A stretch of DNA of 64,000 bases from Cellulosimicrobium sp. Marseille-Q4280 (lineage in GTDB: Bacteria; Actinomycetota; Actinomycetes; Actinomycetales; Cellulomonadaceae): NCBI RefSeq assembly GCF_943181405.1, contig NZ_CALPBY010000003.1:62001-126000 (forward strand). Direction: 5' to 3'. Of the stretch, positions 1 to 64,000 are shown piece by piece. The notes beneath the pieces were generated by a model. The model ran no database searches. It was not told the origin of the DNA and was given only the letters and a program-made list of their open reading frames with translations. The position numbers and the translations under genes were made by a program. The stretch's first letter is position 1. Each line of letters begins with the position of its first letter.

Positions 1-3000
1 TCGATCCGGCTCACCCACGCCTCGAGCGCGGAGCCCACCGCGCCGGCCGGGTCACGTCGCAGCGCCTTGGCGGTCACCTGCACCTTGCCGACCTCGCGGT
101 AGTCCAGCTCGACGCGGACCTCGCGCACCAGGGCGGTGAACGACTGGTCGCGCACCGGGCCCACCCGCAGCCCGCGCCACGTGACCACCGGGGTCTCGTA
201 GCTCTTGTGCCGGGCCAGCAGCGTCGAGGCCAGGCGCGCGTCCTCGCCCTTGGCGTCGAGATACTGGCGGTCCTTGGCATCGGCGACGCGCTGGTCGGCG
301 ACCTGCAGCAGCTCGGCGACCTTGGTGTCCTGGTGGGCGCGCATGCGCAGCATGTCGGCCTGGGACGTCAGGTCGGACACGTGCTGGACGTGCACGGCGT
401 GCAGGGTCCGCAGGCGGCGCACGTCCGAGACGGCCTCGGCGTGCTCCAGCAGCAGCGGGTTGCCCGACGCCAGCGCCTTGACCTCGCCGAACGACAGCAC
501 CGAGGCGCCGATGTCGGAGATGGTGTCGGCCTCCAGGTCCGCGGTCATCAGGGCGTGGATGAACCGGGCCTTGGTCTCGTTGGTCTGCCACATGTACGCG
601 TCGAAGGAGCCCTCGGTCACGTACCGGTAGATGTCGAGCACCTTCGCCTGGTTGCCAGGGCGCCGACCGCGGCCCTCGCGCTGCTCGATGTCGGACGGAC
701 GCCAGGGCACGTCCACGTGGTGCAGCGCGGCGAGCCGGGTCTGGATGTTGGTGCCGACGCCGACCTTGCCGGTCGAGCCGAGCAGGATCGAGACCGAGCC
801 GTCGCGGCACGCCGCGAACAGCGCCGCCCGTGCCTTGTCCGTGGTGGCCTCGTGCACGAACCGGATCTGGCCCGCCGGCACGCCGCGCGCCATCAGCGCG
901 GCCTTGAGCCGGCCGTAGGTCTGGGTGCCCTTGGAGCCGGGGGTGCCCTGGTCGCAGAGCGCCAGCTGCAGCGAGCCGGGACGCTCGGAGCCGGGGTAGG
1001 CGCGCTGGGCGTCGCGGGAGTAGATCTCGCTCATGCGCTCGGCCACCAGCTCCAGCTTGCCCGCCTCGCCGTCGATGCCCACCAGGTGCGGGTCGAGCGC
1101 GACGCGGCGGCCGTCGTTGCAGATCGAGAGCATGTTGTCCTCGGTGGCCGCGACCTTGCCGTTGCGCAGCGCGTCGGCGCGCGCGGCCAGGTCGGCGACG
1201 AACGCGGCCTGCTCGTCGGTCATCTCGGCGACCTCGGTGTGCCAGGTCGTCTCGGGGCGCTCCAGGGGCAGCGACTCGGAGGTCATCAGGTCGGCGACCT
1301 GACGGAACATGCCCATCAGGGCGCGCACGTTCGTGATCTCGACCGGGCGGCGGTTGAGCCGGAAGCCGGAGCCGTCCGGGGCGACCTCGACCGCGGTGAC
1401 GTAGCGGACGAACATCGCGGCCCACGCGTCGAAGGTGTCGATGCCGGCGGCCGACAGCGCCTCGGGCTGGAAGAACTTCTGCCACACGAACGTCTCGGCC
1501 AGGGAGTTCGACCACAGGGTGCCGGTGAAGCCGGCGAAGTGCGGGCGGCCCGGGTTGCGCTGGCCGAGCACGCGGACCTTGAGCAGCAGGTCGGTGGCGC
1601 GCTTGGACGAGCCGAACGAGAAGCCCTCGGCGCGGGCGGCGATCGGCAGGCGCTTGAAGTAGTGGACCTCGTCCACGCCCAGCCAGTCCACGCCCAGGTG
1701 CTCGAACATCACGGTGCGCTCGTCGGCCACGGCGTGGCGCAGCTCGGACAGGCGCGAGTCGAGCTTCTTGACCGCCGACGCGATGGCCTTGGCGGTGCGC
1801 CCGCGCGAGGAGCGGGTCTCGTCGCTGCGGATCGCGTCGGCCAGGTTGTACTTCTCCTCGGCGAGCCAGTCGGACTCGGCCTCGGGGCTGACGGGCATCG
1901 CGGCCAGGGACTCGTGGGTGACGATGACGATGTCCCAGTCGCCGGTGGCGCAGCGCGCGGCGAACAGGCGGCGGGCGTCGCCGGCCAGGTCCTCCTTGGA
2001 CGCGACCAGGAACTTGCCGGCCGGGTAGGCCTGCATCGCCTCGCGGGCGATCTGCTCCAGCAGGTGGCCGGGCACGGCGAGCATCGGCTTGTTGGCCAGG
2101 CCGAGCCGGCGCAGCGTCATAGCCGAGGCGATCATCGAGAGCGTCTTGCCCGAGCCGACCGGGTGACCGATCGCGGTGCGCGGGGCGGAGGTGATGCGGT
2201 CGACGGCGTCCTTCTGCCAGTCCCACAGGGTCACGTCGGACGACATGCCGGGGAAGGTCATGCCGGAGCCGTCGGCCACGCGCGGCACGTGGGATCGGAA
2301 CCGGCGGTTGAACTCGGCGGCCAGCGTCTGGGCGCGCTGCTTGTCCTCCCAGACCCAGGTGCCGAACCGGTCCTGCATCGCGTTCGCCTTCTCCTCGGCG
2401 GCCAGCGTCTCGTCGGGGTTGCGGACCTTGCGGCTGGTGCGCGAGCCCGGGTCCCAGACCTCGTCCATGACGGTCAGCGACCGGCCGTTCAGCAGGGCCT
2501 CGAGGATCTGGAACGGGTTCTTGCGCTTGGTGCCCCAGGCCAGGGACGCCTCGGGCTTGCCGTACCAGGCGCTGTCGATCTCCCACAGGCCCATCGCCGC
2601 GGAGTGCGTCAGGGACGGGTGGGAGCCGAGCACGTCGGAGGCGAAGTCGGCGACGTACCGCGCGGGGATCCACGGCGAGCCGAGGGTGGCGCGGATGCTG
2701 GTCGGGCCGAGGTCGGCCGGCACGACGGCGGCCAGCGCGGCGACGTTGCGCTCGTAGGCCGGGTTGGTGGCTGCGGCGGCGCGCGCGGCGGCCAGCTTCT
2801 CGCGGACGTTGCCGGACAGGTAGTCGCGGGCGGGCACGACCGTGCCGCCGCGCTCGGGGTCGGCGTAGACCAGGTCGCCCAGGGCGTCCATCGGGTCGAC
2901 GTCGAACGCCAGGTCCAGCAGGGACACGACGCGGTCCAGGTCGACGCGGCCGCACTCGCCCATCGAGACCGCCACGGCCTCGGCCGCGGTGTCCACGCGC

Positions 3001-4580
3001 TCGACCGGCTTGGGGGCGCGGTTGACCGGGCGCAGCAGCACCGGGGCGGGCTCGGCGGTCTGGGCGTCGGGGTCGTAGACCTCGCACGCCATCACCGTCA
3101 TGTAGTCGGGGTCGCGACGGAACCCGCCCATGACCGGACGGCGCCAGGAGAACTTCGGCTCCCCGGTCTCGGGGTCCTCGGCGCCCTCGTGCAGGGTGCC
3201 GCGGTTGAGCGGGCCGAACTTCTTGACGTAGGCGGTGTAGGCCGCGAGGGCCTGCGCACGCAGGTCGGCCGCGGGGTCGGCGTCGCGGTTGTTCACGTGC
3301 AGCGCGTCGGCGGCGAGCAGGTCGACGACCAGGTCGCGCAGGCCGATCAGGACGCGCAGCTCGGCGGCCGGGCGGTCCTTGGGCACCAGGGAGCCGTCGA
3401 CCACCTGGAACACGTCGCCGTCCACCAGGTGGTAGGAGCCCTCCTTGCGGCCCTCGGCGTCGGCGAGCACCAGGTCAGCGAACGGGTCGACGGGCTCGGC
3501 CTTGGGCAGCGCCGGCAGGTCGGCGGTCGCTGCGGCCAGGGCGGCCAGGCCGTCGCGGCGGGCGTCCTCGGAGCGCACGCGCATCGGCGCGCGGTCGTAC
3601 CCGGTGGCGACCATACGACCGGCGACGTGGGTCGGGTTGACCTCCCAGTACCGGTTCACCTCGACGGCGGGCGTGCCGTAGCCGCTCTCGCCGGACTCGT
3701 TGCGCACGATGAGCCGGTTCGGCATCTGCACGCTGGAGCCGTAGTAGCCGCTGGTGCGCACGGTCGGGCCACCGGCGCGGTTGGCGATCTCGTCCCAGGC
3801 GCCTGCCACGAACTGCCCGCCGCGGCGGCGCAGCACGAGGATGTCGGCGACGGCCGCGGTGCCCTCGAACGTGCCGGACGCCAGGCGCACGGCGGAGCGC
3901 AGCTCGCCGAGCTCGAGGATCGCGTCGGTCTGGCGGGCGTCGTCGAGCAGGTACCGCGAGGTTGCCACGACGACGTAGCCTCCGGGGCGCACCGCCATGA
4001 GCGAGCGCAGGATGAAGTAGGCGTGCAGGCTCGGGGCGGACACCTCGGGGTCGAACGGGGCGTGCTGGGAGAACGGCACGTTGCCGATCGCGGCATCGAA
4101 GGACCCCTCGCGAAGCGTGACGTTCTCGAGCCGGTCGCCCAGGATCCGGGCGCCGGGGTGGATGGCCTGGGCCATCGCGGCCGAGACCGGGTCGGCCTCC
4201 ACGCCGGTCCAGTCGGCGCCGGGCAGCGCGGCCATGAACCGGCCCGAGCCGCAGCCGGGCTCCAGGATCTTGCCGCCGTCGAACCCGGCACCGGTGAGCG
4301 CGTCGACCATGCCCTGCACGAGCCAGTCCGGGGTGTAGAAGCTGGTGTCGGTGGCGTTGGCGCCGTCGGCCAGCCAGTGCGGCTTGTCGGCCAGCAGCTC
4401 CTCGAGCGTGTCGGCGACCTCGATCCACTGCCCCTCGGGCTTGGGCGCGAACGCCGGGGCGAGCACGCCCCAGCCCGGCCAGGCCGCCATCGCAGCGCGC
4501 TGGTCAGCGGTCGCGGGGCCCTGCAGGGTCACGAGCGTGCGAAGGGCGTGAAGGGCGGTGGCTGCCAGTGCGGAGGTCAT
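1..4580 (-). CDS. DarB-like N6-adenine methyltransferase / SNF2-type helicase fusion (3' end outside window)
   Basis: At least 1526 residues; the C-terminus runs off the left edge. The N-terminal third is an adenine methyltransferase: motif I LEPGCGSGRF at about residues 106-115 and the catalytic motif NVPF near 167-170, the variant usual in DarB/plasmid anti-restriction proteins. A superfamily-2 helicase follows, with Walker A HPVGSGKTLS near residue 810, a DEVH box near 971, and a C-terminal helicase motif QREGRGRRPGNQ near 1300. In phage P1 the DarB relative is packaged and protects incoming DNA from restriction; such a role here is inference. The ATG at 4580 lies exactly nine bases after a CCGCACAT element and has no clear ribosome-binding site. 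Family assignment is firm; the biological role is less so. Confidence 0.88.
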   Translation of the reverse strand, partial: MTSALAATALHALRTLVTLQGPATADQRAAMAAWPGWGVLAPAFAPKPEGQWIEVADTLEELLADKPHWLADGANATDTSFYTPDWLVQGMVDALTGAGFDGGKILEPGCGSGRFMAALPGADWTGVEADPVSAAMAQAIHPGARILGDRLENVTLREGSFDAAIGNVPFSQHAPFDPEVSAPSLHAYFILRSLMAVRPGGYVVVATSRYLLDDARQTDAILELGELRSAVRLASGTFEGTAAVADILVLRRRGGQFVAGAWDEIANRAGGPTVRTSGYYGSSVQMPNRLIVRNESGESGYGTPAVEVNRYWEVNPTHVAGRMVATGYDRAPMRVRSEDARRDGLAALAAATADLPALPKAEPVDPFADLVLADAEGRKEGSYHLVDGDVFQVVDGSLVPKDRPAAELRVLIGLRDLVVDLLAADALHVNNRDADPAADLRAQALAAYTAYVKKFGPLNRGTLHEGAEDPETGEPKFSWRRPVMGGFRRDPDYMTVMACEVYDPDAQTAEPAPVLLRPVNRAPKPVERVDTAAEAVAVSMGECGRVDLDRVVSLLDLAFDVDPMDALGDLVYADPERGGTVVPARDYLSGNVREKLAAARAAAATNPAYERNVAALAAVVPADLGPTSIRATLGSPWIPARYVADFASDVLGSHPSLTHSAAMGLWEIDSAWYGKPEASLAWGTKRKNPFQILEALLNGRSLTVMDEVWDPGSRTSRKVRNPDETLAAEEKANAMQDRFGTWVWEDKQRAQTLAAEFNRRFRSHVPRVADGSGMTFPGMSSDVTLWDWQKDAVDRITSAPRTAIGHPVGSGKTLSMIASAMTLRRLGLANKPMLAVPGHLLEQIAREAMQAYPAGKFLVASKEDLAGDARRLFAARCATGDWDIVIVTHESLAAMPVSPEAESDWLAEEKYNLADAIRSDETRSSRGRTAKAIASAVKKLDSRLSELRHAVADERTVMFEHLGVDWLGVDEVHYFKRLPIAARAEGFSFGSSKRATDLLLKVRVLGQRNPGRPHFAGFTGTLWSNSLAETFVWQKFFQPEALSAAGIDTFDAWAAMFVRYVTAVEVAPDGSGFRLNRRPVEITNVRALMGMFRQVADLMTSESLPLERPETTWHTEVAEMTDEQAAFVADLAARADALRNGKVAATEDNMLSICNDGRRVALDPHLVGIDGEAGKLELVAERMSEIYSRDAQRAYPGSERPGSLQLALCDQGTPGSKGTQTYGRLKAALMARGVPAGQIRFVHEATTDKARAALFAACRDGSVSILLGSTGKVGVGTNIQTRLAALHHVDVPWRPSDIEQREGRGRRPGNQAKVLDIYRYVTEGSFDAYMWQTNETKARFIHALMTADLEADTISDIGASVLSFGEVKALASGNPLLLEHAEAVSDVRRLRTLHAVHVQHVSDLTSQADMLRMRAHQDTKVAELLQVADQRVADAKDRQYLDAKGEDARLASTLLARHKSYETPVVTWRGLRVGPVRDQSFTALVREVRVELDYREVGKVQVTAKALRRDPAGAVGSALEAWVSRI

Positions 4581-4589
4581 GGCTTTCAG

Positions 4590-4599
4590 ATGTGCGGCA
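4590..4599 (-). promoter_or_regulatory. CCGCACAT element, instance 1
   Basis: TGCCGCACAT reads toward the methyltransferase-helicase and ends nine bases before its ATG at 4580. Confidence 0.75.
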
Positions 4600-4824
4600 C
4601 CTGCACGGTTCGCCGTCGCCGGCGCACATGGCGCGGGCCCGGCGCGCGACGTGCGCGCACCGGGCCCTGTCCCCATTCCCAGCCCCCCGGCTGGCCGACC
4701 CTCAAGCCGTGCTCGTCACGCTACGGCAGCGCGGGCACGCGCGTGAGGGCCGCCTGATTTGTCCTCCCCTGATCGGAGTACACGCCCACCGCCCCGGCCG
4801 CCGCCGCGACGCGTGATGGCACCG

Positions 4825-4834
4825 GGCCGCACAT
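4825..4834 (+). promoter_or_regulatory. CCGCACAT element, instance 2
   Basis: GGCCGCACAT ends nine bases before the ATG at 4844; no Shine-Dalgarno between. The rest of the 263-base gap from 4581 shows nothing else I recognise. Confidence 0.72.
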
Positions 4835-4843
4835 CTACCCGCC

Positions 4844-5377
4844 ATGAGCACCACGCCCACCCTTCGCTCGCGCCGCCCGGTCACCTGGACCGACGAGCAC
4901 GGCGAGCACTTCGGCATCACGGTCAGCGACGACGTCGACGGCCTCACCCGCGTGCGCGAGTACGTGCGCCACGGCGACCGCGCCGTGGCCACCGCGAGCC
5001 TGCGCCCGGGCCCGACCCCGCAGCGGTTCAAGCTCGACCTGTGCGCCGCGCTGACCGACGGCTGGTGGGGCGAGAGCTCCAAGGCCGTGCAGCCGCGATG
5101 GCTCGCCGAGGCCGAGGCGTTGCTGGGCGACCTCGAAGCGGCCGGCGTGGCGCTGGCCCCGTCCGACGACGGCGGCCTGGTGCTCGACTGGCACGACGAG
5201 TCCGCCGGCACCGCCCGCGCCGCGGAGCTCGACGCGGCCGGCACCCTGTTCTGCTCGATCACCGGCGCCCACGACTTCGCCGGCGTCGAGGCCCCGTACG
5301 ACCGCGGCGTCCTGGTGGCGTTCCTGCGCGGCGGGGTCCTGCCGGCGCAGACCGCGCCGCTGGCGGCCGCCGCCTGA
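4844..5377 (+). CDS. hypothetical protein upstream of sortase
   Basis: A 177-residue soluble, acidic protein with no signal peptide, membrane segment or motif that I recognise. The start is fixed by the CCGCACAT element nine bases upstream. Its stop codon overlaps the ATG of the sortase gene by one base (TGATG), so the two genes should be translationally coupled and form an operon. No function can be given. Confidence 0.72.
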   Translation: MSTTPTLRSRRPVTWTDEHGEHFGITVSDDVDGLTRVREYVRHGDRAVATASLRPGPTPQRFKLDLCAALTDGWWGESSKAVQPRWLAEAEALLGDLEAAGVALAPSDDGGLVLDWHDESAGTARAAELDAAGTLFCSITGAHDFAGVEAPYDRGVLVAFLRGGVLPAQTAPLAAAA

Positions 5378-6129
5378 TGGGCTCCACGTACGCGCGCCGG
5401 CGCCGGCCCGGGCCGCTCGCGGTCATCACCGGCGTGGCCGGTGAGCTGCTGATCACGTTCGGCGTCCTCGTGGCCGCGTTCCTGGTCTGGCAGCTGTGGT
5501 GGACCGACGTCGCCGCGGACAGCGCCCAGGCGCAGATCGTCGCCGAGCAGGGCTGGGACGAACCCCTCGCCGCACTGACCCAGCCCGCGGCCGACGGCCC
5601 GGACGTGGTCACCCCGCGCCGGGACGCGCCGCCGGTGATCGAGGACCCGCAGTACCTGACGACGTTCGCGTCCATGCGGGTGCCCAAGTGGGACGGGGAG
5701 CCCACGCGCACCATCACCCAGGGCAGCGACCGCAAGAACGTGCTCGACACCCTGGGCATCGGGCACTACGAGGAGACCGCGATGCCCGGCGAGGTCGGCA
5801 ACTTCGCACTCGCGGCGCACCGCACCACGTACGGCAAGCCGTTCCACCGCGCCGCCGAGCTCGTCGAGGGCGACCCGATCGTGGTCTGGACGCACGACAC
5901 CTGGTACGTCTACCGGGTCACCTCGTCCCAGGTCGTGATGCCGTGGCAGGTGGAGGTGATCGCGCCGGCCCCGAACGAGCCCGGCGTGCAGCCCACGGCC
6001 CGGTCCATCACCCTGACGACGTGCCACCCGATGTACTCCGCGCGCGAGCGGTACATCGTGCACGGCGAGCTCGACTACTGGGCGCCGACGTCCGAGGGCG
6101 TGCCGGCCGAGCTGGTCGGCCTGGTCTGA
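5377..6129 (+). CDS. class E sortase
   Basis: A 250-residue membrane-anchored transpeptidase. A basic N-terminus is followed by one transmembrane segment (about residues 15-42). The catalytic triad is visible: His148 in ALAAHRTTYG, Cys216 in TLTTCHPMYS (the TLxTC signature) and Arg225 in ERYIVHGEL. Class E sortases attach surface proteins or pilins to the actinobacterial cell wall, usually recognising LAxTG-like signals. No protein in this window ends with such a signal, so the substrate is either outside the window or host-encoded. The start overlaps the stop of the preceding hypothetical gene by one base. Confidence 0.9.
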   Translation: MGSTYARRRRPGPLAVITGVAGELLITFGVLVAAFLVWQLWWTDVAADSAQAQIVAEQGWDEPLAALTQPAADGPDVVTPRRDAPPVIEDPQYLTTFASMRVPKWDGEPTRTITQGSDRKNVLDTLGIGHYEETAMPGEVGNFALAAHRTTYGKPFHRAAELVEGDPIVVWTHDTWYVYRVTSSQVVMPWQVEVIAPAPNEPGVQPTARSITLTTCHPMYSARERYIVHGELDYWAPTSEGVPAELVGLV

Positions 6130-6136
6130 GGCCCCA

Positions 6137-6144
6137 CCGCACAT
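6137..6144 (+). promoter_or_regulatory. CCGCACAT element, instance 3
   Basis: CCGCACAT, eight bases after the sortase stop and nine bases before the ATG at 6154. Confidence 0.73.
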
Positions 6145-6153
6145 CTACCGGCC

Positions 6154-6753
6154 ATGAGCAGCACGATGAACACCGCACGTGTGCCCGCGGGCGTGACGAC
6201 CGGCGGCCAGTTCGCCGTCTCGGCGCGCTCGGAGTCCGCCGTCGACCTGGCCGGGCCCGGCATCGAGTCGCTGATCTGCCGCGGGGTGCTGTCCCCCGGC
6301 GCTCGCGGCATGAACCCGCGCGAGGCGATCGACCAGTACGCCGAGGCGACAGGTGCGCCGTTCGCCGAGCGTGTCGACCTGCTGCGCGAGGTCGGGCTGC
6401 GCCCGCGGTTCGACGTCGGCGACCTGCTCGACGGCGAGAAGCTGACGCGGGCCGACCTGGAGGCCGTGGACCCGTTCCGGGCTGAGGTGGACCTGGTCGA
6501 CGGCGTCGACGAGTTCCGGGTCTGGCGGCGCCCGCAGAAGATCCGCGGGCGGTGGCGCGTGGACCTGGGCGACCAGTTCGGTACGGCGGCCGGGGTGATT
6601 TACGCCGACGACGGCGTCCAGGTCGACGTCGCCGAGCACGACGAGGAGGAGCGGTGCTCGCAGTGCGGCGCGGACCTTGGCAACGGCGAGGGGTACGACG
6701 GCCGGTGCGGCGACTGCGCGGACCGGATGGAACCCGACGGCGAGGACGACTGA
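6154..6753 (+). CDS. GGQF-tagged protein with C-terminal zinc ribbon
   Basis: 199 residues. Residues about 9-30 carry the element's N-terminal tag (VPAGVTTGGQFAVSARSES followed by AVDL). The middle is unrecognised and acidic. The C-terminus has CSQCG and CGDC pairs (about residues 168-187), a plausible four-cysteine zinc ribbon. It has its own CCGCACAT element at minus nine. A perfect 14-bp hairpin follows the stop, so it looks monocistronic. Function is unknown; the tag links it to five other proteins in the window. Confidence 0.75.
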   Translation: MSSTMNTARVPAGVTTGGQFAVSARSESAVDLAGPGIESLICRGVLSPGARGMNPREAIDQYAEATGAPFAERVDLLREVGLRPRFDVGDLLDGEKLTRADLEAVDPFRAEVDLVDGVDEFRVWRRPQKIRGRWRVDLGDQFGTAAGVIYADDGVQVDVAEHDEEERCSQCGADLGNGEGYDGRCGDCADRMEPDGEDD

Positions 6754-6765
6754 CCGGACACGAAT

Positions 6766-6800
6766 CGAGCCCCGCCCGGGTGATCTCCGGGCGGGGCTCG
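6766..6800. terminator. bidirectional terminator
   Basis: Perfect 14-bp GC-rich stem (6766-6779 with 6787-6800) and a seven-base loop between convergent genes 6154-6753 and 6817-7236. Confidence 0.85.
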
Positions 6801-6816
6801 ACGGCGTTCGGGGCGA

Positions 6817-7236
6817 CTACGGCTCGATACCGTAGTGCTCGCGGATCTCGCCGATCGCCGGCGCCCCGTTGAAGCCGAGCATCACCGGGCCGATGGTGAT
6901 CGTGCCGTCCTGCGTCGCGAAGCTCAGCACCGGCACGGTCGCGTCACGCAGGTCGGGCGATGCCGCGTACGTGCGCAGCACGTCCTCCATGACCGCGACG
7001 GCGTCGTACCGGGGCATCTGGTCGAGCGTGACGGTCCCCCTCTGCGAGGGGTCGCCGAAGCTGCGCCGGCACTCGAACTGCGCGTCCGCGACGCCGTCGA
7101 CCGACATGGTCAGCTCGGTGAACGTCCGCTCACACTCGCGCGCGGAGTCGGTCGCGCACGCGGCAAGCGCCAGCGCGAGGGCCGCCGCGGCAGCCAGGGA
7201 CGCGACCCGCCGGCAGGTGCGGTGCTGGTGTGCCAT
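6817..7236 (-). CDS. putative lipoprotein
   Basis: 139 residues with a basic start, a hydrophobic segment and a lipobox ALAAC (Cys about residue 27), so it should be diacylated and anchored outside the membrane. The mature part contains two further cysteines and no domain I recognise. It is the last gene of a minus-strand group with two membrane proteins. The ATG at 7236 follows an AAGGGGAGAA Shine-Dalgarno. Function is unknown. Confidence 0.75.
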   Translation of the reverse strand: MAHQHRTCRRVASLAAAAALALALAACATDSARECERTFTELTMSVDGVADAQFECRRSFGDPSQRGTVTLDQMPRYDAVAVMEDVLRTYAASPDLRDATVPVLSFATQDGTITIGPVMLGFNGAPAIGEIREHYGIEP

Positions 7237-7257
7237 GTCGTTCTCCCCTTCGCCGGC

Positions 7258-7881
7258 TCAGCCGATGTGGATCGGGTGCACGCCGCGCGACCACGGACCC
7301 ATGAGCGTGTCGAAGTGCTCGCGGGTGTAGCCGCCGGTGCCGATCCGCTCGTGCGTGGCGACCGCGAGCAGCGCCATCTCCAGGGAGATCATGTAGGCCG
7401 AGGCGGCCGCCTGACGCTCGCGGCGCACGCCGCCGATCGAGAACGTCATGAGACAGAACCCGCACGCGATGAGCGCAGCAGCGGCGGACACCCCGAACAT
7501 CAGCGCGGCGAAGCTGCTGAGTACCAGGGCGCCGATCCAGTTGAGCGGCAGCAGCACCAGGCCGGCGATCGTCATGGCGCTCGCGGTGCGCATCGTGCCG
7601 GGGAACGCCTCGCGCAGCTCGCCCATGTCGTGCTCGGACGGGTGAGCGAAGTGCACCAGCTCGTGCAGTCGTCCTCCGTGCTGCTGCTCGGCCTCCAGCT
7701 GGTCGGCGATGCGGTGCGCGGCGGCGGGGTCGACGTCGACCGCGGCACGGTAGGCGGCCTCGGCTGCGTCCTCGTCGAGGTCGAGGATCTGCTGGGCGAC
7801 CCGCTCGATGCGCACCCCGGTCGGGGGCGCCAGGCGCCAGATCGTCTCGGTGGCCTGCTCGGAGGTGATCGGCGCGGTCAC
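7258..7881 (-). CDS. two-pass membrane protein
   Basis: 207 residues. The N-terminal half is cytoplasmic and helical with LHELVHFAHPSEHD near the middle; two transmembrane helices follow (about residues 105-155). I chose the GTG at 7881 because it overlaps the upstream stop by four bases (GTGA); an in-frame ATG at 7893 would make it four residues longer. It lies between another membrane protein and the lipoprotein, probably as one operon. No known family recognised. Confidence 0.65.
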   Translation of the reverse strand: MTAPITSEQATETIWRLAPPTGVRIERVAQQILDLDEDAAEAAYRAAVDVDPAAAHRIADQLEAEQQHGGRLHELVHFAHPSEHDMGELREAFPGTMRTASAMTIAGLVLLPLNWIGALVLSSFAALMFGVSAAAALIACGFCLMTFSIGGVRRERQAAASAYMISLEMALLAVATHERIGTGGYTREHFDTLMGPWSRGVHPIHIG

Positions 7882-8495
7882 GGGTGCTCCCATCGGGCGA
7901 GGCTCGGGTCGAGGCGCACTTCGAGCAGGGCGGACTCCATCGGTCCCCACAGCCCGTCCAGGAGCTCGCGGCGGTTCGGGGCCAGGGCGACCTGCTCGGG
8001 CGCGGCGAACACCAGCAGCGCGGCGCCGAGCGCGAGCATCGCGTTGTCGACGCTGCGCTGGCGGCGGTGCATGATCAGCGCGACCGGCAGTGCCGCGGTG
8101 AGGTAGGCGGCGACAGCGAGCGGGACGGCCACGGCGATCATGAGCGGCCCGGCGACCATCGTCAGGGCGGCCGCGACCAGCGCGGCACCGGCCAGGACGA
8201 ACGCGGCGACGACGATCCGTGGGTGCGAGGCATACGCCTGGCGCAGCGAGGCGGGCTGATCGGCGTAGGCGCGCGCCTGGGCGATCCCGTAGTCGGGGTC
8301 GAACGACAGGCCCGAGACCATGCGGATGGTGCGCTCGTACTCCTCGGGTACGGCCTGCTCCATCTGCTCCATCGCTCGCACCCAGGCGGTCAGCCGGTCG
8401 CCCTCGAGGCTGTCCCCGAGGGCGAACACGGCGCGCGGCCCCATGATGCGGGCGAAGTCCATGACGATCTGGGGCGTCAGGTCGGTGGTGGTCAT
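7878..8495 (-). CDS. membrane protein, unknown
   Basis: 205 residues: an acidic cytoplasmic N-terminal half, two transmembrane helices (about residues 93-140), then a cytoplasmic tail. It is the first gene of the operon 8495 to 6817. The ATG at 8495 lies nine bases after a CCGCACAT element. Nothing indicates an enzymatic role. Confidence 0.7.
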   Translation of the reverse strand: MTTTDLTPQIVMDFARIMGPRAVFALGDSLEGDRLTAWVRAMEQMEQAVPEEYERTIRMVSGLSFDPDYGIAQARAYADQPASLRQAYASHPRIVVAAFVLAGAALVAAALTMVAGPLMIAVAVPLAVAAYLTAALPVALIMHRRQRSVDNAMLALGAALLVFAAPEQVALAPNRRELLDGLWGPMESALLEVRLDPSLARWEHP

Positions 8496-8504
8496 GCTCT
8501 GGGT

Positions 8505-8514
8505 ATGTGCGGCA
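8505..8514 (-). promoter_or_regulatory. CCGCACAT element, instance 4
   Basis: TGCCGCACAT, nine bases before the ATG at 8495. Confidence 0.75.
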
Positions 8515-8545
8515 CGGGGGCCGGGCGGTGCGGCAGAATCGGCGG

Positions 8546-9115
8546 ATGCCGACGATGTCGACCGCCCTTCTCAACGCGTTCGTGTGCGGCGAGCACGGCT
8601 GGCTGGATCACACGTCCGTTCACGAGGCGGCGCACGCGGTGTTCGCGGTCGACCTCGAGATCCCCTTCACGTCGGTTCGGCTGTCCTCGCCCGAGAAGCT
8701 GTGGGAGTCGCTGCAGTCTGGCGGTGATGTGCTAGCCGGAGGCGTCCACCTGGACGGCGACGCACGCGACCACTTCCCCGGGCGCGACGAGGACGCCCTG
8801 GACTTCTGCGTGGCGGGCTCCCGTGCCGAGGACAAGGCCCACGGGCACTACATCTCCTGGGGCTTCACCGGCGACATGGAGGTGTGGAGGCGCGGCACCG
8901 GCCGCTTCGACACCCCGGACCCGGCGGTCCTCATGCCGATGCTCAGCGCGTCCGTCGCGCGGGTCGACGCCCGGCTGCCCGAGCGGTGGGACGCGGTGCT
9001 CGCGGTCGCGGAGGCACTGCGTGCCAGCGCGGGTGCTGGCAACCCGGACGACCCGACCGACCCGGGCGCGATGATGCTCATGTTCTCCGAGGTGCAGGCG
9101 ATCCTGGCGGCCTAG
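8546..9115 (+). CDS. HExxH zincin-like protein
   Basis: 189 residues. HEAAH at about residues 27-31 fits the HExxH zinc-binding motif of metallopeptidases such as the M41/FtsH peptidase domain. A third ligand could be an acidic residue in ALDFCVAGSRAEDKAHG (about 80-95), but this is not certain. No signal peptide. The ATG has no Shine-Dalgarno; CAGAAT lies six bases upstream and could be a weak -10 for a leaderless transcript. It converges with the ATP-grasp gene and overlaps its 3' end by four bases. Proteolytic activity is inference. Confidence 0.6.
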   Translation: MPTMSTALLNAFVCGEHGWLDHTSVHEAAHAVFAVDLEIPFTSVRLSSPEKLWESLQSGGDVLAGGVHLDGDARDHFPGRDEDALDFCVAGSRAEDKAHGHYISWGFTGDMEVWRRGTGRFDTPDPAVLMPMLSASVARVDARLPERWDAVLAVAEALRASAGAGNPDDPTDPGAMMLMFSEVQAILAA

Positions 9116-10158
9116 TCGTCAGCCGGGCCTTCGGCGCGGGCGAGCGCTGCGACGAGGGTGTGCGGGTCGCTGGAGTAGAACCCGGCGTTGGTGCGCCCGT
9201 TCAGCTCGACGACCAGCGGCCGGTCGTCGGGCCCGAGGGCGACGTCAAGCACGTAGTCGCGCATGGCCGGCGCCTCGTCGGCGAGCTCGGCGGCCACGTC
9301 GCGGGCGTACGCGACCAGAGTTTCGCGCACGGCGCGGTTCTGGCCGACCGGGGCACCCTCGGTGCGGTGCTCGCGCAGCACCGGGTCGAACGCGGCCAGC
9401 GGGTCCCCCGGGTCGGCGAGCCGGTCGAGCGGGGTGTGCGCCTCGATGCACGCGGCGCCGGTGACGGGCTCGTGCCCGGCGACGAACACGCGGTACTCGA
9501 ACCGCATCGGCACGTAGTCCTGCACCATGAGCGGGCGGTGGGCGCCCTCCATGCCGATGATGGCCCACTCGGCGCCCTCGCCGAGCTGCTCGCGGACGGC
9601 GTCCATGAGCGTCTGGCCGGCGCGGGCGCGCACCACGAGGACCTTGGTGGCGCGGGCCTTGACGAAGAACTCCTCGGTGCCGGGCCGCTCGGCGGCCAGG
9701 CGCGCCATGACGGCGTCGGCGTCGTGCTCGTCGTGCGACAGCGCGTCGGCCGGAACGATGCGCCGGCCAGCGCGGCGCGCGAACGTCTCCAGCGTCAGGT
9801 AGCCCGAGGCGATCGCGTCGGACTCGTCGGCCGGCAGGGCGTGGCGGCCGAACACGACGCCGAGCTCGAGGACGTCGTCGCTCGGCTCGGGGTCCTGGCC
9901 GCGCATGCGCGCCATCGCCGCGCGGGCACTGGGGTTGTCGTCGTCGATCGTGACGGCGGGGCCGAGCACGTCGAGCGCGGCCTGCACCCGGAACGCGGAC
10001 TCGACCCAGTCCTCGAAGTCGCCGCCGGGGCCGGGGTCGGCCGGGCCGACGTGCTGCGTCCATGTCGCGGCCAGGCGCGCGAGCACCGGGTTCGTCAGGT
10101 CGAGCGGCCGGTCGGGCCGCAGCGCCTTCATCTGCACGTGCGGGCGCCGGGCGCTCAC
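9112..10158 (-). CDS. ATP-grasp domain protein
   Basis: 348 residues. The C-terminal half fits the ATP-grasp fold: FFVKARATKVLVVRARAG (nucleotide-binding lysine region), MVQDYVPMRFEYRVFV and the metal-binding VVELNGRTNAGFYSSD near the end, resembling the DUF4343-type family. Such enzymes ligate an acyl-phosphate to an amine or thiol; the substrate is unknown. The start is the GTG at 10158, which overlaps the upstream stop by four bases (GTGA). Last gene of the operon that begins with the MazG-like protein. Confidence 0.78.
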   Translation of the reverse strand: MSARRPHVQMKALRPDRPLDLTNPVLARLAATWTQHVGPADPGPGGDFEDWVESAFRVQAALDVLGPAVTIDDDNPSARAAMARMRGQDPEPSDDVLELGVVFGRHALPADESDAIASGYLTLETFARRAGRRIVPADALSHDEHDADAVMARLAAERPGTEEFFVKARATKVLVVRARAGQTLMDAVREQLGEGAEWAIIGMEGAHRPLMVQDYVPMRFEYRVFVAGHEPVTGAACIEAHTPLDRLADPGDPLAAFDPVLREHRTEGAPVGQNRAVRETLVAYARDVAAELADEAPAMRDYVLDVALGPDDRPLVVELNGRTNAGFYSSDPHTLVAALARAEGPADD

Positions 10159-10700
10159 CACGACCTCGCGCGGGTGACGGTGGCGCCGACGTCGGAGCCG
10201 GCGCGTGCGGCCTGGGCCAGGACGTGGTCGATCGCGACCTGCAGGTCGGTGGGAGAGGACGTCTTGGGCAGGGCGATGGTGATCGCGACGGTCTCGATGA
10301 TGGCGGTGGGCTCGTTCCACCAGGCGCCGGAGCCGGGCGCGACGTGCTCGAAGGTGCGGTCCTCGCCCTCGGGGTCGGGGACGGGACCGTGCCCGGCCGC
10401 CAGCGCGCAGTGCACCGCGGGGTCGTCGTCGCTGACCGCGCCGCACGTGACCCCGGCGTACAGGTACGTCGGGGTGTCGCGCTCGATGCCGGTCGCGACC
10501 AGCAGCGCGGCGAACGTGTCGACGCCGGTGCGGCGCGCCTCGCGCGCGGCGGTGGACCACACGACGTGCAGCTGGCGGCCGTCGAGGGTGATGCCGTGCT
10601 CGCGCGCGAAGTACGCCAGGGCGTGGTGCCCGCGCTCGGTGCACAGGGTGCGCCAGCGCTCGGTCAGCGTCTTGGCGACGAGGTCGGCCCCGGCGCTCAC
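10155..10700 (-). CDS. hypothetical protein with Cys/His pattern
   Basis: 181 residues, soluble. The middle has CGAVSDDDPAVHCALAAGHG, the same C-x(n)-C-x-L-x-A-G-H pattern as the next small protein upstream, common in small proteins of actinobacterial phages and plasmids and possibly metal-binding. Starts with a GTG overlapping the upstream stop by four bases and ends with the same arrangement toward the ATP-grasp gene. Function unknown. Confidence 0.65.
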   Translation of the reverse strand: MSAGADLVAKTLTERWRTLCTERGHHALAYFAREHGITLDGRQLHVVWSTAAREARRTGVDTFAALLVATGIERDTPTYLYAGVTCGAVSDDDPAVHCALAAGHGPVPDPEGEDRTFEHVAPGSGAWWNEPTAIIETVAITIALPKTSSPTDLQVAIDHVLAQAARAGSDVGATVTRARSW

Positions 10701-10885
10701 GCGGCGGCCGCCGTCACCTCGTACTCGACCCAGACGGTCTGGCGGGCCGGGTTGGCGTGGTCGAACGTGATCGGCTCGCCGGACGGGTCGGCCACGGCCC
10801 GGTGGCCGGCGGGCAGGGTGCAGGCCAGCCCGGGCTCCTCGGGGTGGGCGGAGCCGCAGGGGCGCAGGACGGTCAGGTTGCTCAT
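10697..10885 (-). CDS. small protein with C-x(n)-C-GH motif
   Basis: 62 residues. Contains RPCGSAHPEEPGLACTLPAGH, which may bind a metal through two cysteines and histidines. The ATG at 10885 overlaps the MazG-like gene's stop by four bases (ATGA); its own stop overlaps the next gene. Shares the Cys/His motif with that 181-residue neighbour, so the pair may derive from one domain. Confidence 0.62.
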   Translation of the reverse strand: MSNLTVLRPCGSAHPEEPGLACTLPAGHRAVADPSGEPITFDHANPARQTVWVEYEVTAAAA

Positions 10886-11940
10886 GCTGCGGTCTCCTCG
10901 GGGTTGACGTCCGCCGCGGCGGGGGCGTCGATGATGTGGGCGCCGAGCACGCGCGCGGCCAGGACGATGGGGTCCTCGTCGGGGTGCTCGGCGGCGATGG
11001 TGGCGGCGCGCCAGGCGCGCGCGATGACGTGCGGGGAGTTCTCGCGGCGGATCTCGGCGGCGAGCCCGTCGTTGGCGTAGACGGCGTCGGCGGTCAGGTC
11101 ACGCAGCCGCGCGAGGGCGTCGGGGCCGGGCTCGAGGTGGGCGACCTGGGTCCAGGGGTTGTCGACGTCGTCGCGGTCGGGCGAGCTCGGCAGGTGCAGC
11201 ATCCGGGCGGCCATCGACATCTGCTCGCCCCGGCGGGCCGGGTCGGCATCGGCGACCTCGTAGGCGAAGCGGATGTCGTGGCGGTCGGCGGCCAGGCGCA
11301 GGTCGGCGGCGAGCACGCGGATGCCGTCGCGCTCGTCGATGGCGCGCCCGGGCATGGTGGCCCAGAACGCGCGGATCGCCTCGGGCGCGTACGGGCCGGG
11401 CGCGACGTGGGAGGCGAGCACCGCGGTCATGTCGGCCTCGACGTAGAGCTCGGACTTGAGGGCCTTGCCGTCGGCGCGCTTGAGGGCGTTGCCGTTGGCG
11501 TCGAGCTTGGTCATGTTGGAGGCGTGCACCTCCGCGACGCCCGCGTCGAGCGGGATCGCGGTCTCCAGCGCGGTGCCGGCCAGCACGTAGGCGAGGTCGG
11601 ACAGCTCCTTGGCGACCTTCGCGATGTCCGGCGTGAAGGTGCCGTCCCAGGCGGCCATCGTGGTGGCCCACGCGGCGCGCATCGCGGCCTCGGCGACCGG
11701 GCCCATGATCGAGCCGATGACCTCGCAGAACTCCTCGGCCATGAGGTTCAGGCGCAGCTCGAGGCGCTCGGGCGCGATGACGTCCGGGCCCAGGCCCGCG
11801 GGCCCGCCGGCGACGGGGTGGCCGACGGCGACGTGGAACGAGCGCACGGAGCGCATCAGGTCGGACTCGCCGTCGTAGCGGGTGAGCTCGCGGGAGGGGT
11901 GCGGGCTCACGCCGGTCGGGGCGATGGCGGTGCTGGTCAT
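10882..11940 (-). CDS. MazG-like NTP pyrophosphohydrolase with C-terminal extension
   Basis: 352 residues. The N-terminal part matches the all-alpha NTP pyrophosphatase fold (MazG/PRA-PH/DUF550 group): LRLNLMAEEFCEVIGS gives the EExxE-like metal site, KELSDLAYVL the ExxD site, and VHASNMTKLDANGN the usual following segment. These enzymes hydrolyse (d)NTPs to monophosphates and help phage-like replicons shape the nucleotide pool. The C-terminal 160 residues are unrecognised. The ATG at 11940 has a GGAGA ribosome-binding site, with the CCGCACAT element about 42 bases upstream. First full-length gene of a four-gene operon. Confidence 0.72.
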   Translation of the reverse strand: MTSTAIAPTGVSPHPSRELTRYDGESDLMRSVRSFHVAVGHPVAGGPAGLGPDVIAPERLELRLNLMAEEFCEVIGSIMGPVAEAAMRAAWATTMAAWDGTFTPDIAKVAKELSDLAYVLAGTALETAIPLDAGVAEVHASNMTKLDANGNALKRADGKALKSELYVEADMTAVLASHVAPGPYAPEAIRAFWATMPGRAIDERDGIRVLAADLRLAADRHDIRFAYEVADADPARRGEQMSMAARMLHLPSSPDRDDVDNPWTQVAHLEPGPDALARLRDLTADAVYANDGLAAEIRRENSPHVIARAWRAATIAAEHPDEDPIVLAARVLGAHIIDAPAAADVNPEETAA

Positions 11941-11975
11941 GGGGTGTGCGTCTCCGTACGTGGGAAGGGGTACAC
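11937..11975 (-). CDS. possible 12-codon leader peptide
   Basis: A GTG seven bases after the CCGCACAT element opens a 12-residue frame (VYPFPRTETHTP) whose TGA overlaps the MazG-like gene's ATG by four bases (ATGA). This is the same geometry as the clearer micro-genes at 18964 and 49347. It could be chance, because the MazG-like gene has its own ribosome-binding site. Confidence 0.3.
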   Translation of the reverse strand: MYPFPRTETHTP

Positions 11976-11982
11976 CTGGTGG

Positions 11983-11990
11983 ATGTGCGG
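11983..11990 (-). promoter_or_regulatory. CCGCACAT element, instance 5 (displaced)
   Basis: CCGCACAT about 42 bases upstream of the ATG at 11940. The tenth base downstream is a G, though not part of an ATG or GTG. Confidence 0.65.
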
Positions 11991-11995
11991 CGCGC

Positions 11996-13399
11996 TCAGA
12001 AACGCCCGCGCGGGGACCCGGCGTAGTCGTCGGGGACGTGCACGCCGGCGGCGCGCAGGTGCGCCTCGACGTCGAGCCGGATCGAGTCGTCCAGGCGCGC
12101 GTTGTGCTTGCCGAGCAGCTGGCGCAGCTCCTGGCTGGTGCCGCGCGGACCGCGGGCCTCGACCTCGAAGTTGCCGAGCAGGCGACCGCCGGTGTCGCGC
12201 ACGGCGCCGAGCAGGGACCGCTGGCGCCACATCGCGATCTGGTAGTTCTCGATGCAGTGCCGCATCTGGGCGGACCAGGCGACCAGGGTGGAGCCGTTGC
12301 GTGCGAGCTCGATGGTCAGCCCGCCGGGGGTGGTGCCCTCCAAGGCTCGGTGCAGCGTGTCGTCGGTGATGGCGTAGTCGGTCTTGGCGGCGGCCGCCCA
12401 CTCGGTGTTGCGCATCGCGAGCCGGTGCTGCTGCTCGGCGCGGACCTGCAGCATGAGCCGGTCGTGCAGGTCGGCCCACGAGTCCACGCGGGCCAAGCCC
12501 GGCAGCGGCGCCCACCCGGCGATGTCGGCGAGGCTGGTCCAGGGGACGTCCTCGCGGCCGGTCAGGGCCAGGCGGCGCAGGGATCGCTGGTCGAGCTGGG
12601 CCAGGTGGGCGCGCAGGCCGCGGGCGCCCAGGTCGGCGGCCCGCCCGATGGTCGGGCCGCGCCCGGTCAGGTGCGCGACGGTCCAGTCGACCGGCACGAA
12701 CGGGTGCAGGTGCCAGGCGGTCTGCAGGCGGGCCAGGTCGGGGTGGGCGGGGTCGAGCAGGGCGGCGACGGCGCGGGCGAGGTCCTTGCGGTAGGTGCGG
12801 ACGCCGAACAGCCGCCGAGTGATGGTGGGCAGGTCGTCGGTGAACGCGAAGGCGTTGAGCATGCCCTGCGGCATGGGGCCGGTCCCGTACGAGTGTCGGC
12901 GGACGCCGGCAGTCGCGAGCACCGGGTAGGCGTCGGCGAACGCGACGGGTGCGGGCGCGATGTGGCCGAGCGCGCGGATGCTGCAGCTGAACTCGCCGTC
13001 GCCGGCGACGTCATAGACGTACCGGCTCACGTGCCCGCCGTGGTAGCGCGCGGTGGTGAGCCAGCGGCCGTCGCCCAGGACGCGCAGGTTGATGCGCTCG
13101 TGGGTGCGCCAGCGCGAGTAGGCCTTGCCGGACGCGGTCGGGCCCTTGATGAGCGAGGCGAGGCGGGCCGTGTACCGGTGCGAGGCCGGGTCGTGCTGGA
13201 AGATCTCCCACCGCCACGTCTCGACGCGGCCGCGGTCGTCAGCTCCGGCGTGCTCGCCGTCGAGGTCGGCCATCGCGAGCACCCGGCCACCGCCCGGGGA
13301 GGTGACGGGCGCGTCAGGGGTGACGACCTGGCGCCAGTGCTCGGCTCGAGGGTGCGGCTTCACCAGGCAGCGCACGACGGGGTGCAGGTTCGCGTCCAT
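11996..13399 (-). CDS. PcfJ-like protein
   Basis: 467 residues. The C-terminal part contains MRHCIENY near residue 379, then RSLLGAVRDTGGRLLGNFEVE and RQLLGKHNA. This matches the PcfJ-like family first described on the conjugative plasmid pCF10 and since found on many plasmids, phages and integrative elements; its biochemical role is not settled. The N-terminal 370 residues are unrecognised. The ATG at 13399 is nine bases after a CCGCACAT element. It supports the mobile-element reading of this region. Confidence 0.68.
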   Translation of the reverse strand: MDANLHPVVRCLVKPHPRAEHWRQVVTPDAPVTSPGGGRVLAMADLDGEHAGADDRGRVETWRWEIFQHDPASHRYTARLASLIKGPTASGKAYSRWRTHERINLRVLGDGRWLTTARYHGGHVSRYVYDVAGDGEFSCSIRALGHIAPAPVAFADAYPVLATAGVRRHSYGTGPMPQGMLNAFAFTDDLPTITRRLFGVRTYRKDLARAVAALLDPAHPDLARLQTAWHLHPFVPVDWTVAHLTGRGPTIGRAADLGARGLRAHLAQLDQRSLRRLALTGREDVPWTSLADIAGWAPLPGLARVDSWADLHDRLMLQVRAEQQHRLAMRNTEWAAAAKTDYAITDDTLHRALEGTTPGGLTIELARNGSTLVAWSAQMRHCIENYQIAMWRQRSLLGAVRDTGGRLLGNFEVEARGPRGTSQELRQLLGKHNARLDDSIRLDVEAHLRAAGVHVPDDYAGSPRGRF

Positions 13400-13408
13400 G
13401 CCACACCG

Positions 13409-13418
13409 ATGTGCGGCA
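13409..13418 (-). promoter_or_regulatory. CCGCACAT element, instance 6
   Basis: TGCCGCACAT, nine bases before the ATG at 13399 and downstream of the 13439-13484 terminator, so it restarts transcription for the PcfJ-like gene. Confidence 0.75.
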
Positions 13419-13438
13419 GTGCCCTGCGCGCCCTGCGG

Positions 13439-13484
13439 ACACAGATCGGCCCTCGCCCGTGGCGGGGCGAGGGCCGATCTGTGT
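13439..13484 (-). terminator. strong 20-bp hairpin terminator
   Basis: Perfect 20-bp stem (13439-13458 with 13465-13484) and a six-base loop, directly after the stop of the 13495-13857 gene. Confidence 0.9.
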
Positions 13485-13494
13485 GCTGGTGGTG

Positions 13495-13857
13495 TCAGCC
13501 GGGAAGGGAGGTCTGCGCGTTCTCGACCGGCTCGTCGCTCTGGTGCCAGGACTGGCGCAGTCGGCCCTGGTTGAACAGCACCGTCCACACCCGAGACCAG
13601 TAACCGGCGCCGGCGAGCAGCGGGTGGTCATCCCACGCAAGGCCGCCACCCAGGATGAGGCCGGCGAACACCGCAACGGCGAGGACGGCCAGTACGCCGC
13701 CGGGAGCATGAAGCTCCCAGATGGCCGTAGCCACTCCTGTCAGGAGCACGACGGCCGCGGCCGCGAACTGCAGAAGTGACCAGCGACGGGGCGGGGCCCC
13801 GAAGGCTAGAAGCAGGCCCACGCTCGCTCCGAACAGTGCTGCTGCGATGTACGCCAT
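13495..13857 (-). CDS. three-pass membrane protein
   Basis: 120 residues with three predicted transmembrane helices (about 2-21, 28-49 and 57-76) and a polar C-terminal tail. The start is the ATG at 13857, 23 bases after the stop of the secreted protein, with a GAGCAAG weak ribosome-binding site. It forms an operon with that secreted protein and is ended by a 20-bp terminator hairpin. It could be the membrane partner or immunity protein of the secreted product, but this is a guess. Confidence 0.62.
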   Translation of the reverse strand: MAYIAAALFGASVGLLLAFGAPPRRWSLLQFAAAAVVLLTGVATAIWELHAPGGVLAVLAVAVFAGLILGGGLAWDDHPLLAGAGYWSRVWTVLFNQGRLRQSWHQSDEPVENAQTSLPG

Positions 13858-13880
13858 GTCGTCTTGCTCCTCAGCCTGCG

Positions 13881-14825
13881 CTAGACGCAGTCGTTGTCCT
13901 TGTACCGGAACACCAGCGGGGGCGGAGTCGCGGTGATCGCGATGCACGCCTTGTTGCCGTTCGCGATCGAGGCCTGGGAGAAGATGTACCCGCCGTAGAC
14001 TCCGCAGATGACCGCCAGGGTCGGTGCCATCTTACCCAGCGCTCCACACATGGCACCGGCGCCACCGGCGGTGGCGAGCTGCCGCGTCTCTGAGCGGTTG
14101 AACTTCGCCGACCAGGCCGCCGCGTACCACTTCCACTTCGGGTCGGCCACGACCGGGTAGGCCGTCTCGGAGGTCGGCTCGATGACCTGGACGAGCGCGT
14201 CGCCGTCGATCTCGTAGTGCGAGGCGACCTCGGCACCAGAGGCGTCACGCGCCCACGCGTCCTCGAGCACCGCGGCGGAGAAGTTGCCGTCAGAGGTCTC
14301 GGTGACCAGCGCCACCCCGCCGTCGGCTGTCTCGACAAGCTGTGCGCCGGCACCGAAGGTGTAGGTGAACTCGTGCGGCCCGGAGGCGTCCGGGGTGATG
14401 GTCTGCACGCGCACGGAGCCGTCGTGCAGGACCTGGACCGCGGCGTCCGCGCCGCCGTCCGTGGCCTCGTAGACGACCGTGCCGTCCGAGGCGACCTTGC
14501 CGTCGGCGACGCTGACCTCCTCGGGGAGGTGGACCTGGACGCCGCCGTTCTGCGGCGCGCCGAGGGCGATGGGCTGGCTGGCGTCGAGCGGGACGACGGC
14601 GAGGCTGTCGGCGCTGCCGGTGGTGATCTCGCCTCCCTGCTGCGTGCCTGCGATGACCTGCCCCTGGTTCGGGGCGACGTCGGCGATGAGCTGGGCGGTG
14701 GTCTCGGTCGGGTCCTCGGCGGCCATCGCGCCGGTGAATCCGGAGCCGACCAGTGCCGCGGCGATGACGCCTGCCGTGACTGGTCGGGCGTAGGTGCGTG
14801 TTCTCAACTCGGTGCTCCCTTGCAT
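13881..14825 (-). CDS. secreted protein with YPVVADP motif
   Basis: 314 residues. A Sec signal peptide (about residues 1-35, ending AMAA) precedes a beta-rich acidic region. YPVVADPKWKW near residue 222 begins a distinct C-terminal domain of about 90 residues with glycine/alanine-rich helices and four cysteines. The YPVVADPxW arrangement recurs in many uncharacterised actinobacterial secreted proteins. A perfect CRP/GlxR-type palindrome lies about 69 bases upstream of the start. The next gene encodes a small membrane protein, so a secreted effector with a membrane partner is possible but unproven. Confidence 0.68.
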   Translation of the reverse strand: MQGSTELRTRTYARPVTAGVIAAALVGSGFTGAMAAEDPTETTAQLIADVAPNQGQVIAGTQQGGEITTGSADSLAVVPLDASQPIALGAPQNGGVQVHLPEEVSVADGKVASDGTVVYEATDGGADAAVQVLHDGSVRVQTITPDASGPHEFTYTFGAGAQLVETADGGVALVTETSDGNFSAAVLEDAWARDASGAEVASHYEIDGDALVQVIEPTSETAYPVVADPKWKWYAAAWSAKFNRSETRQLATAGGAGAMCGALGKMAPTLAVICGVYGGYIFSQASIANGNKACIAITATPPPLVFRYKDNDCV

Positions 14826-14893
14826 CCATGAGCTGCCCCCTTGGCGAACTCACGAGCGAGGCTTCCAGAGCTCTGCGCGGGGCGCCAGATGCA

Positions 14894-14909
14894 TGTGACC
14901 CAGATCACA
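14894..14909. promoter_or_regulatory. CRP/GlxR-type operator
   Basis: TGTGA-N6-TCACA, a perfect palindrome matching the cAMP-receptor (GlxR) consensus, in the 223-base gap between divergent genes 14825(-) and 15049(+). It is about 69 bases from the secreted-protein start, so it most likely controls that gene. Confidence 0.65.
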
Positions 14910-15020
14910 TGGTACGTCGAGATTCAACAAACGTACTGGTCAAGCGTCCAAGTGGGCGCCGCGGCGAGGTCGGACCGACACACGGCGCGCGCCGGTCGCG
15001 CTCATGCACGAAGACGCCCT

Positions 15021-15036
15021 TCGAACACGCGTTCGA
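15021..15036. promoter_or_regulatory. LexA (SOS) box
   Basis: TCGAAC-ACGC-GTTCGA fits the actinobacterial SOS consensus TCGAAC-N4-GTTCGA exactly. It abuts the probable -10 element TAGTCT (15037-15042), so bound LexA would block transcription of the gene at 15049. Confidence 0.82.
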
Positions 15037-15042
15037 TAGTCT
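15037..15042 (+). promoter_or_regulatory. -10 element TAGTCT of SOS gene
   Basis: TANNNT-type -10 six bases before the GTG at 15049, implying a leaderless or near-leaderless transcript. Confidence 0.5.
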
Positions 15043-15048
15043 GGGGTG

Positions 15049-15306
15049 GTGAGCAGGCCGACCGGGAACACCCCCTTCCCCCAGCGCGCGCGCAGCCTTG
15101 CGCCGCGCCAGTACGGCCAGCCCGTGACCCAGGCTCCCGAGCCGATCCCCGTGAAGGCATGGGTCGTGACCGTGGCCGGCGACGACCTCGAGGTGGCCGG
15201 TGACGCGACGGCGTGGACGTCACGCGCGGTGCGGGTGCGGTTCGTCGACAAGTTCGGGCACCTCGACAGCGCGTGGCTGTGGGCGGGTGCCGTCAGTCGT
15301 CGCTGA
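15049..15306 (+). CDS. small SOS-regulated protein, unknown
   Basis: 85 residues: a basic proline-rich N-terminus, then a compact domain ending FGHLDSAWLWAGAVSRR. I chose the second of two consecutive GTG codons (15046 and 15049) because it is six bases from the -10 element. The LexA box 13 bases upstream means it should be induced by DNA damage. I do not recognise a function; a link to excision, mutagenesis or division control would fit the regulation. The 3' end overlaps the convergent 15293-15754 gene by 14 bases. Confidence 0.68.
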   Translation: MSRPTGNTPFPQRARSLAPRQYGQPVTQAPEPIPVKAWVVTVAGDDLEVAGDATAWTSRAVRVRFVDKFGHLDSAWLWAGAVSRR

Positions 15307-15754
15307 CGCCCTTGCCGGCCAGCCGGTACCAGCCCTCCCAGCCGTCAGGCACCTGCGGCAGCACCTTGGCGCTCGCGCCCGCAGCCGCGGTGTGCAGCTC
15401 GACGAGGCGGTGCACCCGGTCACGCGCCCTGCGCGGGTTCGCCGCCCGGCGGCCCGTGCGCACCGTGACGCCCGTGCCGGTGAACGTCACGACGCCGTCG
15501 TGGTCCGGGTCGTGCCGGCGCGGGTCCAGGTGAGCCACGACGTCCTCGAACGACATCGTCCCGTCCTGGCCCAGCGGGGCGATCCCCCACAGCGACCCGA
15601 ACGTCGCCACCGGCTTCTTGTTGACCCTGCGGAGCCAGATCGCGTTGATCCAGACCTTCGCGAGCCCGCCCGGGGCGGCCGGGGTGTGGGCGATCGAGCC
15701 GGGGCGCAGGATCACCGGCGAGGCGGGCAGCGACCAGCGGGTCAGGTGCTCCAT
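15293..15754 (-). CDS. hypothetical protein
   Basis: 153 residues, soluble and basic, ending with PDGWEGWYRLAGKGVSDD, a tail that resembles the PEGWYGW end of the 40923-41258 protein. No domain recognised. The ATG is two bases after the stop of the 964-residue protein upstream, whose last codons hold GGAAGGA as a ribosome-binding site, so the two are one operon. Confidence 0.65.
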   Translation of the reverse strand: MEHLTRWSLPASPVILRPGSIAHTPAAPGGLAKVWINAIWLRRVNKKPVATFGSLWGIAPLGQDGTMSFEDVVAHLDPRRHDPDHDGVVTFTGTGVTVRTGRRAANPRRARDRVHRLVELHTAAAGASAKVLPQVPDGWEGWYRLAGKGVSDD

Positions 15755-15756
15755 GA

Positions 15757-18651
15757 TCAGGCGTCCTTCCGGATGGCGATGTCGGTGCCGGTCGGCTCGT
15801 GCGGGAAGCGCAGGGCCAGCAGGTCCTCGGGCAGGGTCGACTCCGTGTCGGTGCGGTTCCACCGGTCGACGCTCCAGTCGGACTCGCGGGTGCCCTGGTA
15901 GCGGTTGAGCGGCTCGGCGAGCCCGTCCACCGCCTCGGCCACGGTCAGGCCCCAGGGGGCCCGGCCGGTCTCCACGAGACGCTTGACCAGGAACCGCACC
16001 CGATCCCAGGCCGCCTCAGCGGCGCCTCGGTTCCAGGGGCGAGGCATCGCGTCCCGGACCTTCGGCTCCTCCGCGGCCCACAGGCCCTCGTCCGCGAAGT
16101 CCTCCATGAACCGCTCGCGCTTGAGGGCGACCTGGGCGTTCATCCACGACTCCTGGACGCCGTCGGTCAGCGTGCGCACCGTGGCTAGCAGGGTGTCGCG
16201 CTGCCGGCCGACGTCCTTGGCCGCCTCGAGGTCGACAAGGGCCGCAGCGAAGGCGTCCTGGTCGACGTAGACCATCCGCTCGCCGGAGTTGTCCGACCAG
16301 GGCACCGGGGTCGACTCGGGGTCGCGGCTGCCGAAGGTGTCCCCCTCGCGCCGGCGCCACTGCCGGTCCCAGCTGGTCTCGTGCCCGCCGGCCGCGCTGT
16401 AGTGCGTCGGCCAGTGCAGGTCCACGTTGCCCTTGGCGTCCTTGGTCGCCTGGACCTCCAGGTAGCGCGCCCGGACCGAGCCCGGCGGGACCGTCAGCAG
16501 GTGCTCGGCGTCCGCCGTCGCCGGCCCGGTGTGGAAGTAGACCGTGAACTTGCGGGCGTGGTTGCCGTTCCACCACCCGCCCTCGTCGTCGTAGCCGATG
16601 CCGATGAGGGTCGCGCCCTGGTGCGTACGCTGACGGATCCGCTCGATCGCGTCCATCAGCTCGGGGTCGGACAGGTGGTCGACCGGACGGGCCGCACGCT
16701 TCCAGGTGCTCCACGCCTCGGACATGGACAGCGTCACCCACCGGGACACGACGTGCATCGCGGGGATCACCCACTCCTGGGTGGGGCGCGGCTTGCCGGT
16801 CTTGGTGTACTCGTGCTGGTGGACCCACACGTCCTGAGGCAGTCCGCGCTGCGGGCTGCCGTTCGCCGCTGTCACCCAGGCCCGCTTGGCGGGCGTCAGC
16901 ACGACGTAGGTGCCGTCCTTCTTGCGGGCGACGAGCAGCGCGTCGGGGTGCTCGCGGCGCGCGCCGGCGACGAACGCGGCGTCGTCTCCGGCGCCGGCGT
17001 TGGCGGCCACGATGCGGGCCCGCTCGGCGAGGATCTCCTTGGCGGCGCGCGCCTCGGCGGCGGGGTCGCCACTCATGGGGCGGAACCAGCGGGCGCCGAC
17101 CTTCCATGTGGTGATGACGGGGTCGATCGCGGCGTGCGCGGCGTCGAGGTCGATGCCTTCGGCCTGGGCGACCCGGCCTGCGAGCAGGTCGCGGAACGGG
17201 GCTTCGGCGGCCGCCTCGGCCTCCTTGATCTCGATGGCCTTGGTCAGCGTCGGGAACATGTCGGCGTAGGCGTGCCGCTCGAGGCGGGCACCCAGGTAGG
17301 TGCGCATCGTGGCGACGTCGACCAGGTCGAGCGGCAGCACGAACTTGTCGTCGACCTCGATGGTGCAGGAAGCGGGCGTGGACGGCACGCGCAGCTCCTG
17401 GTCGTACCCCGAGCCGATCCACTCCTCGACGGTGCGGGGGTAGGTGAACACGAACTCCCCCGCGGCCTTGCCGTGCTTCTTGATGACGTGGGCGACGTCC
17501 GAGCGAGGGGACTCGGCCCGCGGCGGGCGGATGCGCTCGTGGTGGTCGTAGTTGTAGCGCTCCCGGCCGCGCGAGGGCCAGTCGTGGTGGCGGGTGGCGA
17601 CCATGACCCGCATGCCGGGTCGCAGCTGCTGGTTCAGCGACCGCAGCCAGTCGTAGAACGACGTGCGGCCGGTGGTGATCTGGTTCTCGTCGTCGGCGAT
17701 GAGCACGACGTGCCCGGTGTCGTAGTCCTCGGGCGACAGCAGGGAGACCCCGACCTTGGGCAGCGGGTGGAACACCGGCGTACGGTCGATCAGGCCCTGC
17801 AGGATGAGGGCGACGCGCATGAAGTGGCGCTCGCGGGCGCCGGCGTCCTTCTCGGCCTTGAGCCAGGCGTCGGTGCCGGGCTGCAGCGGCTTCTTGGTCC
17901 ACCGGTCGACGAAGATCGAGGTGAACTCGTTGCGGGCCGGCACGAGGCGCGTGCCGACGTTGAAGTTCGTGTCCATCCGGTAGACGCGCTCGCCGTTGCG
18001 GATCAGCCAGTAGGTGTGCTTGTTCTTGGCGTTGAGCTGGCTGTTGAGGATCGGGTCCTTGTAGTCGATCTCGGTGCGGCGAGCCATGATCGCCACGACG
18101 CCGCGGGCCTCGGGCAGCACCTGGTTCAGGTGCGCGGGGTCGGAGGTGATCCACTCGTCGAACGCGTCGATCCGACGGAAGTCGATGCCGTTGCTCTCCG
18201 CGTCGATCGCGGACTCCTCATCCATCGCGAGCACGAGCTGTCGCACGTGGATCGGGGTGCCGGCCGGTGCGGGCTCGCCGTCGGCCAGCTGGACGATCTC
18301 CTCGTCACGGCCGAGGTAGAGGTTCATCGTCCAGATGCCCTCCTGCATGAGCTCGAGCTTCTCCTGCAGCGGCTTGAGCTCCAGTTCCAGGGCTCGCGCC
18401 TGCCGGTCGAGCTCAGCCTGCTGGGCCGCGATGGCCTCCCGCGCCGAGTGGACCTTGTCCAGGGCGGCCTTGCGGGCGTGGGCGACCTGGGCGTGCGCAG
18501 CGGCCATGCTCGCCTTGACGGCGACCGCAGCGTCCGCGCCGGTGGGCACCAGGGCGTTGCCGGTGCCTGCGGACTGCGCCACCTCGAGCGCGCTGCTCGT
18601 GGCGGCGCGTGCGGCTTCGAGGGCGGCGTCGGTCTCGTCCTGGGTGCTCAT
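15757..18651 (-). CDS. large protein of unknown function with N-terminal coiled coil
   Basis: 964 residues. Residues about 55-115 are a highly charged coiled coil (heptad-like alanine/leucine with many Glu and Lys). The rest is a soluble mixed protein containing HVVLIADDENQITTG near residue 315 and NQQLRPGMRVMVATRHHDW near 350; no clear Walker A is present. No signal peptide or membrane segment. The ATG at 18651 is nine bases after a CCGCACAT element. Size and lack of relatives that I recognise suggest a core protein of the mobile element, perhaps structural or DNA-bound, but nothing proves this. Confidence 0.7.
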   Translation of the reverse strand: MSTQDETDAALEAARAATSSALEVAQSAGTGNALVPTGADAAVAVKASMAAAHAQVAHARKAALDKVHSAREAIAAQQAELDRQARALELELKPLQEKLELMQEGIWTMNLYLGRDEEIVQLADGEPAPAGTPIHVRQLVLAMDEESAIDAESNGIDFRRIDAFDEWITSDPAHLNQVLPEARGVVAIMARRTEIDYKDPILNSQLNAKNKHTYWLIRNGERVYRMDTNFNVGTRLVPARNEFTSIFVDRWTKKPLQPGTDAWLKAEKDAGARERHFMRVALILQGLIDRTPVFHPLPKVGVSLLSPEDYDTGHVVLIADDENQITTGRTSFYDWLRSLNQQLRPGMRVMVATRHHDWPSRGRERYNYDHHERIRPPRAESPRSDVAHVIKKHGKAAGEFVFTYPRTVEEWIGSGYDQELRVPSTPASCTIEVDDKFVLPLDLVDVATMRTYLGARLERHAYADMFPTLTKAIEIKEAEAAAEAPFRDLLAGRVAQAEGIDLDAAHAAIDPVITTWKVGARWFRPMSGDPAAEARAAKEILAERARIVAANAGAGDDAAFVAGARREHPDALLVARKKDGTYVVLTPAKRAWVTAANGSPQRGLPQDVWVHQHEYTKTGKPRPTQEWVIPAMHVVSRWVTLSMSEAWSTWKRAARPVDHLSDPELMDAIERIRQRTHQGATLIGIGYDDEGGWWNGNHARKFTVYFHTGPATADAEHLLTVPPGSVRARYLEVQATKDAKGNVDLHWPTHYSAAGGHETSWDRQWRRREGDTFGSRDPESTPVPWSDNSGERMVYVDQDAFAAALVDLEAAKDVGRQRDTLLATVRTLTDGVQESWMNAQVALKRERFMEDFADEGLWAAEEPKVRDAMPRPWNRGAAEAAWDRVRFLVKRLVETGRAPWGLTVAEAVDGLAEPLNRYQGTRESDWSVDRWNRTDTESTLPEDLLALRFPHEPTGTDIAIRKDA

Positions 18652-18660
18652 GCTCGTCCT

Positions 18661-18670
18661 ATGTGCGGCA
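18661..18670 (-). promoter_or_regulatory. CCGCACAT element, instance 7
   Basis: TGCCGCACAT, nine bases before the ATG at 18651; it abuts the stop of the 18671-18967 gene. Confidence 0.76.
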
Positions 18671-18967
18671 TCACCATCGGCCGCGGCGACGTCCCATGCG
18701 CTGCTCGAACTGCTCGCACGAGCACACGGGCGCGCCCGCGCCGGACTTGCGCCGGCACGCGCCGTCACGACCGTGCTGAGCGCCGCGGTGACCGCAGGTG
18801 CACTCGGCGGCGGCACGCAGCGCGCCGGGCGACCCGGCCCCCCGGCCGGGGCAGATCGGGCGGTGAGCGCGGGCGAACGTGGTCGCGTCGACGCTGCGGA
18901 ACACCACGGTCTCGGCCGGGCACCGCGGGCACGAGAAGCGCAGGGCGTGGAGCTTGATGAAGGTCAC
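18671..18967 (-). CDS. cysteine-rich zinc-binding protein
   Basis: 98 residues with 11 cysteines: CPRC near residue 14, single cysteines near 39, CTCGH near 57, then a C...CSC cluster near 82. The second half fits a CxCGH-x(n)-H-x(n)-C-x(n)-CxC pattern frequent in small phage proteins. It probably binds zinc and perhaps nucleic acid. The GTG at 18967 overlaps the TGA of a 10-codon micro-gene by four bases, so translation is probably coupled to it. Confidence 0.68.
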   Translation of the reverse strand: MTFIKLHALRFSCPRCPAETVVFRSVDATTFARAHRPICPGRGAGSPGALRAAAECTCGHRGAQHGRDGACRRKSGAGAPVCSCEQFEQRMGRRRGRW

Positions 18968-18996
18968 GGCGCACCGTACCCGGCTGGTGAGGTCAC
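18964..18996 (-). CDS. 10-residue micro-gene coupled to the zinc-binding protein
   Basis: GTG at 18996, exactly nine bases after a CCGCACAT element, encodes VTSPAGYGAP and stops at a TGA sharing four bases (GTGA) with the start of the 98-residue zinc-binding protein. The element's strict spacing predicts this start rather than the larger gene's. The peptide may merely deliver ribosomes to the next start. Confidence 0.5.
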   Translation of the reverse strand: MTSPAGYGAP

Positions 18997-19005
18997 ACCA
19001 TTCAG

Positions 19006-19015
19006 ATGTGCGGCA
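19006..19015 (-). promoter_or_regulatory. CCGCACAT element, instance 8
   Basis: TGCCGCACAT, nine bases before the GTG of the 10-codon micro-gene at 18996. Confidence 0.72.
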
Positions 19016-19048
19016 AGACCTGCTGGACAGCGCGTTGCCGTGCGGTGG

Positions 19049-19798
19049 TCAGGCGTGGTCGTCCTCGTAGATCAGGCCGCGGGTGTAGCCGGGGATGTGG
19101 CCGTCGCGCCAGGCGACGCGCGCGGCGCTGTGCCACGGGTCGGGCCCCTCGCTGGTGCGCCCCTCCCAGTCGCGGGTCCACTCGACGCCGGTCTGGTCGA
19201 TGGCGCGCAGGGCCGTGACGGTGGCTTCGGGCTTGCCGTAGCCGCGCATGAACAGGTCGGGTGCCTCCCGCTCCTCGACGACCGCCAGGTGCAGGCGGCG
19301 CACGATGGGGACCCCGCGGTGCAGGTGGTGCAGGTTGCAGGTGGCGTCGCGGTGGCCGACGACCTCGAACGCGATCTCGGTGCGGATGCCCGCGGGCTGC
19401 TCGCCGAAGCGGACGTCGCCGGTGCGGGCGAGCATGCCGGCGTCCTCCATGAGCATGAGCGTGACGGGGCTCATGCTGCTCAGCGGGCGGTTGGCGGCGA
19501 TGGTCTGGTCGAACTCGCGGTGCGCCTCGGTGAAGCTGTCCACCCACGGGCCGCCGGTGTCCTGGGCGGCGGCGGCGTCGATGTCAGGGTGGGCGCCGCG
19601 GGCGTACCAGAGCAGGTTGCCCGCCTGGCCGTAGCCGCGCGAGCGGGCGAGGCTGTGCAGCAGGCGCAGGGTCTGCAGGCGGGGACGCTCGGCGTCGGTG
19701 GGTAACACGCAGAGCAGGTCGGTGGTGCTCGTGCCCGGGTGGGCGGCGATGTGTGCACGCGCCGCCTCGACGACGTCGGCGACGGGGTCGGTGCTCAT
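19049..19798 (-). CDS. hypothetical protein with winged-helix-like N-terminus
   Basis: 249 residues. The N-terminal 70 residues (AHIAAHPGTSTTDLL ... HSLARSRGYGQ ... LLWYARGAH) resemble the N-terminus of the 28873-29283 protein and look like a small helical DNA-binding or adaptor domain. The remainder is soluble and unrecognised. The ATG at 19798 lies 17 bases after the stop of the membrane protein upstream, with which it forms an operon. Confidence 0.65.
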   Translation of the reverse strand: MSTDPVADVVEAARAHIAAHPGTSTTDLLCVLPTDAERPRLQTLRLLHSLARSRGYGQAGNLLWYARGAHPDIDAAAAQDTGGPWVDSFTEAHREFDQTIAANRPLSSMSPVTLMLMEDAGMLARTGDVRFGEQPAGIRTEIAFEVVGHRDATCNLHHLHRGVPIVRRLHLAVVEEREAPDLFMRGYGKPEATVTALRAIDQTGVEWTRDWEGRTSEGPDPWHSAARVAWRDGHIPGYTRGLIYEDDHA

Positions 19799-19815
19799 GT
19801 CGGTGTACCTGCGGC

Positions 19816-20232
19816 TCAGAGGGAGGCGGCGGCCAGGACGGTGGCCTGCCGGTTCAGCAGCGGCAGGTCCCAGCCGACGGTCGTGACCTCGAAGTCCTGC
19901 CCGACGGCCAGCGAGGCGTACAGGGCGTCGGCGTCCGGCGTCTCGCGCAGCGGCAGGTCCTGGATGCGCAGGCGCCCGCACCCGACGGTGTAGACACGCA
20001 GGTCGCGGTTCTCCGGCTGGTCGAAGCGTGCGTCGAGGCCGGTGACCTCGCAGGTGCGGGTCTGCTCGGCGGCGTAGCTGACGGCGTACCCCGCGAACCC
20101 GAGACCGACGGCGGTCAGCGCCACCAGGGCAAGGCCCACTCCGACGATGCGTCCGGCGGCCCGGCGGCGGTGCGCGGCGGGGTCGGACTGCACGAGATGG
20201 ACGGAGGTCTCGACGTTCACGATGTCGCTCAT
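19816..20232 (-). CDS. single-pass membrane protein, RVYT/CG family
   Basis: 138 residues: a cytoplasmic basic N-terminus, one transmembrane helix (about 29-53) and an external domain with EQTRTCEVTG, LRVYTVGCG and EVTTVGWDLP. It is a clear paralogue of the 22589-22984 protein, sharing two cysteines that could form a disulphide. Proteins of this type are very common in actinobacterial phages and plasmids, but their role is unknown. The ATG is nine bases after a CCGCACAT element. Confidence 0.72.
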   Translation of the reverse strand: MSDIVNVETSVHLVQSDPAAHRRRAAGRIVGVGLALVALTAVGLGFAGYAVSYAAEQTRTCEVTGLDARFDQPENRDLRVYTVGCGRLRIQDLPLRETPDADALYASLAVGQDFEVTTVGWDLPLLNRQATVLAAASL

Positions 20233-20241
20233 GGTCGACCT

Positions 20242-20251
20242 ATGTGCGGCA
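20242..20251 (-). promoter_or_regulatory. CCGCACAT element, instance 9
   Basis: TGCCGCACAT, nine bases before the ATG at 20232. Confidence 0.76.
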
Positions 20252-20262
20252 CCGCTCGCCGG

Positions 20263-21678
20263 TCAGCACGCGACCTCGTCGTAGGGCAGCATGCGGATCT
20301 CGGTGACCGGTGTGCCGTCGCGGATCAGGGTGCGCTCGACGGTGATGTAGCCCGCCGGCATCGTCTTGGTCCGTGCCGCGAAGGACTGGTAGGCGTTGGC
20401 GCCGGGCCGCACGGCCAGGGCAGTCCTGCGGCCGTACGGCGTGCTGAGCGTCACGTCGACCGGCTCGTCCCAGGCGTTGGTCGCCCAGACCGCGAGGTAG
20501 GCGTTGCCGCTCAGGCAGCGCGGCTGGACGTCCATGTCGATCTTGATCTGCTCGGCCAGCTCGGGAGCGCTGACGACGTGGAGCACCTCGACCGAGGTGC
20601 GGGCCTCGCGCGCGCCGTCGACGGTGGTGGCGGTGACCTGCACGTCGCCCTGGCGCAGCCCGGTGATGACGCCGTCGGGCGAGACGGTGGCGGTGGCCGG
20701 GTCGCTCGTCGCCCAGCTGACCGTCCGGTTGGTGGCGTTGGCGGGCGTGACGACGGCGGTGAGCCGCTGCGGCGTGCCGACCAGGACGCTGGCGGCCGGG
20801 GGCGTCAGGGTGAGGTCGTCGACGGGGATGAACGGGGCGTTGACGGTGACGATGGCGCGGGCGCGCACGCCCGAGTTCTCGAGCGTGCCGCCGAGCTCGA
20901 ACTGGCGGGGGTGGTCGAGCAGTGCGGGGTCGACCGGGTCCCAGGTGACGTGGGCGGGCGCGGTGGTGCCGTCGGAGTAGTGGACCGTCACGGTGTCGGG
21001 CAGCGCCGGGGCGATGCCGGTGAGGGTGTCGACCTCGACGTCGTCGACGGACTCGATGACGACGGCGGGCTCGCCGGGGTCCACGGGTTCGACCGGCTCG
21101 CCGGGCTCCGGCTCGCTCGGCGTGCCGGGCTCGCCGGGCTCACCCGGGTCGACCGTCCCCGGCGGGTCGGTCGGCTGCGGCGGCTCGACGGGCTGCGGCG
21201 GCTCGGCCGGTTCTGCGGGTTCCGGACGCGGGCCGACGGGCGTGACCGGCTGCTCCCCCGTCGCGGGCCCGGGGTCGGACGCCGCGGGCTGGCCGGCCGG
21301 TCGAGTGGCGGGCGCCCCGCCGCTGCCGGGTGCTGTCGGACGGTCGACGGCAGGCCGGTGACGACCCCGGTCTGTCTCGGGGGCCGGGTCCGGGGCCGGG
21401 TCCGTCTCGGGCACCTGGTCCGTCTCGGGTGCGGCCGGCGCAGGGGTCGTCGACGGCGCAGCGTGCCCCGGCTGGTCCTCGCTCTGGCTCGGAGAGGGTG
21501 CGGGCGCCACGGGCTCAGCAGCGACCGGCTGCGGTGCCGCCTGCGAGGCGAGGACCCAGCTGGTCAGCGGGGCGACGACGGCCGCGCCGACCAGGAACGC
21601 CAGGGCGATCTTGCGCCGCCGCCGGCGGCGGTCGTCGGGGTGCTCGGTGGTGCGCTCCTGCTGGTCTCGCGGGCCCAT
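20263..21678 (-). CDS. membrane-anchored Ig-like surface protein with Pro/Glu linker
   Basis: 471 residues. A basic stretch (RRRRRRK) and one transmembrane helix (about 24-45) anchor it with the bulk outside. Residues about 50-210 are a Pro/Glu/Asp-rich linker with repeated PEPGEP-like units. Two Ig-like domains follow: a Big_4-like one (VHYSDGTTAPAHVTWDP, about 230-285) and a Big_2-like one (NATNRTVSWATSDPATATV, about 290-365). A C-terminal domain of about 100 residues has two cysteines. An AGGAG ribosome-binding site precedes the ATG. It may display a binding domain at the cell surface. There is no sortase signal at the C-terminus. Confidence 0.75.
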   Translation of the reverse strand: MGPRDQQERTTEHPDDRRRRRRKIALAFLVGAAVVAPLTSWVLASQAAPQPVAAEPVAPAPSPSQSEDQPGHAAPSTTPAPAAPETDQVPETDPAPDPAPETDRGRHRPAVDRPTAPGSGGAPATRPAGQPAASDPGPATGEQPVTPVGPRPEPAEPAEPPQPVEPPQPTDPPGTVDPGEPGEPGTPSEPEPGEPVEPVDPGEPAVVIESVDDVEVDTLTGIAPALPDTVTVHYSDGTTAPAHVTWDPVDPALLDHPRQFELGGTLENSGVRARAIVTVNAPFIPVDDLTLTPPAASVLVGTPQRLTAVVTPANATNRTVSWATSDPATATVSPDGVITGLRQGDVQVTATTVDGAREARTSVEVLHVVSAPELAEQIKIDMDVQPRCLSGNAYLAVWATNAWDEPVDVTLSTPYGRRTALAVRPGANAYQSFAARTKTMPAGYITVERTLIRDGTPVTEIRMLPYDEVAC

Positions 21679-21784
21679 CCGGACTCCTGGTCATGTGGCC
21701 GGCGCCTCGCCGGGCTCGCCCTGCTGCTGGACGTGCATGTCGACGCTAGCGCTGGCCGGGCGGTGGCCGAGGGAGCGTCGGTGC

Positions 21785-21825
21785 GAGGTCACCCGAGCGG
21801 ACCTGCTGGTTCACTCGGGTGCCTC
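21785..21825 (-). terminator. hairpin terminator
   Basis: A 12-bp stem with one bulged T (21785-21797 with 21814-21825) and a 16-base loop, just after the stop of the 21843-22592 gene. The rest of the gap to 21678 shows nothing else recognisable. Confidence 0.6.
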
Positions 21826-21842
21826 GCCTGGGGCGCGTTGCG

Positions 21843-22592
21843 CTACCTCTGGCGCCGCAGGGTCGCCGCGCGCATGAACTCCGGGATCGCGAGCTGATCG
21901 GCGCCCTCGGGCGAGACCTGCACCGGTTCGGCCGGTAGGCCGTACTGCACGGCGAGCTCGGCACCGGGCAGGCCGGCGGCGCGCGCGGCGTCGGCGATCG
22001 CACGCACGAGCGCCTCCTGGGCGCGCGCGTTGCGCGCCGAGAACATCCACAGGTCGACGTTGCGCCAGTCGCCGAGCTCGGCGTGCTCGCCGCGAACGCG
22101 GGCTGCGCGGACGGCACCGGGGGCGGCGGCGAGGAACGTGACCGGGCGCCGCGACCACAGGGCCGTGCGGGAGGCCGCGTTGGCCCCGCGGTCGACGAGC
22201 AGCAGGCCCAGGGTGCGCTGGTTCGCGACCGAGGCCCGGACGCTGGTCGAGTCGATGGCCGCGAACGGCAGCACGTAGGGCGACAGGAACGGCGCGAACG
22301 ACCCGATGAGGATGCCGCGCTCGAGCACGACGACCTTCTCGGCCGCGAGGAACGCCAGGATCACGGCGAACAGCACGGCGCAGAACGCGGCCTGCACCGC
22401 GGCCTGCACCGGGCTCGCGTTGCCGATGAGCCACGGGCCCGCCGAGAACGCGAGGAACGCCAGCACCACGGCCGTCCAGCCGGGGCCGTTGAGGGTCGCG
22501 GCGGACACGTGCCGGATCTCCCCCAGCCCGGACTTCGCGGCCAGGGACCGGACCTTGCCGGTGACCCGGTCGCCGGTCGGGCGCGCGCTCAC
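21843..22592 (-). CDS. two-pass membrane protein with PH-like domain
   Basis: 249 residues. Two adjacent transmembrane helices (about 40-57 and 63-85) are followed by a beta-rich cytoplasmic part (KVVVLERGILIGSFAPFLSPYVLPFAAIDSTSVRA...) that looks like a bacterial PH-type membrane domain, though this is by eye. The GTG at 22592 overlaps the upstream stop by four bases (GTGA). It is the second gene of a two-gene operon. Confidence 0.65.
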   Translation of the reverse strand: MSARPTGDRVTGKVRSLAAKSGLGEIRHVSAATLNGPGWTAVVLAFLAFSAGPWLIGNASPVQAAVQAAFCAVLFAVILAFLAAEKVVVLERGILIGSFAPFLSPYVLPFAAIDSTSVRASVANQRTLGLLLVDRGANAASRTALWSRRPVTFLAAAPGAVRAARVRGEHAELGDWRNVDLWMFSARNARAQEALVRAIADAARAAGLPGAELAVQYGLPAEPVQVSPEGADQLAIPEFMRAATLRRQR

Positions 22593-22984
22593 CGGGCCGC
22601 CTCGACGGGGTCGCCGAGGATCGTGGTGAAGGACGAGAAGATCGGGACGCGCCAGCCGACGGTGGTGACCTCGTACGTCTTGCCCTCCTCCAGCTGGCCG
22701 AAGATGTCGGCGGAGGAGAACTGGCCGCGCAGCCACAGGTCGCGCACCTGCAGGGTGCCGCACTGCTCGGTGTAGACCCGCATGTCCGACCCGCCGTCGC
22801 TGTTGCGCGCCCGGTCGGTGCCGGTGACGGTGCAGGTGCGGGTCTGCTCGCCGGCGAACGAGCTCGCGACCGTGATGGTGAGGCTCACGGCGATGATCAG
22901 GCTCACGAGGACGAGCACCGGGGTGCGCGTGCGCGCGTGGCGGCGCCCGGGAGTGCGGCCACGGCCGCTGCTGGGGTAGCTCAT
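22589..22984 (-). CDS. single-pass membrane protein, RVYT/CG family (paralogue)
   Basis: 131 residues: a very basic N-terminus, one transmembrane helix (about 23-45) and an external domain with EQTRTCTVTG, MRVYTEQCGTL and YEVTTVGW. It is a paralogue of the 19816-20232 protein about 2.4 kb away, and each stands at the head of an operon behind its own CCGCACAT element. Confidence 0.72.
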   Translation of the reverse strand: MSYPSSGRGRTPGRRHARTRTPVLVLVSLIIAVSLTITVASSFAGEQTRTCTVTGTDRARNSDGGSDMRVYTEQCGTLQVRDLWLRGQFSSADIFGQLEEGKTYEVTTVGWRVPIFSSFTTILGDPVEAAR

Positions 22985-22993
22985 GCAAGGTGT

Positions 22994-23003
22994 ATGTGCG
23001 GCA
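22994..23003 (-). promoter_or_regulatory. CCGCACAT element, instance 10
   Basis: TGCCGCACAT, nine bases before the ATG at 22984. Confidence 0.76.
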
Positions 23004-23077
23004 TCAGTGCAGGTAGCGGCGCTCACGGTGCGGTCGGGCGCCACGCGCAGAGGCGACACGGCGCTACGGTTCCGCCC

Positions 23078-23377
23078 ATGACGCACCAGCCCTACTACGG
23101 GCCTCCGCCGCCAGCTGTTCCGGCTCCTGCGCCGGCCCGCCGCCGCCCGTTCAAGCGGTCGGCCACGAACATCGTCGTCGGCATCGTCGCGCTCGGCGGC
23201 GGCCACATCTCGCTCGTCGCGGCGTACGGCCTGGCCGTCGAGGGCGACCCCACGGCCGAGCTGTGGGCGCACTTCGGCGCGGTCCTGCTGCTCGGCGCCG
23301 TGACGAACCTCGGCGTCGCGGCCTACCGGGTCGCGAACCGCATCGACTACCTCTACCGGAACGTCGGTGGGCCCTGA
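23078..23377 (+). CDS. small two-pass membrane protein
   Basis: 99 residues: a proline-rich cytoplasmic start (YYGPPPPAVPAPAPA) then two transmembrane helices (about 29-52 and 62-84). The ATG has no Shine-Dalgarno; TACGGT lies seven bases upstream, so a normal leaderless promoter is likely. It converges with the 23383 gene six bases away. Confidence 0.65.
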   Translation: MTHQPYYGPPPPAVPAPAPARRRPFKRSATNIVVGIVALGGGHISLVAAYGLAVEGDPTAELWAHFGAVLLLGAVTNLGVAAYRVANRIDYLYRNVGGP

Positions 23378-23382
23378 CAGGT

Positions 23383-23649
23383 TCAGCGCCCGGAGGGCGG
23401 GTACTGCCCGCTGCGGATCTTGCCCATCGCGAGCGAGCGGGTGACCGCGGCGAACACCCCGAAGCCGCCGAACGTGACCACGCCAACCCACCGAGCCGGG
23501 TTCTTGGCCTCCCCCGCCCACGCGCCCGTCAGCAACCCGACCAGCAGTGCGACGGACACGGTGAGCGCGACGCCCGCCATGACCGGCAGCCAGTACCGCA
23601 CGAACCGGACGGCGCCCTGCGGCGTGCGCCCGCCCACGGACGGGCTCAC
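23383..23649 (-). CDS. small two-pass membrane protein
   Basis: 88 residues with two transmembrane helices (about 17-43 and 52-72). The GTG at 23649 overlaps the upstream stop by four bases (GTGA). It ends the operon that begins with the DNA ligase. Confidence 0.62.
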   Translation of the reverse strand: MSPSVGGRTPQGAVRFVRYWLPVMAGVALTVSVALLVGLLTGAWAGEAKNPARWVGVVTFGGFGVFAAVTRSLAMGKIRSGQYPPSGR

Positions 23650-23867
23650 CAGTCGCCGCCGGTGTTCGGGATGCCGCGCACGTCCGCCACGATGGCCTCC
23701 TGGCGCGCCGCGGAGTCCTCGCCGAGGAATCGGGGGTCGCCGGTTCGCACGACGGCGAGGTCGCCACCCATCGACGCCAGGGTGAGCGTGCGCGGCCACC
23801 GGCGCGCGAGGCGCTGCAGGGAGGCGATGGCGCGCCGCTCGTCAGCTGTCAGGTCATCGTCGTCCAC
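23646..23867 (-). CDS. small acidic protein
   Basis: 73 residues beginning with an acidic run (DDDDLTADERRAIASL) followed by a helical basic stretch. Starts with GTG about 50 bases after the ligase stop. No motif recognised. It precedes a small membrane protein with a four-base overlap. Confidence 0.6.
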   Translation of the reverse strand: MDDDDLTADERRAIASLQRLARRWPRTLTLASMGGDLAVVRTGDPRFLGEDSAARQEAIVADVRGIPNTGGDW

Positions 23868-23919
23868 CGGCGCTCACCTGCTCTCGACGTAGTGGTGGTG
23901 AACCTGCCGCGGAGCCGGA

Positions 23920-26013
23920 TCACGCCCGGTCCAGGATCGCCAGGAACTGCTCCTGCGTCGCGACACCGGCGCCCAGGGCCTCGGCGAACGTCGCCGGGTC
24001 GGCGATCCGCACCCCGAGGGACTGGGCCTTGACGTACTTGCCCGTGGAGGACTCCGGGGAGACCAGCATGGACGTGGACGCGGAGACCGACGAGGACGCC
24101 TTGCCGCCTGCGGCCTCGATCGCCTCCGCGATGGAGGTGCGCGAGTAGCCCGGGACCGAGCCGGACACGACCAGGGTCATCCCGGCCAGCGGCGCGGCGG
24201 CGTCCTGCGCGCGCTCGGCGCCCATGTTGACCCCGGCCGCGGCGAGCCGGTCGAGCACGCCGCGCTCGACCAGGGAGTCCAGGCCCTCGCGGATCGTGCG
24301 CGCCTTGACCTCGCCGAACCCGTCGAGGGCGGCGATGTCGGCGGCGGTGGCGGCGCGCAGGGCGTCCATCGTGGGGAACGCGGCGGCCAGGCGACGACCG
24401 GCGGTGCGGCCGGTCATGCGGATGCCGAGCGCGGTGATGACCCGGTTCCACGGTGCGCCCTTGGCGCGGTCGAGCTCGGCGACGATCTTGGCGGCGTTCT
24501 TCGCCCCCAGGGTGCGCCCCTCCCCCATCTGCAGGGTCGTCAAGGTGGCGGCGTCCAGGGTGAACAGGTCGGCGACGTCGTTGACGTGCCCGCCGTCGAC
24601 GAGCGCCGTGGCGATCTCGATGCCGATGCCCTCGACGTCGAACATCTCCGACCGGGTCGCGTAGACCACGGTGCCGAGCACGGAGAACTCCGGGCTGACC
24701 GAGCGCCACAGCAGGGTGGACTTGTCCCACGGCTCACCGGCCGGGTCGGTCTCCGGCGGGGTCCACGGCGCCGAGTCGGCGGGGCGGGCGTCGAGCACGA
24801 CGGACTCGACGTACGGGATGACGTCGTTGGCGCGGGCGAGCACGACGGTGTCGCCGATGCGCACGTCGCGCTCGGCCATCCACGTCGGGTTGTGGCCCGA
24901 GGCGAAGGTGATCGTGGTGCCGCCGACGAACACCGGCTCGACCTCGATCTGGATGCCCATGCGGCCGGTGCGGCCGATGGTGGTGCGCACGGCGACGACC
25001 TTGGTGATGCCGGTCTCGGCGGCGTACTTGTAGGCCAGCGCCCACTTCGGGGCGCGGTCGCCCTCGCCGAGGCGCTTGCGGTCGGCGGCGGCGTTGGCCT
25101 TGATGACGATGCCGTCGATCGGGAAGCCGATCGTGGCGCGCTGGTCCTCCAGGGCGTCCACCTGGGCGAGCACGTCGTCCAGGTGGTCGGCGCCGGAGGG
25201 GACCGGGTGCAGGAAGTCGAGCAGGCTGGCGGCGGTGCCCAGGCCCGCGTCGGCGGCGACGCGCATCGCGTCGGTGTAGAGCCCGGAGGCGGGCGGTCGG
25301 GTCAGGCCTGCGCCGTAGGCGGCGAACGACAGGATGCCTGCGTACGCCTTGTCGCCCTTGCGGAGCATGCCCGCGGCGGCGTTGCGCGAGTTCACGAACG
25401 GCGCGCCGCCGAGCGAGGCGCGCACGGTCTGGGCGCGCAGGAAGTCGGCGTCGGAGCAGTAGACCTCGCCTCGGACCTCGCGGACCCCGTACGTGGGGTC
25501 GATGCGCCGGGGCAGGCCCTGGATGCGCAGGTTCAGGCCGGAGCGGGTGATGTCCTCGCCGTGGGTGCCGGTGCCGCGGGTGGCGACCAGGACCAGGCGC
25601 CCCTCGGCGTCGTACTGGGCGCGGATCGCGAGGCCGTCCAGCTTCGGCTCGATGGCGACGGGGCCGGTGACGGAGCCGACGAACGCCGTCAGGCCGTCGC
25701 GGCCGTCGGCCTTCTCGAGGGACCCCATGCGGCTGGGGTGGGCGACGTCCCCGCCCTTGGACTGCCCCGCGGCGACCTTGCTCAGCAGGTCCTCGTAGTT
25801 GTCGATCTCCGTGGGCGAGAAGGCCACGCGTGCCTCGATCGCGGCGATGCCGGCGTCGTACTCCGCGTCGGTCATCAGCTGCTCGGTGCCGTCGTAGTAG
25901 GCCCGGGCGGCGGCGCGAAGGCGGTCGGCGAGGGCCAGGTAGGCCTCCTCCTCGGCGAGGGAGTCGAGCTGGGCAAAGTCGGCTGCGATCGCGGCGGCGT
26001 CGGTGGTCGTCAT
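23920..26013 (-). CDS. ligA: NAD-dependent DNA ligase lacking the zinc-finger cysteines
   Basis: 697 residues, close to the usual LigA length. Domains in order: Ia region with AYYDGTEQLMTDAEYDAGI; adenylation domain with the nucleophilic lysine in EPKLDGLAI near residue 124; OB fold; helix-hairpin-helix repeats; BRCT domain near 605-690. Where LigA normally has a four-cysteine zinc finger this protein has SVSPEFSVLGTVVYATRSEM and no cysteine. I chose the ATG at 26013 rather than 26022 because it is nine bases after a CCGCACAT element. Probably an element-borne second ligase rather than the host enzyme; activity without the zinc finger is unproven. Confidence 0.88.
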   Translation of the reverse strand: MTTTDAAAIAADFAQLDSLAEEEAYLALADRLRAAARAYYDGTEQLMTDAEYDAGIAAIEARVAFSPTEIDNYEDLLSKVAAGQSKGGDVAHPSRMGSLEKADGRDGLTAFVGSVTGPVAIEPKLDGLAIRAQYDAEGRLVLVATRGTGTHGEDITRSGLNLRIQGLPRRIDPTYGVREVRGEVYCSDADFLRAQTVRASLGGAPFVNSRNAAAGMLRKGDKAYAGILSFAAYGAGLTRPPASGLYTDAMRVAADAGLGTAASLLDFLHPVPSGADHLDDVLAQVDALEDQRATIGFPIDGIVIKANAAADRKRLGEGDRAPKWALAYKYAAETGITKVVAVRTTIGRTGRMGIQIEVEPVFVGGTTITFASGHNPTWMAERDVRIGDTVVLARANDVIPYVESVVLDARPADSAPWTPPETDPAGEPWDKSTLLWRSVSPEFSVLGTVVYATRSEMFDVEGIGIEIATALVDGGHVNDVADLFTLDAATLTTLQMGEGRTLGAKNAAKIVAELDRAKGAPWNRVITALGIRMTGRTAGRRLAAAFPTMDALRAATAADIAALDGFGEVKARTIREGLDSLVERGVLDRLAAAGVNMGAERAQDAAAPLAGMTLVVSGSVPGYSRTSIAEAIEAAGGKASSSVSASTSMLVSPESSTGKYVKAQSLGVRIADPATFAEALGAGVATQEQFLAILDRA

Positions 26014-26022
26014 GGTGTTCAT

Positions 26023-26032
26023 ATGTGCGGCA
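26023..26032 (-). promoter_or_regulatory. CCGCACAT element, instance 11
   Basis: TGCCGCACAT. An ATG directly abuts it (26022), but the nine-base rule points to the ATG at 26013. Confidence 0.74.
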
Positions 26033-26164
26033 GGTGCCCTGTTCTCGTCGCTGGGGCGGGCCTGTGCGGGCCGCCTGAACGTGCCCATCCTCCCGCGGCC
26101 TACCCACGCGCTCGCGGTGATCCTCGCCCTCCTCCTCGCCCTCCTCCTCGCCCTCATCCTCACG

Positions 26165-26240
<76 letters not shown>

Positions 26241-26272
26241 GGCAGCGCCGCGCTGGCGCGACCGCGCGCTCC

Positions 26273-26348
26273 AGTAACCGAGAACAGCGAGCCCATTGCT
26301 CTCAGTTACGCCAATAAGCGAGAATAACGACGACGATGTTCTCGGTTA
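26273..26348. promoter_or_regulatory. four-site operator array upstream of Fic
   Basis: Four related half-sites TAA(C/G)(C/T)GAGA: TAACCGAGAAC at about 26273, an inverted TCTCAGTTA near 26298, TAAGCGAGAAT near 26313, and an inverted GTTCTCGGTTA near 26338. The outer pair is a perfect inverted repeat and the inner pair a shorter palindrome. The last copy ends about 13 bases before the GTG of the Fic gene. Confidence 0.68.
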
Positions 26349-26360
26349 GGAGCACACCCC

Positions 26361-27614
26361 GTGACGCAGCAGCCCCGCCGCCCCGCCGGCACCGCCACCG
26401 GCGGCCAGTACGCCACCTCCTCACGCGGCGAGGCTGACGTGACGCTGAGCTCGACGACGTTCCCGCCCCACGAGCACGAGACGCTGCCGTGGGTGTCGCG
26501 CAACGGGCGCCGGTCCGAGATCAGCGAGTACACCGCCTCCATCCCGCCGACGATCGCCGACCTGCCCCTGGTCGCCTCCCGCGAGCTCACCGAGGCCAGC
26601 CGCGCCGCGCTGGTGGACATCGCCGTCCTGGAGCGGTCCTACGCCAGCCAGGTCGCCACCCTCGAACCTTTCCTGCTGCGCACCGAAGCCATCGCGTCCT
26701 CCCGGATCGAGGAGGAGCTGACCACCGTCGACCAGCTGGCGCGCGCGCAGTACGGGATCAGCGCGCCCAAGACCGCGCGCACCGTCAAGGGCGCCATCGA
26801 CGGGCTGAACCTGCTCGTCACCCGCGCCGGCGACGGGGTGGACCTGGACGACATCCTCGCCGCGCACCGACCGCTCATGGCCGACGACCCCGAGGAGAAG
26901 TGGTACGCCGGCCAGCTTCGCCAGGTCCAGAACTGGATCGGCGGGTCCAACCGCTCCCCTCTCGGGGCCGTGCACGTCCCGCCCACGCACGAGCGGGTCC
27001 CCGAGCTCATGGACGACCTGGTCGCCTTCATGCGCCGCACCGACGTCGACCCGGTGCTGCACGCCGCCGTCGCCCACGCCCAGTTCGAGTCCATCCACCC
27101 GTTCACCGACGGCAACGGGCGCGTGGGGCGCTCGCTCATCAACGGCGTGTGGCGCTACCGCGGCGTCACCGCCCGCATGGCCGTCCCGGTGGCGTCGGCG
27201 ATCGTCGCAGACCGCGAGCACTACTTCGAGCTCGTCAACGGCTACCGCACCGGCGACGTCGAGCCGTTCGCGCTCTACCTGGCCGACGCGACCGCACGCG
27301 CCGCCGAGGAGGCCGCAGTCTCCGCCGAGCGGCTGATCGCGCTGCCCGAGCAGTGGCGCGAGCGCGTGCGCCCTCGCAGCGGCTCCGCGGCCGCCGCCCT
27401 GCTGCCGCTGCTGCCGAGCAACCCGATCGTGGACGCCCACGACGTCGCCCGCCTGACCGGCGCGTCTCAGGCCCGCGCCTACACCGCGATCGAGCGGCTG
27501 GTCGGCGACGGCGTCCTGCGCCCGATCACGGCGTCCAAGCGGGACATGACCTGGGCGGCCGGCGAGGTGCTCGACGAGGCCGACCTGATGGTGGACCGGC
27601 TGCGCCTGCGCTGA
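26361..27614 (+). CDS. GGQF-tagged Fic-family AMP-transferase with winged helix
   Basis: 417 residues. The tag RPAGTATGGQYATSS then GEADVTL occupies residues 7-29. A Fic/DOC N-terminal domain follows with SSRIEEE (about 113-119), which fits the auto-inhibitory motif. The Fic core motif HPFTDGNGRVGR is near residues 247-258, so the enzyme should transfer AMP from ATP to a protein hydroxyl. A C-terminal winged-helix part (ARLTGASQARAYTAIERLV) could bind DNA. The GTG has a TAGGAG ribosome-binding site. The operator array upstream suggests autoregulation. Monocistronic, with a terminator downstream. The target is unknown. Confidence 0.88.
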   Translation: MTQQPRRPAGTATGGQYATSSRGEADVTLSSTTFPPHEHETLPWVSRNGRRSEISEYTASIPPTIADLPLVASRELTEASRAALVDIAVLERSYASQVATLEPFLLRTEAIASSRIEEELTTVDQLARAQYGISAPKTARTVKGAIDGLNLLVTRAGDGVDLDDILAAHRPLMADDPEEKWYAGQLRQVQNWIGGSNRSPLGAVHVPPTHERVPELMDDLVAFMRRTDVDPVLHAAVAHAQFESIHPFTDGNGRVGRSLINGVWRYRGVTARMAVPVASAIVADREHYFELVNGYRTGDVEPFALYLADATARAAEEAAVSAERLIALPEQWRERVRPRSGSAAAALLPLLPSNPIVDAHDVARLTGASQARAYTAIERLVGDGVLRPITASKRDMTWAAGEVLDEADLMVDRLRLR

Positions 27615-27677
27615 GCGGGGCCACCCCTACCTTCTTGGCGGTGCCCGCACAGCGCGTGCAGTTGCCGGGAAGCACGA

Positions 27678-27716
27678 AGGGTGGCGCCACCCCGACGTGC
27701 GGGGCGGTGCCACCCT
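27678..27716. terminator. bidirectional terminator
   Basis: An 11-bp stem with one G-T pair (27678-27688 with 27706-27716) between the convergent Fic gene and the 27766 gene. Confidence 0.72.
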
Positions 27717-27765
27717 GACCGGCGCGGCCGGTACTACTGGATGTCCGAGATGGCCGCGACGGCCC

Positions 27766-28032
27766 TCACGCCTTCGCGGGCAGGCGCCAGGCCGGGTAGA
27801 CCTCGTCGAGGTGGGCGACCCGGGCCGGGCTCATCGGCGAGCGCTTCTGGATGAACGCCTTGCGCTGGCGGTTCAGCCACGACCCCAGCAGGGACTCGTC
27901 GTGGTTGCGCGACCCGGGCTCGGGGTGGCGGTCGTTCTCGGCGTAGAACGCCGCGGCGCGCGCGGCCGTCTCGGCGAACTCCGCGCCCTGCGGGCCGAGC
28001 TCGGTGGGGGCGATGGCGGTGGGCTGCGTCAT
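27766..28032 (-). CDS. small helicase-associated-domain-like protein
   Basis: 88 residues. LLGSWLNRQRKAFIQ ... RVAHLDEVYPAWRLP matches the pattern of the helicase-associated (HA) domain, a small three-helix nucleic-acid-binding module usually repeated in large helicases and here standing alone. It follows thyA by 43 bases with its own GAAGGAGA ribosome-binding site, probably as the last gene of the thyA operon. Confidence 0.65.
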   Translation of the reverse strand: MTQPTAIAPTELGPQGAEFAETAARAAAFYAENDRHPEPGSRNHDESLLGSWLNRQRKAFIQKRSPMSPARVAHLDEVYPAWRLPAKA

Positions 28033-28075
28033 GGTGCTGGTGTCTCCTTCGGTGGTGCGGGCGGTGCGGGCGGGC

Positions 28076-28876
28076 TCAGACCGCGATGGGGGCCTTGATG
28101 CCCGGGTGGTGCTGGTACCCGACGACCTGCACGTCGTCGATCTCGTACTCGAACAGCGACGGCGCGCGCCGCAGCTCGAGCGTCGGGTACGGGTACGGGT
28201 CGCGGGCCAGCTGGGTGCGGACCTGCTCGACGTGGTTGGAGTAGATGTGGACGTCGCCGCCGGTCCAGACGAACTCCCCGACCTCGAGGTCGAGCTGCTG
28301 GGCGACCATGTGGGTCAGCAGCGCGTAGGAGGCGATGTTGAACGGCACGCCGAGGAACAAGTCGGCCGAGCGCTGGTAGAGCTGGCACGACAGGCGCCCG
28401 TCGGCGACGTAGAACTGGAACAGCGCGTGGCACGGCGGCAGGGCCATGTCGTCGACCTCGGCGGGGTTCCACGCCGAGACGATGTGCCGGCGCGAGTCCG
28501 GGTTGGTCCGCAGCGAGTCCATGACGCGGGCGATCTGGTCGATGTGCTCGCCGTCGGGCGCCGGCCACGACCGCCACTGCACCCCGTACACCGGCCCGAG
28601 GTCGCCGTTCTCGTCGGCCCACTCGTCCCAGATGCGGATGCCGCGCTCCTGCAGCCAGCGCACGTTGGAGTCCCCGCGCAGGAACCACAGCAGCTCGCCG
28701 ATGATCGAGCGCAGGTGGACCTTCTTGGTGGTCACCAGCGGGAAGCCCTCGGCGAGGTCGAACCGGATCTGGCGGCCGAACACGCCGATGGTGCCGGTGC
28801 CGGTGCGGTCGCCGCGCTCGGCGCCGTTCGCGAGCACGTCGGCCAGCAGGGTCTCGTACTGGTTGCTGGACGTCAC
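28076..28876 (-). CDS. thyA: thymidylate synthase
   Basis: 266 residues, the normal size for ThyA, which methylates dUMP to dTMP with methylene-tetrahydrofolate. Visible features: [19 protein letters not shown] at the N-terminus, the catalytic cysteine in [13 protein letters not shown] near residue 149, [20 protein letters not shown] and the dUMP-binding HIYSNHVEQ. The GTG at 28876 overlaps the upstream stop by four bases (GTGA). Encoded in an operon with the NADAR-SLOG fusion. On a mobile element it probably boosts thymidine supply for replication. Confidence 0.95.
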
Positions 28877-29283
28877 GGGGACTCCTCGTGGTCGGTGGTG
28901 CGGGCGGCCGGGCTGACCGCCTCGAAGTGCAGGGCCTCGCGCAGCACGCGCTCGGTGTCGGGGCTGATGTGCTCGGGCCCGACGCGGTAGACCTCCTCCA
29001 GCGCCTGGCCGAGCCGGCGGGCGCCGGGGCTCGTGCGCCGGGCGACGAACGCCGCGGCGAGCCCCGGGCGCTGGGCGCCGGTGTACCAGAGCCCGTCGTC
29101 GTCCTGGCCGTAGCCCGCCCGCGTGCCGGCGCGGTGCAGCGCGAGCACGAGGAACGTGTCCTGCTGGCCGTACCAGGTCAGGTGCTCGGCAACGACGGCC
29201 AGCACCTGCTCGGTCGTCGAGCCCGGGTGGCGATCGAGGTGGCCGGCGACGACGTCCGTGAGCTCGCTCAGGGTCGGGGTCAT
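28873..29283 (-). CDS. hypothetical protein with winged-helix-like N-terminus (paralogue)
   Basis: 136 residues. [17 protein letters not shown] ... [23 protein letters not shown] resembles the N-terminal domain of the 19049-19798 protein. No further domain. ATGA and GTGA overlaps join it to the NADAR-SLOG gene upstream and thyA downstream. Confidence 0.65.
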
Positions 29284-30308
29284 CGGCCGTCCGGGTTCTC
29301 GATCGTGGTGCGCCGCGCGACGACGTCGACGAGCACCATCGGTCGGCGCGCAGCGCGAGCCTTGGCGATGGCCGAGACGGTGCCGCCGGTGGTGATCTGC
29401 GGGTTGTGCACGGCGACGATGAGGTTCGCGTCGCGGACCATGAACGCGTTGCGCTCGTGCAGCAGGCGCACGTCGTAGTCGTCGCCGAGCACCAGGTGCC
29501 GCTCGGCCTGGCCCAGCAGGTGCTCCCAGGTGGCGGCCTGCTGCGGGGACCAGCGGTTGGGCTGGGCCCAGAACGGCACGTAGGCCCACAGGCGCAGGTC
29601 CGCGGCCAGCGCGGCCTGGCTCCACCACGTGTCGGCCCCGATCGCGAACCCGCTGATGGCGACCTTGGTCTTGTGGTCGGCCTTGAGCTTGACGGCGAGC
29701 CGGTCGAGCTCGGCGCGCGCGAAGTCGCTCTGGGCGTCGGTCAGCAGGTGGGGGCGGTGCCCGGTGACGGCCACGCGCGTCCAGCGCCGGTACGCCCCGC
29801 GCAGGTAGTCGCGGTGCGCCATCAGGGCCCGGCCGAGCGCGTTGTCGCCGGCGTGGGCGCGGTGGCGGTCGCAGAAGCACTGCCCCCACGCCTGGTCGTG
29901 CCAGGCGCGCCTCTCGGTGCCGGTGCCCTCGATCAGCAGGGCGTCGCGGGTCGCGATGAGCGCGTTGCGCAGCGGGACGTCGGTGAACTTCGCGGCGACC
30001 ACCTGGTCCATGACCTCGTAGCGCACGCGGGTGTCCCACTCGGCCTTGGTCACGCGCATCGTCGCGGCCCGGCCGGCGGCCTTCGCCTTGGCGGCGGTGG
30101 GCGCGAGCCGGATGGCGCGCCGCTGTTCGGGGTCGTCGGTCTTGAGCGCGTGGAAGGCGTGCTCGGCCGTGGGGTAGACCTCGTCGCCGAGGCGCACCGC
30201 GGCGCGGTAGAAGCTGGACAGGAACTCGTGCTGCTCGCGGAACCGGTCGATCAGCAGGTCGTGGTTGACGTACACCTCGGACGCGGCGCGCGGCGTGGGG
30301 CGGCTCAT
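29280..30308 (-). CDS. NADAR-SLOG (DUF1273-like) fusion protein
   Basis: 342 residues. The N-terminal half is a NADAR (YbiA-like) domain: [35 protein letters not shown] enzymes remove ADP-ribose, including from guanine in DNA, or process NAD-related glycosides. The C-terminal half (about 185-342) looks like a SLOG/DUF1273 nucleotide-sensing Rossmann domain: [46 protein letters not shown]. The fusion suggests sensing or clearing a nucleotide-derived signal or DNA modification, possibly in defence. ATGA overlaps on both sides place it in the thyA operon. Activity is inferred. Confidence 0.78.
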
Positions 30309-30607
30309 GCGCGGGCCCCGCAGACCGGGCAGGCCCACTGGTTGTGCTCGTCCGTCGCGGGGCAAGGCTGGCCGTCGGGGACCGTGTGGTGCGGGCCGCG
30401 GATCAGCAGCGAGGTGTCGTCGAGGTTCGCGCCGTAGCCGTAGCGAATGCGCTCGCGGACGGCGGTGCCCAGGCGCAGGCCGGGCGGCACGACCACCGCT
30501 GCCAGGGGCTGGCCGGGGATCTGGAACAGGCAGACCCTGTGCCCGTCGCCGCGCGGGTGCACGCCGACGATAAGCATGTCCTGGGTGCCGTGTGTCGTGG
30601 TGCTCAT
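30305..30607 (-). CDS. hypothetical protein with C-terminal Cys motif
   Basis: 100 residues. A beta-rich region (VCLFQIPGQPLAAVVVPPG) is followed by a C-terminal CPATDEHNQWACPVCG, a likely metal site. ATGA overlaps join it to both neighbours in the thyA operon. Function unknown. Confidence 0.65.
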   Translation of the reverse strand: MSTTTHGTQDMLIVGVHPRGDGHRVCLFQIPGQPLAAVVVPPGLRLGTAVRERIRYGYGANLDDTSLLIRGPHHTVPDGQPCPATDEHNQWACPVCGARA

Positions 30608-30957
30608 CGGTCCTCCTGCCAGGCTCGGGGCATCGGCGGGCGCACGTAGGCCCAGCGCCGCTCGATCGTGTCCAGGTGCTCCTCGCTCGGGTCGTCGCCG
30701 GCGCGGCGCAGGTCGCGCGCCAGGCGCCGCTCCCAGGCCATGTAGGCGCGCACCTGCCGGTCGCGGAGCACCTGCCGGCACGCCCACCAGGGGCGCACGA
30801 CGAGCACGAGCGCCGGGTGATACCGGGCGCCGTCCTCCTCGTCGACCTCGGTGACCTTGAACGGCCACGGCAGCACGAGCGTGTGCCGGTGCAGCTCGTC
30901 GCTGCCGGTCGACGGCAGCGCGGAGCCCCAGGCGTGCATGGTCCAGGCGAGGGTCAT
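30604..30957 (-). CDS. hypothetical protein, first gene of the thyA operon
   Basis: 117 residues, soluble, rich in Trp and Arg (WPFKVTEV, RPWWACRQVL). The ATG at 30957 is nine bases after a CCGCACAT element, and the stop overlaps the next ATG by four bases. It therefore leads a run of five overlapping genes plus the HA-domain gene. No domain recognised. Confidence 0.68.
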   Translation of the reverse strand: MTLAWTMHAWGSALPSTGSDELHRHTLVLPWPFKVTEVDEEDGARYHPALVLVVRPWWACRQVLRDRQVRAYMAWERRLARDLRRAGDDPSEEHLDTIERRWAYVRPPMPRAWQEDR

Positions 30958-30966
30958 GGCGTTCAG

Positions 30967-30976
30967 ATGTGCGGCA
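30967..30976 (-). promoter_or_regulatory. CCGCACAT element, instance 12 (thyA operon)
   Basis: TGCCGCACAT, nine bases before the ATG at 30957, inferred to drive genes down to 27766. Confidence 0.76.
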
Positions 30977-30983
30977 GCACGCG

Positions 30984-31601
30984 TCAGCGGCGCACGTGCG
31001 AGGTGCCCTCGATCGGCATGGTGCGCAGGTGCCCGTCGTGGACCTGGGCGATGCGGTCCGTGACCGTCTCGTCGTGCGGCGCGCGCTCCTGCAGGGAGGC
31101 CCTGGTGAGCCGCTCATGGCTGCCGAGGGTCATGCGGACCTCCGTCGTGCCGTAGACGAACCCGCCGTTGAGGCGCCGGCTGACGAACTTGGAGACCTGA
31201 CCGAGCACGGCGACGGTGACCAGCACGAGCGTCGCGGAGATGCTGGACAGGTACACCCAGGACAGCGCGGCCCACAGCGTGGGGATGGCGACGGCGACGT
31301 AGGTGCCCGAGCGCAGCACGACGGCGATGAACCCCGCGATGGCGAGCAGGACGCCGAACAGGGTGGCGAGCACCGACAGGACCTCCAGCGGCGTGCCGGC
31401 GCCCACGACGCTGGTCACCAGGTCGGCGCCGGCCTGCGTCGGGCGCACGGCGAACGCGATCGCCAGCACCAGCAGCGCGAACGGGAAGCCGAACGACACG
31501 GCCCGGCCCGCGTAGTGCAGCGTCGCCACCAGCCGCTCACGGCCGGGTGCGAGCTCCGGGGGCCGGATGACGGTGGCGGACAGCGGGGTGGGGTCGCTCA
31601 C
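30984..31601 (-). CDS. four-pass membrane protein
   Basis: 205 residues with four predicted transmembrane helices (about 33-51, 70-95, 100-120 and 121-140) and a polar C-terminus. I chose the GTG at 31601 because GAGGAG lies seven bases upstream; an in-frame ATG at 31622 overlaps the upstream stop (ATGA) and would add seven residues. It follows the YdjM-like hydrolase in one operon. Function unknown. Confidence 0.62.
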   Translation of the reverse strand: MSDPTPLSATVIRPPELAPGRERLVATLHYAGRAVSFGFPFALLVLAIAFAVRPTQAGADLVTSVVGAGTPLEVLSVLATLFGVLLAIAGFIAVVLRSGTYVAVAIPTLWAALSWVYLSSISATLVLVTVAVLGQVSKFVSRRLNGGFVYGTTEVRMTLGSHERLTRASLQERAPHDETVTDRIAQVHDGHLRTMPIEGTSHVRR

Positions 31602-31618
31602 GCGGTTCTCCTCAGGGG

Positions 31619-32410
31619 TCATGCGCCGATCCCGGGGATCGGCAGGGGTGCGCCGACGGCGCGGGCGATGGTGTCGGCCAGGGCGACGAGCGTGTAGAGC
31701 GAGAGCACGGCGAACAGGGCCATCTCGCGCATGGAGCCGGTCTTGCCGAGGATCGGCAGGGCGACGTAGCCGTTCTGCTGCCAGATGGACCGCACGATCG
31801 GCACGTAGTCCAGGCCCTTGGGCGGCTTGGGGATCCACGGCCACAGCAGCGGCAGGCCGCCGACGGTCAGGAAGTCCCCGACCAGGTGGGTGATGACGCC
31901 CACGACGACGACGGTCGGCAGGATCTCGAACAGGTCGGGGAAGAAGTACAGGACCGGCAGCGTGGCGAGCGCGGCGGTGACCCAGAGCTTGATGACCCCG
32001 CCCTTGGAGAGCTTGAGGACCTTGAGGGTGAAGCCGATCAGCGCGAGCCACAGCAGCGTCGAGCCGGCGGGGATGTACCCCAGGACCGGGACGGTGGCCC
32101 ACCAGGTGCCCAGGTAGGTCGCGCCGAGGTAGAAGCCGATGATGGCCAGCAGGGAGTGCAGGCCGTGGCGGTGCCCACCGGAGGCGGCCTCGACGGTGCG
32201 GGCGGCGACCTTGGTGACGACGCCGCCGGAGTGGGCGATCGTGCCGTTGTGGTGGTCGGCGTCGGGCAGGATCGCTGCCCCGGCGGCCAGGACCGCTCCG
32301 ACGAGCTGGTCGCGCGTCGACATCGGGTGCAGGCCCAGGGCCCAGGGTGCCGTGGATGTGACCGCGAGCCATGCGGCAGCGCCGCTCACGGCGTGGTGGG
32401 TGCCCATCAT
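31619..32410 (-). CDS. YdjM/DUF457-like membrane-bound metal-dependent hydrolase
   Basis: 263 residues. MMGTHHAVSGAAAWLA at the N-terminus, ILPDADHHNGTIAHS, GGHRHGLHSLL and VITHLVGDFLTVGG give the spread His/Asp pattern of the YdjM (inner-membrane metal-dependent hydrolase) family, with several transmembrane helices between. Members are often LexA-regulated in enterobacteria; no SOS box is visible here. The first of two consecutive ATGs is nine bases after a CCGCACAT element. The substrate is unknown. Confidence 0.8.
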   Translation of the reverse strand: MMGTHHAVSGAAAWLAVTSTAPWALGLHPMSTRDQLVGAVLAAGAAILPDADHHNGTIAHSGGVVTKVAARTVEAASGGHRHGLHSLLAIIGFYLGATYLGTWWATVPVLGYIPAGSTLLWLALIGFTLKVLKLSKGGVIKLWVTAALATLPVLYFFPDLFEILPTVVVVGVITHLVGDFLTVGGLPLLWPWIPKPPKGLDYVPIVRSIWQQNGYVALPILGKTGSMREMALFAVLSLYTLVALADTIARAVGAPLPIPGIGA

Positions 32411-32419
32411 GCCCGGTAG

Positions 32420-32429
32420 ATGTGCGGCA
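32420..32429 (-). promoter_or_regulatory. CCGCACAT element, instance 13
   Basis: TGCCGCACAT, nine bases before the first ATG at 32410. Confidence 0.76.
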
Positions 32430-32462
32430 GACCGCCGCTGCGCGCCACGGCATGGCGAGGTC

Positions 32463-32485
32463 GCGCGCCGCGGCGTGCGGCGCGC
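32463..32485 (-). terminator. hairpin terminator
   Basis: A 9-bp GC stem (32463-32471 with 32477-32485) and a five-base loop after the stop of the HD-domain gene at 32502. Confidence 0.5.
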
Positions 32486-32501
32486 TCCCCCGGGGCCCGG
32501 A

Positions 32502-33029
32502 TCAGTCCGTCAGTGCCAGCCCCAGCGCGGTGCGCGCGGCGCGGTACTTCGCGGTCAGGCGTTCCCGTGTGCGCTCGTCGAGCGCGTCCATCCGCTCCGG
32601 GGAGGTGTTGTGCGCGATGTCGGCGGCCTTGACCGTCACGGCCTGCTCGCTGGTGGCGATCCGCAGGTAGTAGTCCACGCGCGGCTCGCCACGCTGGTGG
32701 GTGAGCAGGGCGACCAGGCGCAGGGTGTCGGCGACCTGGTCGGGTGTTCCGGCCCCGGACAGCTCCGCGGCGAGGTCGCCCAGGGTCCAGTCAGTGTCCT
32801 CGACGACGTCGTGCAGCCACCCGGCGGCGATCACGGGCGCGGGGTGCCCCTGGGAGGTCAGGGTGGCGGCCACGGTGGCGGGGTGGTCGATGTAGGCCTT
32901 GCCGAGCTTGTCGACCTGGCCGCGGTGCGCCCGGTCGGCGATGTCGGCGGCGGCTCGCACCAGCGGGTGACGCGCCTGGTCCTCGGCGTTGGTGCGGGCT
33001 GCCTCGGCGGTGGCTTGGTCCGTGCTCAT
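32502..33029 (-). CDS. HD-domain phosphohydrolase, SpoT/Mesh1-like
   Basis: 175 residues. AHRGQVDKLGKAYIDHP, AGWLHDVVEDTDWTL and VKAADIAHNTSPERM fit the HD-type (p)ppGpp hydrolase fold of the SpoT/Mesh1 group (His, HD, ED and a distal Asp). It could degrade alarmones or related nucleotides and so counter a host stress or defence signal; this is inference. I chose the ATG at 33029; a GTG at 33059, seven bases after the CCGCACAT element and in frame, would add ten residues. Monocistronic. Confidence 0.78.
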   Translation of the reverse strand: MSTDQATAEAARTNAEDQARHPLVRAAADIADRAHRGQVDKLGKAYIDHPATVAATLTSQGHPAPVIAAGWLHDVVEDTDWTLGDLAAELSGAGTPDQVADTLRLVALLTHQRGEPRVDYYLRIATSEQAVTVKAADIAHNTSPERMDALDERTRERLTAKYRAARTALGLALTD

Positions 33030-33066
33030 CTGTGCCCTCTCGTCCTGGGGTGCTTGCACCTTGCAG

Positions 33067-33074
33067 ATGTGCGG
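33067..33074 (-). promoter_or_regulatory. CCGCACAT element, instance 14 (displaced)
   Basis: TCCGCACAT upstream of the HD gene; 37 bases from the ATG at 33029 but seven from an in-frame GTG. Confidence 0.62.
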
Positions 33075-33094
33075 ACTGGGCTGGGCAGATGCAC

Positions 33095-33130
33095 GACGGG
33101 CCGACCCCGCGTCAGCAGGATCGGCCCGTC
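33095..33130 (-). terminator. hairpin terminator
   Basis: Perfect 10-bp stem (33095-33104 with 33121-33130) after the stop of the 33145-33897 gene. Confidence 0.72.
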
Positions 33131-33144
33131 ACGTGGCGGTGCGG

Positions 33145-33897
33145 TCACTCGAAGTAGGGCGGCGAGCCGAACTTCTGCGCCTGCTCGCGCACCCACGCGG
33201 CGACGACCTTCGGGTCAGCCTCGACCGTCAGGTCCGAGGTGACGACCTCGTGGTGGTACCCGTTGGGGGTCATCTCGCCGGTCGTCTCGACCTGGAACTG
33301 CCACCGGCCGGAGTCCTGGCCGTCGCCGACGACGTACACGACGTCGCCCGTCGCGCCGCGCTCGTCGCGGTTGGCGCGGGAGCCGAAGAAGATCGTCGTG
33401 CCGCCGCCCTCGTCCCACACGTCGACCCCGTCGAGCTCGGCCGCGACGGCGCGCGTGACACCGTCGTTGCGGACCTCGGTCGGGAAGTCGGTCAGGTCCT
33501 CGGGGTCGGCGTTGCGCGCAGCGCGCAGCCAGGCGGCCACGGCGCCGGGGTGGGCGTCCATGCTCAGGCCGGGGGTCGAGGCGATGCGGTCCTGGCCGCG
33601 CTCCAGGCTCCACTGCCCCTTCTCGCCGGTCAGGACGTTGACGCCGGTGACGATCTCCTTGCTGTCGTCGCCGTCGTCCGCCGGCCAGACGACGGCGGGG
33701 GCGTCGTCGCCGCAGTCGCCCGCGCCGGGCAGCAGCTCGATGATCGCGTTGGTGGCCTCGCGCGCCTTGTCCTCGAACTCGAGGTCGTCGGGGCCGGCCA
33801 GGTTGACGGGCGACTCGCCGGCGGCCTTGGTGACGAACTGGCCGCCCGTGCTGACGCCCGCGGTGGCTCGCGGGTGCTGGGACTCGTTGAAGGACAT
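33145..33897 (-). CDS. GGQF-tagged family protein A
   Basis: 250 residues. The tag region is QHPRATAGVSTGGQF followed by ESPVNL. The body shares MDAHPGAVAAWL, GVTRAVAAEL, WDEGGGTTIFFGSR and a C-terminal VVAAWVREQAQKFGS with the next two proteins, so the three are paralogues. Acidic, no cysteine pairs, no membrane segment. The ATG has an AGAGGA ribosome-binding site about six bases upstream. Function unknown. Confidence 0.72.
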   Translation of the reverse strand: MSFNESQHPRATAGVSTGGQFVTKAAGESPVNLAGPDDLEFEDKAREATNAIIELLPGAGDCGDDAPAVVWPADDGDDSKEIVTGVNVLTGEKGQWSLERGQDRIASTPGLSMDAHPGAVAAWLRAARNADPEDLTDFPTEVRNDGVTRAVAAELDGVDVWDEGGGTTIFFGSRANRDERGATGDVVYVVGDGQDSGRWQFQVETTGEMTPNGYHHEVVTSDLTVEADPKVVAAWVREQAQKFGSPPYFE

Positions 33898-33951
33898 GGG
33901 GCAATCCTCTCGTGCGGCGCTGACAGCGCCAGCGGCTCTCAGGCGGGTGGG

Positions 33952-33993
33952 CCCGGCGGCGGGACGGTCGTGCTGGGGTGTCCCGCCGCCGGG
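33952..33993 (-). terminator. strong hairpin terminator
   Basis: Perfect 14-bp GC stem (33952-33965 with 33980-33993) just after the stop of the 33997-34998 gene. Confidence 0.85.
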
Positions 33994-33996
33994 CGG

Positions 33997-34998
33997 TCAG
34001 CGCTCGAGGTGGACCGACCCGAACCGCTGCGCCTGCTCGGTGATCCAGGCGGCCACGACGGCGGGGTCCTCGCCGGCGTCGACGTTGGACACGACGGTCT
34101 GGCAGTAGTTCCCGGCGGCGTCCGGGGTGTCGGTCTGCTCGGTCTCGAAGTGCCAGACGCCCGGGTGCTCGGGGTCGTCGTCGGGGGTGATGAACGCGTA
34201 GTCGCCCTTGTCGTGCGCGCCGTGGTCGCGCGAGCCGAACCAGATGGCCTCGCCTGCGCCCTCGTCCCAGGACTCGGCGCCCTCGACGTGGGCGACGACG
34301 GCCTTGGTGACGCCGGTCAGCACGACGTTGCCCGGGGCGTCGCGCAGGATGTCGGGGTCGGCGACGGCGGCCGCGTTGCACCACGCGGCCACGGCTGCCG
34401 GGTGGGCGTCCACCGGCAGGCCGGAGGCGGACACGATGCGGTCGGTGGTCTGGGAGTGCATCCACGTGCCGCGGTTCGGCCCGTCGCTCTGGTCCACCCA
34501 GGCGGCGTTCCCGTCGGACAGGTACAGGGTCGCGCCCTCGGGCTCGCGCACGATGTTGGTGTACGGGGCGAACTGGTGCAGCGCGGCGGACACCGGCTGG
34601 TCCGGGTCCTCCTCCAGGATGCGGTCGCGGGTCCAGGAGGTGAGCTCGTCGACGCTCGCGGTGTACTCGTACGGGGACTCCACGCGCACGCCGGACGCGC
34701 TGGTGTACGTCCAGCGGCCCTTGTTGTCGGGGTCGAAGCCGACGCTCGCGCCGCGCACGCCCGGGTCGCGGTGGTCGCCGACGGGGAAGAACAGGGACCC
34801 GTCCTCGCGCTGCTTGGCGGACGGCATGGCCTGGGCGATGGTGCGGGTCTTGAGGATGCCGCCGCGCAGCACCTCGTCGGGTGTGGGGGTGACGAGGTGG
34901 AGGTCGGCGCGGGACTCCGCCCGGGCGGACACGGCGAACTGTCCACCGGTGCTCACCCCGGCGGGGGTGCGGACGTGCTGGGACTCGCTGAAGCTCAC
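33997..34998 (-). CDS. GGQF-tagged family protein B
   Basis: 333 residues. Starts with GTG and SFSESQH then the tag RTPAGVSTGGQFAVSARAES. It is about 80 residues longer than its paralogues in the N-terminal half, but keeps VDAHPAAVAAWC, GVTKAVVAHVEG, SWDEGAGEAIWFGSR and the C-terminal VVAAWITEQAQRFGS. GGGAG is seven bases before the GTG. The 55-base leader from the CCGCACAT element is almost identical to that of protein C, so the genes are recent duplicates. Function unknown. Confidence 0.72.
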   Translation of the reverse strand: MSFSESQHVRTPAGVSTGGQFAVSARAESRADLHLVTPTPDEVLRGGILKTRTIAQAMPSAKQREDGSLFFPVGDHRDPGVRGASVGFDPDNKGRWTYTSASGVRVESPYEYTASVDELTSWTRDRILEEDPDQPVSAALHQFAPYTNIVREPEGATLYLSDGNAAWVDQSDGPNRGTWMHSQTTDRIVSASGLPVDAHPAAVAAWCNAAAVADPDILRDAPGNVVLTGVTKAVVAHVEGAESWDEGAGEAIWFGSRDHGAHDKGDYAFITPDDDPEHPGVWHFETEQTDTPDAAGNYCQTVVSNVDAGEDPAVVAAWITEQAQRFGSVHLER

Positions 34999-35044
34999 GG
35001 TCGTCTCCCACGGGGGCTGGTGCTCGGTGCGGTACTCCCGGTAG

Positions 35045-35052
35045 ATGTGCGG
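35045..35052 (-). promoter_or_regulatory. CCGCACAT element, instance 15 (displaced)
   Basis: CCGCACAT 46 bases upstream of the GTG at 34998; the tenth base downstream is G. Confidence 0.66.
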
Positions 35053-35076
35053 GCGCGCCCGCGCACCGAGCGTGAC

Positions 35077-35110
35077 AAGGGCCCGGTCACCGCGCGGGTG
35101 ACCGGGCCTT
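35077..35110 (-). terminator. hairpin terminator
   Basis: A 13-bp stem with one bulged G (35077-35090 with 35098-35110) after the stop of the 35124-35894 gene. Confidence 0.78.
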
Positions 35111-35123
35111 GCCTGGCGGCGGG

Positions 35124-35894
35124 TCAGCCCTTGAAGGGCACCGACCCGAACCGCTGCGCCTGCTCGCGGATCCAGGCGGCCGCCGCGGCCGGGTCGGCTC
35201 CGACCGGGATGTCGGAGACCGCGACGTCGTCGTTCTGGCCGTCGGTGTCCGCGCGCTGGAAGTGCCACACGGGGTCGCCGTCGCCGTCGCCGGCCGGGGC
35301 GAGGTAGGCGTGGTCCCCGGTCCACTCCGGGTTCTCCCGGGACCCGTACCAGATCGTCTCGCCGCCGCCCTCGTCCCAGGACGTCACGTCCTCGATCTGG
35401 GCGGCTACGGCCTTGGTGACGCCGCTGTCGCGGGCCTCCTCGGGGTAGTTCGCGAGGTCCCCGTCGTCGGTCTGGCGCACCTGCGTCAGCCAGGCCGCCA
35501 CGGCGGCGGGGTGGGCGTCCATGCGCAGGCCGCTGCGCGCCTCGACGCCGCCGCGGGACAGGCGCCAGGTGCCGTTCGGGACCTCGGAGTCCATGATGTC
35601 GGCGAACACCTGCACGCCGGCGCTGATGTCCTCGTCGTCGTGCGCAGCGTCGTCGCCCTGGGCGTGCGGCCAGTGCAGCTGGGGGCAGTTCTCGCCGTCG
35701 TCGCGCGCGCCGGGCAGCAGCGGGATCACGGCCTGCGTGGCGATCTCGGCCTGGCGGAAGAACCCCATGCCCTTCCCGCTGTACCTCGTGGCGGCGAGGT
35801 CCACTGCGGACTCGGAGCGGGCCGACGCGGCGAACTGCCCGCCGGTGCTCACTCCGGCAGGGGTGCGGACGTGCTGGGACTCGTTGAAGCTCAC
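35124..35894 (-). CDS. GGQF-tagged family protein C
   Basis: 256 residues. Starts with GTG and SFNESQH then RTPAGVSTGGQFAASARSES. Shares MDAHPAAVAAWL, GVTKAVAAQIED, SWDEGGGETIWYGSR and AAAWIREQAQRFGS with proteins A and B. GGGAG ribosome-binding site. Each of the three genes has its own terminator, and B and C each have their own CCGCACAT element, so the dosage of each appears to be set separately. Function unknown. Confidence 0.72.
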   Translation of the reverse strand: MSFNESQHVRTPAGVSTGGQFAASARSESAVDLAATRYSGKGMGFFRQAEIATQAVIPLLPGARDDGENCPQLHWPHAQGDDAAHDDEDISAGVQVFADIMDSEVPNGTWRLSRGGVEARSGLRMDAHPAAVAAWLTQVRQTDDGDLANYPEEARDSGVTKAVAAQIEDVTSWDEGGGETIWYGSRENPEWTGDHAYLAPAGDGDGDPVWHFQRADTDGQNDDVAVSDIPVGADPAAAAAWIREQAQRFGSVPFKG

Positions 35895-35937
35895 GGTCGT
35901 CTCCCGGGGCTGGTGCTCGGTGCGGTACCCCCGGTAG

Positions 35938-35945
35938 ATGTGCGG
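35938..35945 (-). promoter_or_regulatory. CCGCACAT element, instance 16 (displaced)
   Basis: CCGCACAT 43 bases upstream of the GTG at 35894; the tenth base downstream is G. Confidence 0.66.
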
Positions 35946-35983
35946 ACGAGCACCGGCACCGAGCACGTCGCCGCAGCGTCTGG

Positions 35984-36499
35984 TCAGCGACCGGGAGGGG
36001 CCCAGGTGCCGGTCTCGGTGGTGATCGTGCCGGCGGCGGCGCGCACGCGGGCGGCGACGGCCTGCTTGTCGGCCTGCTCGTTGAGCGGGTGGGTGCCGGG
36101 TCGGGCGTGCCCCTTGACCTTCACCAGGCGCACCGGCGGCAGCCCGGCGGCGCGGCGGGCGTCGCGGGCGTCGACCAGGGCCTCGATGATCTCGCGGTTG
36201 GAGGTGGGCTTGCCGTCGCCGGTGTGCCAGCCGCGGCGCTTGTGGTTGTCCATCCACGAGGCGTAGGTGTTCATCGCGTAGGCGGAGTCGAGCTCGACGG
36301 TCAGCTCGGGCACGTCGGCGAACGTGGTGATGGCCTCCAGCAGGCCCTGCAGCTCGGTGGCCTGGTTGGTCGAGCGGGCGACGGCGCCGGACGCCCAGGT
36401 GCCGTCGGCGGCGGCCCAGGCCCACCCGGCGTAGCCGGGGTTGCCGGAGCAGGCACCGTCGGTGCCGACGGTCATGGACTGGTAGGGCGCGGTGGTCAC
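35984..36499 (-). CDS. rnhA: ribonuclease HI
   Basis: 171 residues. Catalytic residues Asp14 (TDGACSGNPG), Glu49 (NQATELQGLLEAI), Asp71 (LDSAYAMN) and Asp144 (NEQADKQA), with His131 in KVKGHARPG, all fit RNase HI, which cuts RNA in RNA-DNA hybrids. The GTG at 36499 has GGAGC upstream, overlapping the end of a 25-codon micro-gene. Last gene of an operon led by the HTH-like protein. It probably serves replication of the element. Confidence 0.92.
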   Translation of the reverse strand: MTTAPYQSMTVGTDGACSGNPGYAGWAWAAADGTWASGAVARSTNQATELQGLLEAITTFADVPELTVELDSAYAMNTYASWMDNHKRRGWHTGDGKPTSNREIIEALVDARDARRAAGLPPVRLVKVKGHARPGTHPLNEQADKQAVAARVRAAAGTITTETGTWAPPGR

Positions 36500-36510
36500 A
36501 GGGGTGCTCC

Positions 36511-36588
36511 TCAGGGGATGGCTCGGAACAGGTCCGGGGCCTCGGTGATGGTGGTCGGGGTGGTCGGGCGGGGCGCTGCGGTGCTCAT
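36511..36588 (-). CDS. 25-residue micro-protein
   Basis: MSTAAPRPTTPTTITEAP then DLFRAIP. The ATG overlaps the stop of the 129-residue zinc protein by four bases (ATGA), and its TGA lies inside the ribosome-binding region of rnhA (TGAGGAGC). The gap would otherwise be 85 untranslated bases within a tight operon. Thr/Pro-rich, no motif. It may only link translation of its neighbours. Confidence 0.45.
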   Translation of the reverse strand: MSTAAPRPTTPTTITEAPDLFRAIP

Positions 36589-36974
36589 GCGGCGACGTGC
36601 TCGGGCAGGACGATCCCGGTCGGGCGCCACGTGGTCTCGGTGTCCTCGGTCAGGATCACGGGAACGGGCGTGAGCGCGCCGTCGCCGGTGCGCCACCGGT
36701 TCTCGGCGGCAGCCTTCACGGCGCGGCCGGCGCCGGTCCGCGGCTCCCAGTTCTCGACGAGCTCGCGCGCGACGTACTCGTCCTCGTTGAACCAGACGGA
36801 CAGGTAGGTGATCAGCACGGCGCAGTGCGCGCAGTACCGGTACGTCCACGCCCCGGCGCCGCCGTCCAGGCCGACGCCTCGGGTGTAGGTCTCCCCCGGC
36901 TCGATGGTGCGCGAGCAGACGTCGCACACATGGGCCTTGCGGGCGCGCGGGCGCGAGTGCAGGTACGTCGTCAC
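36585..36974 (-). CDS. zinc-ribbon protein
   Basis: 129 residues. CDVC near residue 17 and CAHC near 48 (HVCDVCSRTIEPGETYTRG ... YRYCAHC) make a four-cysteine zinc site of a type common in phage and plasmid proteins. The C-terminal part is soluble and unrecognised. The GTG at 36974 overlaps the upstream stop by four bases; the stop overlaps the micro-gene ATG. Confidence 0.68.
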   Translation of the reverse strand: MTTYLHSRPRARKAHVCDVCSRTIEPGETYTRGVGLDGGAGAWTYRYCAHCAVLITYLSVWFNEDEYVARELVENWEPRTGAGRAVKAAAENRWRTGDGALTPVPVILTEDTETTWRPTGIVLPEHVAA

Positions 36975-37633
36975 GAGCGGTCCTCCGGGGTGTCGTCGCC
37001 GTCGTCGCTGGTCCGTGGCGGGCGGGCGCCGGACTCGTACTGCTCCAGCAGGACGCGCAGCGCGCGGGAGGTCTGCTTCTCCTCGCGCAGCGCCTGGTGC
37101 AGGCCCTCGTTGACGAGGCGCTCGTGCTCGACCCGCTCGCGCAGCCGGTCCACGGGGGACGTGAACCCGGGGCGCACGTACTGCACCAGGCCGGCGGCGG
37201 TCAGGCGCGCCTCGACCCGGCCGGCGGTGTGCCCGTCGATGATGTCGACCAGGCCGCCGTCGTCGAGCGTGCGGATCGTCTGGCGCAGCTCGGGCTCGAA
37301 CGTCCACCACTGCTCGCCGAGGCGGTACCGGGCGGCCAGGACCTCCATGACGAGCTCCTGGGTCGGGGTCAGCGCCTTGGCGCGCAGGCGCACCAGCACC
37401 TGCAGCGGGTTGGGCACCTCGCCGAGGATCCACGGAATCGGCACGCGCAGGACGTCGGACAGGGCGACGATGTCGCTCGCGTCGACGTCCGGGTCGTCGC
37501 CGGCCAGGCGGGCGTGGACCTGCGACGTGGTGCAGTCGAGCGCGTGGGCGGCTTCCTCCAGTGCACCCGGGGTGACGGCGAGCATGGCGCGCAGGCGTCC
37601 ACCGCGGGTGGACAGGTCGACGGTGCCGGTCAC
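36971..37633 (-). CDS. HTH-like putative DNA-binding protein
   Basis: 220 residues. The N-terminal 65 residues (ALEEAAHALDCTTSQVHARL ... IVALSDVLRVPIPWILGE) resemble a XRE-type helix-turn-helix. The middle contains a second helical, winged-helix-like part, and residues about 165-200 are a coiled coil (RERVEHERLVNEGLHQALRE). It heads the operon with the zinc ribbon protein, the micro-gene and rnhA, and could be the operon's or the element's regulator. The GTG has a TGGAG ribosome-binding site. Confidence 0.62.
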   Translation of the reverse strand: MTGTVDLSTRGGRLRAMLAVTPGALEEAAHALDCTTSQVHARLAGDDPDVDASDIVALSDVLRVPIPWILGEVPNPLQVLVRLRAKALTPTQELVMEVLAARYRLGEQWWTFEPELRQTIRTLDDGGLVDIIDGHTAGRVEARLTAAGLVQYVRPGFTSPVDRLRERVEHERLVNEGLHQALREEKQTSRALRVLLEQYESGARPPRTSDDGDDTPEDRS

Positions 37634-37676
37634 GGGCGCTCCAGGGGTCGGGTGACGAGGTGCTCTCCCCCTGTGG

Positions 37677-37686
37677 ATGTGCGGCA
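37677..37686 (-). promoter_or_regulatory. CCGCACAT element, instance 17 (displaced)
   Basis: TGCCGCACAT 43 bases upstream of the GTG at 37633; the tenth base downstream is G. Confidence 0.7.
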
Positions 37687-37759
37687 CGCTGCGCTCAGTC
37701 ACCGATGCGCGGCGGGGAGCGATCGACGGCGGCCGGCCGGCGCGCGAGCCAGGCGCGCG

Positions 37760-37765
37760 TAGCAT
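37760..37765 (+). promoter_or_regulatory. -10 element TAGCAT
   Basis: Canonical TANNNT seven bases before the ATG at 37773, consistent with a leaderless transcript read by the normal host sigma factor. Confidence 0.55.
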
Positions 37766-37772
37766 CGCCGTC

Positions 37773-37943
37773 ATGCTCGTCCGCGCCACGATCCAGCAGA
37801 TCCCGCCCGACAACTCCGGCAAGCACGACCTGGAGTCGCGCGACATCGTCATCAGGGACGTCGCGACGTACGAAGAAGGGCGTGACCTGGCCTACGCCCA
37901 GGTGCCGGACGGCTGGCGGGTCATCGGCATCGGGCGCTGGTAG
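37773..37943 (+). CDS. small conserved-type protein
   Basis: 56 residues, ending ...YAQVPDGWRVIGIGRW. The QVPDGWRVxxI ending is typical of small actinobacterial and phage proteins of unknown role. No ribosome-binding site, but a good -10 sits seven bases upstream. One of the few plus-strand genes in this region. Confidence 0.6.
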   Translation: MLVRATIQQIPPDNSGKHDLESRDIVIRDVATYEEGRDLAYAQVPDGWRVIGIGRW

Positions 37944-37951
37944 CGCAGGGC

Positions 37952-38410
37952 CTACTCGTCGCGGTCGACGTAGTAGCGGCGGTGGCACACGTCCGACCCG
38001 GGCTCGTACTCCTGCTCGTAGCCGCGGTCGGAGCGCAGCACGAAGCCGTCCTCGCCGAGGGTGGTGTTGCAGGCGAACGACAGCGCCTCGGTGTCGGTCT
38101 CGAACGTCGTCCGTGCGCCGCCGGAGGGAGCCTGCACCGACCACTGCGCGGCGTACGGGCGACCCTCGTCGGTGTGCTCGGGCTCGTAGAGGTGGTCCCA
38201 CGCGAACCAGGCGCCGGCCGTGACCGCCACGGCGATCAGGATGGACCAGCCCGGGTGGGCGAAGGCGAACTCCAGCTCCATGCTCGCCGCGCGCACGGGG
38301 TTGCCGCGGGCGCGCACCAGGAGCACCGGGTAGACCACCACGGACAGCGCCGCGACGGCGACGGCGAGCACTGCTCCTGCGTGCAGCAGGAAGTAGATGG
38401 CGCTGAACAT
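37952..38410 (-). CDS. two-pass membrane protein
   Basis: 152 residues: transmembrane helices at about 3-30 and 53-71, then an external or cytoplasmic domain of 80 residues with two cysteines (SFACNTTLG and SDVCHRRYY). The ATG at 38410 follows the 166-residue protein by 56 bases. No family recognised. Confidence 0.65.
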   Translation of the reverse strand: MFSAIYFLLHAGAVLAVAVAALSVVVYPVLLVRARGNPVRAASMELEFAFAHPGWSILIAVAVTAGAWFAWDHLYEPEHTDEGRPYAAQWSVQAPSGGARTTFETDTEALSFACNTTLGEDGFVLRSDRGYEQEYEPGSDVCHRRYYVDRDE

Positions 38411-38466
38411 GGCGCCATCCAACTGGGCGCAGCGGCCCGGGCCAAATCGCCCGGCGGCGCGGGCCC

Positions 38467-38967
38467 TCAGGCGGCGCGCATGAGCCCGTCGACGACGCTC
38501 TCGCCCTGCCGCGCGACCTCGTTGCGCAGCCGCGATCGCACCGCGCTCAGCGCACCCTGGTGCTCGACCGTGGCGGCGACGTTCGGCCGCCGGCCGGTCA
38601 GGGTGTCCCAGGCCAGCGTGTGCAGCTCGGGCAGCAGGTGCGGGGCGCGGCGGCGCGCCAGGTCCAGGTCGTCCAGCAGCGGGGTCCAGGTGATGCGCAC
38701 CGTGGCGCGCCCGTACGTGGAGTCGGTGGTCAGCACGGCGGCGGCCGCGGCGAGCACGACGCCGACGGTCAGGCCGACGGCCAGGCCGAGCAGCACGGCG
38801 GTGACCGCCGCGGCGAAGATCGCGAGCCCGACTCCTGCCGCGATGGTGCGCCGGCGCCTGGAGCGCACGTCGGCGAGGTGGGCCGGGGCGAACACCAGGT
38901 AGGCGGGCTGGCCGTCGATGTCGCGGTCGTGGGTCCACACGAGCCAGCGCGGCGCGGGGGCGGTCAT
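38467..38967 (-). CDS. two-pass membrane protein
   Basis: 166 residues: a short soluble start (PRWLVWTHDRDIDGQPAYLVF), two close transmembrane helices (about 40-82), then a cytoplasmic helical tail. The ATG overlaps the upstream stop by four bases (ATGA). Function unknown. Confidence 0.65.
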   Translation of the reverse strand: MTAPAPRWLVWTHDRDIDGQPAYLVFAPAHLADVRSRRRRTIAAGVGLAIFAAAVTAVLLGLAVGLTVGVVLAAAAAVLTTDSTYGRATVRITWTPLLDDLDLARRRAPHLLPELHTLAWDTLTGRRPNVAATVEHQGALSAVRSRLRNEVARQGESVVDGLMRAA

Positions 38968-39839
38968 CGGGTCTCCTTGGCGGTGAGGGCGTCCGTGGCC
39001 TCGCGCACAGCCACGGCCATGCGGGCGCGTCGGGCGGCCAGGTTCACGGTCCGGGGCTTGCGGACTCCGGTGAGCTCGAGCGGGCCGATCGGTCCGCACA
39101 GGGCCCGGGCGGCGGCGATGACCTCGGGGTGCTCGCCGCGGCCGAGCGCAAAGACCGCGGACAGGACCGAGCTCACCGGGTCCGCGTCGGGGTCGTTGCG
39201 GGTCACGGCGCGCGTGAGCATCCGCCGGGCGATCGCTGCGGCGCGCTGATCGACGTCGGGCACGCAGTCCAGGGCGAGCGGCGTCGGTGCACCGCCGTCC
39301 AGCACGAGCGTCAGGGGCACGACACCGGCGTCGCGGTGGTTCCAGGTCGCCATCGTGTCGGCGGGGCGCCCGGTGGGGATGACGCGGTCCCAGAACGACT
39401 CGCGGGTGGCCCAGTCGTCCGGGGCGATGTCGGCCGGCGGGTCCTCGCTGTCCCAGTACCCGTACTCGCTGACGCCGGGCAGCGCGGCGACGGCGTCCTG
39501 CAGGTAGGGGTGGCCGCGGTGGACGAGCAGGCCGATGTACCCGCTCTTGGGGTCCTTGCCCCAGGAGACCGACAGGTAGTTCGGGTCGGACCACACGACG
39601 CGCGGATCCTCGGCGGCGCGCCGGGTCATGATCTCGGTGTGGCTGACACGCAGCGCGTCCACCGGGGCGGGCAGCGCGTGGGCGACGGCCGTGTCGATCG
39701 CGGCGACGGCGCCCGCGACGACCTCGGTCGCGTCGAGGCGGTCGCGCACGGCGTCCAGCTGGGCGCGGTGCTCGATCAGCAGCGCGAGGACGTCTGTGCC
39801 GGGGCGAAGGCGGTAGCCGTGGCCGATGCGGGTGCTCAC
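38964..39839 (-). CDS. hypothetical protein
   Basis: 291 residues, soluble. Contains VVWSDPNYLSVSWGKDPKSGYIGLLVHRG and a basic C-terminal helix (RKPRTVNLAARRARMAVAVRE). The GTG at 39839 is nine bases after a CCGCACAT element. It leads an operon with one or two small membrane proteins. No domain recognised. Confidence 0.68.
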   Translation of the reverse strand: MSTRIGHGYRLRPGTDVLALLIEHRAQLDAVRDRLDATEVVAGAVAAIDTAVAHALPAPVDALRVSHTEIMTRRAAEDPRVVWSDPNYLSVSWGKDPKSGYIGLLVHRGHPYLQDAVAALPGVSEYGYWDSEDPPADIAPDDWATRESFWDRVIPTGRPADTMATWNHRDAGVVPLTLVLDGGAPTPLALDCVPDVDQRAAAIARRMLTRAVTRNDPDADPVSSVLSAVFALGRGEHPEVIAAARALCGPIGPLELTGVRKPRTVNLAARRARMAVAVREATDALTAKETR

Positions 39840-39848
39840 ACCCAGTGG

Positions 39849-39858
39849 ATGTGCGGCA
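39849..39858 (-). promoter_or_regulatory. CCGCACAT element, instance 18
   Basis: TGCCGCACAT, nine bases before the GTG at 39839, showing that the rule holds for GTG starts too. Confidence 0.74.
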
Positions 39859-39892
39859 CCGCGCAGTGCGAGCGCGCCGTCGTCCGCTCGGC

Positions 39893-40417
39893 CTAGTCCT
39901 TGTCGTTCTCGAGGAAGTTGCTCACGTAGGTGTCGGAGTCCATGCCGAGCGTCTCGCCCATCTCGCGGTCGCGCCACGTCAGTTCCGAGTGGTCCCCGTA
40001 CCACTCGTGCTGCATCTGCCGTCGTGTCGGGCTGTCGCTCGCGCCACCTGAGCCGCCGGAACCGAGGCGGCGCCGTCTCTCGCGCTCGTGGTACCGGATC
40101 TGGGTCAGGTAGCGGCTGGCGGCTCGCTCGCGCTCCAGCTTGGCGTGCTCGGCGTCCCGGAACGCGCGCAGCACCCAGGGCACACCGAGGACGCCGACGC
40201 CGACCGTGAGCAGCCCGGCGATGTCGTCGAGTGCGCCGTCCCGGTCGTGCGCCAGGGCGACGAACGAGATCGTGAGCAGGCCGAGCGTGAGCGCCAGGTA
40301 GGTGATCGTGGCTGCGACCGCGCCGCCGATGCCCTTGCGCGCGGCCTCGCGTGCCAGCCGCGTGTACGTCGCCTGCTCGTCAGCGCTCAGGACGCTCAGG
40401 TCCACGTCGTCGGCCAC
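39893..40417 (-). CDS. two-pass membrane protein with charged tail
   Basis: 174 residues: a cytoplasmic acidic N-terminus, two transmembrane helices (about 33-55 and 63-84), then a long, highly charged tail (RERAASRYLTQIRYHERERRRR, then an acidic end). The GTG has no ribosome-binding site, but TATCTT lies seven bases upstream, so a host-type leaderless promoter is likely. Confidence 0.65.
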   Translation of the reverse strand: MADDVDLSVLSADEQATYTRLAREAARKGIGGAVAATITYLALTLGLLTISFVALAHDRDGALDDIAGLLTVGVGVLGVPWVLRAFRDAEHAKLERERAASRYLTQIRYHERERRRRLGSGGSGGASDSPTRRQMQHEWYGDHSELTWRDREMGETLGMDSDTYVSNFLENDKD

Positions 40418-40424
40418 GTCGGCC

Positions 40425-40430
40425 AAGATA
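40425..40430 (-). promoter_or_regulatory. -10 element TATCTT
   Basis: TANNNT-type -10 seven bases before the GTG at 40417. Confidence 0.5.
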
Positions 40431-40457
40431 CCGGCAGCCGGGGCGCCCGGGGTGGGG

Positions 40458-40868
40458 TCAGGCGCGAGCCTTGAGGGCGAACCCGTCCTCGTCGGCCAGG
40501 AACACGGTGTGGTCGGCGGCGGCGCGCGCCCAGAACGTCGCGGAACGGTTCGTCGCGGCGCGGGCGAGCGACGGGGCCAGGCGCCACCACAGCAGGCTCG
40601 GGTGGTGGGCGGCGAGCGAGGCGAGGACGGCACGCTGCAGGCCGCGGCGCGCGGCCGAGGGGTGCACGACCATGCCGGTGATCGTCACGGTGCCGTCACG
40701 GCGCTCGGTGTAGTCGAGACGGACCGCGCCGGGGTGCGGGCTCTCGGAGGTGATGGCCCAGTGCATGACGGTGCCGTCGACCCCGGTCAGGGATCGCTCG
40801 AACGTCTGCTCCACGGTGGGGAGCGGGTGCTGCTGCACCTGGCCTCCAGGGTCGGGCGGTTCGTACAC
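40458..40868 (-). CDS. GNAT-like N-acetyltransferase
   Basis: About 136 residues. DGTVTITGMVVHPSAARRGLQRAVLASLAAHHP has the V-x-P-xx-xx-RG-L pattern of the acetyl-CoA-binding region of GNAT enzymes, and WARAAADHTVFLADEDGF the usual late strand. I chose the GTG at 40868 (CATACT lies seven bases upstream); an ATG at 40898 would add ten cysteine-rich residues. The substrate is unknown. Confidence 0.58.
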   Translation of the reverse strand: MYEPPDPGGQVQQHPLPTVEQTFERSLTGVDGTVMHWAITSESPHPGAVRLDYTERRDGTVTITGMVVHPSAARRGLQRAVLASLAAHHPSLLWWRLAPSLARAATNRSATFWARAAADHTVFLADEDGFALKARA

Positions 40869-40922
40869 CTGTTCCAGTATGCAGCAGCATCCCGACATAC
40901 GCCTCGAATGCCGCGCCAGGGG

Positions 40923-41258
40923 TTACCGCCAGCCGTACCAGCCCTCGGGCTTGGCGGGCAGCGAACCGACCTGCACTCCCCCGGCGCTCAGCATCGCGTC
41001 CACGGCGAGCTCGGCCTGGGCGAGGCCGACGCGACGCGAGTCGTGCCAGCCGTGCCAGAACCGCTGCTCGACGCGCCACGGCTCGTCGTAAGGGCCCATC
41101 GCGGCGTCCTGCTCGACCTGCACAAGCACCTCGAGCGTGGCGCCCACGAACCCGTACGCGACCACGTTGCCGGCGTCCAGCAGCCGGGTCAGGTCCTCGC
41201 GCTGCAGGCGGGTGAGGTTGTCGAGCAGGTCCGGGGCGGGCGCGAGAGCGGCGGTCAT
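40923..41258 (-). CDS. hypothetical protein
   Basis: 111 residues, soluble, ending PEGWYGWR like the tail of the 15293-15754 protein. The ATG is nine bases after a CCGCACAT element that overlaps the stop codon of the upstream gene, so this gene is both downstream of the long operon and separately promoted. Confidence 0.65.
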   Translation of the reverse strand: MTAALAPAPDLLDNLTRLQREDLTRLLDAGNVVAYGFVGATLEVLVQVEQDAAMGPYDEPWRVEQRFWHGWHDSRRVGLAQAELAVDAMLSAGGVQVGSLPAKPEGWYGWR

Positions 41259-41265
41259 GACCTGC

Positions 41266-42258
41266 CTATGTGCGGCAGGTCCACCACGCCCGCCCGAGCG
41301 CGGAGCGCAGCGCCGCCAGCCCGCGACCGGACTCCTCGACCGGGCCGGCGAGCGTCCACGTGGCGTCCGGGCCGAAGGCCACGTGCAGCGAACCGTGACC
41401 GTCCAGCAGCGACCAGACCAGCGGTGCGAGGTCGGCGAACGCCGGGTCGGCACCCACCCACCAGTCGACGTCGCCGCCGCGCTCGCGAGCCTTGGCGGCC
41501 AGGCCGGTGGCGCTGCGGGTGGCCGCCCACGCCTGCCCGGCGTCGGCGCACCGGCTCAGCCCCATCAGCACCGACTGCAGGGTGGAGCCGGTCATGAGCT
41601 GGGCGAAGTCGGCGAACTGGTAGGACTGCAGGTCGGCGGCCACGCGCACCCGGCCGCCCTCGAAGCGCAGGCGCAGGTCCAGCGCGGGCTCCCAGGGCTT
41701 GCCGTGGCGGTTCTCGATGAACGCGGTGGCGTTCCACCCGGCCATGAGCGCGGAAGCGGTACCGAGCTGGGCCCACCAGGTCGCGAACTCCTCGGGCGCG
41801 GCCGGGGCGTGCGGCTCGACGGCGACGACCGGGGCGCCGGCCAGCGCGTCGTGCGCGGCCTGGACCGCGGCCCACGAGGCGGCGACCGGCCCGGCGGCGG
41901 CACGGTCCGTGACGCGGTCGTTGAGCTCGCGCAGGTCGCTCATGAGCCCGGCGGCGACCTCGAGCGCGCTGGCGTCCACCCAGCCGCCCGGGCCCGGGGT
42001 GCCGGGCGCGCTGTCGGCCGGCCACGCCTGCTCGGTGTCCGGGGTGAGCAGGGCCATCTCGGCGAGGTCGAGCCGGACCGAGGTGGCGTCCAGGTCGAGC
42101 TCGCGGATCTCGGCGACCATGCCCAGGATCGTCTCGGTGCGGGACTCGACGTCGGGCTCCGGGCGACCGGCGGCGGCCGTCAGCGCCTGGACGTGGCCGA
42201 GCGCGAGGGCGCGCCAGGACGCCCAGGCGCGGGGGTCGTAGGCGACGAGCGTGGTCAT
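41266..42258 (-). CDS. hypothetical protein
   Basis: 330 residues, soluble, helical in its first half and beta-rich around LDLRLRFEGGRVRVAADLQS and LHVAFGPDATWTLAGP. No family recognised. The ATG overlaps the upstream stop by four bases. Last gene of the long overlapping operon that begins at 45459. Confidence 0.65.
   Translation of the reverse strand: MTTLVAYDPRAWASWRALALGHVQALTAAAGRPEPDVESRTETILGMVAEIRELDLDATSVRLDLAEMALLTPDTEQAWPADSAPGTPGPGGWVDASALEVAAGLMSDLRELNDRVTDRAAAGPVAASWAAVQAAHDALAGAPVVAVEPHAPAAPEEFATWWAQLGTASALMAGWNATAFIENRHGKPWEPALDLRLRFEGGRVRVAADLQSYQFADFAQLMTGSTLQSVLMGLSRCADAGQAWAATRSATGLAAKARERGGDVDWWVGADPAFADLAPLVWSLLDGHGSLHVAFGPDATWTLAGPVEESGRGLAALRSALGRAWWTCRT
41268..41277 (-). 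promoter_or_regulatory. CCGCACAT element, instance 19
   Basis: TGCCGCACAT, nine bases before the ATG at 41258; it also encodes the last residues of the upstream protein and overlaps its TAG. Confidence 0.74.
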
Positions 42259-42812
42259 GAGGCTCCCGTGGTGAGGTGGACGCAGGGGCAGTGCAGTCGG
42301 GCGCAGGTGGCGTGCGGGCTCGGGCTGGCCGTGGCGTGGCGCTCGGCCAGGACGTGCCCAGCCTGGCAGGACCAGGTGACGCGCCCGGGCGTGAAGGTGC
42401 CGGGCCGCCCGCACGCGACTGGCCGCTGGTTCTGGCGGAAGGTGCCGTCGGGGTCCGGCTCGGGACAGCGGTGGGTGTCGCCTGCGCAGGGCTTGCCGGC
42501 GTTGATGCTGCCCAGGACGGTCCGGCAGTGCACGCACTCGGGGTACGCGCTGCGCTCCGCGGCGCGCCCGACCGCGTACGTCCACCAGTAGGGCCCGATC
42601 CGCTCGGCCATCGCCGCGACGGACTCGCGGGTGGGCAGCGGCTCCCAGGGCGTGAACTCGTGGCTCGGGTGCCCCTTGGCGGAGGTGTCCAGGCGCTGCA
42701 GCGATTCCTGCGCGCACTGCCTGGTGAACGTGTGCCGGGCGATCACCCACGTCTCGCGTTCGACGGCGGCCTGCAGGCGGGCGCGCTCGCGCTCAGTGGA
42801 CTTCGAAGCCAC
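42255..42812 (-). CDS. cysteine-rich zinc-binding protein
   Basis: 185 residues. The second half has CVHC, CAGDTHRC, single cysteines near 148-156, and CARLHCPC: at least nine cysteines with several histidines, enough for two zinc sites. The start is a GTG at 42812, inside the 3' end of the upstream gene (20-base overlap). ATGA overlap with the next gene. Function unknown; nucleic-acid binding is plausible. Confidence 0.62.
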   Translation of the reverse strand: MASKSTERERARLQAAVERETWVIARHTFTRQCAQESLQRLDTSAKGHPSHEFTPWEPLPTRESVAAMAERIGPYWWTYAVGRAAERSAYPECVHCRTVLGSINAGKPCAGDTHRCPEPDPDGTFRQNQRPVACGRPGTFTPGRVTWSCQAGHVLAERHATASPSPHATCARLHCPCVHLTTGAS

Positions 42813-43569
42813 GGACGTCCTTCGGCAGGGTCGGCAGGTGGGCGTGCACGGACTGCACGAGGGCGTCGCGGAACCGTCCCAGGACGTCGATGTCGCCCAG
42901 CGCGTCGGCGAGCTGGTGGGCGAGGAAGTCCTGGTACGCGCCGCCCGCGCGGACCAGCGCGCCGCTGTCGTCGATCGACTGGATCGAGGTGACGCGCCCA
43001 CCGGGTGCGATGGCGACCCGCGTGCGGCCGACGGAACCGTCGAGCATCAACACGACGACCCCCTCCTGGGCCCAGGCCTTGCGCAGCCGGATCGCTCCCC
43101 GTCCGCCCTTCGTGCCGACGACGTCGTCCCACACGGCGCCGGCGAGCGTGCCGGCCAGCGACTCGGCGAGCTCGAGGTTGAGCCGCTCGGGGCCGTGGTT
43201 CAGGCTGATCTCGGCCCAGCGACCGCCGGGCACGGCGAGGTACCCGTAGGGGTCGCCGGTGACTGAGTGCAGCGAGCCGCGGCGGGTCATGCCGTCGGCC
43301 GCGACGATCTGGAAGTTCGTGGGCGCGCCGGCCGGTGCGACGGCCAGCACGATCGACCTGGTGCCGCGCCGGGATGTCTCGTCGATGGCGAACACACGGG
43401 CGGTGCCGACGACGCCGGCGCGTCGCAGCTGCAGCATCAGGTCGCGCGCGAGGCGCACCATGCGCAGGCCTCGCTTGTCGGCTTCGGCGACCGGTGCGCC
43501 GTCGGTGTGGGTGATGGGAAGCGGGCCGCCGGCGTCGGCGACGGTCAGGGCGGCGTCACGCAGTCGCAT
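42793..43569 (-). CDS. hypothetical protein
   Basis: 258 residues, soluble. Repeated beta-type segments (GTARVFAIDETSRRG, GVVVLMLDGSVGRTRVAIAPGG) suggest a compact mixed fold. No motif recognised. The ATG lies within the end of a 23-codon micro-gene. Member of the 45459-41266 operon. Confidence 0.65.
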   Translation of the reverse strand: MRLRDAALTVADAGGPLPITHTDGAPVAEADKRGLRMVRLARDLMLQLRRAGVVGTARVFAIDETSRRGTRSIVLAVAPAGAPTNFQIVAADGMTRRGSLHSVTGDPYGYLAVPGGRWAEISLNHGPERLNLELAESLAGTLAGAVWDDVVGTKGGRGAIRLRKAWAQEGVVVLMLDGSVGRTRVAIAPGGRVTSIQSIDDSGALVRAGGAYQDFLAHQLADALGDIDVLGRFRDALVQSVHAHLPTLPKDVRGFEVH

Positions 43570-43627
43570 CGGAACCTGCCTCGGAGATGTGGGCGTCGGC
43601 GTTCCGGTCGTCGTCGGCGGCGTTCAC
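43556..43627 (-). CDS. 23-residue micro-protein
   Basis: VNAADDDRNADAHISEAGSD then ATA. The GTG overlaps the stop of the 280-residue protein by four bases (GTGA) and its TGA lies 14 bases inside the next gene. Very acidic. Without it a gap of about 50 bases would break an otherwise continuous overlap chain, so a coupling role is likely. Confidence 0.42.
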   Translation of the reverse strand: MNAADDDRNADAHISEAGSDATA

Positions 43628-44466
43628 TCGACCACCGTCCGGGCGGGCGCACGCAGGAAGGCGGCGGCAGCCTGGTAGGCCAGGTCGTGCGCGGGACCGA
43701 CGAGTTCGCTCAGGTCGTACGTGCCGATCGCCGACGCGGCCTTGATCTCCGCTGCCTGCACCAGCTGCGGCTCGACCCACCGGTTGCGCCCCCATGTGCC
43801 CCGGCCGTTCGGGTGCCGCGGCGTCGAGACCCGCTGCCTGTACTCGTCGAGGGCGACCGTCAGGCCGCCGTACGGGGTCGACAGCCCCCAGGCGATGCCC
43901 CGCTTGCTCCACTCCAGGTGGTGCAACTCGATGACCTCGCGGTGCTCGGGGCCGTAGACCTCCGCGAACGCGGTCGGTGCGGCAGCCTGGGCGATCAGGT
44001 GGAGCAGCCGGTCGCGACCCACCTTCGGCGTCGCCCCGCCGGGTGCCCAGTCGATGGCCGGCGCGCGGTGGCCGAGCATGCCGACCTCGACGCACTTGCC
44101 GCCCAGGCCGTACAGGCTCGCGCCCATCACGGTGTCCTGCGTGGAGACGACCAGGCGCGTCTCGACGCCCGGCGCGTCGACCACGACGACGGTGCGCGGG
44201 TTCATCAGCGACCCGTCGTACAGGACGGTCGCCTGCCCGTGCGCGCCGTTGCGCTGCAGCATCGCCAGGGTGCTGGCTGCGCGCATGAGCGCCCGGTGGC
44301 CGTGCGACGTGAGCGCGGCGAGGTCGGCCTGCAGCACGTGCCCGGCGCGCAGCTCGCGGGGCACTCGCACGGTGTTCGCCAGGGTCCCGACCCGGCGCAC
44401 GGGCAGGGGCGTGTCGGCGCCGATCAGGTCGACCATGCGCGGGCTGAGTGCGGGCACGTGCGTCAT
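43624..44466 (-). CDS. hypothetical protein
   Basis: 280 residues, soluble. Contains GHVLQADLAALTSHGHRALMRAA, RTVVVVDAPGVETRLVV and GIAWGLSTPYGGLTVALDEY. No catalytic motif recognised. ATGA overlap with the upstream gene and GTGA overlap with the micro-gene downstream. Confidence 0.65.
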   Translation of the reverse strand: MTHVPALSPRMVDLIGADTPLPVRRVGTLANTVRVPRELRAGHVLQADLAALTSHGHRALMRAASTLAMLQRNGAHGQATVLYDGSLMNPRTVVVVDAPGVETRLVVSTQDTVMGASLYGLGGKCVEVGMLGHRAPAIDWAPGGATPKVGRDRLLHLIAQAAAPTAFAEVYGPEHREVIELHHLEWSKRGIAWGLSTPYGGLTVALDEYRQRVSTPRHPNGRGTWGRNRWVEPQLVQAAEIKAASAIGTYDLSELVGPAHDLAYQAAAAFLRAPARTVVE

Positions 44467-44894
44467 CGGGCCACCTCCTGCCAGTCGCGCAGGCTCAGGT
44501 CCCAGGACGACTCGCGCCCGGTGTCGACGTTGCGCGCCAGGATGATCTGGTCCGAGACGTAGGTGATGAGGATGGTCGCGGTGCTCGACCCGCCGTCGGG
44601 GTAGTGCTCGGTGCCGCGCAGCACGGTGCCGACCGGCCACGTCGTGCGCGGGGTACGGGCAGGCTCGCGGCCCTCCTGGATGACGTCGCGGGCGGTCTTG
44701 CGGTGGATCCCGCGGTGCGTGACGACGCGGAACTCCTCGTCGGACGCCGCCAGCGCCGCCTGGGCCGACGCGAGCTCGGACGCGGCGTACTCGCGGGCCA
44801 GGGCGATCATCTGCGGCGCGGTGCGGCGCCCGTGGTCGGACAGGCCCTCGTAGGGCGTGCCCGGCAGGGTGATGGTGGTCATGCGCTCGCTCAC
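44463..44894 (-). CDS. hypothetical protein
   Basis: 143 residues, soluble. A helical centre (MIALAREYAASELASAQAAL) precedes a beta-rich C-terminus (ATILITYVSDQIILARNV). GTG start with GTGA overlap upstream, ATGA overlap downstream. No domain recognised. Confidence 0.63.
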   Translation of the reverse strand: MSERMTTITLPGTPYEGLSDHGRRTAPQMIALAREYAASELASAQAALAASDEEFRVVTHRGIHRKTARDVIQEGREPARTPRTTWPVGTVLRGTEHYPDGGSSTATILITYVSDQIILARNVDTGRESSWDLSLRDWQEVAR

Positions 44895-45127
44895 GAAAGT
44901 GCCTCTCGTCCGGTGTCGGTCACGGTGACGGGGGTCGGGTAGATCTCGAACTGCGCCTCGATCAGGCCGTCGGCCAGCAGGCGCTCGTACGGGCGCGCCG
45001 GCGCGGGCTGCCAGAACCCGCGCACACGCCACACGCGGCGCTCGCCGGTGTCCTCGCTCGTGACCCTGCCGTCGGCGACGCGCTCGAGCGCCTCGACCTG
45101 GGCGGAGGTCAGGCGGGTCGTGCTCAC
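44891..45127 (-). CDS. small winged-helix-like protein
   Basis: 78 residues: LTSAQVEALERVADGRVTS ... YERLLADGLIEAQFEIYPTPVTVTDTGREAL looks like a minimal winged helix (helix, helix, recognition helix, beta hairpin ending in TxxGRExL, as in MarR/PadR-type folds). GTGA overlaps on both sides. It may be a DNA-binding adaptor for the operon. Confidence 0.58.
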   Translation of the reverse strand: MSTTRLTSAQVEALERVADGRVTSEDTGERRVWRVRGFWQPAPARPYERLLADGLIEAQFEIYPTPVTVTDTGREALS

Positions 45128-45459
45128 GCGTCGGTCCGGGCCAGCAGGGAGCCGGGCAGGTCGCGCACGACCCCGTCGATGACGGCCACGGCGAACGACG
45201 GCTCCTCGTTGGACGACCGGCTCGACCCGATGACGGTTCCGGTGATCTCGACCGGCGTGCCCTCATGCATGTAGACGGCCGTGACGGGCGTCCCGGTCGG
45301 GAAGAAGCCGATCAGCGCCTGGTAGGTGTCCTCGATGCTCGCCGCCGCGGAGGCGTCGGGAAGCAGCCCAGCGCCGCGGACCGCCCGCGCGAGCTCGCGC
45401 TTGAGCAGCTGGTACGACGGCGCGACGGCGCGCATGGCAGGGGCGTGTGCGGTGGTCAT
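45124..45459 (-). CDS. hypothetical protein, first gene of the long overlapping operon
   Basis: 111 residues, soluble, with a beta-rich second half (TPVTAVYMHEGTPVEITGTVIG). The ATG is nine bases after a CCGCACAT element. It leads a chain of eight genes and one micro-gene (to 41266) in which nearly every start overlaps the previous stop, so the products are probably made in fixed ratios. No domain recognised. Confidence 0.66.
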   Translation of the reverse strand: MTTAHAPAMRAVAPSYQLLKRELARAVRGAGLLPDASAAASIEDTYQALIGFFPTGTPVTAVYMHEGTPVEITGTVIGSSRSSNEEPSFAVAVIDGVVRDLPGSLLARTDA

Positions 45460-45468
45460 GGCCTACCG

Positions 45469-45478
45469 ATGTGCGGCA
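45469..45478 (-). promoter_or_regulatory. CCGCACAT element, instance 20 (inside a terminator stem)
   Basis: TGCCGCACAT, nine bases before the ATG at 45459. Eight of its ten bases form part of the terminator stem of the upstream gene. Confidence 0.74.
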
Positions 45479-45510
45479 GAGCCCAGGTCTGACCAGGGGC
45501 TCTGCCGCAC
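45471..45510 (-). terminator. hairpin terminator overlapping the promoter element
   Basis: Perfect 14-bp stem (45471-45484 with 45497-45510), 12-base loop, just after the stop of the papain-like gene at 45516. Confidence 0.82.
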
Positions 45511-45515
45511 GCGGT

Positions 45516-46460
45516 TCAGGCGCCGCTCTGCTCGGCGTCGGCTCGGTGCTCGGCGATCAGCAGGTCCGCGACCTGCGCGGCGCGCTTCTCGGTGCTCTCG
45601 TCGTGCCCGCCGTCGGGCTCGCCCCAGCCCTTCTCGGGCGTCCAGTCGAACTGGTCGGCCGGGTACACCCAGACGTCGTCGCCGTCGTACCCGGCCTCCT
45701 CGGGCATGTCGTGGCCGTAGGCGTCGACCGTCGAGCCCCACTCCTCGGCCCAGTCGTCCTCGGAGTGCAGGCCGCGCACGTCAAGGATCTGGCCGGACGG
45801 GGTCCGCACGCCGGCGTGGACCCAGCCGACGACGCCGTTCGGGCCGTCGGCGATGACGACCTGCGGCCAGCCGGTGCGCTCGTGCAGGGCCTGGGCGAGG
45901 CGGTGGCAGTACCCGCCCGTGAAGGTGGTGTCGTCCGCGTCGTTGACCGGCGGCACGTCGGCGCGGGCGGCGTCGCCGTGTTCGGCGAGCAGCAGGTCGG
46001 CGACCTCCCCAGCCCGGGCGTCGCTGATGGCGCCGGCCTGCTCCCGGTCGACGTCGGGCGCGTCGACGATGACCGCCTTGCCGTTGTCGTCCGAGACGCG
46101 GTGGCCCCAGCGCGCGACCCAGGTGCTCTCGTTGGACAGGCCCGAGATGTCGAGGATCTGACCGGACGGGGTGCGCACGCCCACGTGCACGGGCCCCTCG
46201 GGGGAGCCGCTGCTGGCGACGGCGACCAGGGGCCAGCCGGTGCGCTCGGCGGCGGCGTGGGCGAGGCGGGTCGCGCCGTCGGGGGTGATGAACGCGACGT
46301 GGTCGTCGCCACCGATCGGCGGGGTGTGGTCGGCGTACAGGTCGGCGCGGTCGAGTACCAGGTCGGCCTCGGAGCGCGTCTTGATGGAGAACTGCCCGCC
46401 GGCCGAGACGCCAGCGGGCGTGCGCGGGTGGGCGGCGGCGTCGAACGCGGTGCTGGTCAT
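45516..46460 (-). CDS. GGQF-tagged tandem papain-like protein
   Basis: 314 residues. The tag HPRTPAGVSAGGQFSIKTRS then EADLVL is at residues 11-36. Two copies of a domain of about 85 residues follow: TGWPLVAVASS ... VHVGVRTPSGQILDISG and TGWPQVVIADG ... VHAGVRTPSGQILDVRG. The second has Cys185 (GYCHRL), His215 and Asp227 in the Cys-His-Asp order of papain-like enzymes; the first lacks the cysteine. It could be a peptidase, deamidase or transglutaminase-like enzyme. The ATG is nine bases after a CCGCACAT element. Monocistronic. Confidence 0.75.
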   Translation of the reverse strand: MTSTAFDAAAHPRTPAGVSAGGQFSIKTRSEADLVLDRADLYADHTPPIGGDDHVAFITPDGATRLAHAAAERTGWPLVAVASSGSPEGPVHVGVRTPSGQILDISGLSNESTWVARWGHRVSDDNGKAVIVDAPDVDREQAGAISDARAGEVADLLLAEHGDAARADVPPVNDADDTTFTGGYCHRLAQALHERTGWPQVVIADGPNGVVGWVHAGVRTPSGQILDVRGLHSEDDWAEEWGSTVDAYGHDMPEEAGYDGDDVWVYPADQFDWTPEKGWGEPDGGHDESTEKRAAQVADLLIAEHRADAEQSGA

Positions 46461-46469
46461 GGCCGGTAG

Positions 46470-46477
46470 ATGTGCGG
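46470..46477 (-). promoter_or_regulatory. CCGCACAT element, instance 21
   Basis: CCCGCACAT, nine bases before the ATG at 46460. Confidence 0.72.
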
Positions 46478-46510
46478 GCACCCTGCCCGGCCATGACCCT
46501 CACCCGCGGG

Positions 46511-46834
46511 TCAGTGCGCGGCCTCGTACGCGGCGAGCACGCCCTGCGGGATGCGCCCGCGCCCGCTGACCTCGTGACCGTTCTCGCGCGCCCATGTCCG
46601 CACGGCAGCACGGTCGGGTGAAGGTGCCGACCTCGCTGTCCGGCGGCCCGGTCTGCGGCTGGCGATGCGGCGGCCGTGCTGAACGAACCGGCTGAGGTCG
46701 TCGCGCAGCTTGCCCGCGTTCTCGGTGCTGACGTCGATCTCGTAGGCGACGCCGTCCAGGGCGAAGGTGACCGTCTCGGCCGCCTTCCCTCCGTCGACGT
46801 CGTCGATCAGGCTGACCTCGATGCGCTGAGCCAT
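46511..46834 (-). CDS. lsr2: Lsr2-family nucleoid protein
   Basis: 107 residues. MAQRIEVSLIDDVDGGKAAE and the dimerising strand-helix part match the Lsr2 N-terminus; RTWARENGHEVSGRGRIPQG carries the AT-hook-like RGR of the DNA-binding domain. Lsr2 bridges AT-rich DNA and silences foreign genes in actinobacteria. The ATG at 46834 has GGAGGAA seven bases upstream and no CCGCACAT element, so its control differs from its neighbours. An element-borne copy could modulate host silencing or compact the element itself. Confidence 0.93.
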   Translation of the reverse strand: MAQRIEVSLIDDVDGGKAAETVTFALDGVAYEIDVSTENAGKLRDDLSRFVQHGRRIASRRPGRRTARSAPSPDRAAVRTWARENGHEVSGRGRIPQGVLAAYEAAH

Positions 46835-46898
46835 CGGTTCCTCCGTGCTGTGGGGGTTGAACGTCTCATTCGTACCGCACACGGAGGGTTCTACACGG

Positions 46899-47399
46899 TC
46901 ACCGTCGGGTCTGACGCGCCGGGCGCAGTGCCGTGAAGGAGAACCGGGCGGGCTGGCGGGTTGCGACGGTGTGCAGGCGGCTTGCGGCGCGGTACACGTT
47001 GGCGGGGTCGCGCAGCACGACGAGCGGGTGGGTGGCGGCCATCGCGAGCAGCTCGCCCTCGTAGGGCGCGCTCTGCGGTCCGCCGCCCTCGCTGATGACG
47101 ACCAGGACCGCGGCGGCCGGCACCGGCCTGGTGGTGAAGTCCTTCGGCGAGTGCAGGTGGATCGGGCGGTCGAAGCTCTCGCGGATCCAGCTCGCGAGGA
47201 ACGGGTGAAGCGCGGCCTCGAGGACGGCGTGCACCGGCACGTGGCGCTCGTCGGCGATCTCGGCCCCGGCGAGCAGTGCCATCTCCCGGGTGGGGTGCCC
47301 GGGCGAGGTGCGCACGACGGCGCTCCCGACGGCGCGCGCAGCGTTCAGGAACTGCGCGGCGCCGTCGAGAGCGCGCAGCTGCTCGACGGTCACGGTCAC
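46899..47399 (-). CDS. hypothetical protein
   Basis: 166 residues, soluble. AAAVLVVISEGGGPQSAPYEGELLAMAATHPLVVLRDPANVY suggests an alpha/beta fold. The GTG at 47399 overlaps the upstream stop by four bases. No domain recognised. Confidence 0.63.
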   Translation of the reverse strand: MTVTVEQLRALDGAAQFLNAARAVGSAVVRTSPGHPTREMALLAGAEIADERHVPVHAVLEAALHPFLASWIRESFDRPIHLHSPKDFTTRPVPAAAVLVVISEGGGPQSAPYEGELLAMAATHPLVVLRDPANVYRAASRLHTVATRQPARFSFTALRPARQTRR

Positions 47400-47752
47400 C
47401 GGTACCGGGCCGCGGCCTCGTCGAACAGGAACTCGCTGCCGCCGTCGAAGGGCATCTGCTTGATGCCGAGCGCGCCGACGCTCGCGGAGTGGCGGTCGTT
47501 GCGGCTGATGAGCAGGACGGTCTTGCCCTTGATCTGGGTGATGTCGTTGGAGCCGGTGGCCTGCAGCACGCCGCGGATGAACGCGGCGGCGAAGCCGGTG
47601 TCGCCCTGCAGGTTGTAGCCGCCGATCATCGCCTGGGATCCGCCGAAGTCGACGGTGAGCGTCATGGTGAAGATGCCGTGGCCCTCGAACCCGAGGAACA
47701 CGTCGGTGATCTTGACCGGCGTCTCGTACCGCTGCGTGGCCTGCTCGGGCAT
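47396..47752 (-). CDS. phage-type conserved hypothetical protein
   Basis: 118 residues. KITDVFLGFEGHGIFTMTLTVDFGGSQAMIGGYNL resembles a small protein widely found in phage genomes (an ITDVxLGxExHGIxTxxLxxxYGG pattern), of unknown role. The ATG has a GAGGAGA ribosome-binding site, with the CCGCACAT element about 50 bases upstream. Confidence 0.66.
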   Translation of the reverse strand: MPEQATQRYETPVKITDVFLGFEGHGIFTMTLTVDFGGSQAMIGGYNLQGDTGFAAAFIRGVLQATGSNDITQIKGKTVLLISRNDRHSASVGALGIKQMPFDGGSEFLFDEAAARYR

Positions 47753-47803
47753 GGCGTCTCCTCGTGCTGCTGCTCCCCCGTGTGGGAAGCGACTGGTGAT
47801 CTG

Positions 47804-47813
47804 ATGTGCGGCA
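47804..47813 (-). promoter_or_regulatory. CCGCACAT element, instance 22 (displaced; divergent pair)
   Basis: TGCCGCACAT toward the 47752 gene; back to back with instance 23, ten bases apart. The tenth base downstream is A. Confidence 0.74.
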
Positions 47814-47823
47814 CGGCGGCGCC

Positions 47824-47833
47824 TGCCGCACAT
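47824..47833 (+). promoter_or_regulatory. CCGCACAT element, instance 23 (displaced; divergent pair)
   Basis: TGCCGCACAT 40 bases before the GTG at 47874; the tenth base downstream is G. Confidence 0.74.
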
Positions 47834-47873
47834 CCACTGGTCGACACCCCCGCATCGACATCTGGAGGACACC

Positions 47874-48287
47874 GTGGGTCTGGGCATCAACAAGGACCTG
47901 GAGCCGCTCGTGCGCGACGTTCGACGCGCCGGTGGCACCGTGGAGATCACCAAGAGCACTCACGTGCGCTGGACGCTTCCAGACGGGACGGTGCTGCGCT
48001 CGGGCCTGACGATGCAGGGCGGCAACGCCCAGAAGATCCGGCGCGACATCGAGCGGGCGCTGGGCATCGAGCGGCACCACAAGCCGAAGCGCAAGGCGCG
48101 CCCGGCGCACCAGGCCGCGAAGCCGAAGGCGTCGGCGCCGCAGCCGCGGCCGGGCGGGCGGGTCGAGCCGGCGGGCGCGAAGTTCCGGGTCATCGGCCCG
48201 GACGGCGAGCCGCTGCGCAACGCGTCGGGCTTCCCGCGCACGTTCAGCGACGCCTCCCAGGCGCAGGCTGTGGCTGACGCGCTGTAG
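47874..48287 (+). CDS. HicA-like domain protein
   Basis: 137 residues. Residues about 14-60 (VRRAGGTVEITKSTHVRWTL ... GLTMQGGNAQKIRRDIERAL) resemble the HicA mRNA-interferase fold, with a histidine at the place of the catalytic one. A basic linker (HHKPKRKARPAHQAAKPKAS) and a second small domain follow. No HicB antitoxin is adjacent, so a toxin role is doubtful. GTG with GGAGG ribosome-binding site. Confidence 0.6.
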   Translation: MGLGINKDLEPLVRDVRRAGGTVEITKSTHVRWTLPDGTVLRSGLTMQGGNAQKIRRDIERALGIERHHKPKRKARPAHQAAKPKASAPQPRPGGRVEPAGAKFRVIGPDGEPLRNASGFPRTFSDASQAQAVADAL

Positions 48288-48290
48288 CGG

Positions 48291-48992
48291 CTACCAGCCC
48301 CGGCGACGCTTGCGCCGCACGCGCCGGATCAGCACGAGCAGCACGAGCAGCCCGGCGCCGACGGCCAGTGCCCCGAGCGTGGACCGCAGGGACTCGACCA
48401 GGTCGTCCGAGCTCGGGAGCGTGAACAGCATCCCGACGCCGAGCAGCAGGCCGATCGGGCCCATGACCAGCAGCGCCTTCTCCAGCCAGTCGGCGAGCTC
48501 GCTCAGCAGCTCCTCCGGGCTCTGCTGTTCCGCCTTGGCCTTGGCGTCGACGTACGCGGCCCGGGCGGCCGACCGGGCGCTCGGGCGCGGTGGGGTCGCG
48601 GGCTCCGGTGGCGGTGCGGCGGCCTCGAGCTCGCGAGCCGGGGCGTTGACCGCCACGACGTCGCCGAGCGTCGAGTAGGTGAACAGGGCGACGCCCATCT
48701 CCTCGGCGTACTCGCGCGCGCCCCGGGAGTAGCCGTTCGCGGCGTAGAACGCCAGGGCGAGGTGGTGCTGGGCGCCGCGCGCGCCGACGAGCCGCTGCAG
48801 CAGCGGGCGTCCGACGACGGCGGTGAGCTGCTTGACCTCGGCGAGGATCCGGGTGGAGCGGACGTCGATGCCGCCGTCGTTGCTCGCCTGGGTGACCTGG
48901 GCGTCGGCGAAGCCGAGCGTGCGCAGGTGCCAGGCGGCGAACTCCTCGGCCTGGCGCGGGGTGGCGATCGGCTCGCCGGACGTCCATGTCAC
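48291..48992 (-). CDS. Mrr-like restriction endonuclease domain with membrane anchor
   Basis: 233 residues. The N-terminal 115 residues fit the Mrr-type PD-(D/E)xK nuclease fold: AAWHLRTLGFADAQVTQASN, GGIDVRS (catalytic Asp), AEVKQ (E-x-K) and a conserved GRPLLQRLVGA. A charged linker leads to two transmembrane helices (about 173-192 and 205-224). Membrane-tethered Mrr domains are known in defence contexts. The GTG has no ribosome-binding site; TAGCCT lies six bases upstream, suggesting a leaderless transcript. It may cut modified or incoming DNA near the membrane. Confidence 0.78.
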   Translation of the reverse strand: MTWTSGEPIATPRQAEEFAAWHLRTLGFADAQVTQASNDGGIDVRSTRILAEVKQLTAVVGRPLLQRLVGARGAQHHLALAFYAANGYSRGAREYAEEMGVALFTYSTLGDVVAVNAPARELEAAAPPPEPATPPRPSARSAARAAYVDAKAKAEQQSPEELLSELADWLEKALLVMGPIGLLLGVGMLFTLPSSDDLVESLRSTLGALAVGAGLLVLLVLIRRVRRKRRRGW

Positions 48993-48998
48993 GCCTGG

Positions 48999-49004
48999 AG
49001 GCTA
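48999..49004 (-). promoter_or_regulatory. -10 element TAGCCT
   Basis: TANNNT-type -10 six bases before the GTG at 48992. Confidence 0.45.
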
Positions 49005-49047
49005 CCGGCCGCCCAGGACACCCCGGCGCGTCGGCGAGACGGTGGAG

Positions 49048-49350
49048 CTAGGCAGTGCGCGGCGATCGGATCATCGCGCCCGACGACCCGGCGACGTACC
49101 GGAAGCCCGCACCGCGGTACAGCCGGATCAGGCCGGCGCGGTGAGAGCCGAACCCCGTGTCCACGCTCAGGTGCACGGTCATGGCGCGGGCGTCCGCCAC
49201 GGCGGCTACGGCGGCCAGCGCGGCGCGCGCCTTGCCCTGTCCGCGGTGGGCCCGGGCGACCGACAGCAGGTCCAGCCGGGCACAGGCCGGGTTGCACGCG
49301 CGCAGCACGACGGCGGCGCCCTCGGGCGTGTCCACCTCGATGCGGCTCAT
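49048..49350 (-). CDS. small GNAT acetyltransferase
   Basis: 100 residues, short for the family. LDLLSVARAHRGQGKARAAL is the acetyl-CoA-binding R/Q-x-x-G-x-G/A motif, and LIRLYRGAGFRYV is the late GNAT strand pattern. The ATG overlaps the stop of a 24-codon micro-gene by four bases (ATGA), so expression depends on that micro-gene's CCGCACAT element. The substrate is unknown. Confidence 0.75.
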   Translation of the reverse strand: MSRIEVDTPEGAAVVLRACNPACARLDLLSVARAHRGQGKARAALAAVAAVADARAMTVHLSVDTGFGSHRAGLIRLYRGAGFRYVAGSSGAMIRSPRTA

Positions 49351-49421
49351 GCCCGCCGCCCCACGGCGCGGCGGTGCGCAGGCTCGACGGTGAGCGTGCC
49401 GGTCCTCGGTGCGGTGTTCAT
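49347..49421 (-). CDS. 24-residue micro-protein coupled to GNAT gene
   Basis: MNTAPRTGTLTVEPAHRR followed by AVGRRA. The ATG at 49421 is exactly nine bases after a CCGCACAT element, and the TGA overlaps the GNAT ATG by four bases. This is the clearest micro-gene: the element's spacing marks this start, not the GNAT start 71 bases away. Confidence 0.55.
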   Translation of the reverse strand: MNTAPRTGTLTVEPAHRRAVGRRA

Positions 49422-49430
49422 GGCGTACCG

Positions 49431-49440
49431 ATGTGCGGCA
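49431..49440 (-). promoter_or_regulatory. CCGCACAT element, instance 24
   Basis: TGCCGCACAT, nine bases before the ATG of the 24-codon micro-gene at 49421. Confidence 0.76.
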
Positions 49441-49443
49441 TCC

Positions 49444-51690
49444 TCACGCGGCACGTGCGACCTGCCGCCGGCTCGTGGCCTTGCGCTTGGCGCGGGCCTC
49501 GGCCTGCTCGGTGACGATCGTGGTGATGATCGAACCGACCGAGGCGAGGTCGTCGGTCTCCTGCGTCGCGACCGAGGTGTCGTAGCCCTCGCCGAGCACC
49601 GGGTTGAGGATCTCGGCCTTGCGGCGCTGGACGCGCTGCAGGTGCTCGTCGAGCGTGCCGGTCGCCAGCAGGGTCGTCAGGGTGATCGCGCGCTGCTGGC
49701 CGATGCGCTTGGTGCGGTCGCGCGCCTGGGTCAGCGTGGTCGGCTCCCAGTCGGACTCGACGAACAGGTTGTCGCACGCGCGGGTCAGCGTGATGGCCAC
49801 GCCGGCGGCCTGCAGCGACAGCACGAGCGCCTTGTACCGCCCGCCCTGGAAGTCGGCGGTGATCTTGCCGCGGTTGGCCGCGGACGTCGCCCCGTCGATC
49901 ACGGCCACGTCGGCGCCGGCGTCCTCGATCGCGGTGCGCATCGCGGTGGCGACCTCGTTGTGGTGGCACCACACCAGCAGCGGCCGGTCGTGGCCACCGG
50001 CGTCCTGGGCGGTGATCCACTCGGTGATGTACTCGACCGCCGCGGGGATCTTGGCCAGGCCGGCGGCCTTGCGCAGCGGGGAGATGAACCCGATGTTGGT
50101 GGCGGCGAACGCCTTGATCTCCTCGTCGGACGGCAGGCGCGGCGTGCCGTCCCGAGCCTCGCCGAACGTCGCGAGCCACTCGTCGGCCACCTCGCGCTGC
50201 TTGGTGATCGCCTCCTTGTAGAGCGCGCGCCCGGCCGGGTCCAGGTCGATGTACTTCGCCCGGGGCGGCAGCACCTCGGGCATGGTCGGCCCGTCGGGGT
50301 CGCGGTTGTAGACCTGCTCGGCGAACCGGCGCACCCACACGTCCTTGTTGAGGATGGCGTTGAGCTCGCCCAGGGCGCGCTTGCGCGGGCTGAACCGCCC
50401 GTACTGGTCGACGGTGCAGTACGCGGTCAGGAAGTCGTGCAGCCCGCCGAACACGGTGTCCAGGTGCCCGCTGATCGCCAGCTGGGAGGCCAGCTGCTCG
50501 GGGCTGGACGTCATCGGCGTGCCGGAGATGGGCACCCGCAGCCCGGAGACGCGCTGGGCGACCGAGCGCACGGCCCGGGCCCGGTCGGTCGACCAGTTCT
50601 TGTGCCGGTGCGACTCGTCGACGATGAGGCCGTCCGGCGCCCACGCCACGAGCTGCTCGCGCATCTCGGGCCGGGAGGTCAGCAGGGAGTCAGGCACGAC
50701 GATCGCCCCGACGTCGGGGAAGTCGGGGATCTTGCGGCCCGCGGAGATCATCACGGTGGTCCCGGCCCCCGGACGCGCCTCGGGGTGCTTGGCCGGGAAC
50801 GCGAGCCGGTAGTTCGCGATCTCGTTGACCCAGTTCGTCAGCGCGACCGGCGGGGAGATGACCAGCAGCCGCTTCGTCTCCACGAGGGCGTGCGCGGCGA
50901 TGGACTGCAGGGTCTTGCCCAGGCCGGGCTCGTCGGCCAGCAGGCCGTGCCCGCCGACGATGGAGTAGGCGCCGGAGACCTGGTAGCCGAACAGGGTGCG
51001 CCCGGCCCACTCGGGCAGCGCCGGCAGCCCGTCGGGCATCTTCTTGGGTGCGCGCGGCATCGTGCCGAGCAGCATGGGCCAGTCGGGGCGCGAGGTGCCC
51101 AGCACGCCGCCGGTGACGTCGGCGACCAGGGCCTTGCCGCGCTCGATCAGGTCGGCGGGCACGGGCACGCCGGCGGCGGCGAGGTGGCGCAGGTCCGGGG
51201 TGTGCACGAGCCAGCGCAGCAGGTTCGGGTGGTCCTTGTCCTTGGCCTGCCAGACCGAGCCGAGCGGGACGTGCTCGCCGGCGTCGGAGAACCGCGGGTA
51301 GACGTGCGTGGTCCACGGGTCGTCGGGGGCGACCTCGATCCACGGTGTGGCGAGGTCGGCCAGGTGGGTGATGCCCGCCTTGGTGCCGTGGGACAGGTCG
51401 ACGGTGAAGTTCAGCTCGGCGAGCACCCGGTCGATCTCGGGGCCGGGGTTGTAGACGACCCAGTGCCCGGCGTCCTTGTCGAAGTACCGGCCGGGCAGCG
51501 CGAGCACCCAGTCGACGAGCATCTTGGGGCGGCCGCGGTGGACCTTCTGCTTCCCGGGGCGCATGACCTTGCGCTCGGGGTACTTCGGGAACTTCGCGTT
51601 CACCGGGACCGGTGCGTACCGGTCGAAGCGCAGCAGCAGGATCGGACGACGGCGGGTGCCGGTCAGGGTCGCGGTTCGGTTGCTGCTCAC
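49444..51690 (-). CDS. SNF2-family DNA translocase/helicase
   Basis: 748 residues. Walker A ADEPGLGKTLQS near residue 257, a DESH box near 357, SGTPM (motif III), and the C-terminal motif VI TQARDRTKRIGQQRA near 660 fit SNF2 ATPases, closest by pattern to the single-protein SMARCAL1-like group. The N-terminal 240 residues are an unassigned accessory domain. Such enzymes move along duplex DNA and remodel forks or displace proteins. The GTG at 51690 is nine bases after a CCGCACAT element. With the methyltransferase-helicase it is the second SF2 motor of the element. Confidence 0.88.
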   Translation of the reverse strand: MSSNRTATLTGTRRRPILLLRFDRYAPVPVNAKFPKYPERKVMRPGKQKVHRGRPKMLVDWVLALPGRYFDKDAGHWVVYNPGPEIDRVLAELNFTVDLSHGTKAGITHLADLATPWIEVAPDDPWTTHVYPRFSDAGEHVPLGSVWQAKDKDHPNLLRWLVHTPDLRHLAAAGVPVPADLIERGKALVADVTGGVLGTSRPDWPMLLGTMPRAPKKMPDGLPALPEWAGRTLFGYQVSGAYSIVGGHGLLADEPGLGKTLQSIAAHALVETKRLLVISPPVALTNWVNEIANYRLAFPAKHPEARPGAGTTVMISAGRKIPDFPDVGAIVVPDSLLTSRPEMREQLVAWAPDGLIVDESHRHKNWSTDRARAVRSVAQRVSGLRVPISGTPMTSSPEQLASQLAISGHLDTVFGGLHDFLTAYCTVDQYGRFSPRKRALGELNAILNKDVWVRRFAEQVYNRDPDGPTMPEVLPPRAKYIDLDPAGRALYKEAITKQREVADEWLATFGEARDGTPRLPSDEEIKAFAATNIGFISPLRKAAGLAKIPAAVEYITEWITAQDAGGHDRPLLVWCHHNEVATAMRTAIEDAGADVAVIDGATSAANRGKITADFQGGRYKALVLSLQAAGVAITLTRACDNLFVESDWEPTTLTQARDRTKRIGQQRAITLTTLLATGTLDEHLQRVQRRKAEILNPVLGEGYDTSVATQETDDLASVGSIITTIVTEQAEARAKRKATSRRQVARAA

Positions 51691-51699
51691 CCCGAGTAC

Positions 51700-51709
51700 A
51701 TGTGCGGCA
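51700..51709 (-). promoter_or_regulatory. CCGCACAT element, instance 25 (divergent pair)
   Basis: TGCCGCACAT, nine bases before the GTG at 51690; back to back with instance 26, 18 bases apart. Confidence 0.76.
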
Positions 51710-51727
51710 GCGCCGACATGTCAGTCC

Positions 51728-51737
51728 TGCCGCACAT
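51728..51737 (+). promoter_or_regulatory. CCGCACAT element, instance 26 (divergent pair)
   Basis: TGCCGCACAT, nine bases before the ATG at 51747. The last copy I find; none seen in the chromosomal part. Confidence 0.76.
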
Positions 51738-51746
51738 CCTTGTGGC

Positions 51747-52349
51747 ATGACCCATCTCGAGGACCTCAAGCTCGGGCACCTGGAGCTGACGGCGATCGAC
51801 CGCTCCGTGCAGGCGGCGGAGCGCTCCGTCCAGGTGCTCCAGCGACGCATCGCCGAGCGCGAGGCACGCGTCGACGACGCCTGGGCGCATCGGCCGCCTG
51901 TGACCGCGGTGCGCGAGCGTCAGCAGCTGCAGCACTGGTGCGACACGCAGGACCGGGTGACCGCGCTGCTGCAGCGCGACCTGGACGCCGCGCGGGTGGA
52001 GCTCGCTGCCCGACTGAACCGCTACCCGTGGTCCCCGGCGGCCGACGTCGTCGTGATCGGCGGGGGCGGGCGCCGGCCGGTGCAGGTCGCCCCGAGCGGG
52101 GCGTTCGCGTTCTACGTCTCCCCCGCATCGGCGTGGCAGCGCGTCCCGGTCGTGCAGGTTGCGCACCAGCGGGGCACACCCGCCCGGTGGAGCCCGACCA
52201 CGGCGACGTACCCGGCCCGGTCGCTCGCCCTGCTGGACCGCCCGCGGCTCTACGTCGATGCGCCGCTTGGCTACGGCCTGGACGAGGCCGATACCGCGGC
52301 CGCGGTGGAGTTCGCGCGCGAGGTGCTCGCCGCCGACCGCACCTGGTGA
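51747..52349 (+). CDS. hypothetical protein at the element's right end
   Basis: 200 residues. The first 85 residues are a coiled coil (AERSVQVLQRRIAEREARVDD); the rest is a beta-rich domain (ADVVVIGGGGRRPVQVAPSGAF). The ATG is nine bases after a CCGCACAT element shared head-to-head with the SNF2 gene. It is the last recognisable gene of the mobile element. Function unknown. Confidence 0.68.
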   Translation: MTHLEDLKLGHLELTAIDRSVQAAERSVQVLQRRIAEREARVDDAWAHRPPVTAVRERQQLQHWCDTQDRVTALLQRDLDAARVELAARLNRYPWSPAADVVVIGGGGRRPVQVAPSGAFAFYVSPASAWQRVPVVQVAHQRGTPARWSPTTATYPARSLALLDRPRLYVDAPLGYGLDEADTAAAVEFAREVLAADRTW

Positions 52350-52411
52350 CCTCGGGCGCCAGCTGACGCTCGACCCCAGACGCCGCTCGGAACCGTGCTG
52401 GTCCGGGCGGC

Positions 52412-52470
52412 GTTCGCGTGCGCGACGGCGCGCACCCTTGGACCCCCGGAGTGCATGGGCGCACGCGAAC
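52412..52470. repeat. 12-bp inverted repeat near element end
   Basis: GTTCGCGTGCGC (52412-52423) and its exact complement (52459-52470), 35 bases apart. The 558-base gap 52350-52907 has no gene; this repeat could be a recombination-protein site or part of an end structure. Confidence 0.6.
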
Positions 52471-52641
52471 GACCCGCGAAGCACCGTGGCGCGGAGGACG
52501 CTCGGGCGCCAGCCTCGCTAGGCTCGCCGACTGGCGAACGTCGAGCTGCGACGGCAATCGCCCCGCGTGAGGAGTTGGACACGCCCGGGACGCCTCGGCG
52601 ACTTTCTGGCGTCATTCCGCGAGAAATGCACCGCCCGGGCC

Positions 52642-52674
52642 GTGCGCCCCTTGTGCGCCCATCACGTGCGCCCC
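52642..52674 (+). repeat. three direct repeats GTGCGCCC
   Basis: Copies begin at 52642, 52653 and 52666, about 120-145 bases inside the proposed attachment site. The position would suit arm-type integrase or excisionase sites, but this is only inference. Confidence 0.5.
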
Positions 52675-52787
52675 TAGGCTCACGGCGCTCTCAAAGTGGA
52701 CCACTGCGGACCACAACGGCGCACACTGATCGGCAGTATTCCGCCGATCGCGGCGTTTCTGCAGGTCAGCAGAGGGGGCGTCAAGTT

Positions 52788-52809
52788 GTTCAAGTCCCCC
52801 TCCGGACAC
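52788..52809 (+). other. tRNA-Leu 3'-end remnant, probable attachment site (attR/attL)
   Basis: GTTCAAGTCCCCC then TCCGGACAC reproduces tRNA positions 53 to 74: G53, T-loop TTCAAGT with all invariant bases, C61 and the T-stem 3' strand, a 7-base acceptor strand and the discriminator A. It resembles the end of actinobacterial tRNA-Leu genes. The matching 5' T-stem and the rest of the tRNA are absent upstream, and a terminator follows. This is what remains at one end when an element integrates in a tRNA gene. Confidence 0.6.
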
Positions 52810-52823
52810 TCGTTGAGACAGCG

Positions 52824-52865
52824 ACGACGGAGCGGGTCCAGGGAAACCTGGGCCCGCTTCGTCGT
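52824..52865. terminator. strong bidirectional terminator
   Basis: A stem of about 19 bp with two wobble or mismatched pairs around the loop GAAA (core arms 52832-52842 and 52847-52857). It would end the original tRNA gene on the plus strand and the MBL gene on the minus strand. Confidence 0.82.
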
Positions 52866-52907
52866 TCCGCCGTCGGCAAGCGAGCTGCCCGCCGACGGCG
52901 CTCTCGC

Positions 52908-53651
52908 TCAGTGCGGCCCGACCTCCCGTGCCCGCTCGACGGCGGTCCCGACCCCCTCGGTCCACGGATTCCCGTGACCCGGCAGGAGCGTCGTCGCGCC
53001 GGTCTCGACGAGGCGGTCCAGGGACGCGAGCGCCTGGGCGCTGTCGGCCGTCGCCGCACCCGCGATGATCTGCGGCCCCCGCGTGCCGGTGTAGGGGTCG
53101 AGCGTGACGAGCGCGTCGCCCGTGAGGAGGACGTCGCGCTCGGGCAGGTGCAGCGCGCAGTGCCCGGCCGTGTGGCCAGGGCTGAAGACGACGCGGGGCG
53201 AGCCCGGCACGGGAAGCGTCGCGCCGGGCTCCGCGTGCCGCAGTCCCCGCACGCCGGGCACCCGGAGGGCACCTGCCGCCGCCATGGACGCGAGGATGCG
53301 CACGGCCGCCGGGTAGCGCAGCGGGTAGAGCGCGCGGACGTTCTCGTGCGCGTACCGGTACGGGTGGGCGGCGATCTCGGCGTCGTCCTCGTGGAGCCAG
53401 ATCGGCACACCGAGCCTCGACCGCGCCCTCGCGGCCGAGCCGGTGTGGTCGAAGTGGGCGTGCGTGAGGACGACGCCTGCCACGTCGGACGGGCGGTGCC
53501 CCAGCTCTCGCAGCGCGTGCCCGAGCAGGTCCCACGTCGCCGGGAGGCCCGTGTCCACGACGAGGACCCGGCCGTCGTCGTCGGCGACGAGATAGACGTT
53601 GACGTAGGCGTGCTCCAGCCGGTGCACACGGTCCGCGACCTCGGTCAGCAC
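52908..53651 (-). CDS. MBL-fold metallo-hydrolase
   Basis: 247 residues. THAHFDHTG (about 63-71) is the HxHxDH dizinc motif; SPGHTAGHCALHL, LLTGDALV and LLPGHGNPW supply the remaining ligands of the metallo-beta-lactamase fold (glyoxalase II or lactonase-like group). Cytoplasmic. The GTG at 53651 has GGAGGGG upstream. First gene on the chromosomal side of the proposed junction. Its substrate cannot be told from sequence. Confidence 0.9.
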   Translation of the reverse strand: MLTEVADRVHRLEHAYVNVYLVADDDGRVLVVDTGLPATWDLLGHALRELGHRPSDVAGVVLTHAHFDHTGSAARARSRLGVPIWLHEDDAEIAAHPYRYAHENVRALYPLRYPAAVRILASMAAAGALRVPGVRGLRHAEPGATLPVPGSPRVVFSPGHTAGHCALHLPERDVLLTGDALVTLDPYTGTRGPQIIAGAATADSAQALASLDRLVETGATTLLPGHGNPWTEGVGTAVERAREVGPH

Positions 53652-53863
53652 GGCCCCTCCTCGTCGTCCGTCGACAGGTTCCGCTCACCGTAGGCAGGGA
53701 GGCGGCGCGCTCGCGCGCTGCGACCTTGGTCACGATCGGGGTCCGGAGGTGGAGCGCTTCCCGAGACGCTTGCTTGAATGTTCGACCGTCCGCGCGGGGT
53801 GCCCGCTCCGGACGCTCGCGCCCCCGGTCCTGACGGGCGCCCACCTCTCCCTGATTGCGTGCT

Positions 53864-55345
53864 GTGCCTCACCCTGCCCTGAAGCTGCCCCGTCCCGCTC
53901 TCGATCGACCACCCTCACCGACGACCCCCGACCGGTCTCCCTGGCGCGCGCTGCGTCACCGGTCGATGCGCTGGTGGTCCGGCGCGAACCTCGTGTCGAA
54001 CGCGGGCGCCTGGATGCAGCTCACCGTCCAGAACCTGCTCGTCCTGCAGATCACCGGGTCGGCGGCCGTCACCGGCCTCTCGCTCGCCGTCCAGGCCGCC
54101 CCCGCGCTGCTCCTCGGTGTCGCGGGCGGCGCCGTCGTCGACCGGTGGCCGCGCAAGCTGACAGCCGCCCTCAGCCAGGCGGTGCTCGGTGTCGTCGCGC
54201 TGACGACGGCAGGGCTCGTCGCGCTCGACCTGCTCACCCTGCCCGTCCTCCTCACCCTCGCCGCCGTCACCGGCCTCGTCGCGACCGTCGACGGACCGGC
54301 GACCGCCCTCCTCGGCAACGACCTCGTCCCCGTCGAGGACGTCCCGTCGGCCATCGGGATCGGCTCGGTGGTGCACAGCGCCGGCCGGCTCGTCGGCGTC
54401 GCGCTCGCGGGCGGCGCCGTCGCGCTCGCCGGACCGGCCGTCGCCTACCTCGCGAACGGCACGGCCCTTCTCGGCGTGGCGCTCGTCGTGCCGTTCCTCG
54501 TCCTGCACCCCGACGCCGGGCGGGCCGGCACGTCGGCGCCTGCCGAGGTGGACGTGCCGACCGCAGGACCGGTCGTCGGACCGGTCGTCGGACCGGCTCC
54601 GGTCGTGCGCTCGGCACCCGGCGACGAGGACCGCGGGGCCGTGCCCTACTTCTTCGGTCGACCCCGGCTCGTGGCGCTCCTGGTCGTCACGGCCGTGAGC
54701 GCCGTCCTCGGCCGCAACTACACCCTCACGCTCGCCGTCCTCGTCACGGGGGCGCTCGCGGGCGGCGCGCAGGAGTTCGGCACGGTGTCCACCGTGCTCG
54801 CCGTCGGCGGGATCCTCGGAGCCGTGCTCGCCGGACGGCTCCGTCGACCGACGGTGCACCTGGTCGCCCTGCTCGCCGCCGTGGGCGCGCTCCTCCAGGT
54901 CGTCGCCGGCCTCGCCCCGACCCTGACGGTCCTCCTGCTCGTGGTCGGGCCGATGGCCGTGGTCGAGTCGATCTCGGACACCGCCGGGACCACCGTCCTG
55001 CAGACCGACCCGCCGTCGCACCTGCGGGGGCGGGTGCTCGGGGTCTGGCGCACCGCCAGCACCACGTGGGGCCTCGCCGGGCCTCCGCTGCTCGGGCTGC
55101 TCCTGGAGATCTTGGGGGCACGCGGTGCGCTGGTGGCCGGCGGGCTCGTCGTCGTCGGCGTGGTCGGCGCAGGTGCGCTGCACCGGCGGCTGCGCCGGTC
55201 CCGGCGCACGACCGCGGAGCGTCCCGCAGCCGGACGTGCGCCTGAGCCGGGAGCCGGGCGTGCATCTGAGCCGGACGCCGGGCGTGCACCCGAGCCGGAG
55301 CCGCACGTCGACCGCGCACCGGAGCCCGCACTCGTCCCGGCCTGA
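53864..55345 (+). CDS. MFS transporter (EntS-like exporter group)
   Basis: About 493 residues with 10-12 predicted transmembrane helices, a central charged loop, the segment NAGAWMQLTVQNLLVLQITG typical of the MFS_3/EntS branch and GAVVDRWPRK matching the inter-helix-2/3 motif. The C-terminal 40 residues are a low-complexity tail with repeated AGRAPEP units. Start uncertain: GTG at 53864 chosen; TTG at 53855 is also in frame. Probably exports a small molecule such as a siderophore or drug. Confidence 0.85.
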   Translation: MPHPALKLPRPALDRPPSPTTPDRSPWRALRHRSMRWWSGANLVSNAGAWMQLTVQNLLVLQITGSAAVTGLSLAVQAAPALLLGVAGGAVVDRWPRKLTAALSQAVLGVVALTTAGLVALDLLTLPVLLTLAAVTGLVATVDGPATALLGNDLVPVEDVPSAIGIGSVVHSAGRLVGVALAGGAVALAGPAVAYLANGTALLGVALVVPFLVLHPDAGRAGTSAPAEVDVPTAGPVVGPVVGPAPVVRSAPGDEDRGAVPYFFGRPRLVALLVVTAVSAVLGRNYTLTLAVLVTGALAGGAQEFGTVSTVLAVGGILGAVLAGRLRRPTVHLVALLAAVGALLQVVAGLAPTLTVLLLVVGPMAVVESISDTAGTTVLQTDPPSHLRGRVLGVWRTASTTWGLAGPPLLGLLLEILGARGALVAGGLVVVGVVGAGALHRRLRRSRRTTAERPAAGRAPEPGAGRASEPDAGRAPEPEPHVDRAPEPALVPA

Positions 55346-55365
55346 TCCGTCCCGCGTCGCGTCAC

Positions 55366-55394
55366 GCACAGCGAGCGCACAGTCGCGCCACAGG
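55366..55394. promoter_or_regulatory. three direct heptad repeats (PhoP-like box)
   Basis: GCACAGC-N4-GCACAGT-N4-CCACAGG, an 11-base period as in OmpR/PhoP-family operators, 33 bases before the response-regulator ATG at 55427. Suggests autoregulation. Confidence 0.62.
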
Positions 55395-55426
55395 CGGTCC
55401 GTGGCCGACCGCGAGACGCTGGAACC

Positions 55427-56197
55427 ATGCCCGCCGCACCGCTCCCGAGCCAGCCCGCCGACCGTCCCCGCCTGACCCGGCCGGACGGCTCGCCCGTGCG
55501 CGTCCTCGTGGTCGACGACGAGCCCAACCTCGCCGAGCTCCTCACCTCCGCGCTGCGGTACGAGGGCTGGGACGTCTCGACGGCGCTCGACGGCCACACC
55601 GCGGTCCGCACGGCACGGGAGACCGGGCCCGACGTCGTCGTGCTCGACGTCATGCTCCCGGACATGGACGGCCTCACCGTGCTGCGGCGCCTGCGCGAGC
55701 GCGACACCGACGTGCCCGTCCTGTTCCTCACCGCGCGCGACGCCGTCGAGGACCGGGTCGCGGGGCTCACCGCGGGCGGCGACGACTACGTGACGAAGCC
55801 GTTCAGCCTCGAGGAGGTCGTCGCCCGGCTGCGCGGGCTCCTGCGCCGGGGCGGCGCGTCCGCGCAGCGCGAGGACGCGGTCCTCGTCGTGGGCGACCTC
55901 GAGCTCGACGAGGACGCCCACGAGGTGCGGCGCGCGGGCGAGGAGGTCCGCCTGACGGCGACCGAGTTCGAGCTCCTGCGGTTCCTCATGCGCAACCCGC
56001 GGCGCGTGCTGTCCAAGGCGCAGATCCTCGACCGTGTCTGGAACTACGACTTCGGCGGGCAGGCGAACATCGTCGAGCTCTACGTCTCCTACCTGCGGCG
56101 CAAGATCGACAAGGGCCGCGACCCCATGATCCACACGCTGCGTGGCGTCGGCTACGTGCTCAAGCCGGCCGCGACGACGGACGACGCGCGTGGGTGA
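55427..56197 (+). CDS. OmpR-family response regulator
   Basis: 256 residues. Receiver domain with acidic pocket VVDDEPN, phospho-acceptor Asp in VVVLDVMLPDMDG, conserved Thr/Ser in LFLTARD and Lys in YVTKPFS. A winged-helix OmpR domain follows (VRLTATEFELLRFLMRNPRRVLSKAQILDRVW ... LRRKIDKG). The sensor kinase gene overlaps its 3' end by eight bases. A PhoP-like repeat lies directly upstream. The N-terminal 25 residues are a proline-rich extension. The signal is unknown. Confidence 0.94.
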   Translation: MPAAPLPSQPADRPRLTRPDGSPVRVLVVDDEPNLAELLTSALRYEGWDVSTALDGHTAVRTARETGPDVVVLDVMLPDMDGLTVLRRLRERDTDVPVLFLTARDAVEDRVAGLTAGGDDYVTKPFSLEEVVARLRGLLRRGGASAQREDAVLVVGDLELDEDAHEVRRAGEEVRLTATEFELLRFLMRNPRRVLSKAQILDRVWNYDFGGQANIVELYVSYLRRKIDKGRDPMIHTLRGVGYVLKPAATTDDARG

Positions 56198-57746
56198 GGC
56201 CGGGACCGCGTCCCCGGCGACCCGGCCCCGGGCGACGACGCTGCGGCGACGGCTCGTCGTGGTGCTCCTGGGCGTGCTGCTGCTGGTCACGGCGGCGCTC
56301 GCCACGGCGTCGGCGCTCGCGCTGCGCGGTCAGCTCGTCGACGAGCTCGACCAGTCGCTCGTCGAGGCGAGCCGGCGCGAGGCGGAGCCGCCGCGTGCGG
56401 ACCGTCCACCCGGCGCGGACGTGCCGGCAGATCTCCCGGACGACCCCGGCGCCGGCGACGACCCCGCCCGGTTCCCGTTCGGCGTCGGGCCGGGGACCGT
56501 CGTCGTGCGCACCGACGGCGGCACCGTCGCGCTGGCCGGCTACGTCACCACGACCGGGTCGTTCGTCCAGCTCGACGAGGCGCAGGTCGCAGCGCTCACC
56601 TCCGTCCCCGTCGACGGGGAGCCGCACGACGTCGACGTCCCCGACCTCGGCGGGTACCGCGCCGTCGCGACCACGCGAGAGGACGGGGTCGGCAGCGTCG
56701 TCGCGCAGAGCACCGCCGACGTCGACGCCACCGTGCAGCAGTACGTCCTCGTCGAGGTGGCGCTCGGTGTCGTCGGGCTCGTCGGCGCGGCGGTGCTCGG
56801 GACCTGGCTGGTGCGCCGGTCGTTGCGCCCGCTCGACGACGTCGCCGCCGCCGCGGGCCGCGTCTCCGAGCTCGAGCTCGCGCGCGGCGAGATCGACGCG
56901 ATCCCGCGGGTTCCCGGCGACCTCACCGACGAGCGCACCGAGGTCGGGCAGGTCGGCGCCGCCCTCAACCGCATGCTGGAGAACGTCGAGACGTCGCTCG
57001 TCGCGCGGCACGAGTCGGAGACGCAGGTGCGCCGGTTCGTCGCCGACGCGAGCCACGAGCTGCGGACGCCCCTCGCGTCCATCCGCGGCTACGCCGAGCT
57101 CGTGCGCCGCTCCCCCGACGTCGTGCCCCCGGACACGTCCCGCGCGCTCGACCGCATCGAGTCCGAGGCCGTGCGCATGACCGGTCTCGTCGAGGACCTG
57201 CTCCTCCTCGCGCGGCTCGACGCCGGGCGCCCGCTCGACCGCGAGCCGGTCGACCTGGCGGCGCTCGCCGTCGACGCCGTCACCGACGCGCACGCGGCCG
57301 GCCCGGGCCACGACTGGGGGCTCGAGCTGCCGGGCACCGACGACGGCGGCGACGAGGCGGACGTCGACCTCGTCGTGACGGGCGACGAGGCGAGCCTGCG
57401 GCAGGTGCTCGCGAACCTGCTCGCCAACGCCCGCACGCACACGCCGCCGGGCACCCGGGTCGACGTGCGCGTGCGCGACGAGGGCGACGCCGTCGTCGTC
57501 GAGGTCGCCGACGCCGGCCCGGGCATCGCGCCCGAGCTGCGGCCCGTGCTCTTCCGCCGCTTCGCGCGCGGCGACGACGCGCGCAACCGCACCGGCGGGT
57601 CGACGGGCCTCGGGCTCGCGATCGTCGACGCGATCGTCGCGGCGCACGGCGGGACGATCACCGTCACGTCGAGCACCGCCGACGAACCGGGCTCGGCGGG
57701 CACGACGCTCGCGGTGCGCCTGCCCCGGTCCCGGCAGCGGTACTGA
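56190..57746 (+). CDS. sensor histidine kinase
   Basis: 518 residues. Two transmembrane helices (about 20-47 and 195-215) flank an extracytoplasmic sensor domain rich in Asp/Pro. HAMP-like region (RSLRPLDDVAAAAGRVSEL), H-box FVADASHELRTPLASIRGYAEL with the phosphorylated His, N-box NLLANARTHTP and G-box DAGPGIA/TGLGLAIV. The GTG at 56190 overlaps the regulator's end. Partner of the 55427-56197 regulator (TrcS/PrrB-like layout). Confidence 0.93.
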   Translation: MGEAGTASPATRPRATTLRRRLVVVLLGVLLLVTAALATASALALRGQLVDELDQSLVEASRREAEPPRADRPPGADVPADLPDDPGAGDDPARFPFGVGPGTVVVRTDGGTVALAGYVTTTGSFVQLDEAQVAALTSVPVDGEPHDVDVPDLGGYRAVATTREDGVGSVVAQSTADVDATVQQYVLVEVALGVVGLVGAAVLGTWLVRRSLRPLDDVAAAAGRVSELELARGEIDAIPRVPGDLTDERTEVGQVGAALNRMLENVETSLVARHESETQVRRFVADASHELRTPLASIRGYAELVRRSPDVVPPDTSRALDRIESEAVRMTGLVEDLLLLARLDAGRPLDREPVDLAALAVDAVTDAHAAGPGHDWGLELPGTDDGGDEADVDLVVTGDEASLRQVLANLLANARTHTPPGTRVDVRVRDEGDAVVVEVADAGPGIAPELRPVLFRRFARGDDARNRTGGSTGLGLAIVDAIVAAHGGTITVTSSTADEPGSAGTTLAVRLPRSRQRY

Positions 57747-57796
57747 CGCGCCGTCGGCGTCGGCGGGCTCCGGAACCCGCACGCGTCGCGCCGGGA

Positions 57797-59176
57797 TCAG
57801 GCCCGCGACATCGTCACCTCGGCGCGCAGGCCACCGAGCGGGGACTCTCCCAGCACCACGTCGTCACCGTGCTCGCGGGCGGTCTCGCGCGCGATCGCCA
57901 GCCCGAGGCCGGTGCCGCCCGCGTCGCGCTCGCGCGCCTCGTCGAGCCGGGTGAAGCGCTCGAAGACGCGTTCGCGGTCCGCCGCGTCGATGCCCGGTCC
58001 GTCGTCGTCGACGACGAGGCTGCCCGGCGCCGCCGTCACCCGGACGCTCGACGTGGCGTGCCGGACGGCGTTGTCGACCAGGTTGCGCAGGATCCGGGCG
58101 ACGGCGGCCCGGTCGCCCCGGGCGACGGCCGCGCCCCGCACGACGACCGTCACCGCGACGGGAGGGCGCCCGTGCTCCCCCGGCGGCCGCTCCCCCGAGA
58201 CGGCGACGACCTCGCGCGCGAGCGCCCCGAGGTCGACGTCCTCGTCGACGACGGGCAGCGCGCCGAGCCGCGCGAGGACCAGGAGGTCGTCGACGAGCGC
58301 CTGCAGCCGACGCACCTCGTCCTCGAGCTCGACCGCGAGCTCGTTCCCGGGGTACGCCGCGGGGTGCAGCCGCGCGACCTCGATGCTCGCGCGCAGCGCC
58401 GCCACGGGCGAGCGCAGCTCGTGCGCCGCGTCGGCGACGAACGACCGCTGCCGTGCGGCGGCCGCCTGGAGGCTGTCGAGCATCGCGTTCAGCGTGCGGG
58501 CGAGCGCACCGAGCTCGTCGTCGGCCCGCGGGACGGGCAGCGCGCCCGGTCCCCCGGACCGGGCGATGGCGTCGGCGCCCCGGCGCAGCTCCTCCACGGG
58601 AGACAGCGCCCGCCCGAGCACCGTCCAGATCACCCCCGCCGCCACGAGCGTGAGCAGCGGGACGACGACGGCGAGCGACACGCGCAGCGCCCGGACCACC
58701 CCCTCCACCTCCCGCAGCGGCATGCTCGCCACGGCGGTGGTCCCCTCCGGCCCCGCGACGGGTGCCACCGCGACCCGCGCCGCGGCGTCGTAGGCGCTGC
58801 GGTCCGTGCCGACCACGCGCACGTCGTCGGCGGCCTCGGCCTCGGCGCGCAGTCCCGCGACCTCGTCGGCCGGCAGGACGGGGAGGGTCCGGCTCGCCGA
58901 CGCCGAGGACGCCAGGACGTCGCCCGACGGCCCGAGGAGCTGCACGACCTCTCCCGGCTCGGAGACCGGCAGGACGTCCGGGACCTGGTCGCTCGCCGCG
59001 AGCCGGGCGACCAGGAGCGCACGCCCGCGTGCGATGTCGTCCAGCGCGGCGACGCGGCCTCCCGACACCACCGAGGAGAGGGCGAGCGCGCCGACCACGA
59101 GCGCGGCCGCGAGGAGCACCGACGCCAGGACGGTGAGCCGGGCACGCAACGACCACGTGGTCCGCACGGCCGTCAC
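57797..59176 (-). CDS. sensor histidine kinase
   Basis: 459 residues. Two transmembrane helices (about 13-36 and 165-188) enclose a sensor domain of about 125 residues; HAMP; H-box FVADAAHELRSPVAALRASIEVA; N-box NLVDNAVRHA; G-boxes DDGPGID and GTGLGLAIA. GTG start, 16 bases after the stop of the response regulator gene at 59193. Partner of that regulator. The signal is unknown. Confidence 0.92.
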   Translation of the reverse strand: MTAVRTTWSLRARLTVLASVLLAAALVVGALALSSVVSGGRVAALDDIARGRALLVARLAASDQVPDVLPVSEPGEVVQLLGPSGDVLASSASASRTLPVLPADEVAGLRAEAEAADDVRVVGTDRSAYDAAARVAVAPVAGPEGTTAVASMPLREVEGVVRALRVSLAVVVPLLTLVAAGVIWTVLGRALSPVEELRRGADAIARSGGPGALPVPRADDELGALARTLNAMLDSLQAAAARQRSFVADAAHELRSPVAALRASIEVARLHPAAYPGNELAVELEDEVRRLQALVDDLLVLARLGALPVVDEDVDLGALAREVVAVSGERPPGEHGRPPVAVTVVVRGAAVARGDRAAVARILRNLVDNAVRHATSSVRVTAAPGSLVVDDDGPGIDAADRERVFERFTRLDEARERDAGGTGLGLAIARETAREHGDDVVLGESPLGGLRAEVTMSRA

Positions 59177-59192
59177 CGGTCCCCGGGACCGG

Positions 59193-59882
59193 TCACGGCG
59201 CGACGGGACCGGGTCCGGCGGTCGTGCCGACCGCCACCAGGCGGTAGCCGGCGCCGCGCACCGTCTCGATGGCCGCCTGACCGAACTTGCGCCGCAGGTA
59301 GCCGACGTAGACCTCGACGACGTTGAGCCCGTCCCCGGCCGCGTCCCAGACGTGGTCGCGCAGCTCGCCCTTGCTCAGGACCTGTCCCGGCCGGCGCATG
59401 AAGTACTCGAGGAGCGCGAACTCGCGCGCCGTGGTCACGACCTCGTAGCCGCGCTGGGTCACGACGCGCGTCGCCGGGTCCAGGGAGAGCTCGCCGACCG
59501 TGAGCACGGCCGGCCGCGGCGCAGGTCCACGCCGCACGAGGGCCCGCACCCGCGCGACGAGCTCGACGAAGGAGAACGGCTTCGTGAGGTAGTCGTCCGC
59601 GCCGAGGTCCAGGCCGTCGGCGATGTCGTACTCGCCGTCCTTGGCGCTGAGGATCAGCACGGGCGTCCAGACCTGCCGCTCGCGGAGACGGGCGACCACG
59701 TCGTACCCGTTCAGGCCGGGCAGCATGATGTCGACGAGGACGGCGTCGAACTCGCCGGAGGCGGCGAGCTCGAGCCCTCGCCGCCCGTCGAGCGCGACGT
59801 CCACGGCGAACCCCTCGGCCAGCAGGCCGCGGCGCAGCGCCCGGGCGACACCCCGCTCGTCCTCGACCACCAGTACCCGCAC
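59193..59882 (-). CDS. OmpR-family response regulator
   Basis: 229 residues. VVEDERG, phospho-acceptor in AVLVDIMLPGLNG, LILSAKD and YLTKPFS give the receiver; VVTTAREFALLEYFMRRPGQVLSKGELRDHVW ... LRRKFGQ the winged helix. I chose the GTG at 59882, which begins VRVLVVEDE; an upstream in-frame ATG at 59918 is possible. Divergent from the 60005 gene, with a candidate heptad box between, so it probably controls itself and the RseB-like/ABC operon. Confidence 0.92.
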   Translation of the reverse strand: MRVLVVEDERGVARALRRGLLAEGFAVDVALDGRRGLELAASGEFDAVLVDIMLPGLNGYDVVARLRERQVWTPVLILSAKDGEYDIADGLDLGADDYLTKPFSFVELVARVRALVRRGPAPRPAVLTVGELSLDPATRVVTQRGYEVVTTAREFALLEYFMRRPGQVLSKGELRDHVWDAAGDGLNVVEVYVGYLRRKFGQAAIETVRGAGYRLVAVGTTAGPGPVAP

Positions 59883-59888
59883 GTCGAC

Positions 59889-59928
59889 AGCATGGCACCC
59901 GTGGCGCGAGCACGGCACCCGTGGCGCG
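59889..59928. repeat. 20-bp tandem repeat
   Basis: Two adjacent copies of AGCAYGGCACCCGTGGCGCG (one mismatch) in the 122-base region between the divergent regulator and RseB-like genes. Could be an operator or a recent slippage duplication. Confidence 0.8.
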
Positions 59929-59964
59929 GCTCCCGCGCGCCGGGGGGCAGCGGGGGCGGCCCCT

Positions 59965-59982
59965 TCTCAGCGTGGCCTCAGG
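59965..59982. promoter_or_regulatory. candidate response-regulator box
   Basis: TCTCAGC-N4-CCTCAGG, a direct heptad pair with 11-base period, 22 bases before the ATG at 60005. Confidence 0.5.
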
Positions 59983-60004
59983 TGCCGTGTGCGACGGTGT
60001 CGTC

Positions 60005-61270
60005 ATGGCTGCCGAACCCGTCTCCTCGTCCCCGTCCGAGCCCGTCCGCGGACCGTCGCGCCGCGCACGCTGGGCGGTACCGGTCGTGGTCGCCGCGGTC
60101 GTCGCCGGCGCGTTCGCCGCACCCGCGCTCGTGGCCTCCGCCGACTCCGACCTCCCCGAGCTCACCCCGGCCGAGCTGCTGGCGAAGGTCGCGGAGGCCG
60201 AGCCGGTCCCGCTGTCCGGGACGGTGGTCCACACCGCACGGCTGGGGCTGCCCGACCTGCCGCTCGAGGAGCTGCAGGGCGCGAGCCCGCTCGACCTGCT
60301 GGGCGGCAGCTCGACCGTGCGGCTGTGGTCCGACGGCGAGGGTCGCTCGCGCGCCGCGCTGCTCGGCGACCTGTCCGAGTTCTCCGTGGTGCGGGACGGT
60401 CCGGAGGCCTGGACGTACTCGAGCCGCGACGACGAGGTCGTGCACTACACGGTCGCGCCGGACGACCTCGCGGCGTACGAAGAGCTCGACGAGGCCGCCC
60501 GCACGGGCACCGCACCCGACGTCGCAGGCGACCTGCCGACCCCGGCGCAGGCGGCGGACGCGCTGGTCGCCTACGCGGCGCTCTCGACCGACGTGACGGT
60601 CGGCACGGCCACCCAGGTCGCGGGACGCGACGCCTACCAGCTCGGCCTCGTGCCGCGCACCGACGGCACCCTCGTGGAGCGGGTCCTCGTCGCGGTCGAC
60701 GCGGAGACGTCCACACCGCTGCGGGTCCAGGTCTGGAGCACGCAGGACACGCAGACTCCCGCGCTGGAGATCGGCTTCACCGACGTGTCCTTCACGACCC
60801 CGGACGAGGCCGTCTTCGACTTCGCGGCGCCCGCCGGGGCGTCCACGAGCGAGGTCGAGGTCCCGCTGCCCGACCCGGCCGACCACGCGACGCCGGGGCC
60901 CGAGGCGCTGACGGCGGCGCCCGAGGGCGTCTCGGTGAGCGGCACGGGCTGGGAGACGGTCGTGTCGGTGGACGGCGTCGACGTCGCCGGCCTGCTCGCC
61001 GGGGACCCCGCCTCGGCGGCTGCGCTCCCCGGGGTCGAGCGCAGCTTCGGCTCCGCCGGTGCCGAGGACCTCTACGGCGAGCTCGTCGGGGAGGACGGGA
61101 CCGCCCCCGGCCTGCCGGAGATCGACGCCGCAGCGCTCTACGAGCAGCTGACCGAGGAGGTCCCCGAGGGCCGGCTGATCTCCTCGGCGCTGCTTTCCGT
61201 GCTCGTGACCGACGACGGCCGCGTCCTCGTCGGGGCCGTGCCCGCCGAGGTGCTGCGCGACCTCGCATGA
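60005..61270 (+). CDS. RseB/LolA-like secreted protein
   Basis: 421 residues. One N-terminal hydrophobic helix (about 22-45) exports it. LPLSGTVVHTARLGLPDL, STVRLWSDGEGRSRAALLG, EAWTYSSRDDEVVHYTV and ALEIGFTDVSFTTPDEAVFDF follow the strand pattern of LolA/RseB-type lipid- or signal-binding proteins (DUF2092-like). The ATG at 60005 has no strong ribosome-binding site. Its stop overlaps the ABC ATPase start (ATGA), so it may be the external sensor or substrate-binding part of that transporter. Confidence 0.75.
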   Translation: MAAEPVSSSPSEPVRGPSRRARWAVPVVVAAVVAGAFAAPALVASADSDLPELTPAELLAKVAEAEPVPLSGTVVHTARLGLPDLPLEELQGASPLDLLGGSSTVRLWSDGEGRSRAALLGDLSEFSVVRDGPEAWTYSSRDDEVVHYTVAPDDLAAYEELDEAARTGTAPDVAGDLPTPAQAADALVAYAALSTDVTVGTATQVAGRDAYQLGLVPRTDGTLVERVLVAVDAETSTPLRVQVWSTQDTQTPALEIGFTDVSFTTPDEAVFDFAAPAGASTSEVEVPLPDPADHATPGPEALTAAPEGVSVSGTGWETVVSVDGVDVAGLLAGDPASAAALPGVERSFGSAGAEDLYGELVGEDGTAPGLPEIDAAALYEQLTEEVPEGRLISSALLSVLVTDDGRVLVGAVPAEVLRDLA

Positions 61271-62244
61271 CGAGCACGACGAGCACGACGAGCGCTGCCG
61301 GCACGCAGCACCCCGCCGTGCGCACCCGCGGCCTGACCAAGCGCTTCCGCTCCGGTCAGGTCGCGGTGGACGGGGTCGACCTCGAGGTGCCGCGCGGCGC
61401 CGTCTACGGCTTCCTCGGGCCGAACGGCTCCGGGAAGACGACGACGTTGCGCATGGTGCTGGGGCTGGTCGCGCCCACCTCGGGCACGGCCACGCTTCTC
61501 GGGGAGCCGATGCCCGCCGCGGGGCCGCGCGTCCTGCCCCGGGTCGGCGCGCTCGTCGAGGGGCCCGGGTTCCACCCCTACCTGTCCGGGCGCGCGAACC
61601 TCGACCGGCTCGACGCCGTGGACGCGACCGCCGACCCCCGGACCCGGGACCGCCGGGCCGGAGCCGCACTCGACCGGGTGGGGCTCACGGCGGCGGCCCG
61701 CAAGCCGTTCCGCCAGTACTCCCTCGGGATGAAGCAGCGTCTCGGGCTGGCCGCGGCCCTGCTGCGACCGCGCGAGCTGCTCGTCCTCGACGAGCCGACG
61801 AACGGTCTGGACCCGCAGGGCACGCGCGAGGTGCGGCACCTCCTGCGCGATCTGGCCGACACCGGCACGACGGTCCTCGTGTCGTCGCACCTCCTGGGAG
61901 AGGTCGAGCAGGTGTGCACGCACGTGGGCGTCATGAGCCGCGGGCGGCTCCTCGTGCAGGGACCGCCCCAGGAGCTCGCCGCCGACGGCGAGGCGACGGT
62001 CGTCGTCACCACCACGCGTGCCTGCGTCGAGGGCGCGTCACGGCTCCTCGGCGACCTCGGCCTGGTCGACGTGCAGGCCGAGGGGACCGCGTTGTCCGCA
62101 CGCCTGGGCATGGTCGCGCCGGAGAAGATCTCGGCCGCGATGGTCGGCGCCGGGCTCGACCTCGTCGGGCTCGAGGTCCGCCGGCCGAGCCTGGAGAACC
62201 TGTTCGTCGAGCTGACCGGGGAGGGCTTCGATGTCGCTCGCTGA
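61267..62244 (+). CDS. ABC transporter ATP-binding protein
   Basis: 325 residues. Walker A GPNGSGKTTT, Q-loop in LVEGPGFHP, ABC signature YSLGMKQRL, Walker B LLVLDEPTNGLD and the H-loop VSSHLL are all present: a CcmA/BcrA-like drug or peptide exporter ATPase with a C-terminal accessory domain. ATGA overlap with the RseB-like gene; 14-base overlap with the permease gene. Confidence 0.95.
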   Translation: MTSTTSTTSAAGTQHPAVRTRGLTKRFRSGQVAVDGVDLEVPRGAVYGFLGPNGSGKTTTLRMVLGLVAPTSGTATLLGEPMPAAGPRVLPRVGALVEGPGFHPYLSGRANLDRLDAVDATADPRTRDRRAGAALDRVGLTAAARKPFRQYSLGMKQRLGLAAALLRPRELLVLDEPTNGLDPQGTREVRHLLRDLADTGTTVLVSSHLLGEVEQVCTHVGVMSRGRLLVQGPPQELAADGEATVVVTTTRACVEGASRLLGDLGLVDVQAEGTALSARLGMVAPEKISAAMVGAGLDLVGLEVRRPSLENLFVELTGEGFDVAR

Positions 62245-63109
62245 GCTGGAGACCGGCGCAGGGCCGGCGACCCCGCCCACCCGCACCCGCGGCGCCTTCA
62301 CGAGGCTGCTGGGCAGCGAGATCCGCCTGGTCCTGGGCCGGCGTCGCAACGTCGTCCTGCTCGTCGGGCTCGCCCTCGTGCCCGTGCTGATCGGCACCGT
62401 GGTGTTCGTGACCCAGGACACCGCGGTGGGTGCCGGAGGACCGCCGTTCCTCGACCGGGTGACCGGCAACGGCCTGTTCCTCGTGCTCACCGCGCTCGTC
62501 GCGTGCCTGCCCCTGCTGCTGCCGCTGGTCGTGGGCATCGTCGCGGGTGACGCCGTCGCCGGCGAGGCGCAGGCCGGCACGCTGCGCTACCTCCTGCTGG
62601 TCCCCGTGCCCCGCACCAGGCTCCTCGCCGCGAAGGCGCTCGCCGTGCTCGTCTTCGCGGCGTGCACGGTCGTCGCGATCGCCCTCTCCGGGCTCGTCAC
62701 CGGCGCGGCGTACTTCGGGGTCGGCGACGTGACGCTGCTGTCGGGCGACACGGTCTCCACCGCCGAGGGCGTGGCGCGCACCGCGGGCATCGTCGCGTAC
62801 GTCGGGCTGTCGCTCACCGGACTGGTCGCGGTGGGGCTGTTCTTCTCGACGCTGACCGAGGTCCCGGTCGCGGCGATGGCGGCGACAGTCGTCGTCGCGA
62901 TCGTGTCCGGCGTCCTCGACGCCCTCCCGCAGCTGTCCGCCGTGCACGGCGCGCTCCTCACCCATCACTGGCTGGACGTCGGCGAGCTGCTGCGCGCGGA
63001 GATCGACGTCGGCGTGCTCGGCGGGGGCCTCGCCGTCCAGGCGGCGTGGGCGGCGGTCTTCGGCGCGCTCGCCTGGAGCCGCTTCACGACGGCGGACGTG
63101 TCGTCCTGA
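62231..63109 (+). CDS. ABC-2 type permease
   Basis: 292 residues with six predicted transmembrane helices (about 42-62, 85-112, 130-160, 185-210, 215-240 and 270-285), matching ABC-2 membrane subunits that pair with the ATPase encoded just upstream. The ATG lies inside the ATPase gene. Last gene of the operon, ended by the 63170 hairpin. Confidence 0.9.
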   Translation: MSLAELETGAGPATPPTRTRGAFTRLLGSEIRLVLGRRRNVVLLVGLALVPVLIGTVVFVTQDTAVGAGGPPFLDRVTGNGLFLVLTALVACLPLLLPLVVGIVAGDAVAGEAQAGTLRYLLLVPVPRTRLLAAKALAVLVFAACTVVAIALSGLVTGAAYFGVGDVTLLSGDTVSTAEGVARTAGIVAYVGLSLTGLVAVGLFFSTLTEVPVAAMAATVVVAIVSGVLDALPQLSAVHGALLTHHWLDVGELLRAEIDVGVLGGGLAVQAAWAAVFGALAWSRFTTADVSS

Positions 63110-63169
63110 GGCCACGACCCGGTACGGCCGAGGTGGCGAGGAGCGAGAAGCACAGCGGCGACGGCACGA

Positions 63170-63213
63170 CGGACGCCGTCGGCGCCGGGAGGTCCCGATG
63201 CCGACGGCGTCCG
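63170..63213. terminator. bidirectional terminator
   Basis: A 14-bp stem (63170-63183 with 63200-63213), 16-base loop, between the convergent permease and rtcB genes. Confidence 0.8.
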
Positions 63214-63229
63214 CGTGGTGACCCCCGAG

Positions 63230-64000
63230 TCAGCCCTTGACGCAGAGCAGCGTCGTGAGTCGCGCGACGACCTCGACGAGGTCGGACTGCGCCGCGACGA
63301 CCGCGTCGAGGTCCTTGTACGCGCCGGGGATCTCGTCGAGCACCCCGGAGTCCTTGCGGCACTCCACGCCCGCCGTCTGCACCGCGAGGTCGTCGAGCGT
63401 GAAGGTCTTCTTCGCCTTCGTCCGCGACATCCGGCGACCGGCGCCGTGCGACGCCGACCAGTACGACTCCGGGTTCCCGAGGCCGCGCACGATGTACGAG
63501 CCGGTGCCCATCGACCCCGGGATGAGCCCGAGGTCACCCGCGCCGGCACGGATGGCGCCCTTGCGGGTGACGACGAGCTCCTGGCCGTCGACGTGCTCGA
63601 CCGCGACGTAGTTGTGATGGACGTTGACCGCCTCCTCGAACGTCACGTCCCGGTCGGGGAACGAGGCACGGACCGCGTCGACGACGAGCGTCATCATCAC
63701 CGCGCGAGACCGCGCCGCGTACTCCTGGGCCCACCAGAGATCGGCGAGGTACGCGTCCATCTCGGGCGTGCCGCCGAGGAAGACCGCGAGCTCGCGGTCG
63801 ACCAGTCCCTGGTTGTGCTCGAGCCGCTTGGCGATCGCCACGTGCTGCTCGGCGAGCGTCTTGCCGATGTTGCGGGAGCCCGAGTGGAGCTGGAGCCAGA
63901 CACGCCCCTCGGTGTCCGAGCACAGCTCGGCAAAGTGGTTGCCTGAGCCAAGCGTTCCGAGCTGACGACGGGCCCGGACCTCCAGGTCGGAGACCCTGCC
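63230..64000 (-). CDS. rtcB: RtcB RNA ligase (5' end outside window)
   Basis: The C-terminal 256 residues of RtcB, the GTP-dependent ligase that joins RNA 3'-phosphate or 2',3'-cyclic phosphate to 5'-OH ends. Visible: GTLGSGNHFAE, LQLHSGSRNIG, AVNVHHNYVAVE, VTRKGAIRAG, IPGSMGTGSYIV and SASHGAGRRMSR, which holds the guanylylated histidine. The start lies beyond base 64000. Used for tRNA or rRNA repair. Confidence 0.95.
   Translation of the reverse strand, partial: GRVSDLEVRARRQLGTLGSGNHFAELCSDTEGRVWLQLHSGSRNIGKTLAEQHVAIAKRLEHNQGLVDRELAVFLGGTPEMDAYLADLWWAQEYAARSRAVMMTLVVDAVRASFPDRDVTFEEAVNVHHNYVAVEHVDGQELVVTRKGAIRAGAGDLGLIPGSMGTGSYIVRGLGNPESYWSASHGAGRRMSRTKAKKTFTLDDLAVQTAGVECRKDSGVLDEIPGAYKDLDAVVAAQSDLVEVVARLTTLLCVKG

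Follow-up and report, generated by a model that had tools for sequence, protein, structure and literature searches.

A probable one-box promoter of a giant integrated element in Cellulosimicrobium, with a diverged sigma factor as its candidate reader

ECF sigma factors have a region 4 and use promoters composed of -35/-10 pairs. For the phage phiEco32, the published account describes a single box, tAATGTAtA, in six identified promoters of middle and late phage genes, and explains the missing -35 by a sigma factor, gp36, without region 4; transcription starts 6-8 bp downstream (PMC8948821). In cluster K mycobacteriophages, start-associated sequences (SAS) of the form GGGATAGGAGCCC, to which no role was assigned, are reported directly upstream of starts, about half of them with 17-bp inverted repeats (PMC3203893). 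For the Bifidobacterium megaplasmid pMP7017, a 34-bp motif in 19 copies is reported to overlap the -10, in promoters with TTGACA/TATAAT (PMC10832533). Here, we describe the box CCGCACAT, often extended as TGCCGCACAT, which recurs in the window, the whole analysed stretch of 64,000 nucleotides from Cellulosimicrobium sp. Marseille-Q4280 (genome G000). The portion of the open PMC literature that was covered yielded no account of this box and sigma system, which does not show its absence from print, since the string CCGCACAT is common there.

A preliminary description had reported 26 copies of (TG)CCGCACAT in the window, 19 of them exactly nine bases before an ATG or GTG, and none in the chromosomal DNA. 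All 26 boxes and all 19 start coordinates were confirmed, and no copy lies past the attR repeat (Table 1); the preceding TG is present in 19 copies and missing from 7. Dinucleotide shuffles of the window contain 2.38 (~2.4) copies on average and 8 at most, and none of 100 attains 26. The boxes are distributed unevenly over the strands (22 on the minus, 4 on the plus strand), and the binomial chance of 19 of 26 having a start codon at exactly offset 9 is ~1e-24. Seventeen of these 19 codons are in-frame starts of genes predicted by the gene caller, the exceptions being GTG 18996 and ATG 49421. For six of the seven other copies the called gene starts 37-51 bases downstream of the box and is preceded, by eye, by a Shine-Dalgarno-like stretch, while the seventh (35938) lies just within a called gene, the start of which may be misplaced. 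The nine spacer bases, thought at first not to be conserved, are partly so in 108 genes of the element (C at -9 in 80%, A/G at -7 in 93%, G at -4 in 69%, G at -3 in 77%, and C at -1 in 95%).

Table 1. Features in window coordinates. Boxes were placed by motif scan and start offset; start types and +1 positions are predictions.
Feature	Position	Strand	Predicted start	Remarks
element part in window	1..52810			basis: motif density and att repeat
attR	52788..52810	-		23-bp repeat of tRNA-Leu(GAG) 3' end
promoter box	4590..4597	-	leaderless, ATG 4580	DarB-like methylase-helicase
promoter box	4827..4834	+	leaderless, ATG 4844	
promoter box	6137..6144	+	leaderless, ATG 6154	
promoter box	8505..8512	-	leaderless, ATG 8495	
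promoter box	11983..11990	-	leadered, +1 G 11973	gene 10882-11940
promoter box	13409..13416	-	leaderless, ATG 13399	
promoter box	18661..18668	-	leaderless, ATG 18651	964-aa protein, relatives on giant plasmids
promoter box	19006..19013	-	GTG 18996	GTG opens short frame; called gene 18671-18967
promoter box	20242..20249	-	leaderless, ATG 20232	
promoter box	22994..23001	-	leaderless, ATG 22984	
promoter box	26023..26030	-	leaderless, ATG 26013	NAD-dependent DNA ligase
promoter box	30967..30974	-	leaderless, ATG 30957	
promoter box	32420..32427	-	leaderless, ATG 32410	membrane protein (by eye), in elements A-F
promoter box	33067..33074	-	leadered, +1 G 33057	gene 32502-33029
promoter box	35045..35052	-	leadered, +1 G 35035	gene 33997-34998
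promoter box	35938..35945	-	probably leadered, +1 G 35928	just within called gene
promoter box	37677..37684	-	leadered, +1 G 37667	gene 36971-37633
promoter box	39849..39856	-	leaderless, GTG 39839	
promoter box	41268..41275	-	leaderless, ATG 41258	
promoter box	45469..45476	-	leaderless, ATG 45459	
promoter box	46470..46477	-	leaderless, ATG 46460	
promoter box	47804..47811	-	leadered, +1 A 47794	gene 47396-47752; divergent with 47826 box
promoter box	47826..47833	+	leadered, +1 G 47843	gene 47874-48287; divergent with 47804 box
promoter box	49431..49438	-	ATG 49421	ATG out of frame with called gene 49048-49350
promoter box	51700..51707	-	leaderless, GTG 51690	SNF2-type helicase; divergent with 51730 box
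promoter box	51730..51737	+	leaderless, ATG 51747	22 bp from 51700 box

One end of an integrated element of ~315 kb (element A), inserted at tRNA-Leu, falls within the window. The rest of this element comprises positions 1-62000 of the same contig (C3) and 1-200453 of contig C9, which we infer to be joined in one element. The other att copy (C9:200431-200453) lies beside an integrase (Phage_integrase, E=4.6e-18), and C9_182 contains an AAA_10 domain (E 2.1e-11), taken as a VirB4-like ATPase of a type IV secretion system (T4SS); the element thus combines a site-specific integrase and att repeats, as in integrative and conjugative elements, with a T4SS ATPase. The box is concentrated here: the whole element has 170 copies, against ~62 in the remaining ~4.5 Mb of the genome, and 116 of the 170 have RTG at exactly offset 9. 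The string TGCCGCACATN9RTG occurs 62 times in the genome, always within C3:1-113.8k or C9:1-199k, compared with one match for the reversed control, and 217 of the 221 family genomes contain only 0-3 matches to CCGCACATN9ATG.

The box looks like a promoter and not a translation signal, because boxes mark the starts of transcription units, a purine persists where there is no start codon, and leaders with Shine-Dalgarno sequences or tRNA arrays follow the box. In element A an operon-internal-like position is taken by 3 of 106 leaderless genes, compared with 124 of the 225 genes lacking a box. A Shine-Dalgarno sequence, already noted as usually absent from the spacer, is found in 3% of the 106 leaderless-type genes (core of four letters or more), and it precedes 73% of the leadered genes (n=44) and 50% of those without a box; among the 43 leadered genes of element F, from Pseudactinotalea terrae KACC 16542, the share is only 37%. 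Among 164 copies without a start codon at offsets 8-10, 136 have a purine at offset 9, vs. a flank mean of 50% (p 3e-18). The first gene of the tRNA arrays in elements A, B, and F lies 41-54 nt past a box, and a fourth array, in Curtobacterium, stands behind the variant CCGCGCATAG. Among 99 ortholog pairs with a box before the A gene, 78 retain it, and identity in the flank from -60 to -25 of these pairs is 0.32. Divergent box pairs less than 100 bp apart number 34, the closest being separated by 4 bp. The -35 partner that had been proposed for a search upstream was not detected, as the sequence upstream of 238 boxes holds no such information; the k-mers enriched there resemble either stop codons that close the gene before or the box read on the opposite strand. 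The host-type leaderless promoter, with TANNNT at -12 to -7, is also not what is seen, in agreement with the preliminary description: the box itself sets C at -12 and A at -11. The same description had suggested a new promoter core with transcription beginning at the start codon, and this gains support from the confinement to the element, the context of transcription units and tRNA arrays, the purine at the predicted +1, the distribution of Shine-Dalgarno sequences, and the lack of a -35.

An element-specific factor had likewise been proposed, and the search of the rest of the element led to C9_194 (C9:144716-145789, 357 aa), which lies outside the window and itself stands behind a box. Judged by its sequence, it is the likely reader. 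Its homology to region 2 of the sigma-70 family rests on several comparisons: the A4 profile has 11 matches in the PDB at E<=10, every one of them a sigma factor (best E 1e-4), the hhalign score of the sigma is 51.3 and that of 60 column shuffles does not exceed 20.6, and Pfam region 2 is matched by 7 of 16 single members (best E 0.0018), at 18.1 bits where scored, below the cut-off of 24. Toward region 3, Sigma70_r3 matches stay sub-threshold in 3 of 16 members (E 0.07-0.18), and RpoS aligns at 168-213 on the region 3/3.2 side (E 0.42); region 4 of Pfam has no match in the 16 members at E<=1. For region 3/3.2, a resemblance to SLDAPTG..D..FGD is also seen by eye. Its N-terminal P-G-TGGQF tag is common to ~40 other element proteins, and C9_032 is a paralogue. 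No canonical sigma genes were found on the element. The full-length sigma is present in all four large motif-bearing elements; element D (G004) has the box and, in a draft genome, only a short region-2 match.

Co-occurrence extends to some variant boxes. At 5 of 11 loci with more diverged sigma homologues (10 plus Curtobacterium), CCGCGCAT, CCGCACAC, or CCGCACGT stands at the same position; the five include a near-identical pair, G244 and G507, and the signal of G507 taken by itself is weak (4 vs. 0.46). Three diverged-sigma genes at variant loci each lie behind their own variant box. The CCGCRCRY peak is not significant in G363, G426, G037, G582, G584, and G167, and these six loci count against a simple co-variation of sigma and box; G167 has instead CGCATAGG, one base further off, and a second box, CCCGTCAA. 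A blind k-mer scan of 11 named loci (15-24 kb) with VirB4 relatives gave no clear box; it was underpowered, because none emerged even where copies exist.

Taken together, CCGCACAT is probably the core of a one-box promoter that belongs to a giant integrative conjugative-type element only and is read by the diverged sigma C9_194. RNA synthesis would begin at the tenth base past the box. Wherever this base is the A or G of ATG or GTG, the mRNA would have no leader; at the other boxes a tRNA array or a leader, in many cases with a Shine-Dalgarno sequence, would follow. With this +1 the box would span -17 to -10, in the place of an extended -10 with A at -11, and there is no -35. The sigma appears to comprise region 2 and traces of region 3/3.2, without detectable region 4. 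C9_194 would presumably work with the host core RNA polymerase, and its reading of the box is, like the start site, deduced from sequence.

Other readings have to be weighed against this one. Another element protein, such as the conserved WhiB-type C9_189 or an unrecognised factor, might activate the promoter together with a host sigma. A WhiB-type protein occurs in elements A, B, C, and F, in Curtobacterium, and in the G167 stretch, and C9_195 and C9_197, near the sigma gene, are as universal as C9_194, in a count biased by the fetching of DNA around the sigma. However, WhiB was not found in the stretches of G400, G507, G244, and G587 (G244 and G587 partly fetched), which carry variant boxes. 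The box sits at the predicted -17 to -10, the hexamer at -12 to -7 is not TANNNT, and no -35 was detected; where divergent boxes are separated by as little as 4 bp, there is scant room for separate upstream sites, and we consider such an activator unlikely. Reading by a host sigma factor is very unlikely: the host genome has 19 sigma region-2 matches and no full-length sigma accompanies the box in element D, but none of the 62 extended strings lies outside the two element contigs, family genomes rarely contain the box with its ATG, and boxes vary between elements.

A single compact box without a -35 would also suit a T7-like promoter read by a single-subunit or other RNA polymerase of the element. 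This is extremely improbable, as Pfam scans of the element's large proteins (a few giants in part, small proteins mostly outside the scan) detected no RNA polymerase domain, and the only large family-less protein in all 8 other motif elements, C9_197, is by eye a membrane protein beside T4SS genes. Hardly more credible is a translation-initiation or mRNA signal, to which the fixed distance between box and start codon would correspond, given the rarity of operon-internal boxes in A, the purine without a start codon, and the boxes before Shine-Dalgarno leaders and tRNA arrays. The 964-aa protein C3_082 (window 15757-18651), suspected as reader for its presence in elements A-D, was rejected because its relatives lie on 1,212 plasmid records (tblastn); in five plasmids with such a relative (W02-W06), both the sigma and the exact box followed by ATG are missing. 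Relatives of C3_082 or of the sigma were not confirmed in viral contigs.

If the promoter is indeed read by C9_194, certain giant mobile elements of actinobacteria form a class transcribed by their own sigma factors, with a compact promoter directly coupled to leaderless translation, and the box offers a simple means to find and annotate them. The diverged sigma/promoter pairs would form a natural set for extended -10 reading without a -35 and could supply orthogonal expression parts for high-GC hosts, and it would become testable whether mobile elements shield their gene expression from that of the host and of each other. More speculatively, and rather doubtfully, each lineage of giant elements might maintain private transcription, insulated from host and rival elements, through its own box and region-4-less sigma, the tagged sigma perhaps being delivered to the recipient so that incoming genes are transcribed at once, while small elements with box and without sigma, D and the end of contig C2, might be helper-dependent satellites.

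Among known systems, C9_194 resembles the ECF sigmas of actinobacteria in region 2, but differs from them in that neither the region 4 helix-turn-helix nor a -35 element was detected. The cluster K SAS are likewise asymmetric sequences repeated before many starts of one element, and the box had been likened to them; GGGATAGGAGCCC, next to the start, differs from the box logo, and the comparison does not hold. Plasmid pMP7017 shares the setting of a conjugative actinobacterial megaplasmid with a tRNA array, a tmRNA, and a plasmid-specific promoter motif; that motif is proposed as a transcription-factor site and host-type boxes are present (PMC10832533). The likeness to phiEco32 is one of function only: in both cases a mobile-element sigma without region 4 would go with one-box promoters that lack a -35 and have a fixed downstream start, whereas here more than 100 GC-rich boxes, a predicted start at the tenth base, and mostly leaderless genes belong to a conjugative-type element.

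The preliminary description had reported 26 copies of an 8-base box of the type CCGCACAT in the window, 19 of them exactly nine bases before a start codon, and all 26 copies and 19 starts were recovered. In the whole genome (G000) the box occurs 236 times, vs. 143 for its reversed control; 170 copies (52 + 118) fall within 313 kb in the two parts of one element, here element A, and about 62 in the remaining ~4.5 Mb. Within A, 102 ATG and 14 GTG codons stand at offset 9, and 108 of 403 called genes, a total that takes in flanking chromosome, have an in-frame start with the box at -17 to -10.

Judged from sequence, the box looks like a promoter and not a translation signal. Among the leaderless-type genes of A, with the start codon at offset 9 (n = 106), three look operon-internal and a Shine-Dalgarno core is present in 3%, compared to 5 and 73% of leadered genes (n = 44) and 55 and 50% of genes without a box (n = 225). 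The same pattern is seen in the elements B (of G043), C (G132), and F (G475), where 38, 27, and 36% of the genes without a box are operon-internal, respectively, except that in F only 37% of leadered genes have a Shine-Dalgarno. Of 164 copies without a start codon at offsets 8-10, 136 carry a purine at the predicted +1, offset 9 (background 50%, p 3e-18; A 83, B 87, C 96, F 72%). The first gene of a tRNA array lies 44 (A), 54 (B), and 41 nt (F) downstream of a box and, in the Curtobacterium pusillum plasmid pCPAA3 (element E), behind CCGCGCATAG; C has no such array. Divergent box pairs less than 100 bp apart number 34 (minimum gap 4 bp). The box is retained by the partner in 78 of 99 ortholog pairs with a box in the A member, and flank identity from -60 to -25 is 32%. 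In the upstream sequence (n = 238), no position from -80 to -22 exceeded the 95% point of shuffled maxima, and position -21 did (0.08 bit).

A 23-bp repeat of the tRNA-Leu(GAG) 3' end occurs in the window and on contig C9, where it adjoins the tyrosine integrase C9_246 (Phage_integrase E 4.6e-18; gene names are from our own gene calling); the window (G000:C3:62001-126000) therefore holds ~52.8 kb of one element end, followed by chromosome. We infer that the C3 and C9 contig starts face each other within A, possibly with a gap between them. Encoded on the element are ATPases of the AAA_10 (VirB4-like) and type II/IV secretion kinds, a prepilin peptidase, DNA polymerase III alpha, NAD ligase, and a protein resembling FtsK, along with a tRNA array (30 tRNAs and a tmRNA); we class it as a giant element of the integrative conjugative type, with no relaxase among the identified genes. 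A P-x-G-x-x-TGGQ tag lies within the first 30 residues of 43 proteins in A, 18 in B, and 12 in F, and the pattern was absent from element D (G004) and Curtobacterium. The box is enriched at tagged genes in A (Fisher 3e-12) and B (2e-6), but not in F (0.15). Transfer of tagged proteins through the T4SS is a guess.

Counts of CCGCACATN9ATG in 221 family genomes and of CCGCACATN8CATG in 396 genomes of the order gave clusters in G000 (105), G043 (59), G475 (51), G132 (37; box region 56% GC), and G004 (12, 11 on one contig), and 0-3 copies in every other genome. Small box-bearing stretches of G004 and G000, in which no full-length sigma of their own was found, may be satellites of the giant element or its remnants.

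Searches with Pfam regions 2 and 4 (19 and 27 matches, respectively) found no canonical sigma in C9 or C3:1-114k. The candidate reader is C9_194, whose homologues B_238, C_110, F_042, and E_216 (24-70% identity) are common to the elements and whose family looked like a diverged sigma. The best four of eight PDB matches of a 5-row profile were sigma factors (E 0.35-0.44), as were 11 of 11 for a 16-row profile (best E 1e-4), all across region 2; the small profile also retrieved an ordinary ECF sigma among 11 loci (E 5e-6). Against 15 host sigmas, two overlapping alignments of the family ranked 1 and 3 of 102 by hhalign, a screen that decides little alone because C3_007, a poly(A)-polymerase-type protein, ranks 2. 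The 16-row alignment scored 51.3, vs. a maximum of 20.6 in 60 column shuffles and 16.0 for the reversed control.

The sigma was matched at E<=1e-6 in 7 of 220 family genomes (G113 through the tag only, G211 partially) and 8 of 392 order genomes, the four large motif genomes all among them, and at 1e-8 in 3 of 394 genomes of a class sample. As to C3_082, a 964-aa protein once suspected as reader, the six plasmids with a relative all lack the exact CCGCACAT box plus ATG; the sigma is present in pCPAA3 and absent from the other five. A scan of pCPAA3 blind to CCGCACAT returned CCGCGCAT, CCGCGCAC, and CCGCACAC, each likewise at position -17. CCGCRCRY at offset 9 was compared to expectation at 11 loci near diverged sigmas. 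The positives in the table are four independent cases, because the G244 and G507 sigmas are near-identical; G363, G426, G037, G167, G582, and G584 were non-significant (p >=0.08), and six stretches without the sigma held 0-1 CCGCRCRY each. At 12 places in G167, CGCATAG stands one base more distant from the start, and a second box is present (table); this one element may hold two sigma systems. The pairing of box variants with sigma variants is a correlation across few independent elements, and 6 of 11 loci lack it by CCGCRCRY. In A, B, C, F, G507, G244, and G587, the sigma gene is preceded by its own box. The A genes found throughout the eight further motif elements that bear the sigma (B, C, E, F, G400, G507, G244, G587) are C9_195, C9_197, and the sigma, its paralogue included, a count biased because DNA was fetched around the sigma, which favours neighbours; D lacks C9_195, C9_197, and a full-length sigma.

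Locations of features and counts of the CCGCRCRY variant at offset 9
Feature	Location	Observation
Element A	C3:1-114.8k + C9:1-200.5k	integrated, ~315 kb
23-bp repeat	window 52788-52810; C9:200431-200453
Tagged proteins	G000 C3 and C9, e.g. C9:144716-145789	tag common to many element proteins
C9_032	G000:C9:30089-31015	second diverged sigma-like paralogue, likewise behind box
FtsK-like protein	L037:3746-10012	2088 aa, homing-endonuclease (intein-type) matches
Small stretch, G004	C14 about 9.2-36.5k (L061, L062)	box, integrase-like genes (by similarity)
Small stretch, G000	C2:717861-734919 (L063, L064)	box, integrase-like genes (by similarity)
Further box copies	C2:717861-731218	4, of which 3 with ATG at nine bases
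Curtobacterium plasmid	CP018784.1 (L085-L104)	CCGCGCATAG and CCGCRCACA, at least 2 related boxes sharing one spacing
Frondihabitans plasmid	L080	strong AGAGGACA Shine-Dalgarno-like stretch, fixed spacing; GAGGGAC ending 18 bases upstream of ATG
G167 second box	L199-L202, L212, L213	CCCGTCAA at -17 to -10, then N9 RTG, 11 places
CCGCRCRY, E		77 vs 8.2 expected
CCGCRCRY, G400		12 vs 1.8 expected
CCGCRCRY, G587		10 vs 1.35 expected
CCGCRCRY, G244		6 vs 0.46 expected
CCGCRCRY, G507		4 vs 0.46 expected

Beyond region 2, similarity of the C9_194 family to region 3 is no more than suggestive, and no region 4 was found in its 16 members with Pfam. A missing region 4 would fit the absent -35, in line with the argument made for gp36 of phage phiEco32, whose promoters' lack of a -35 is explained by its lack of region 4 (PMC8948821).
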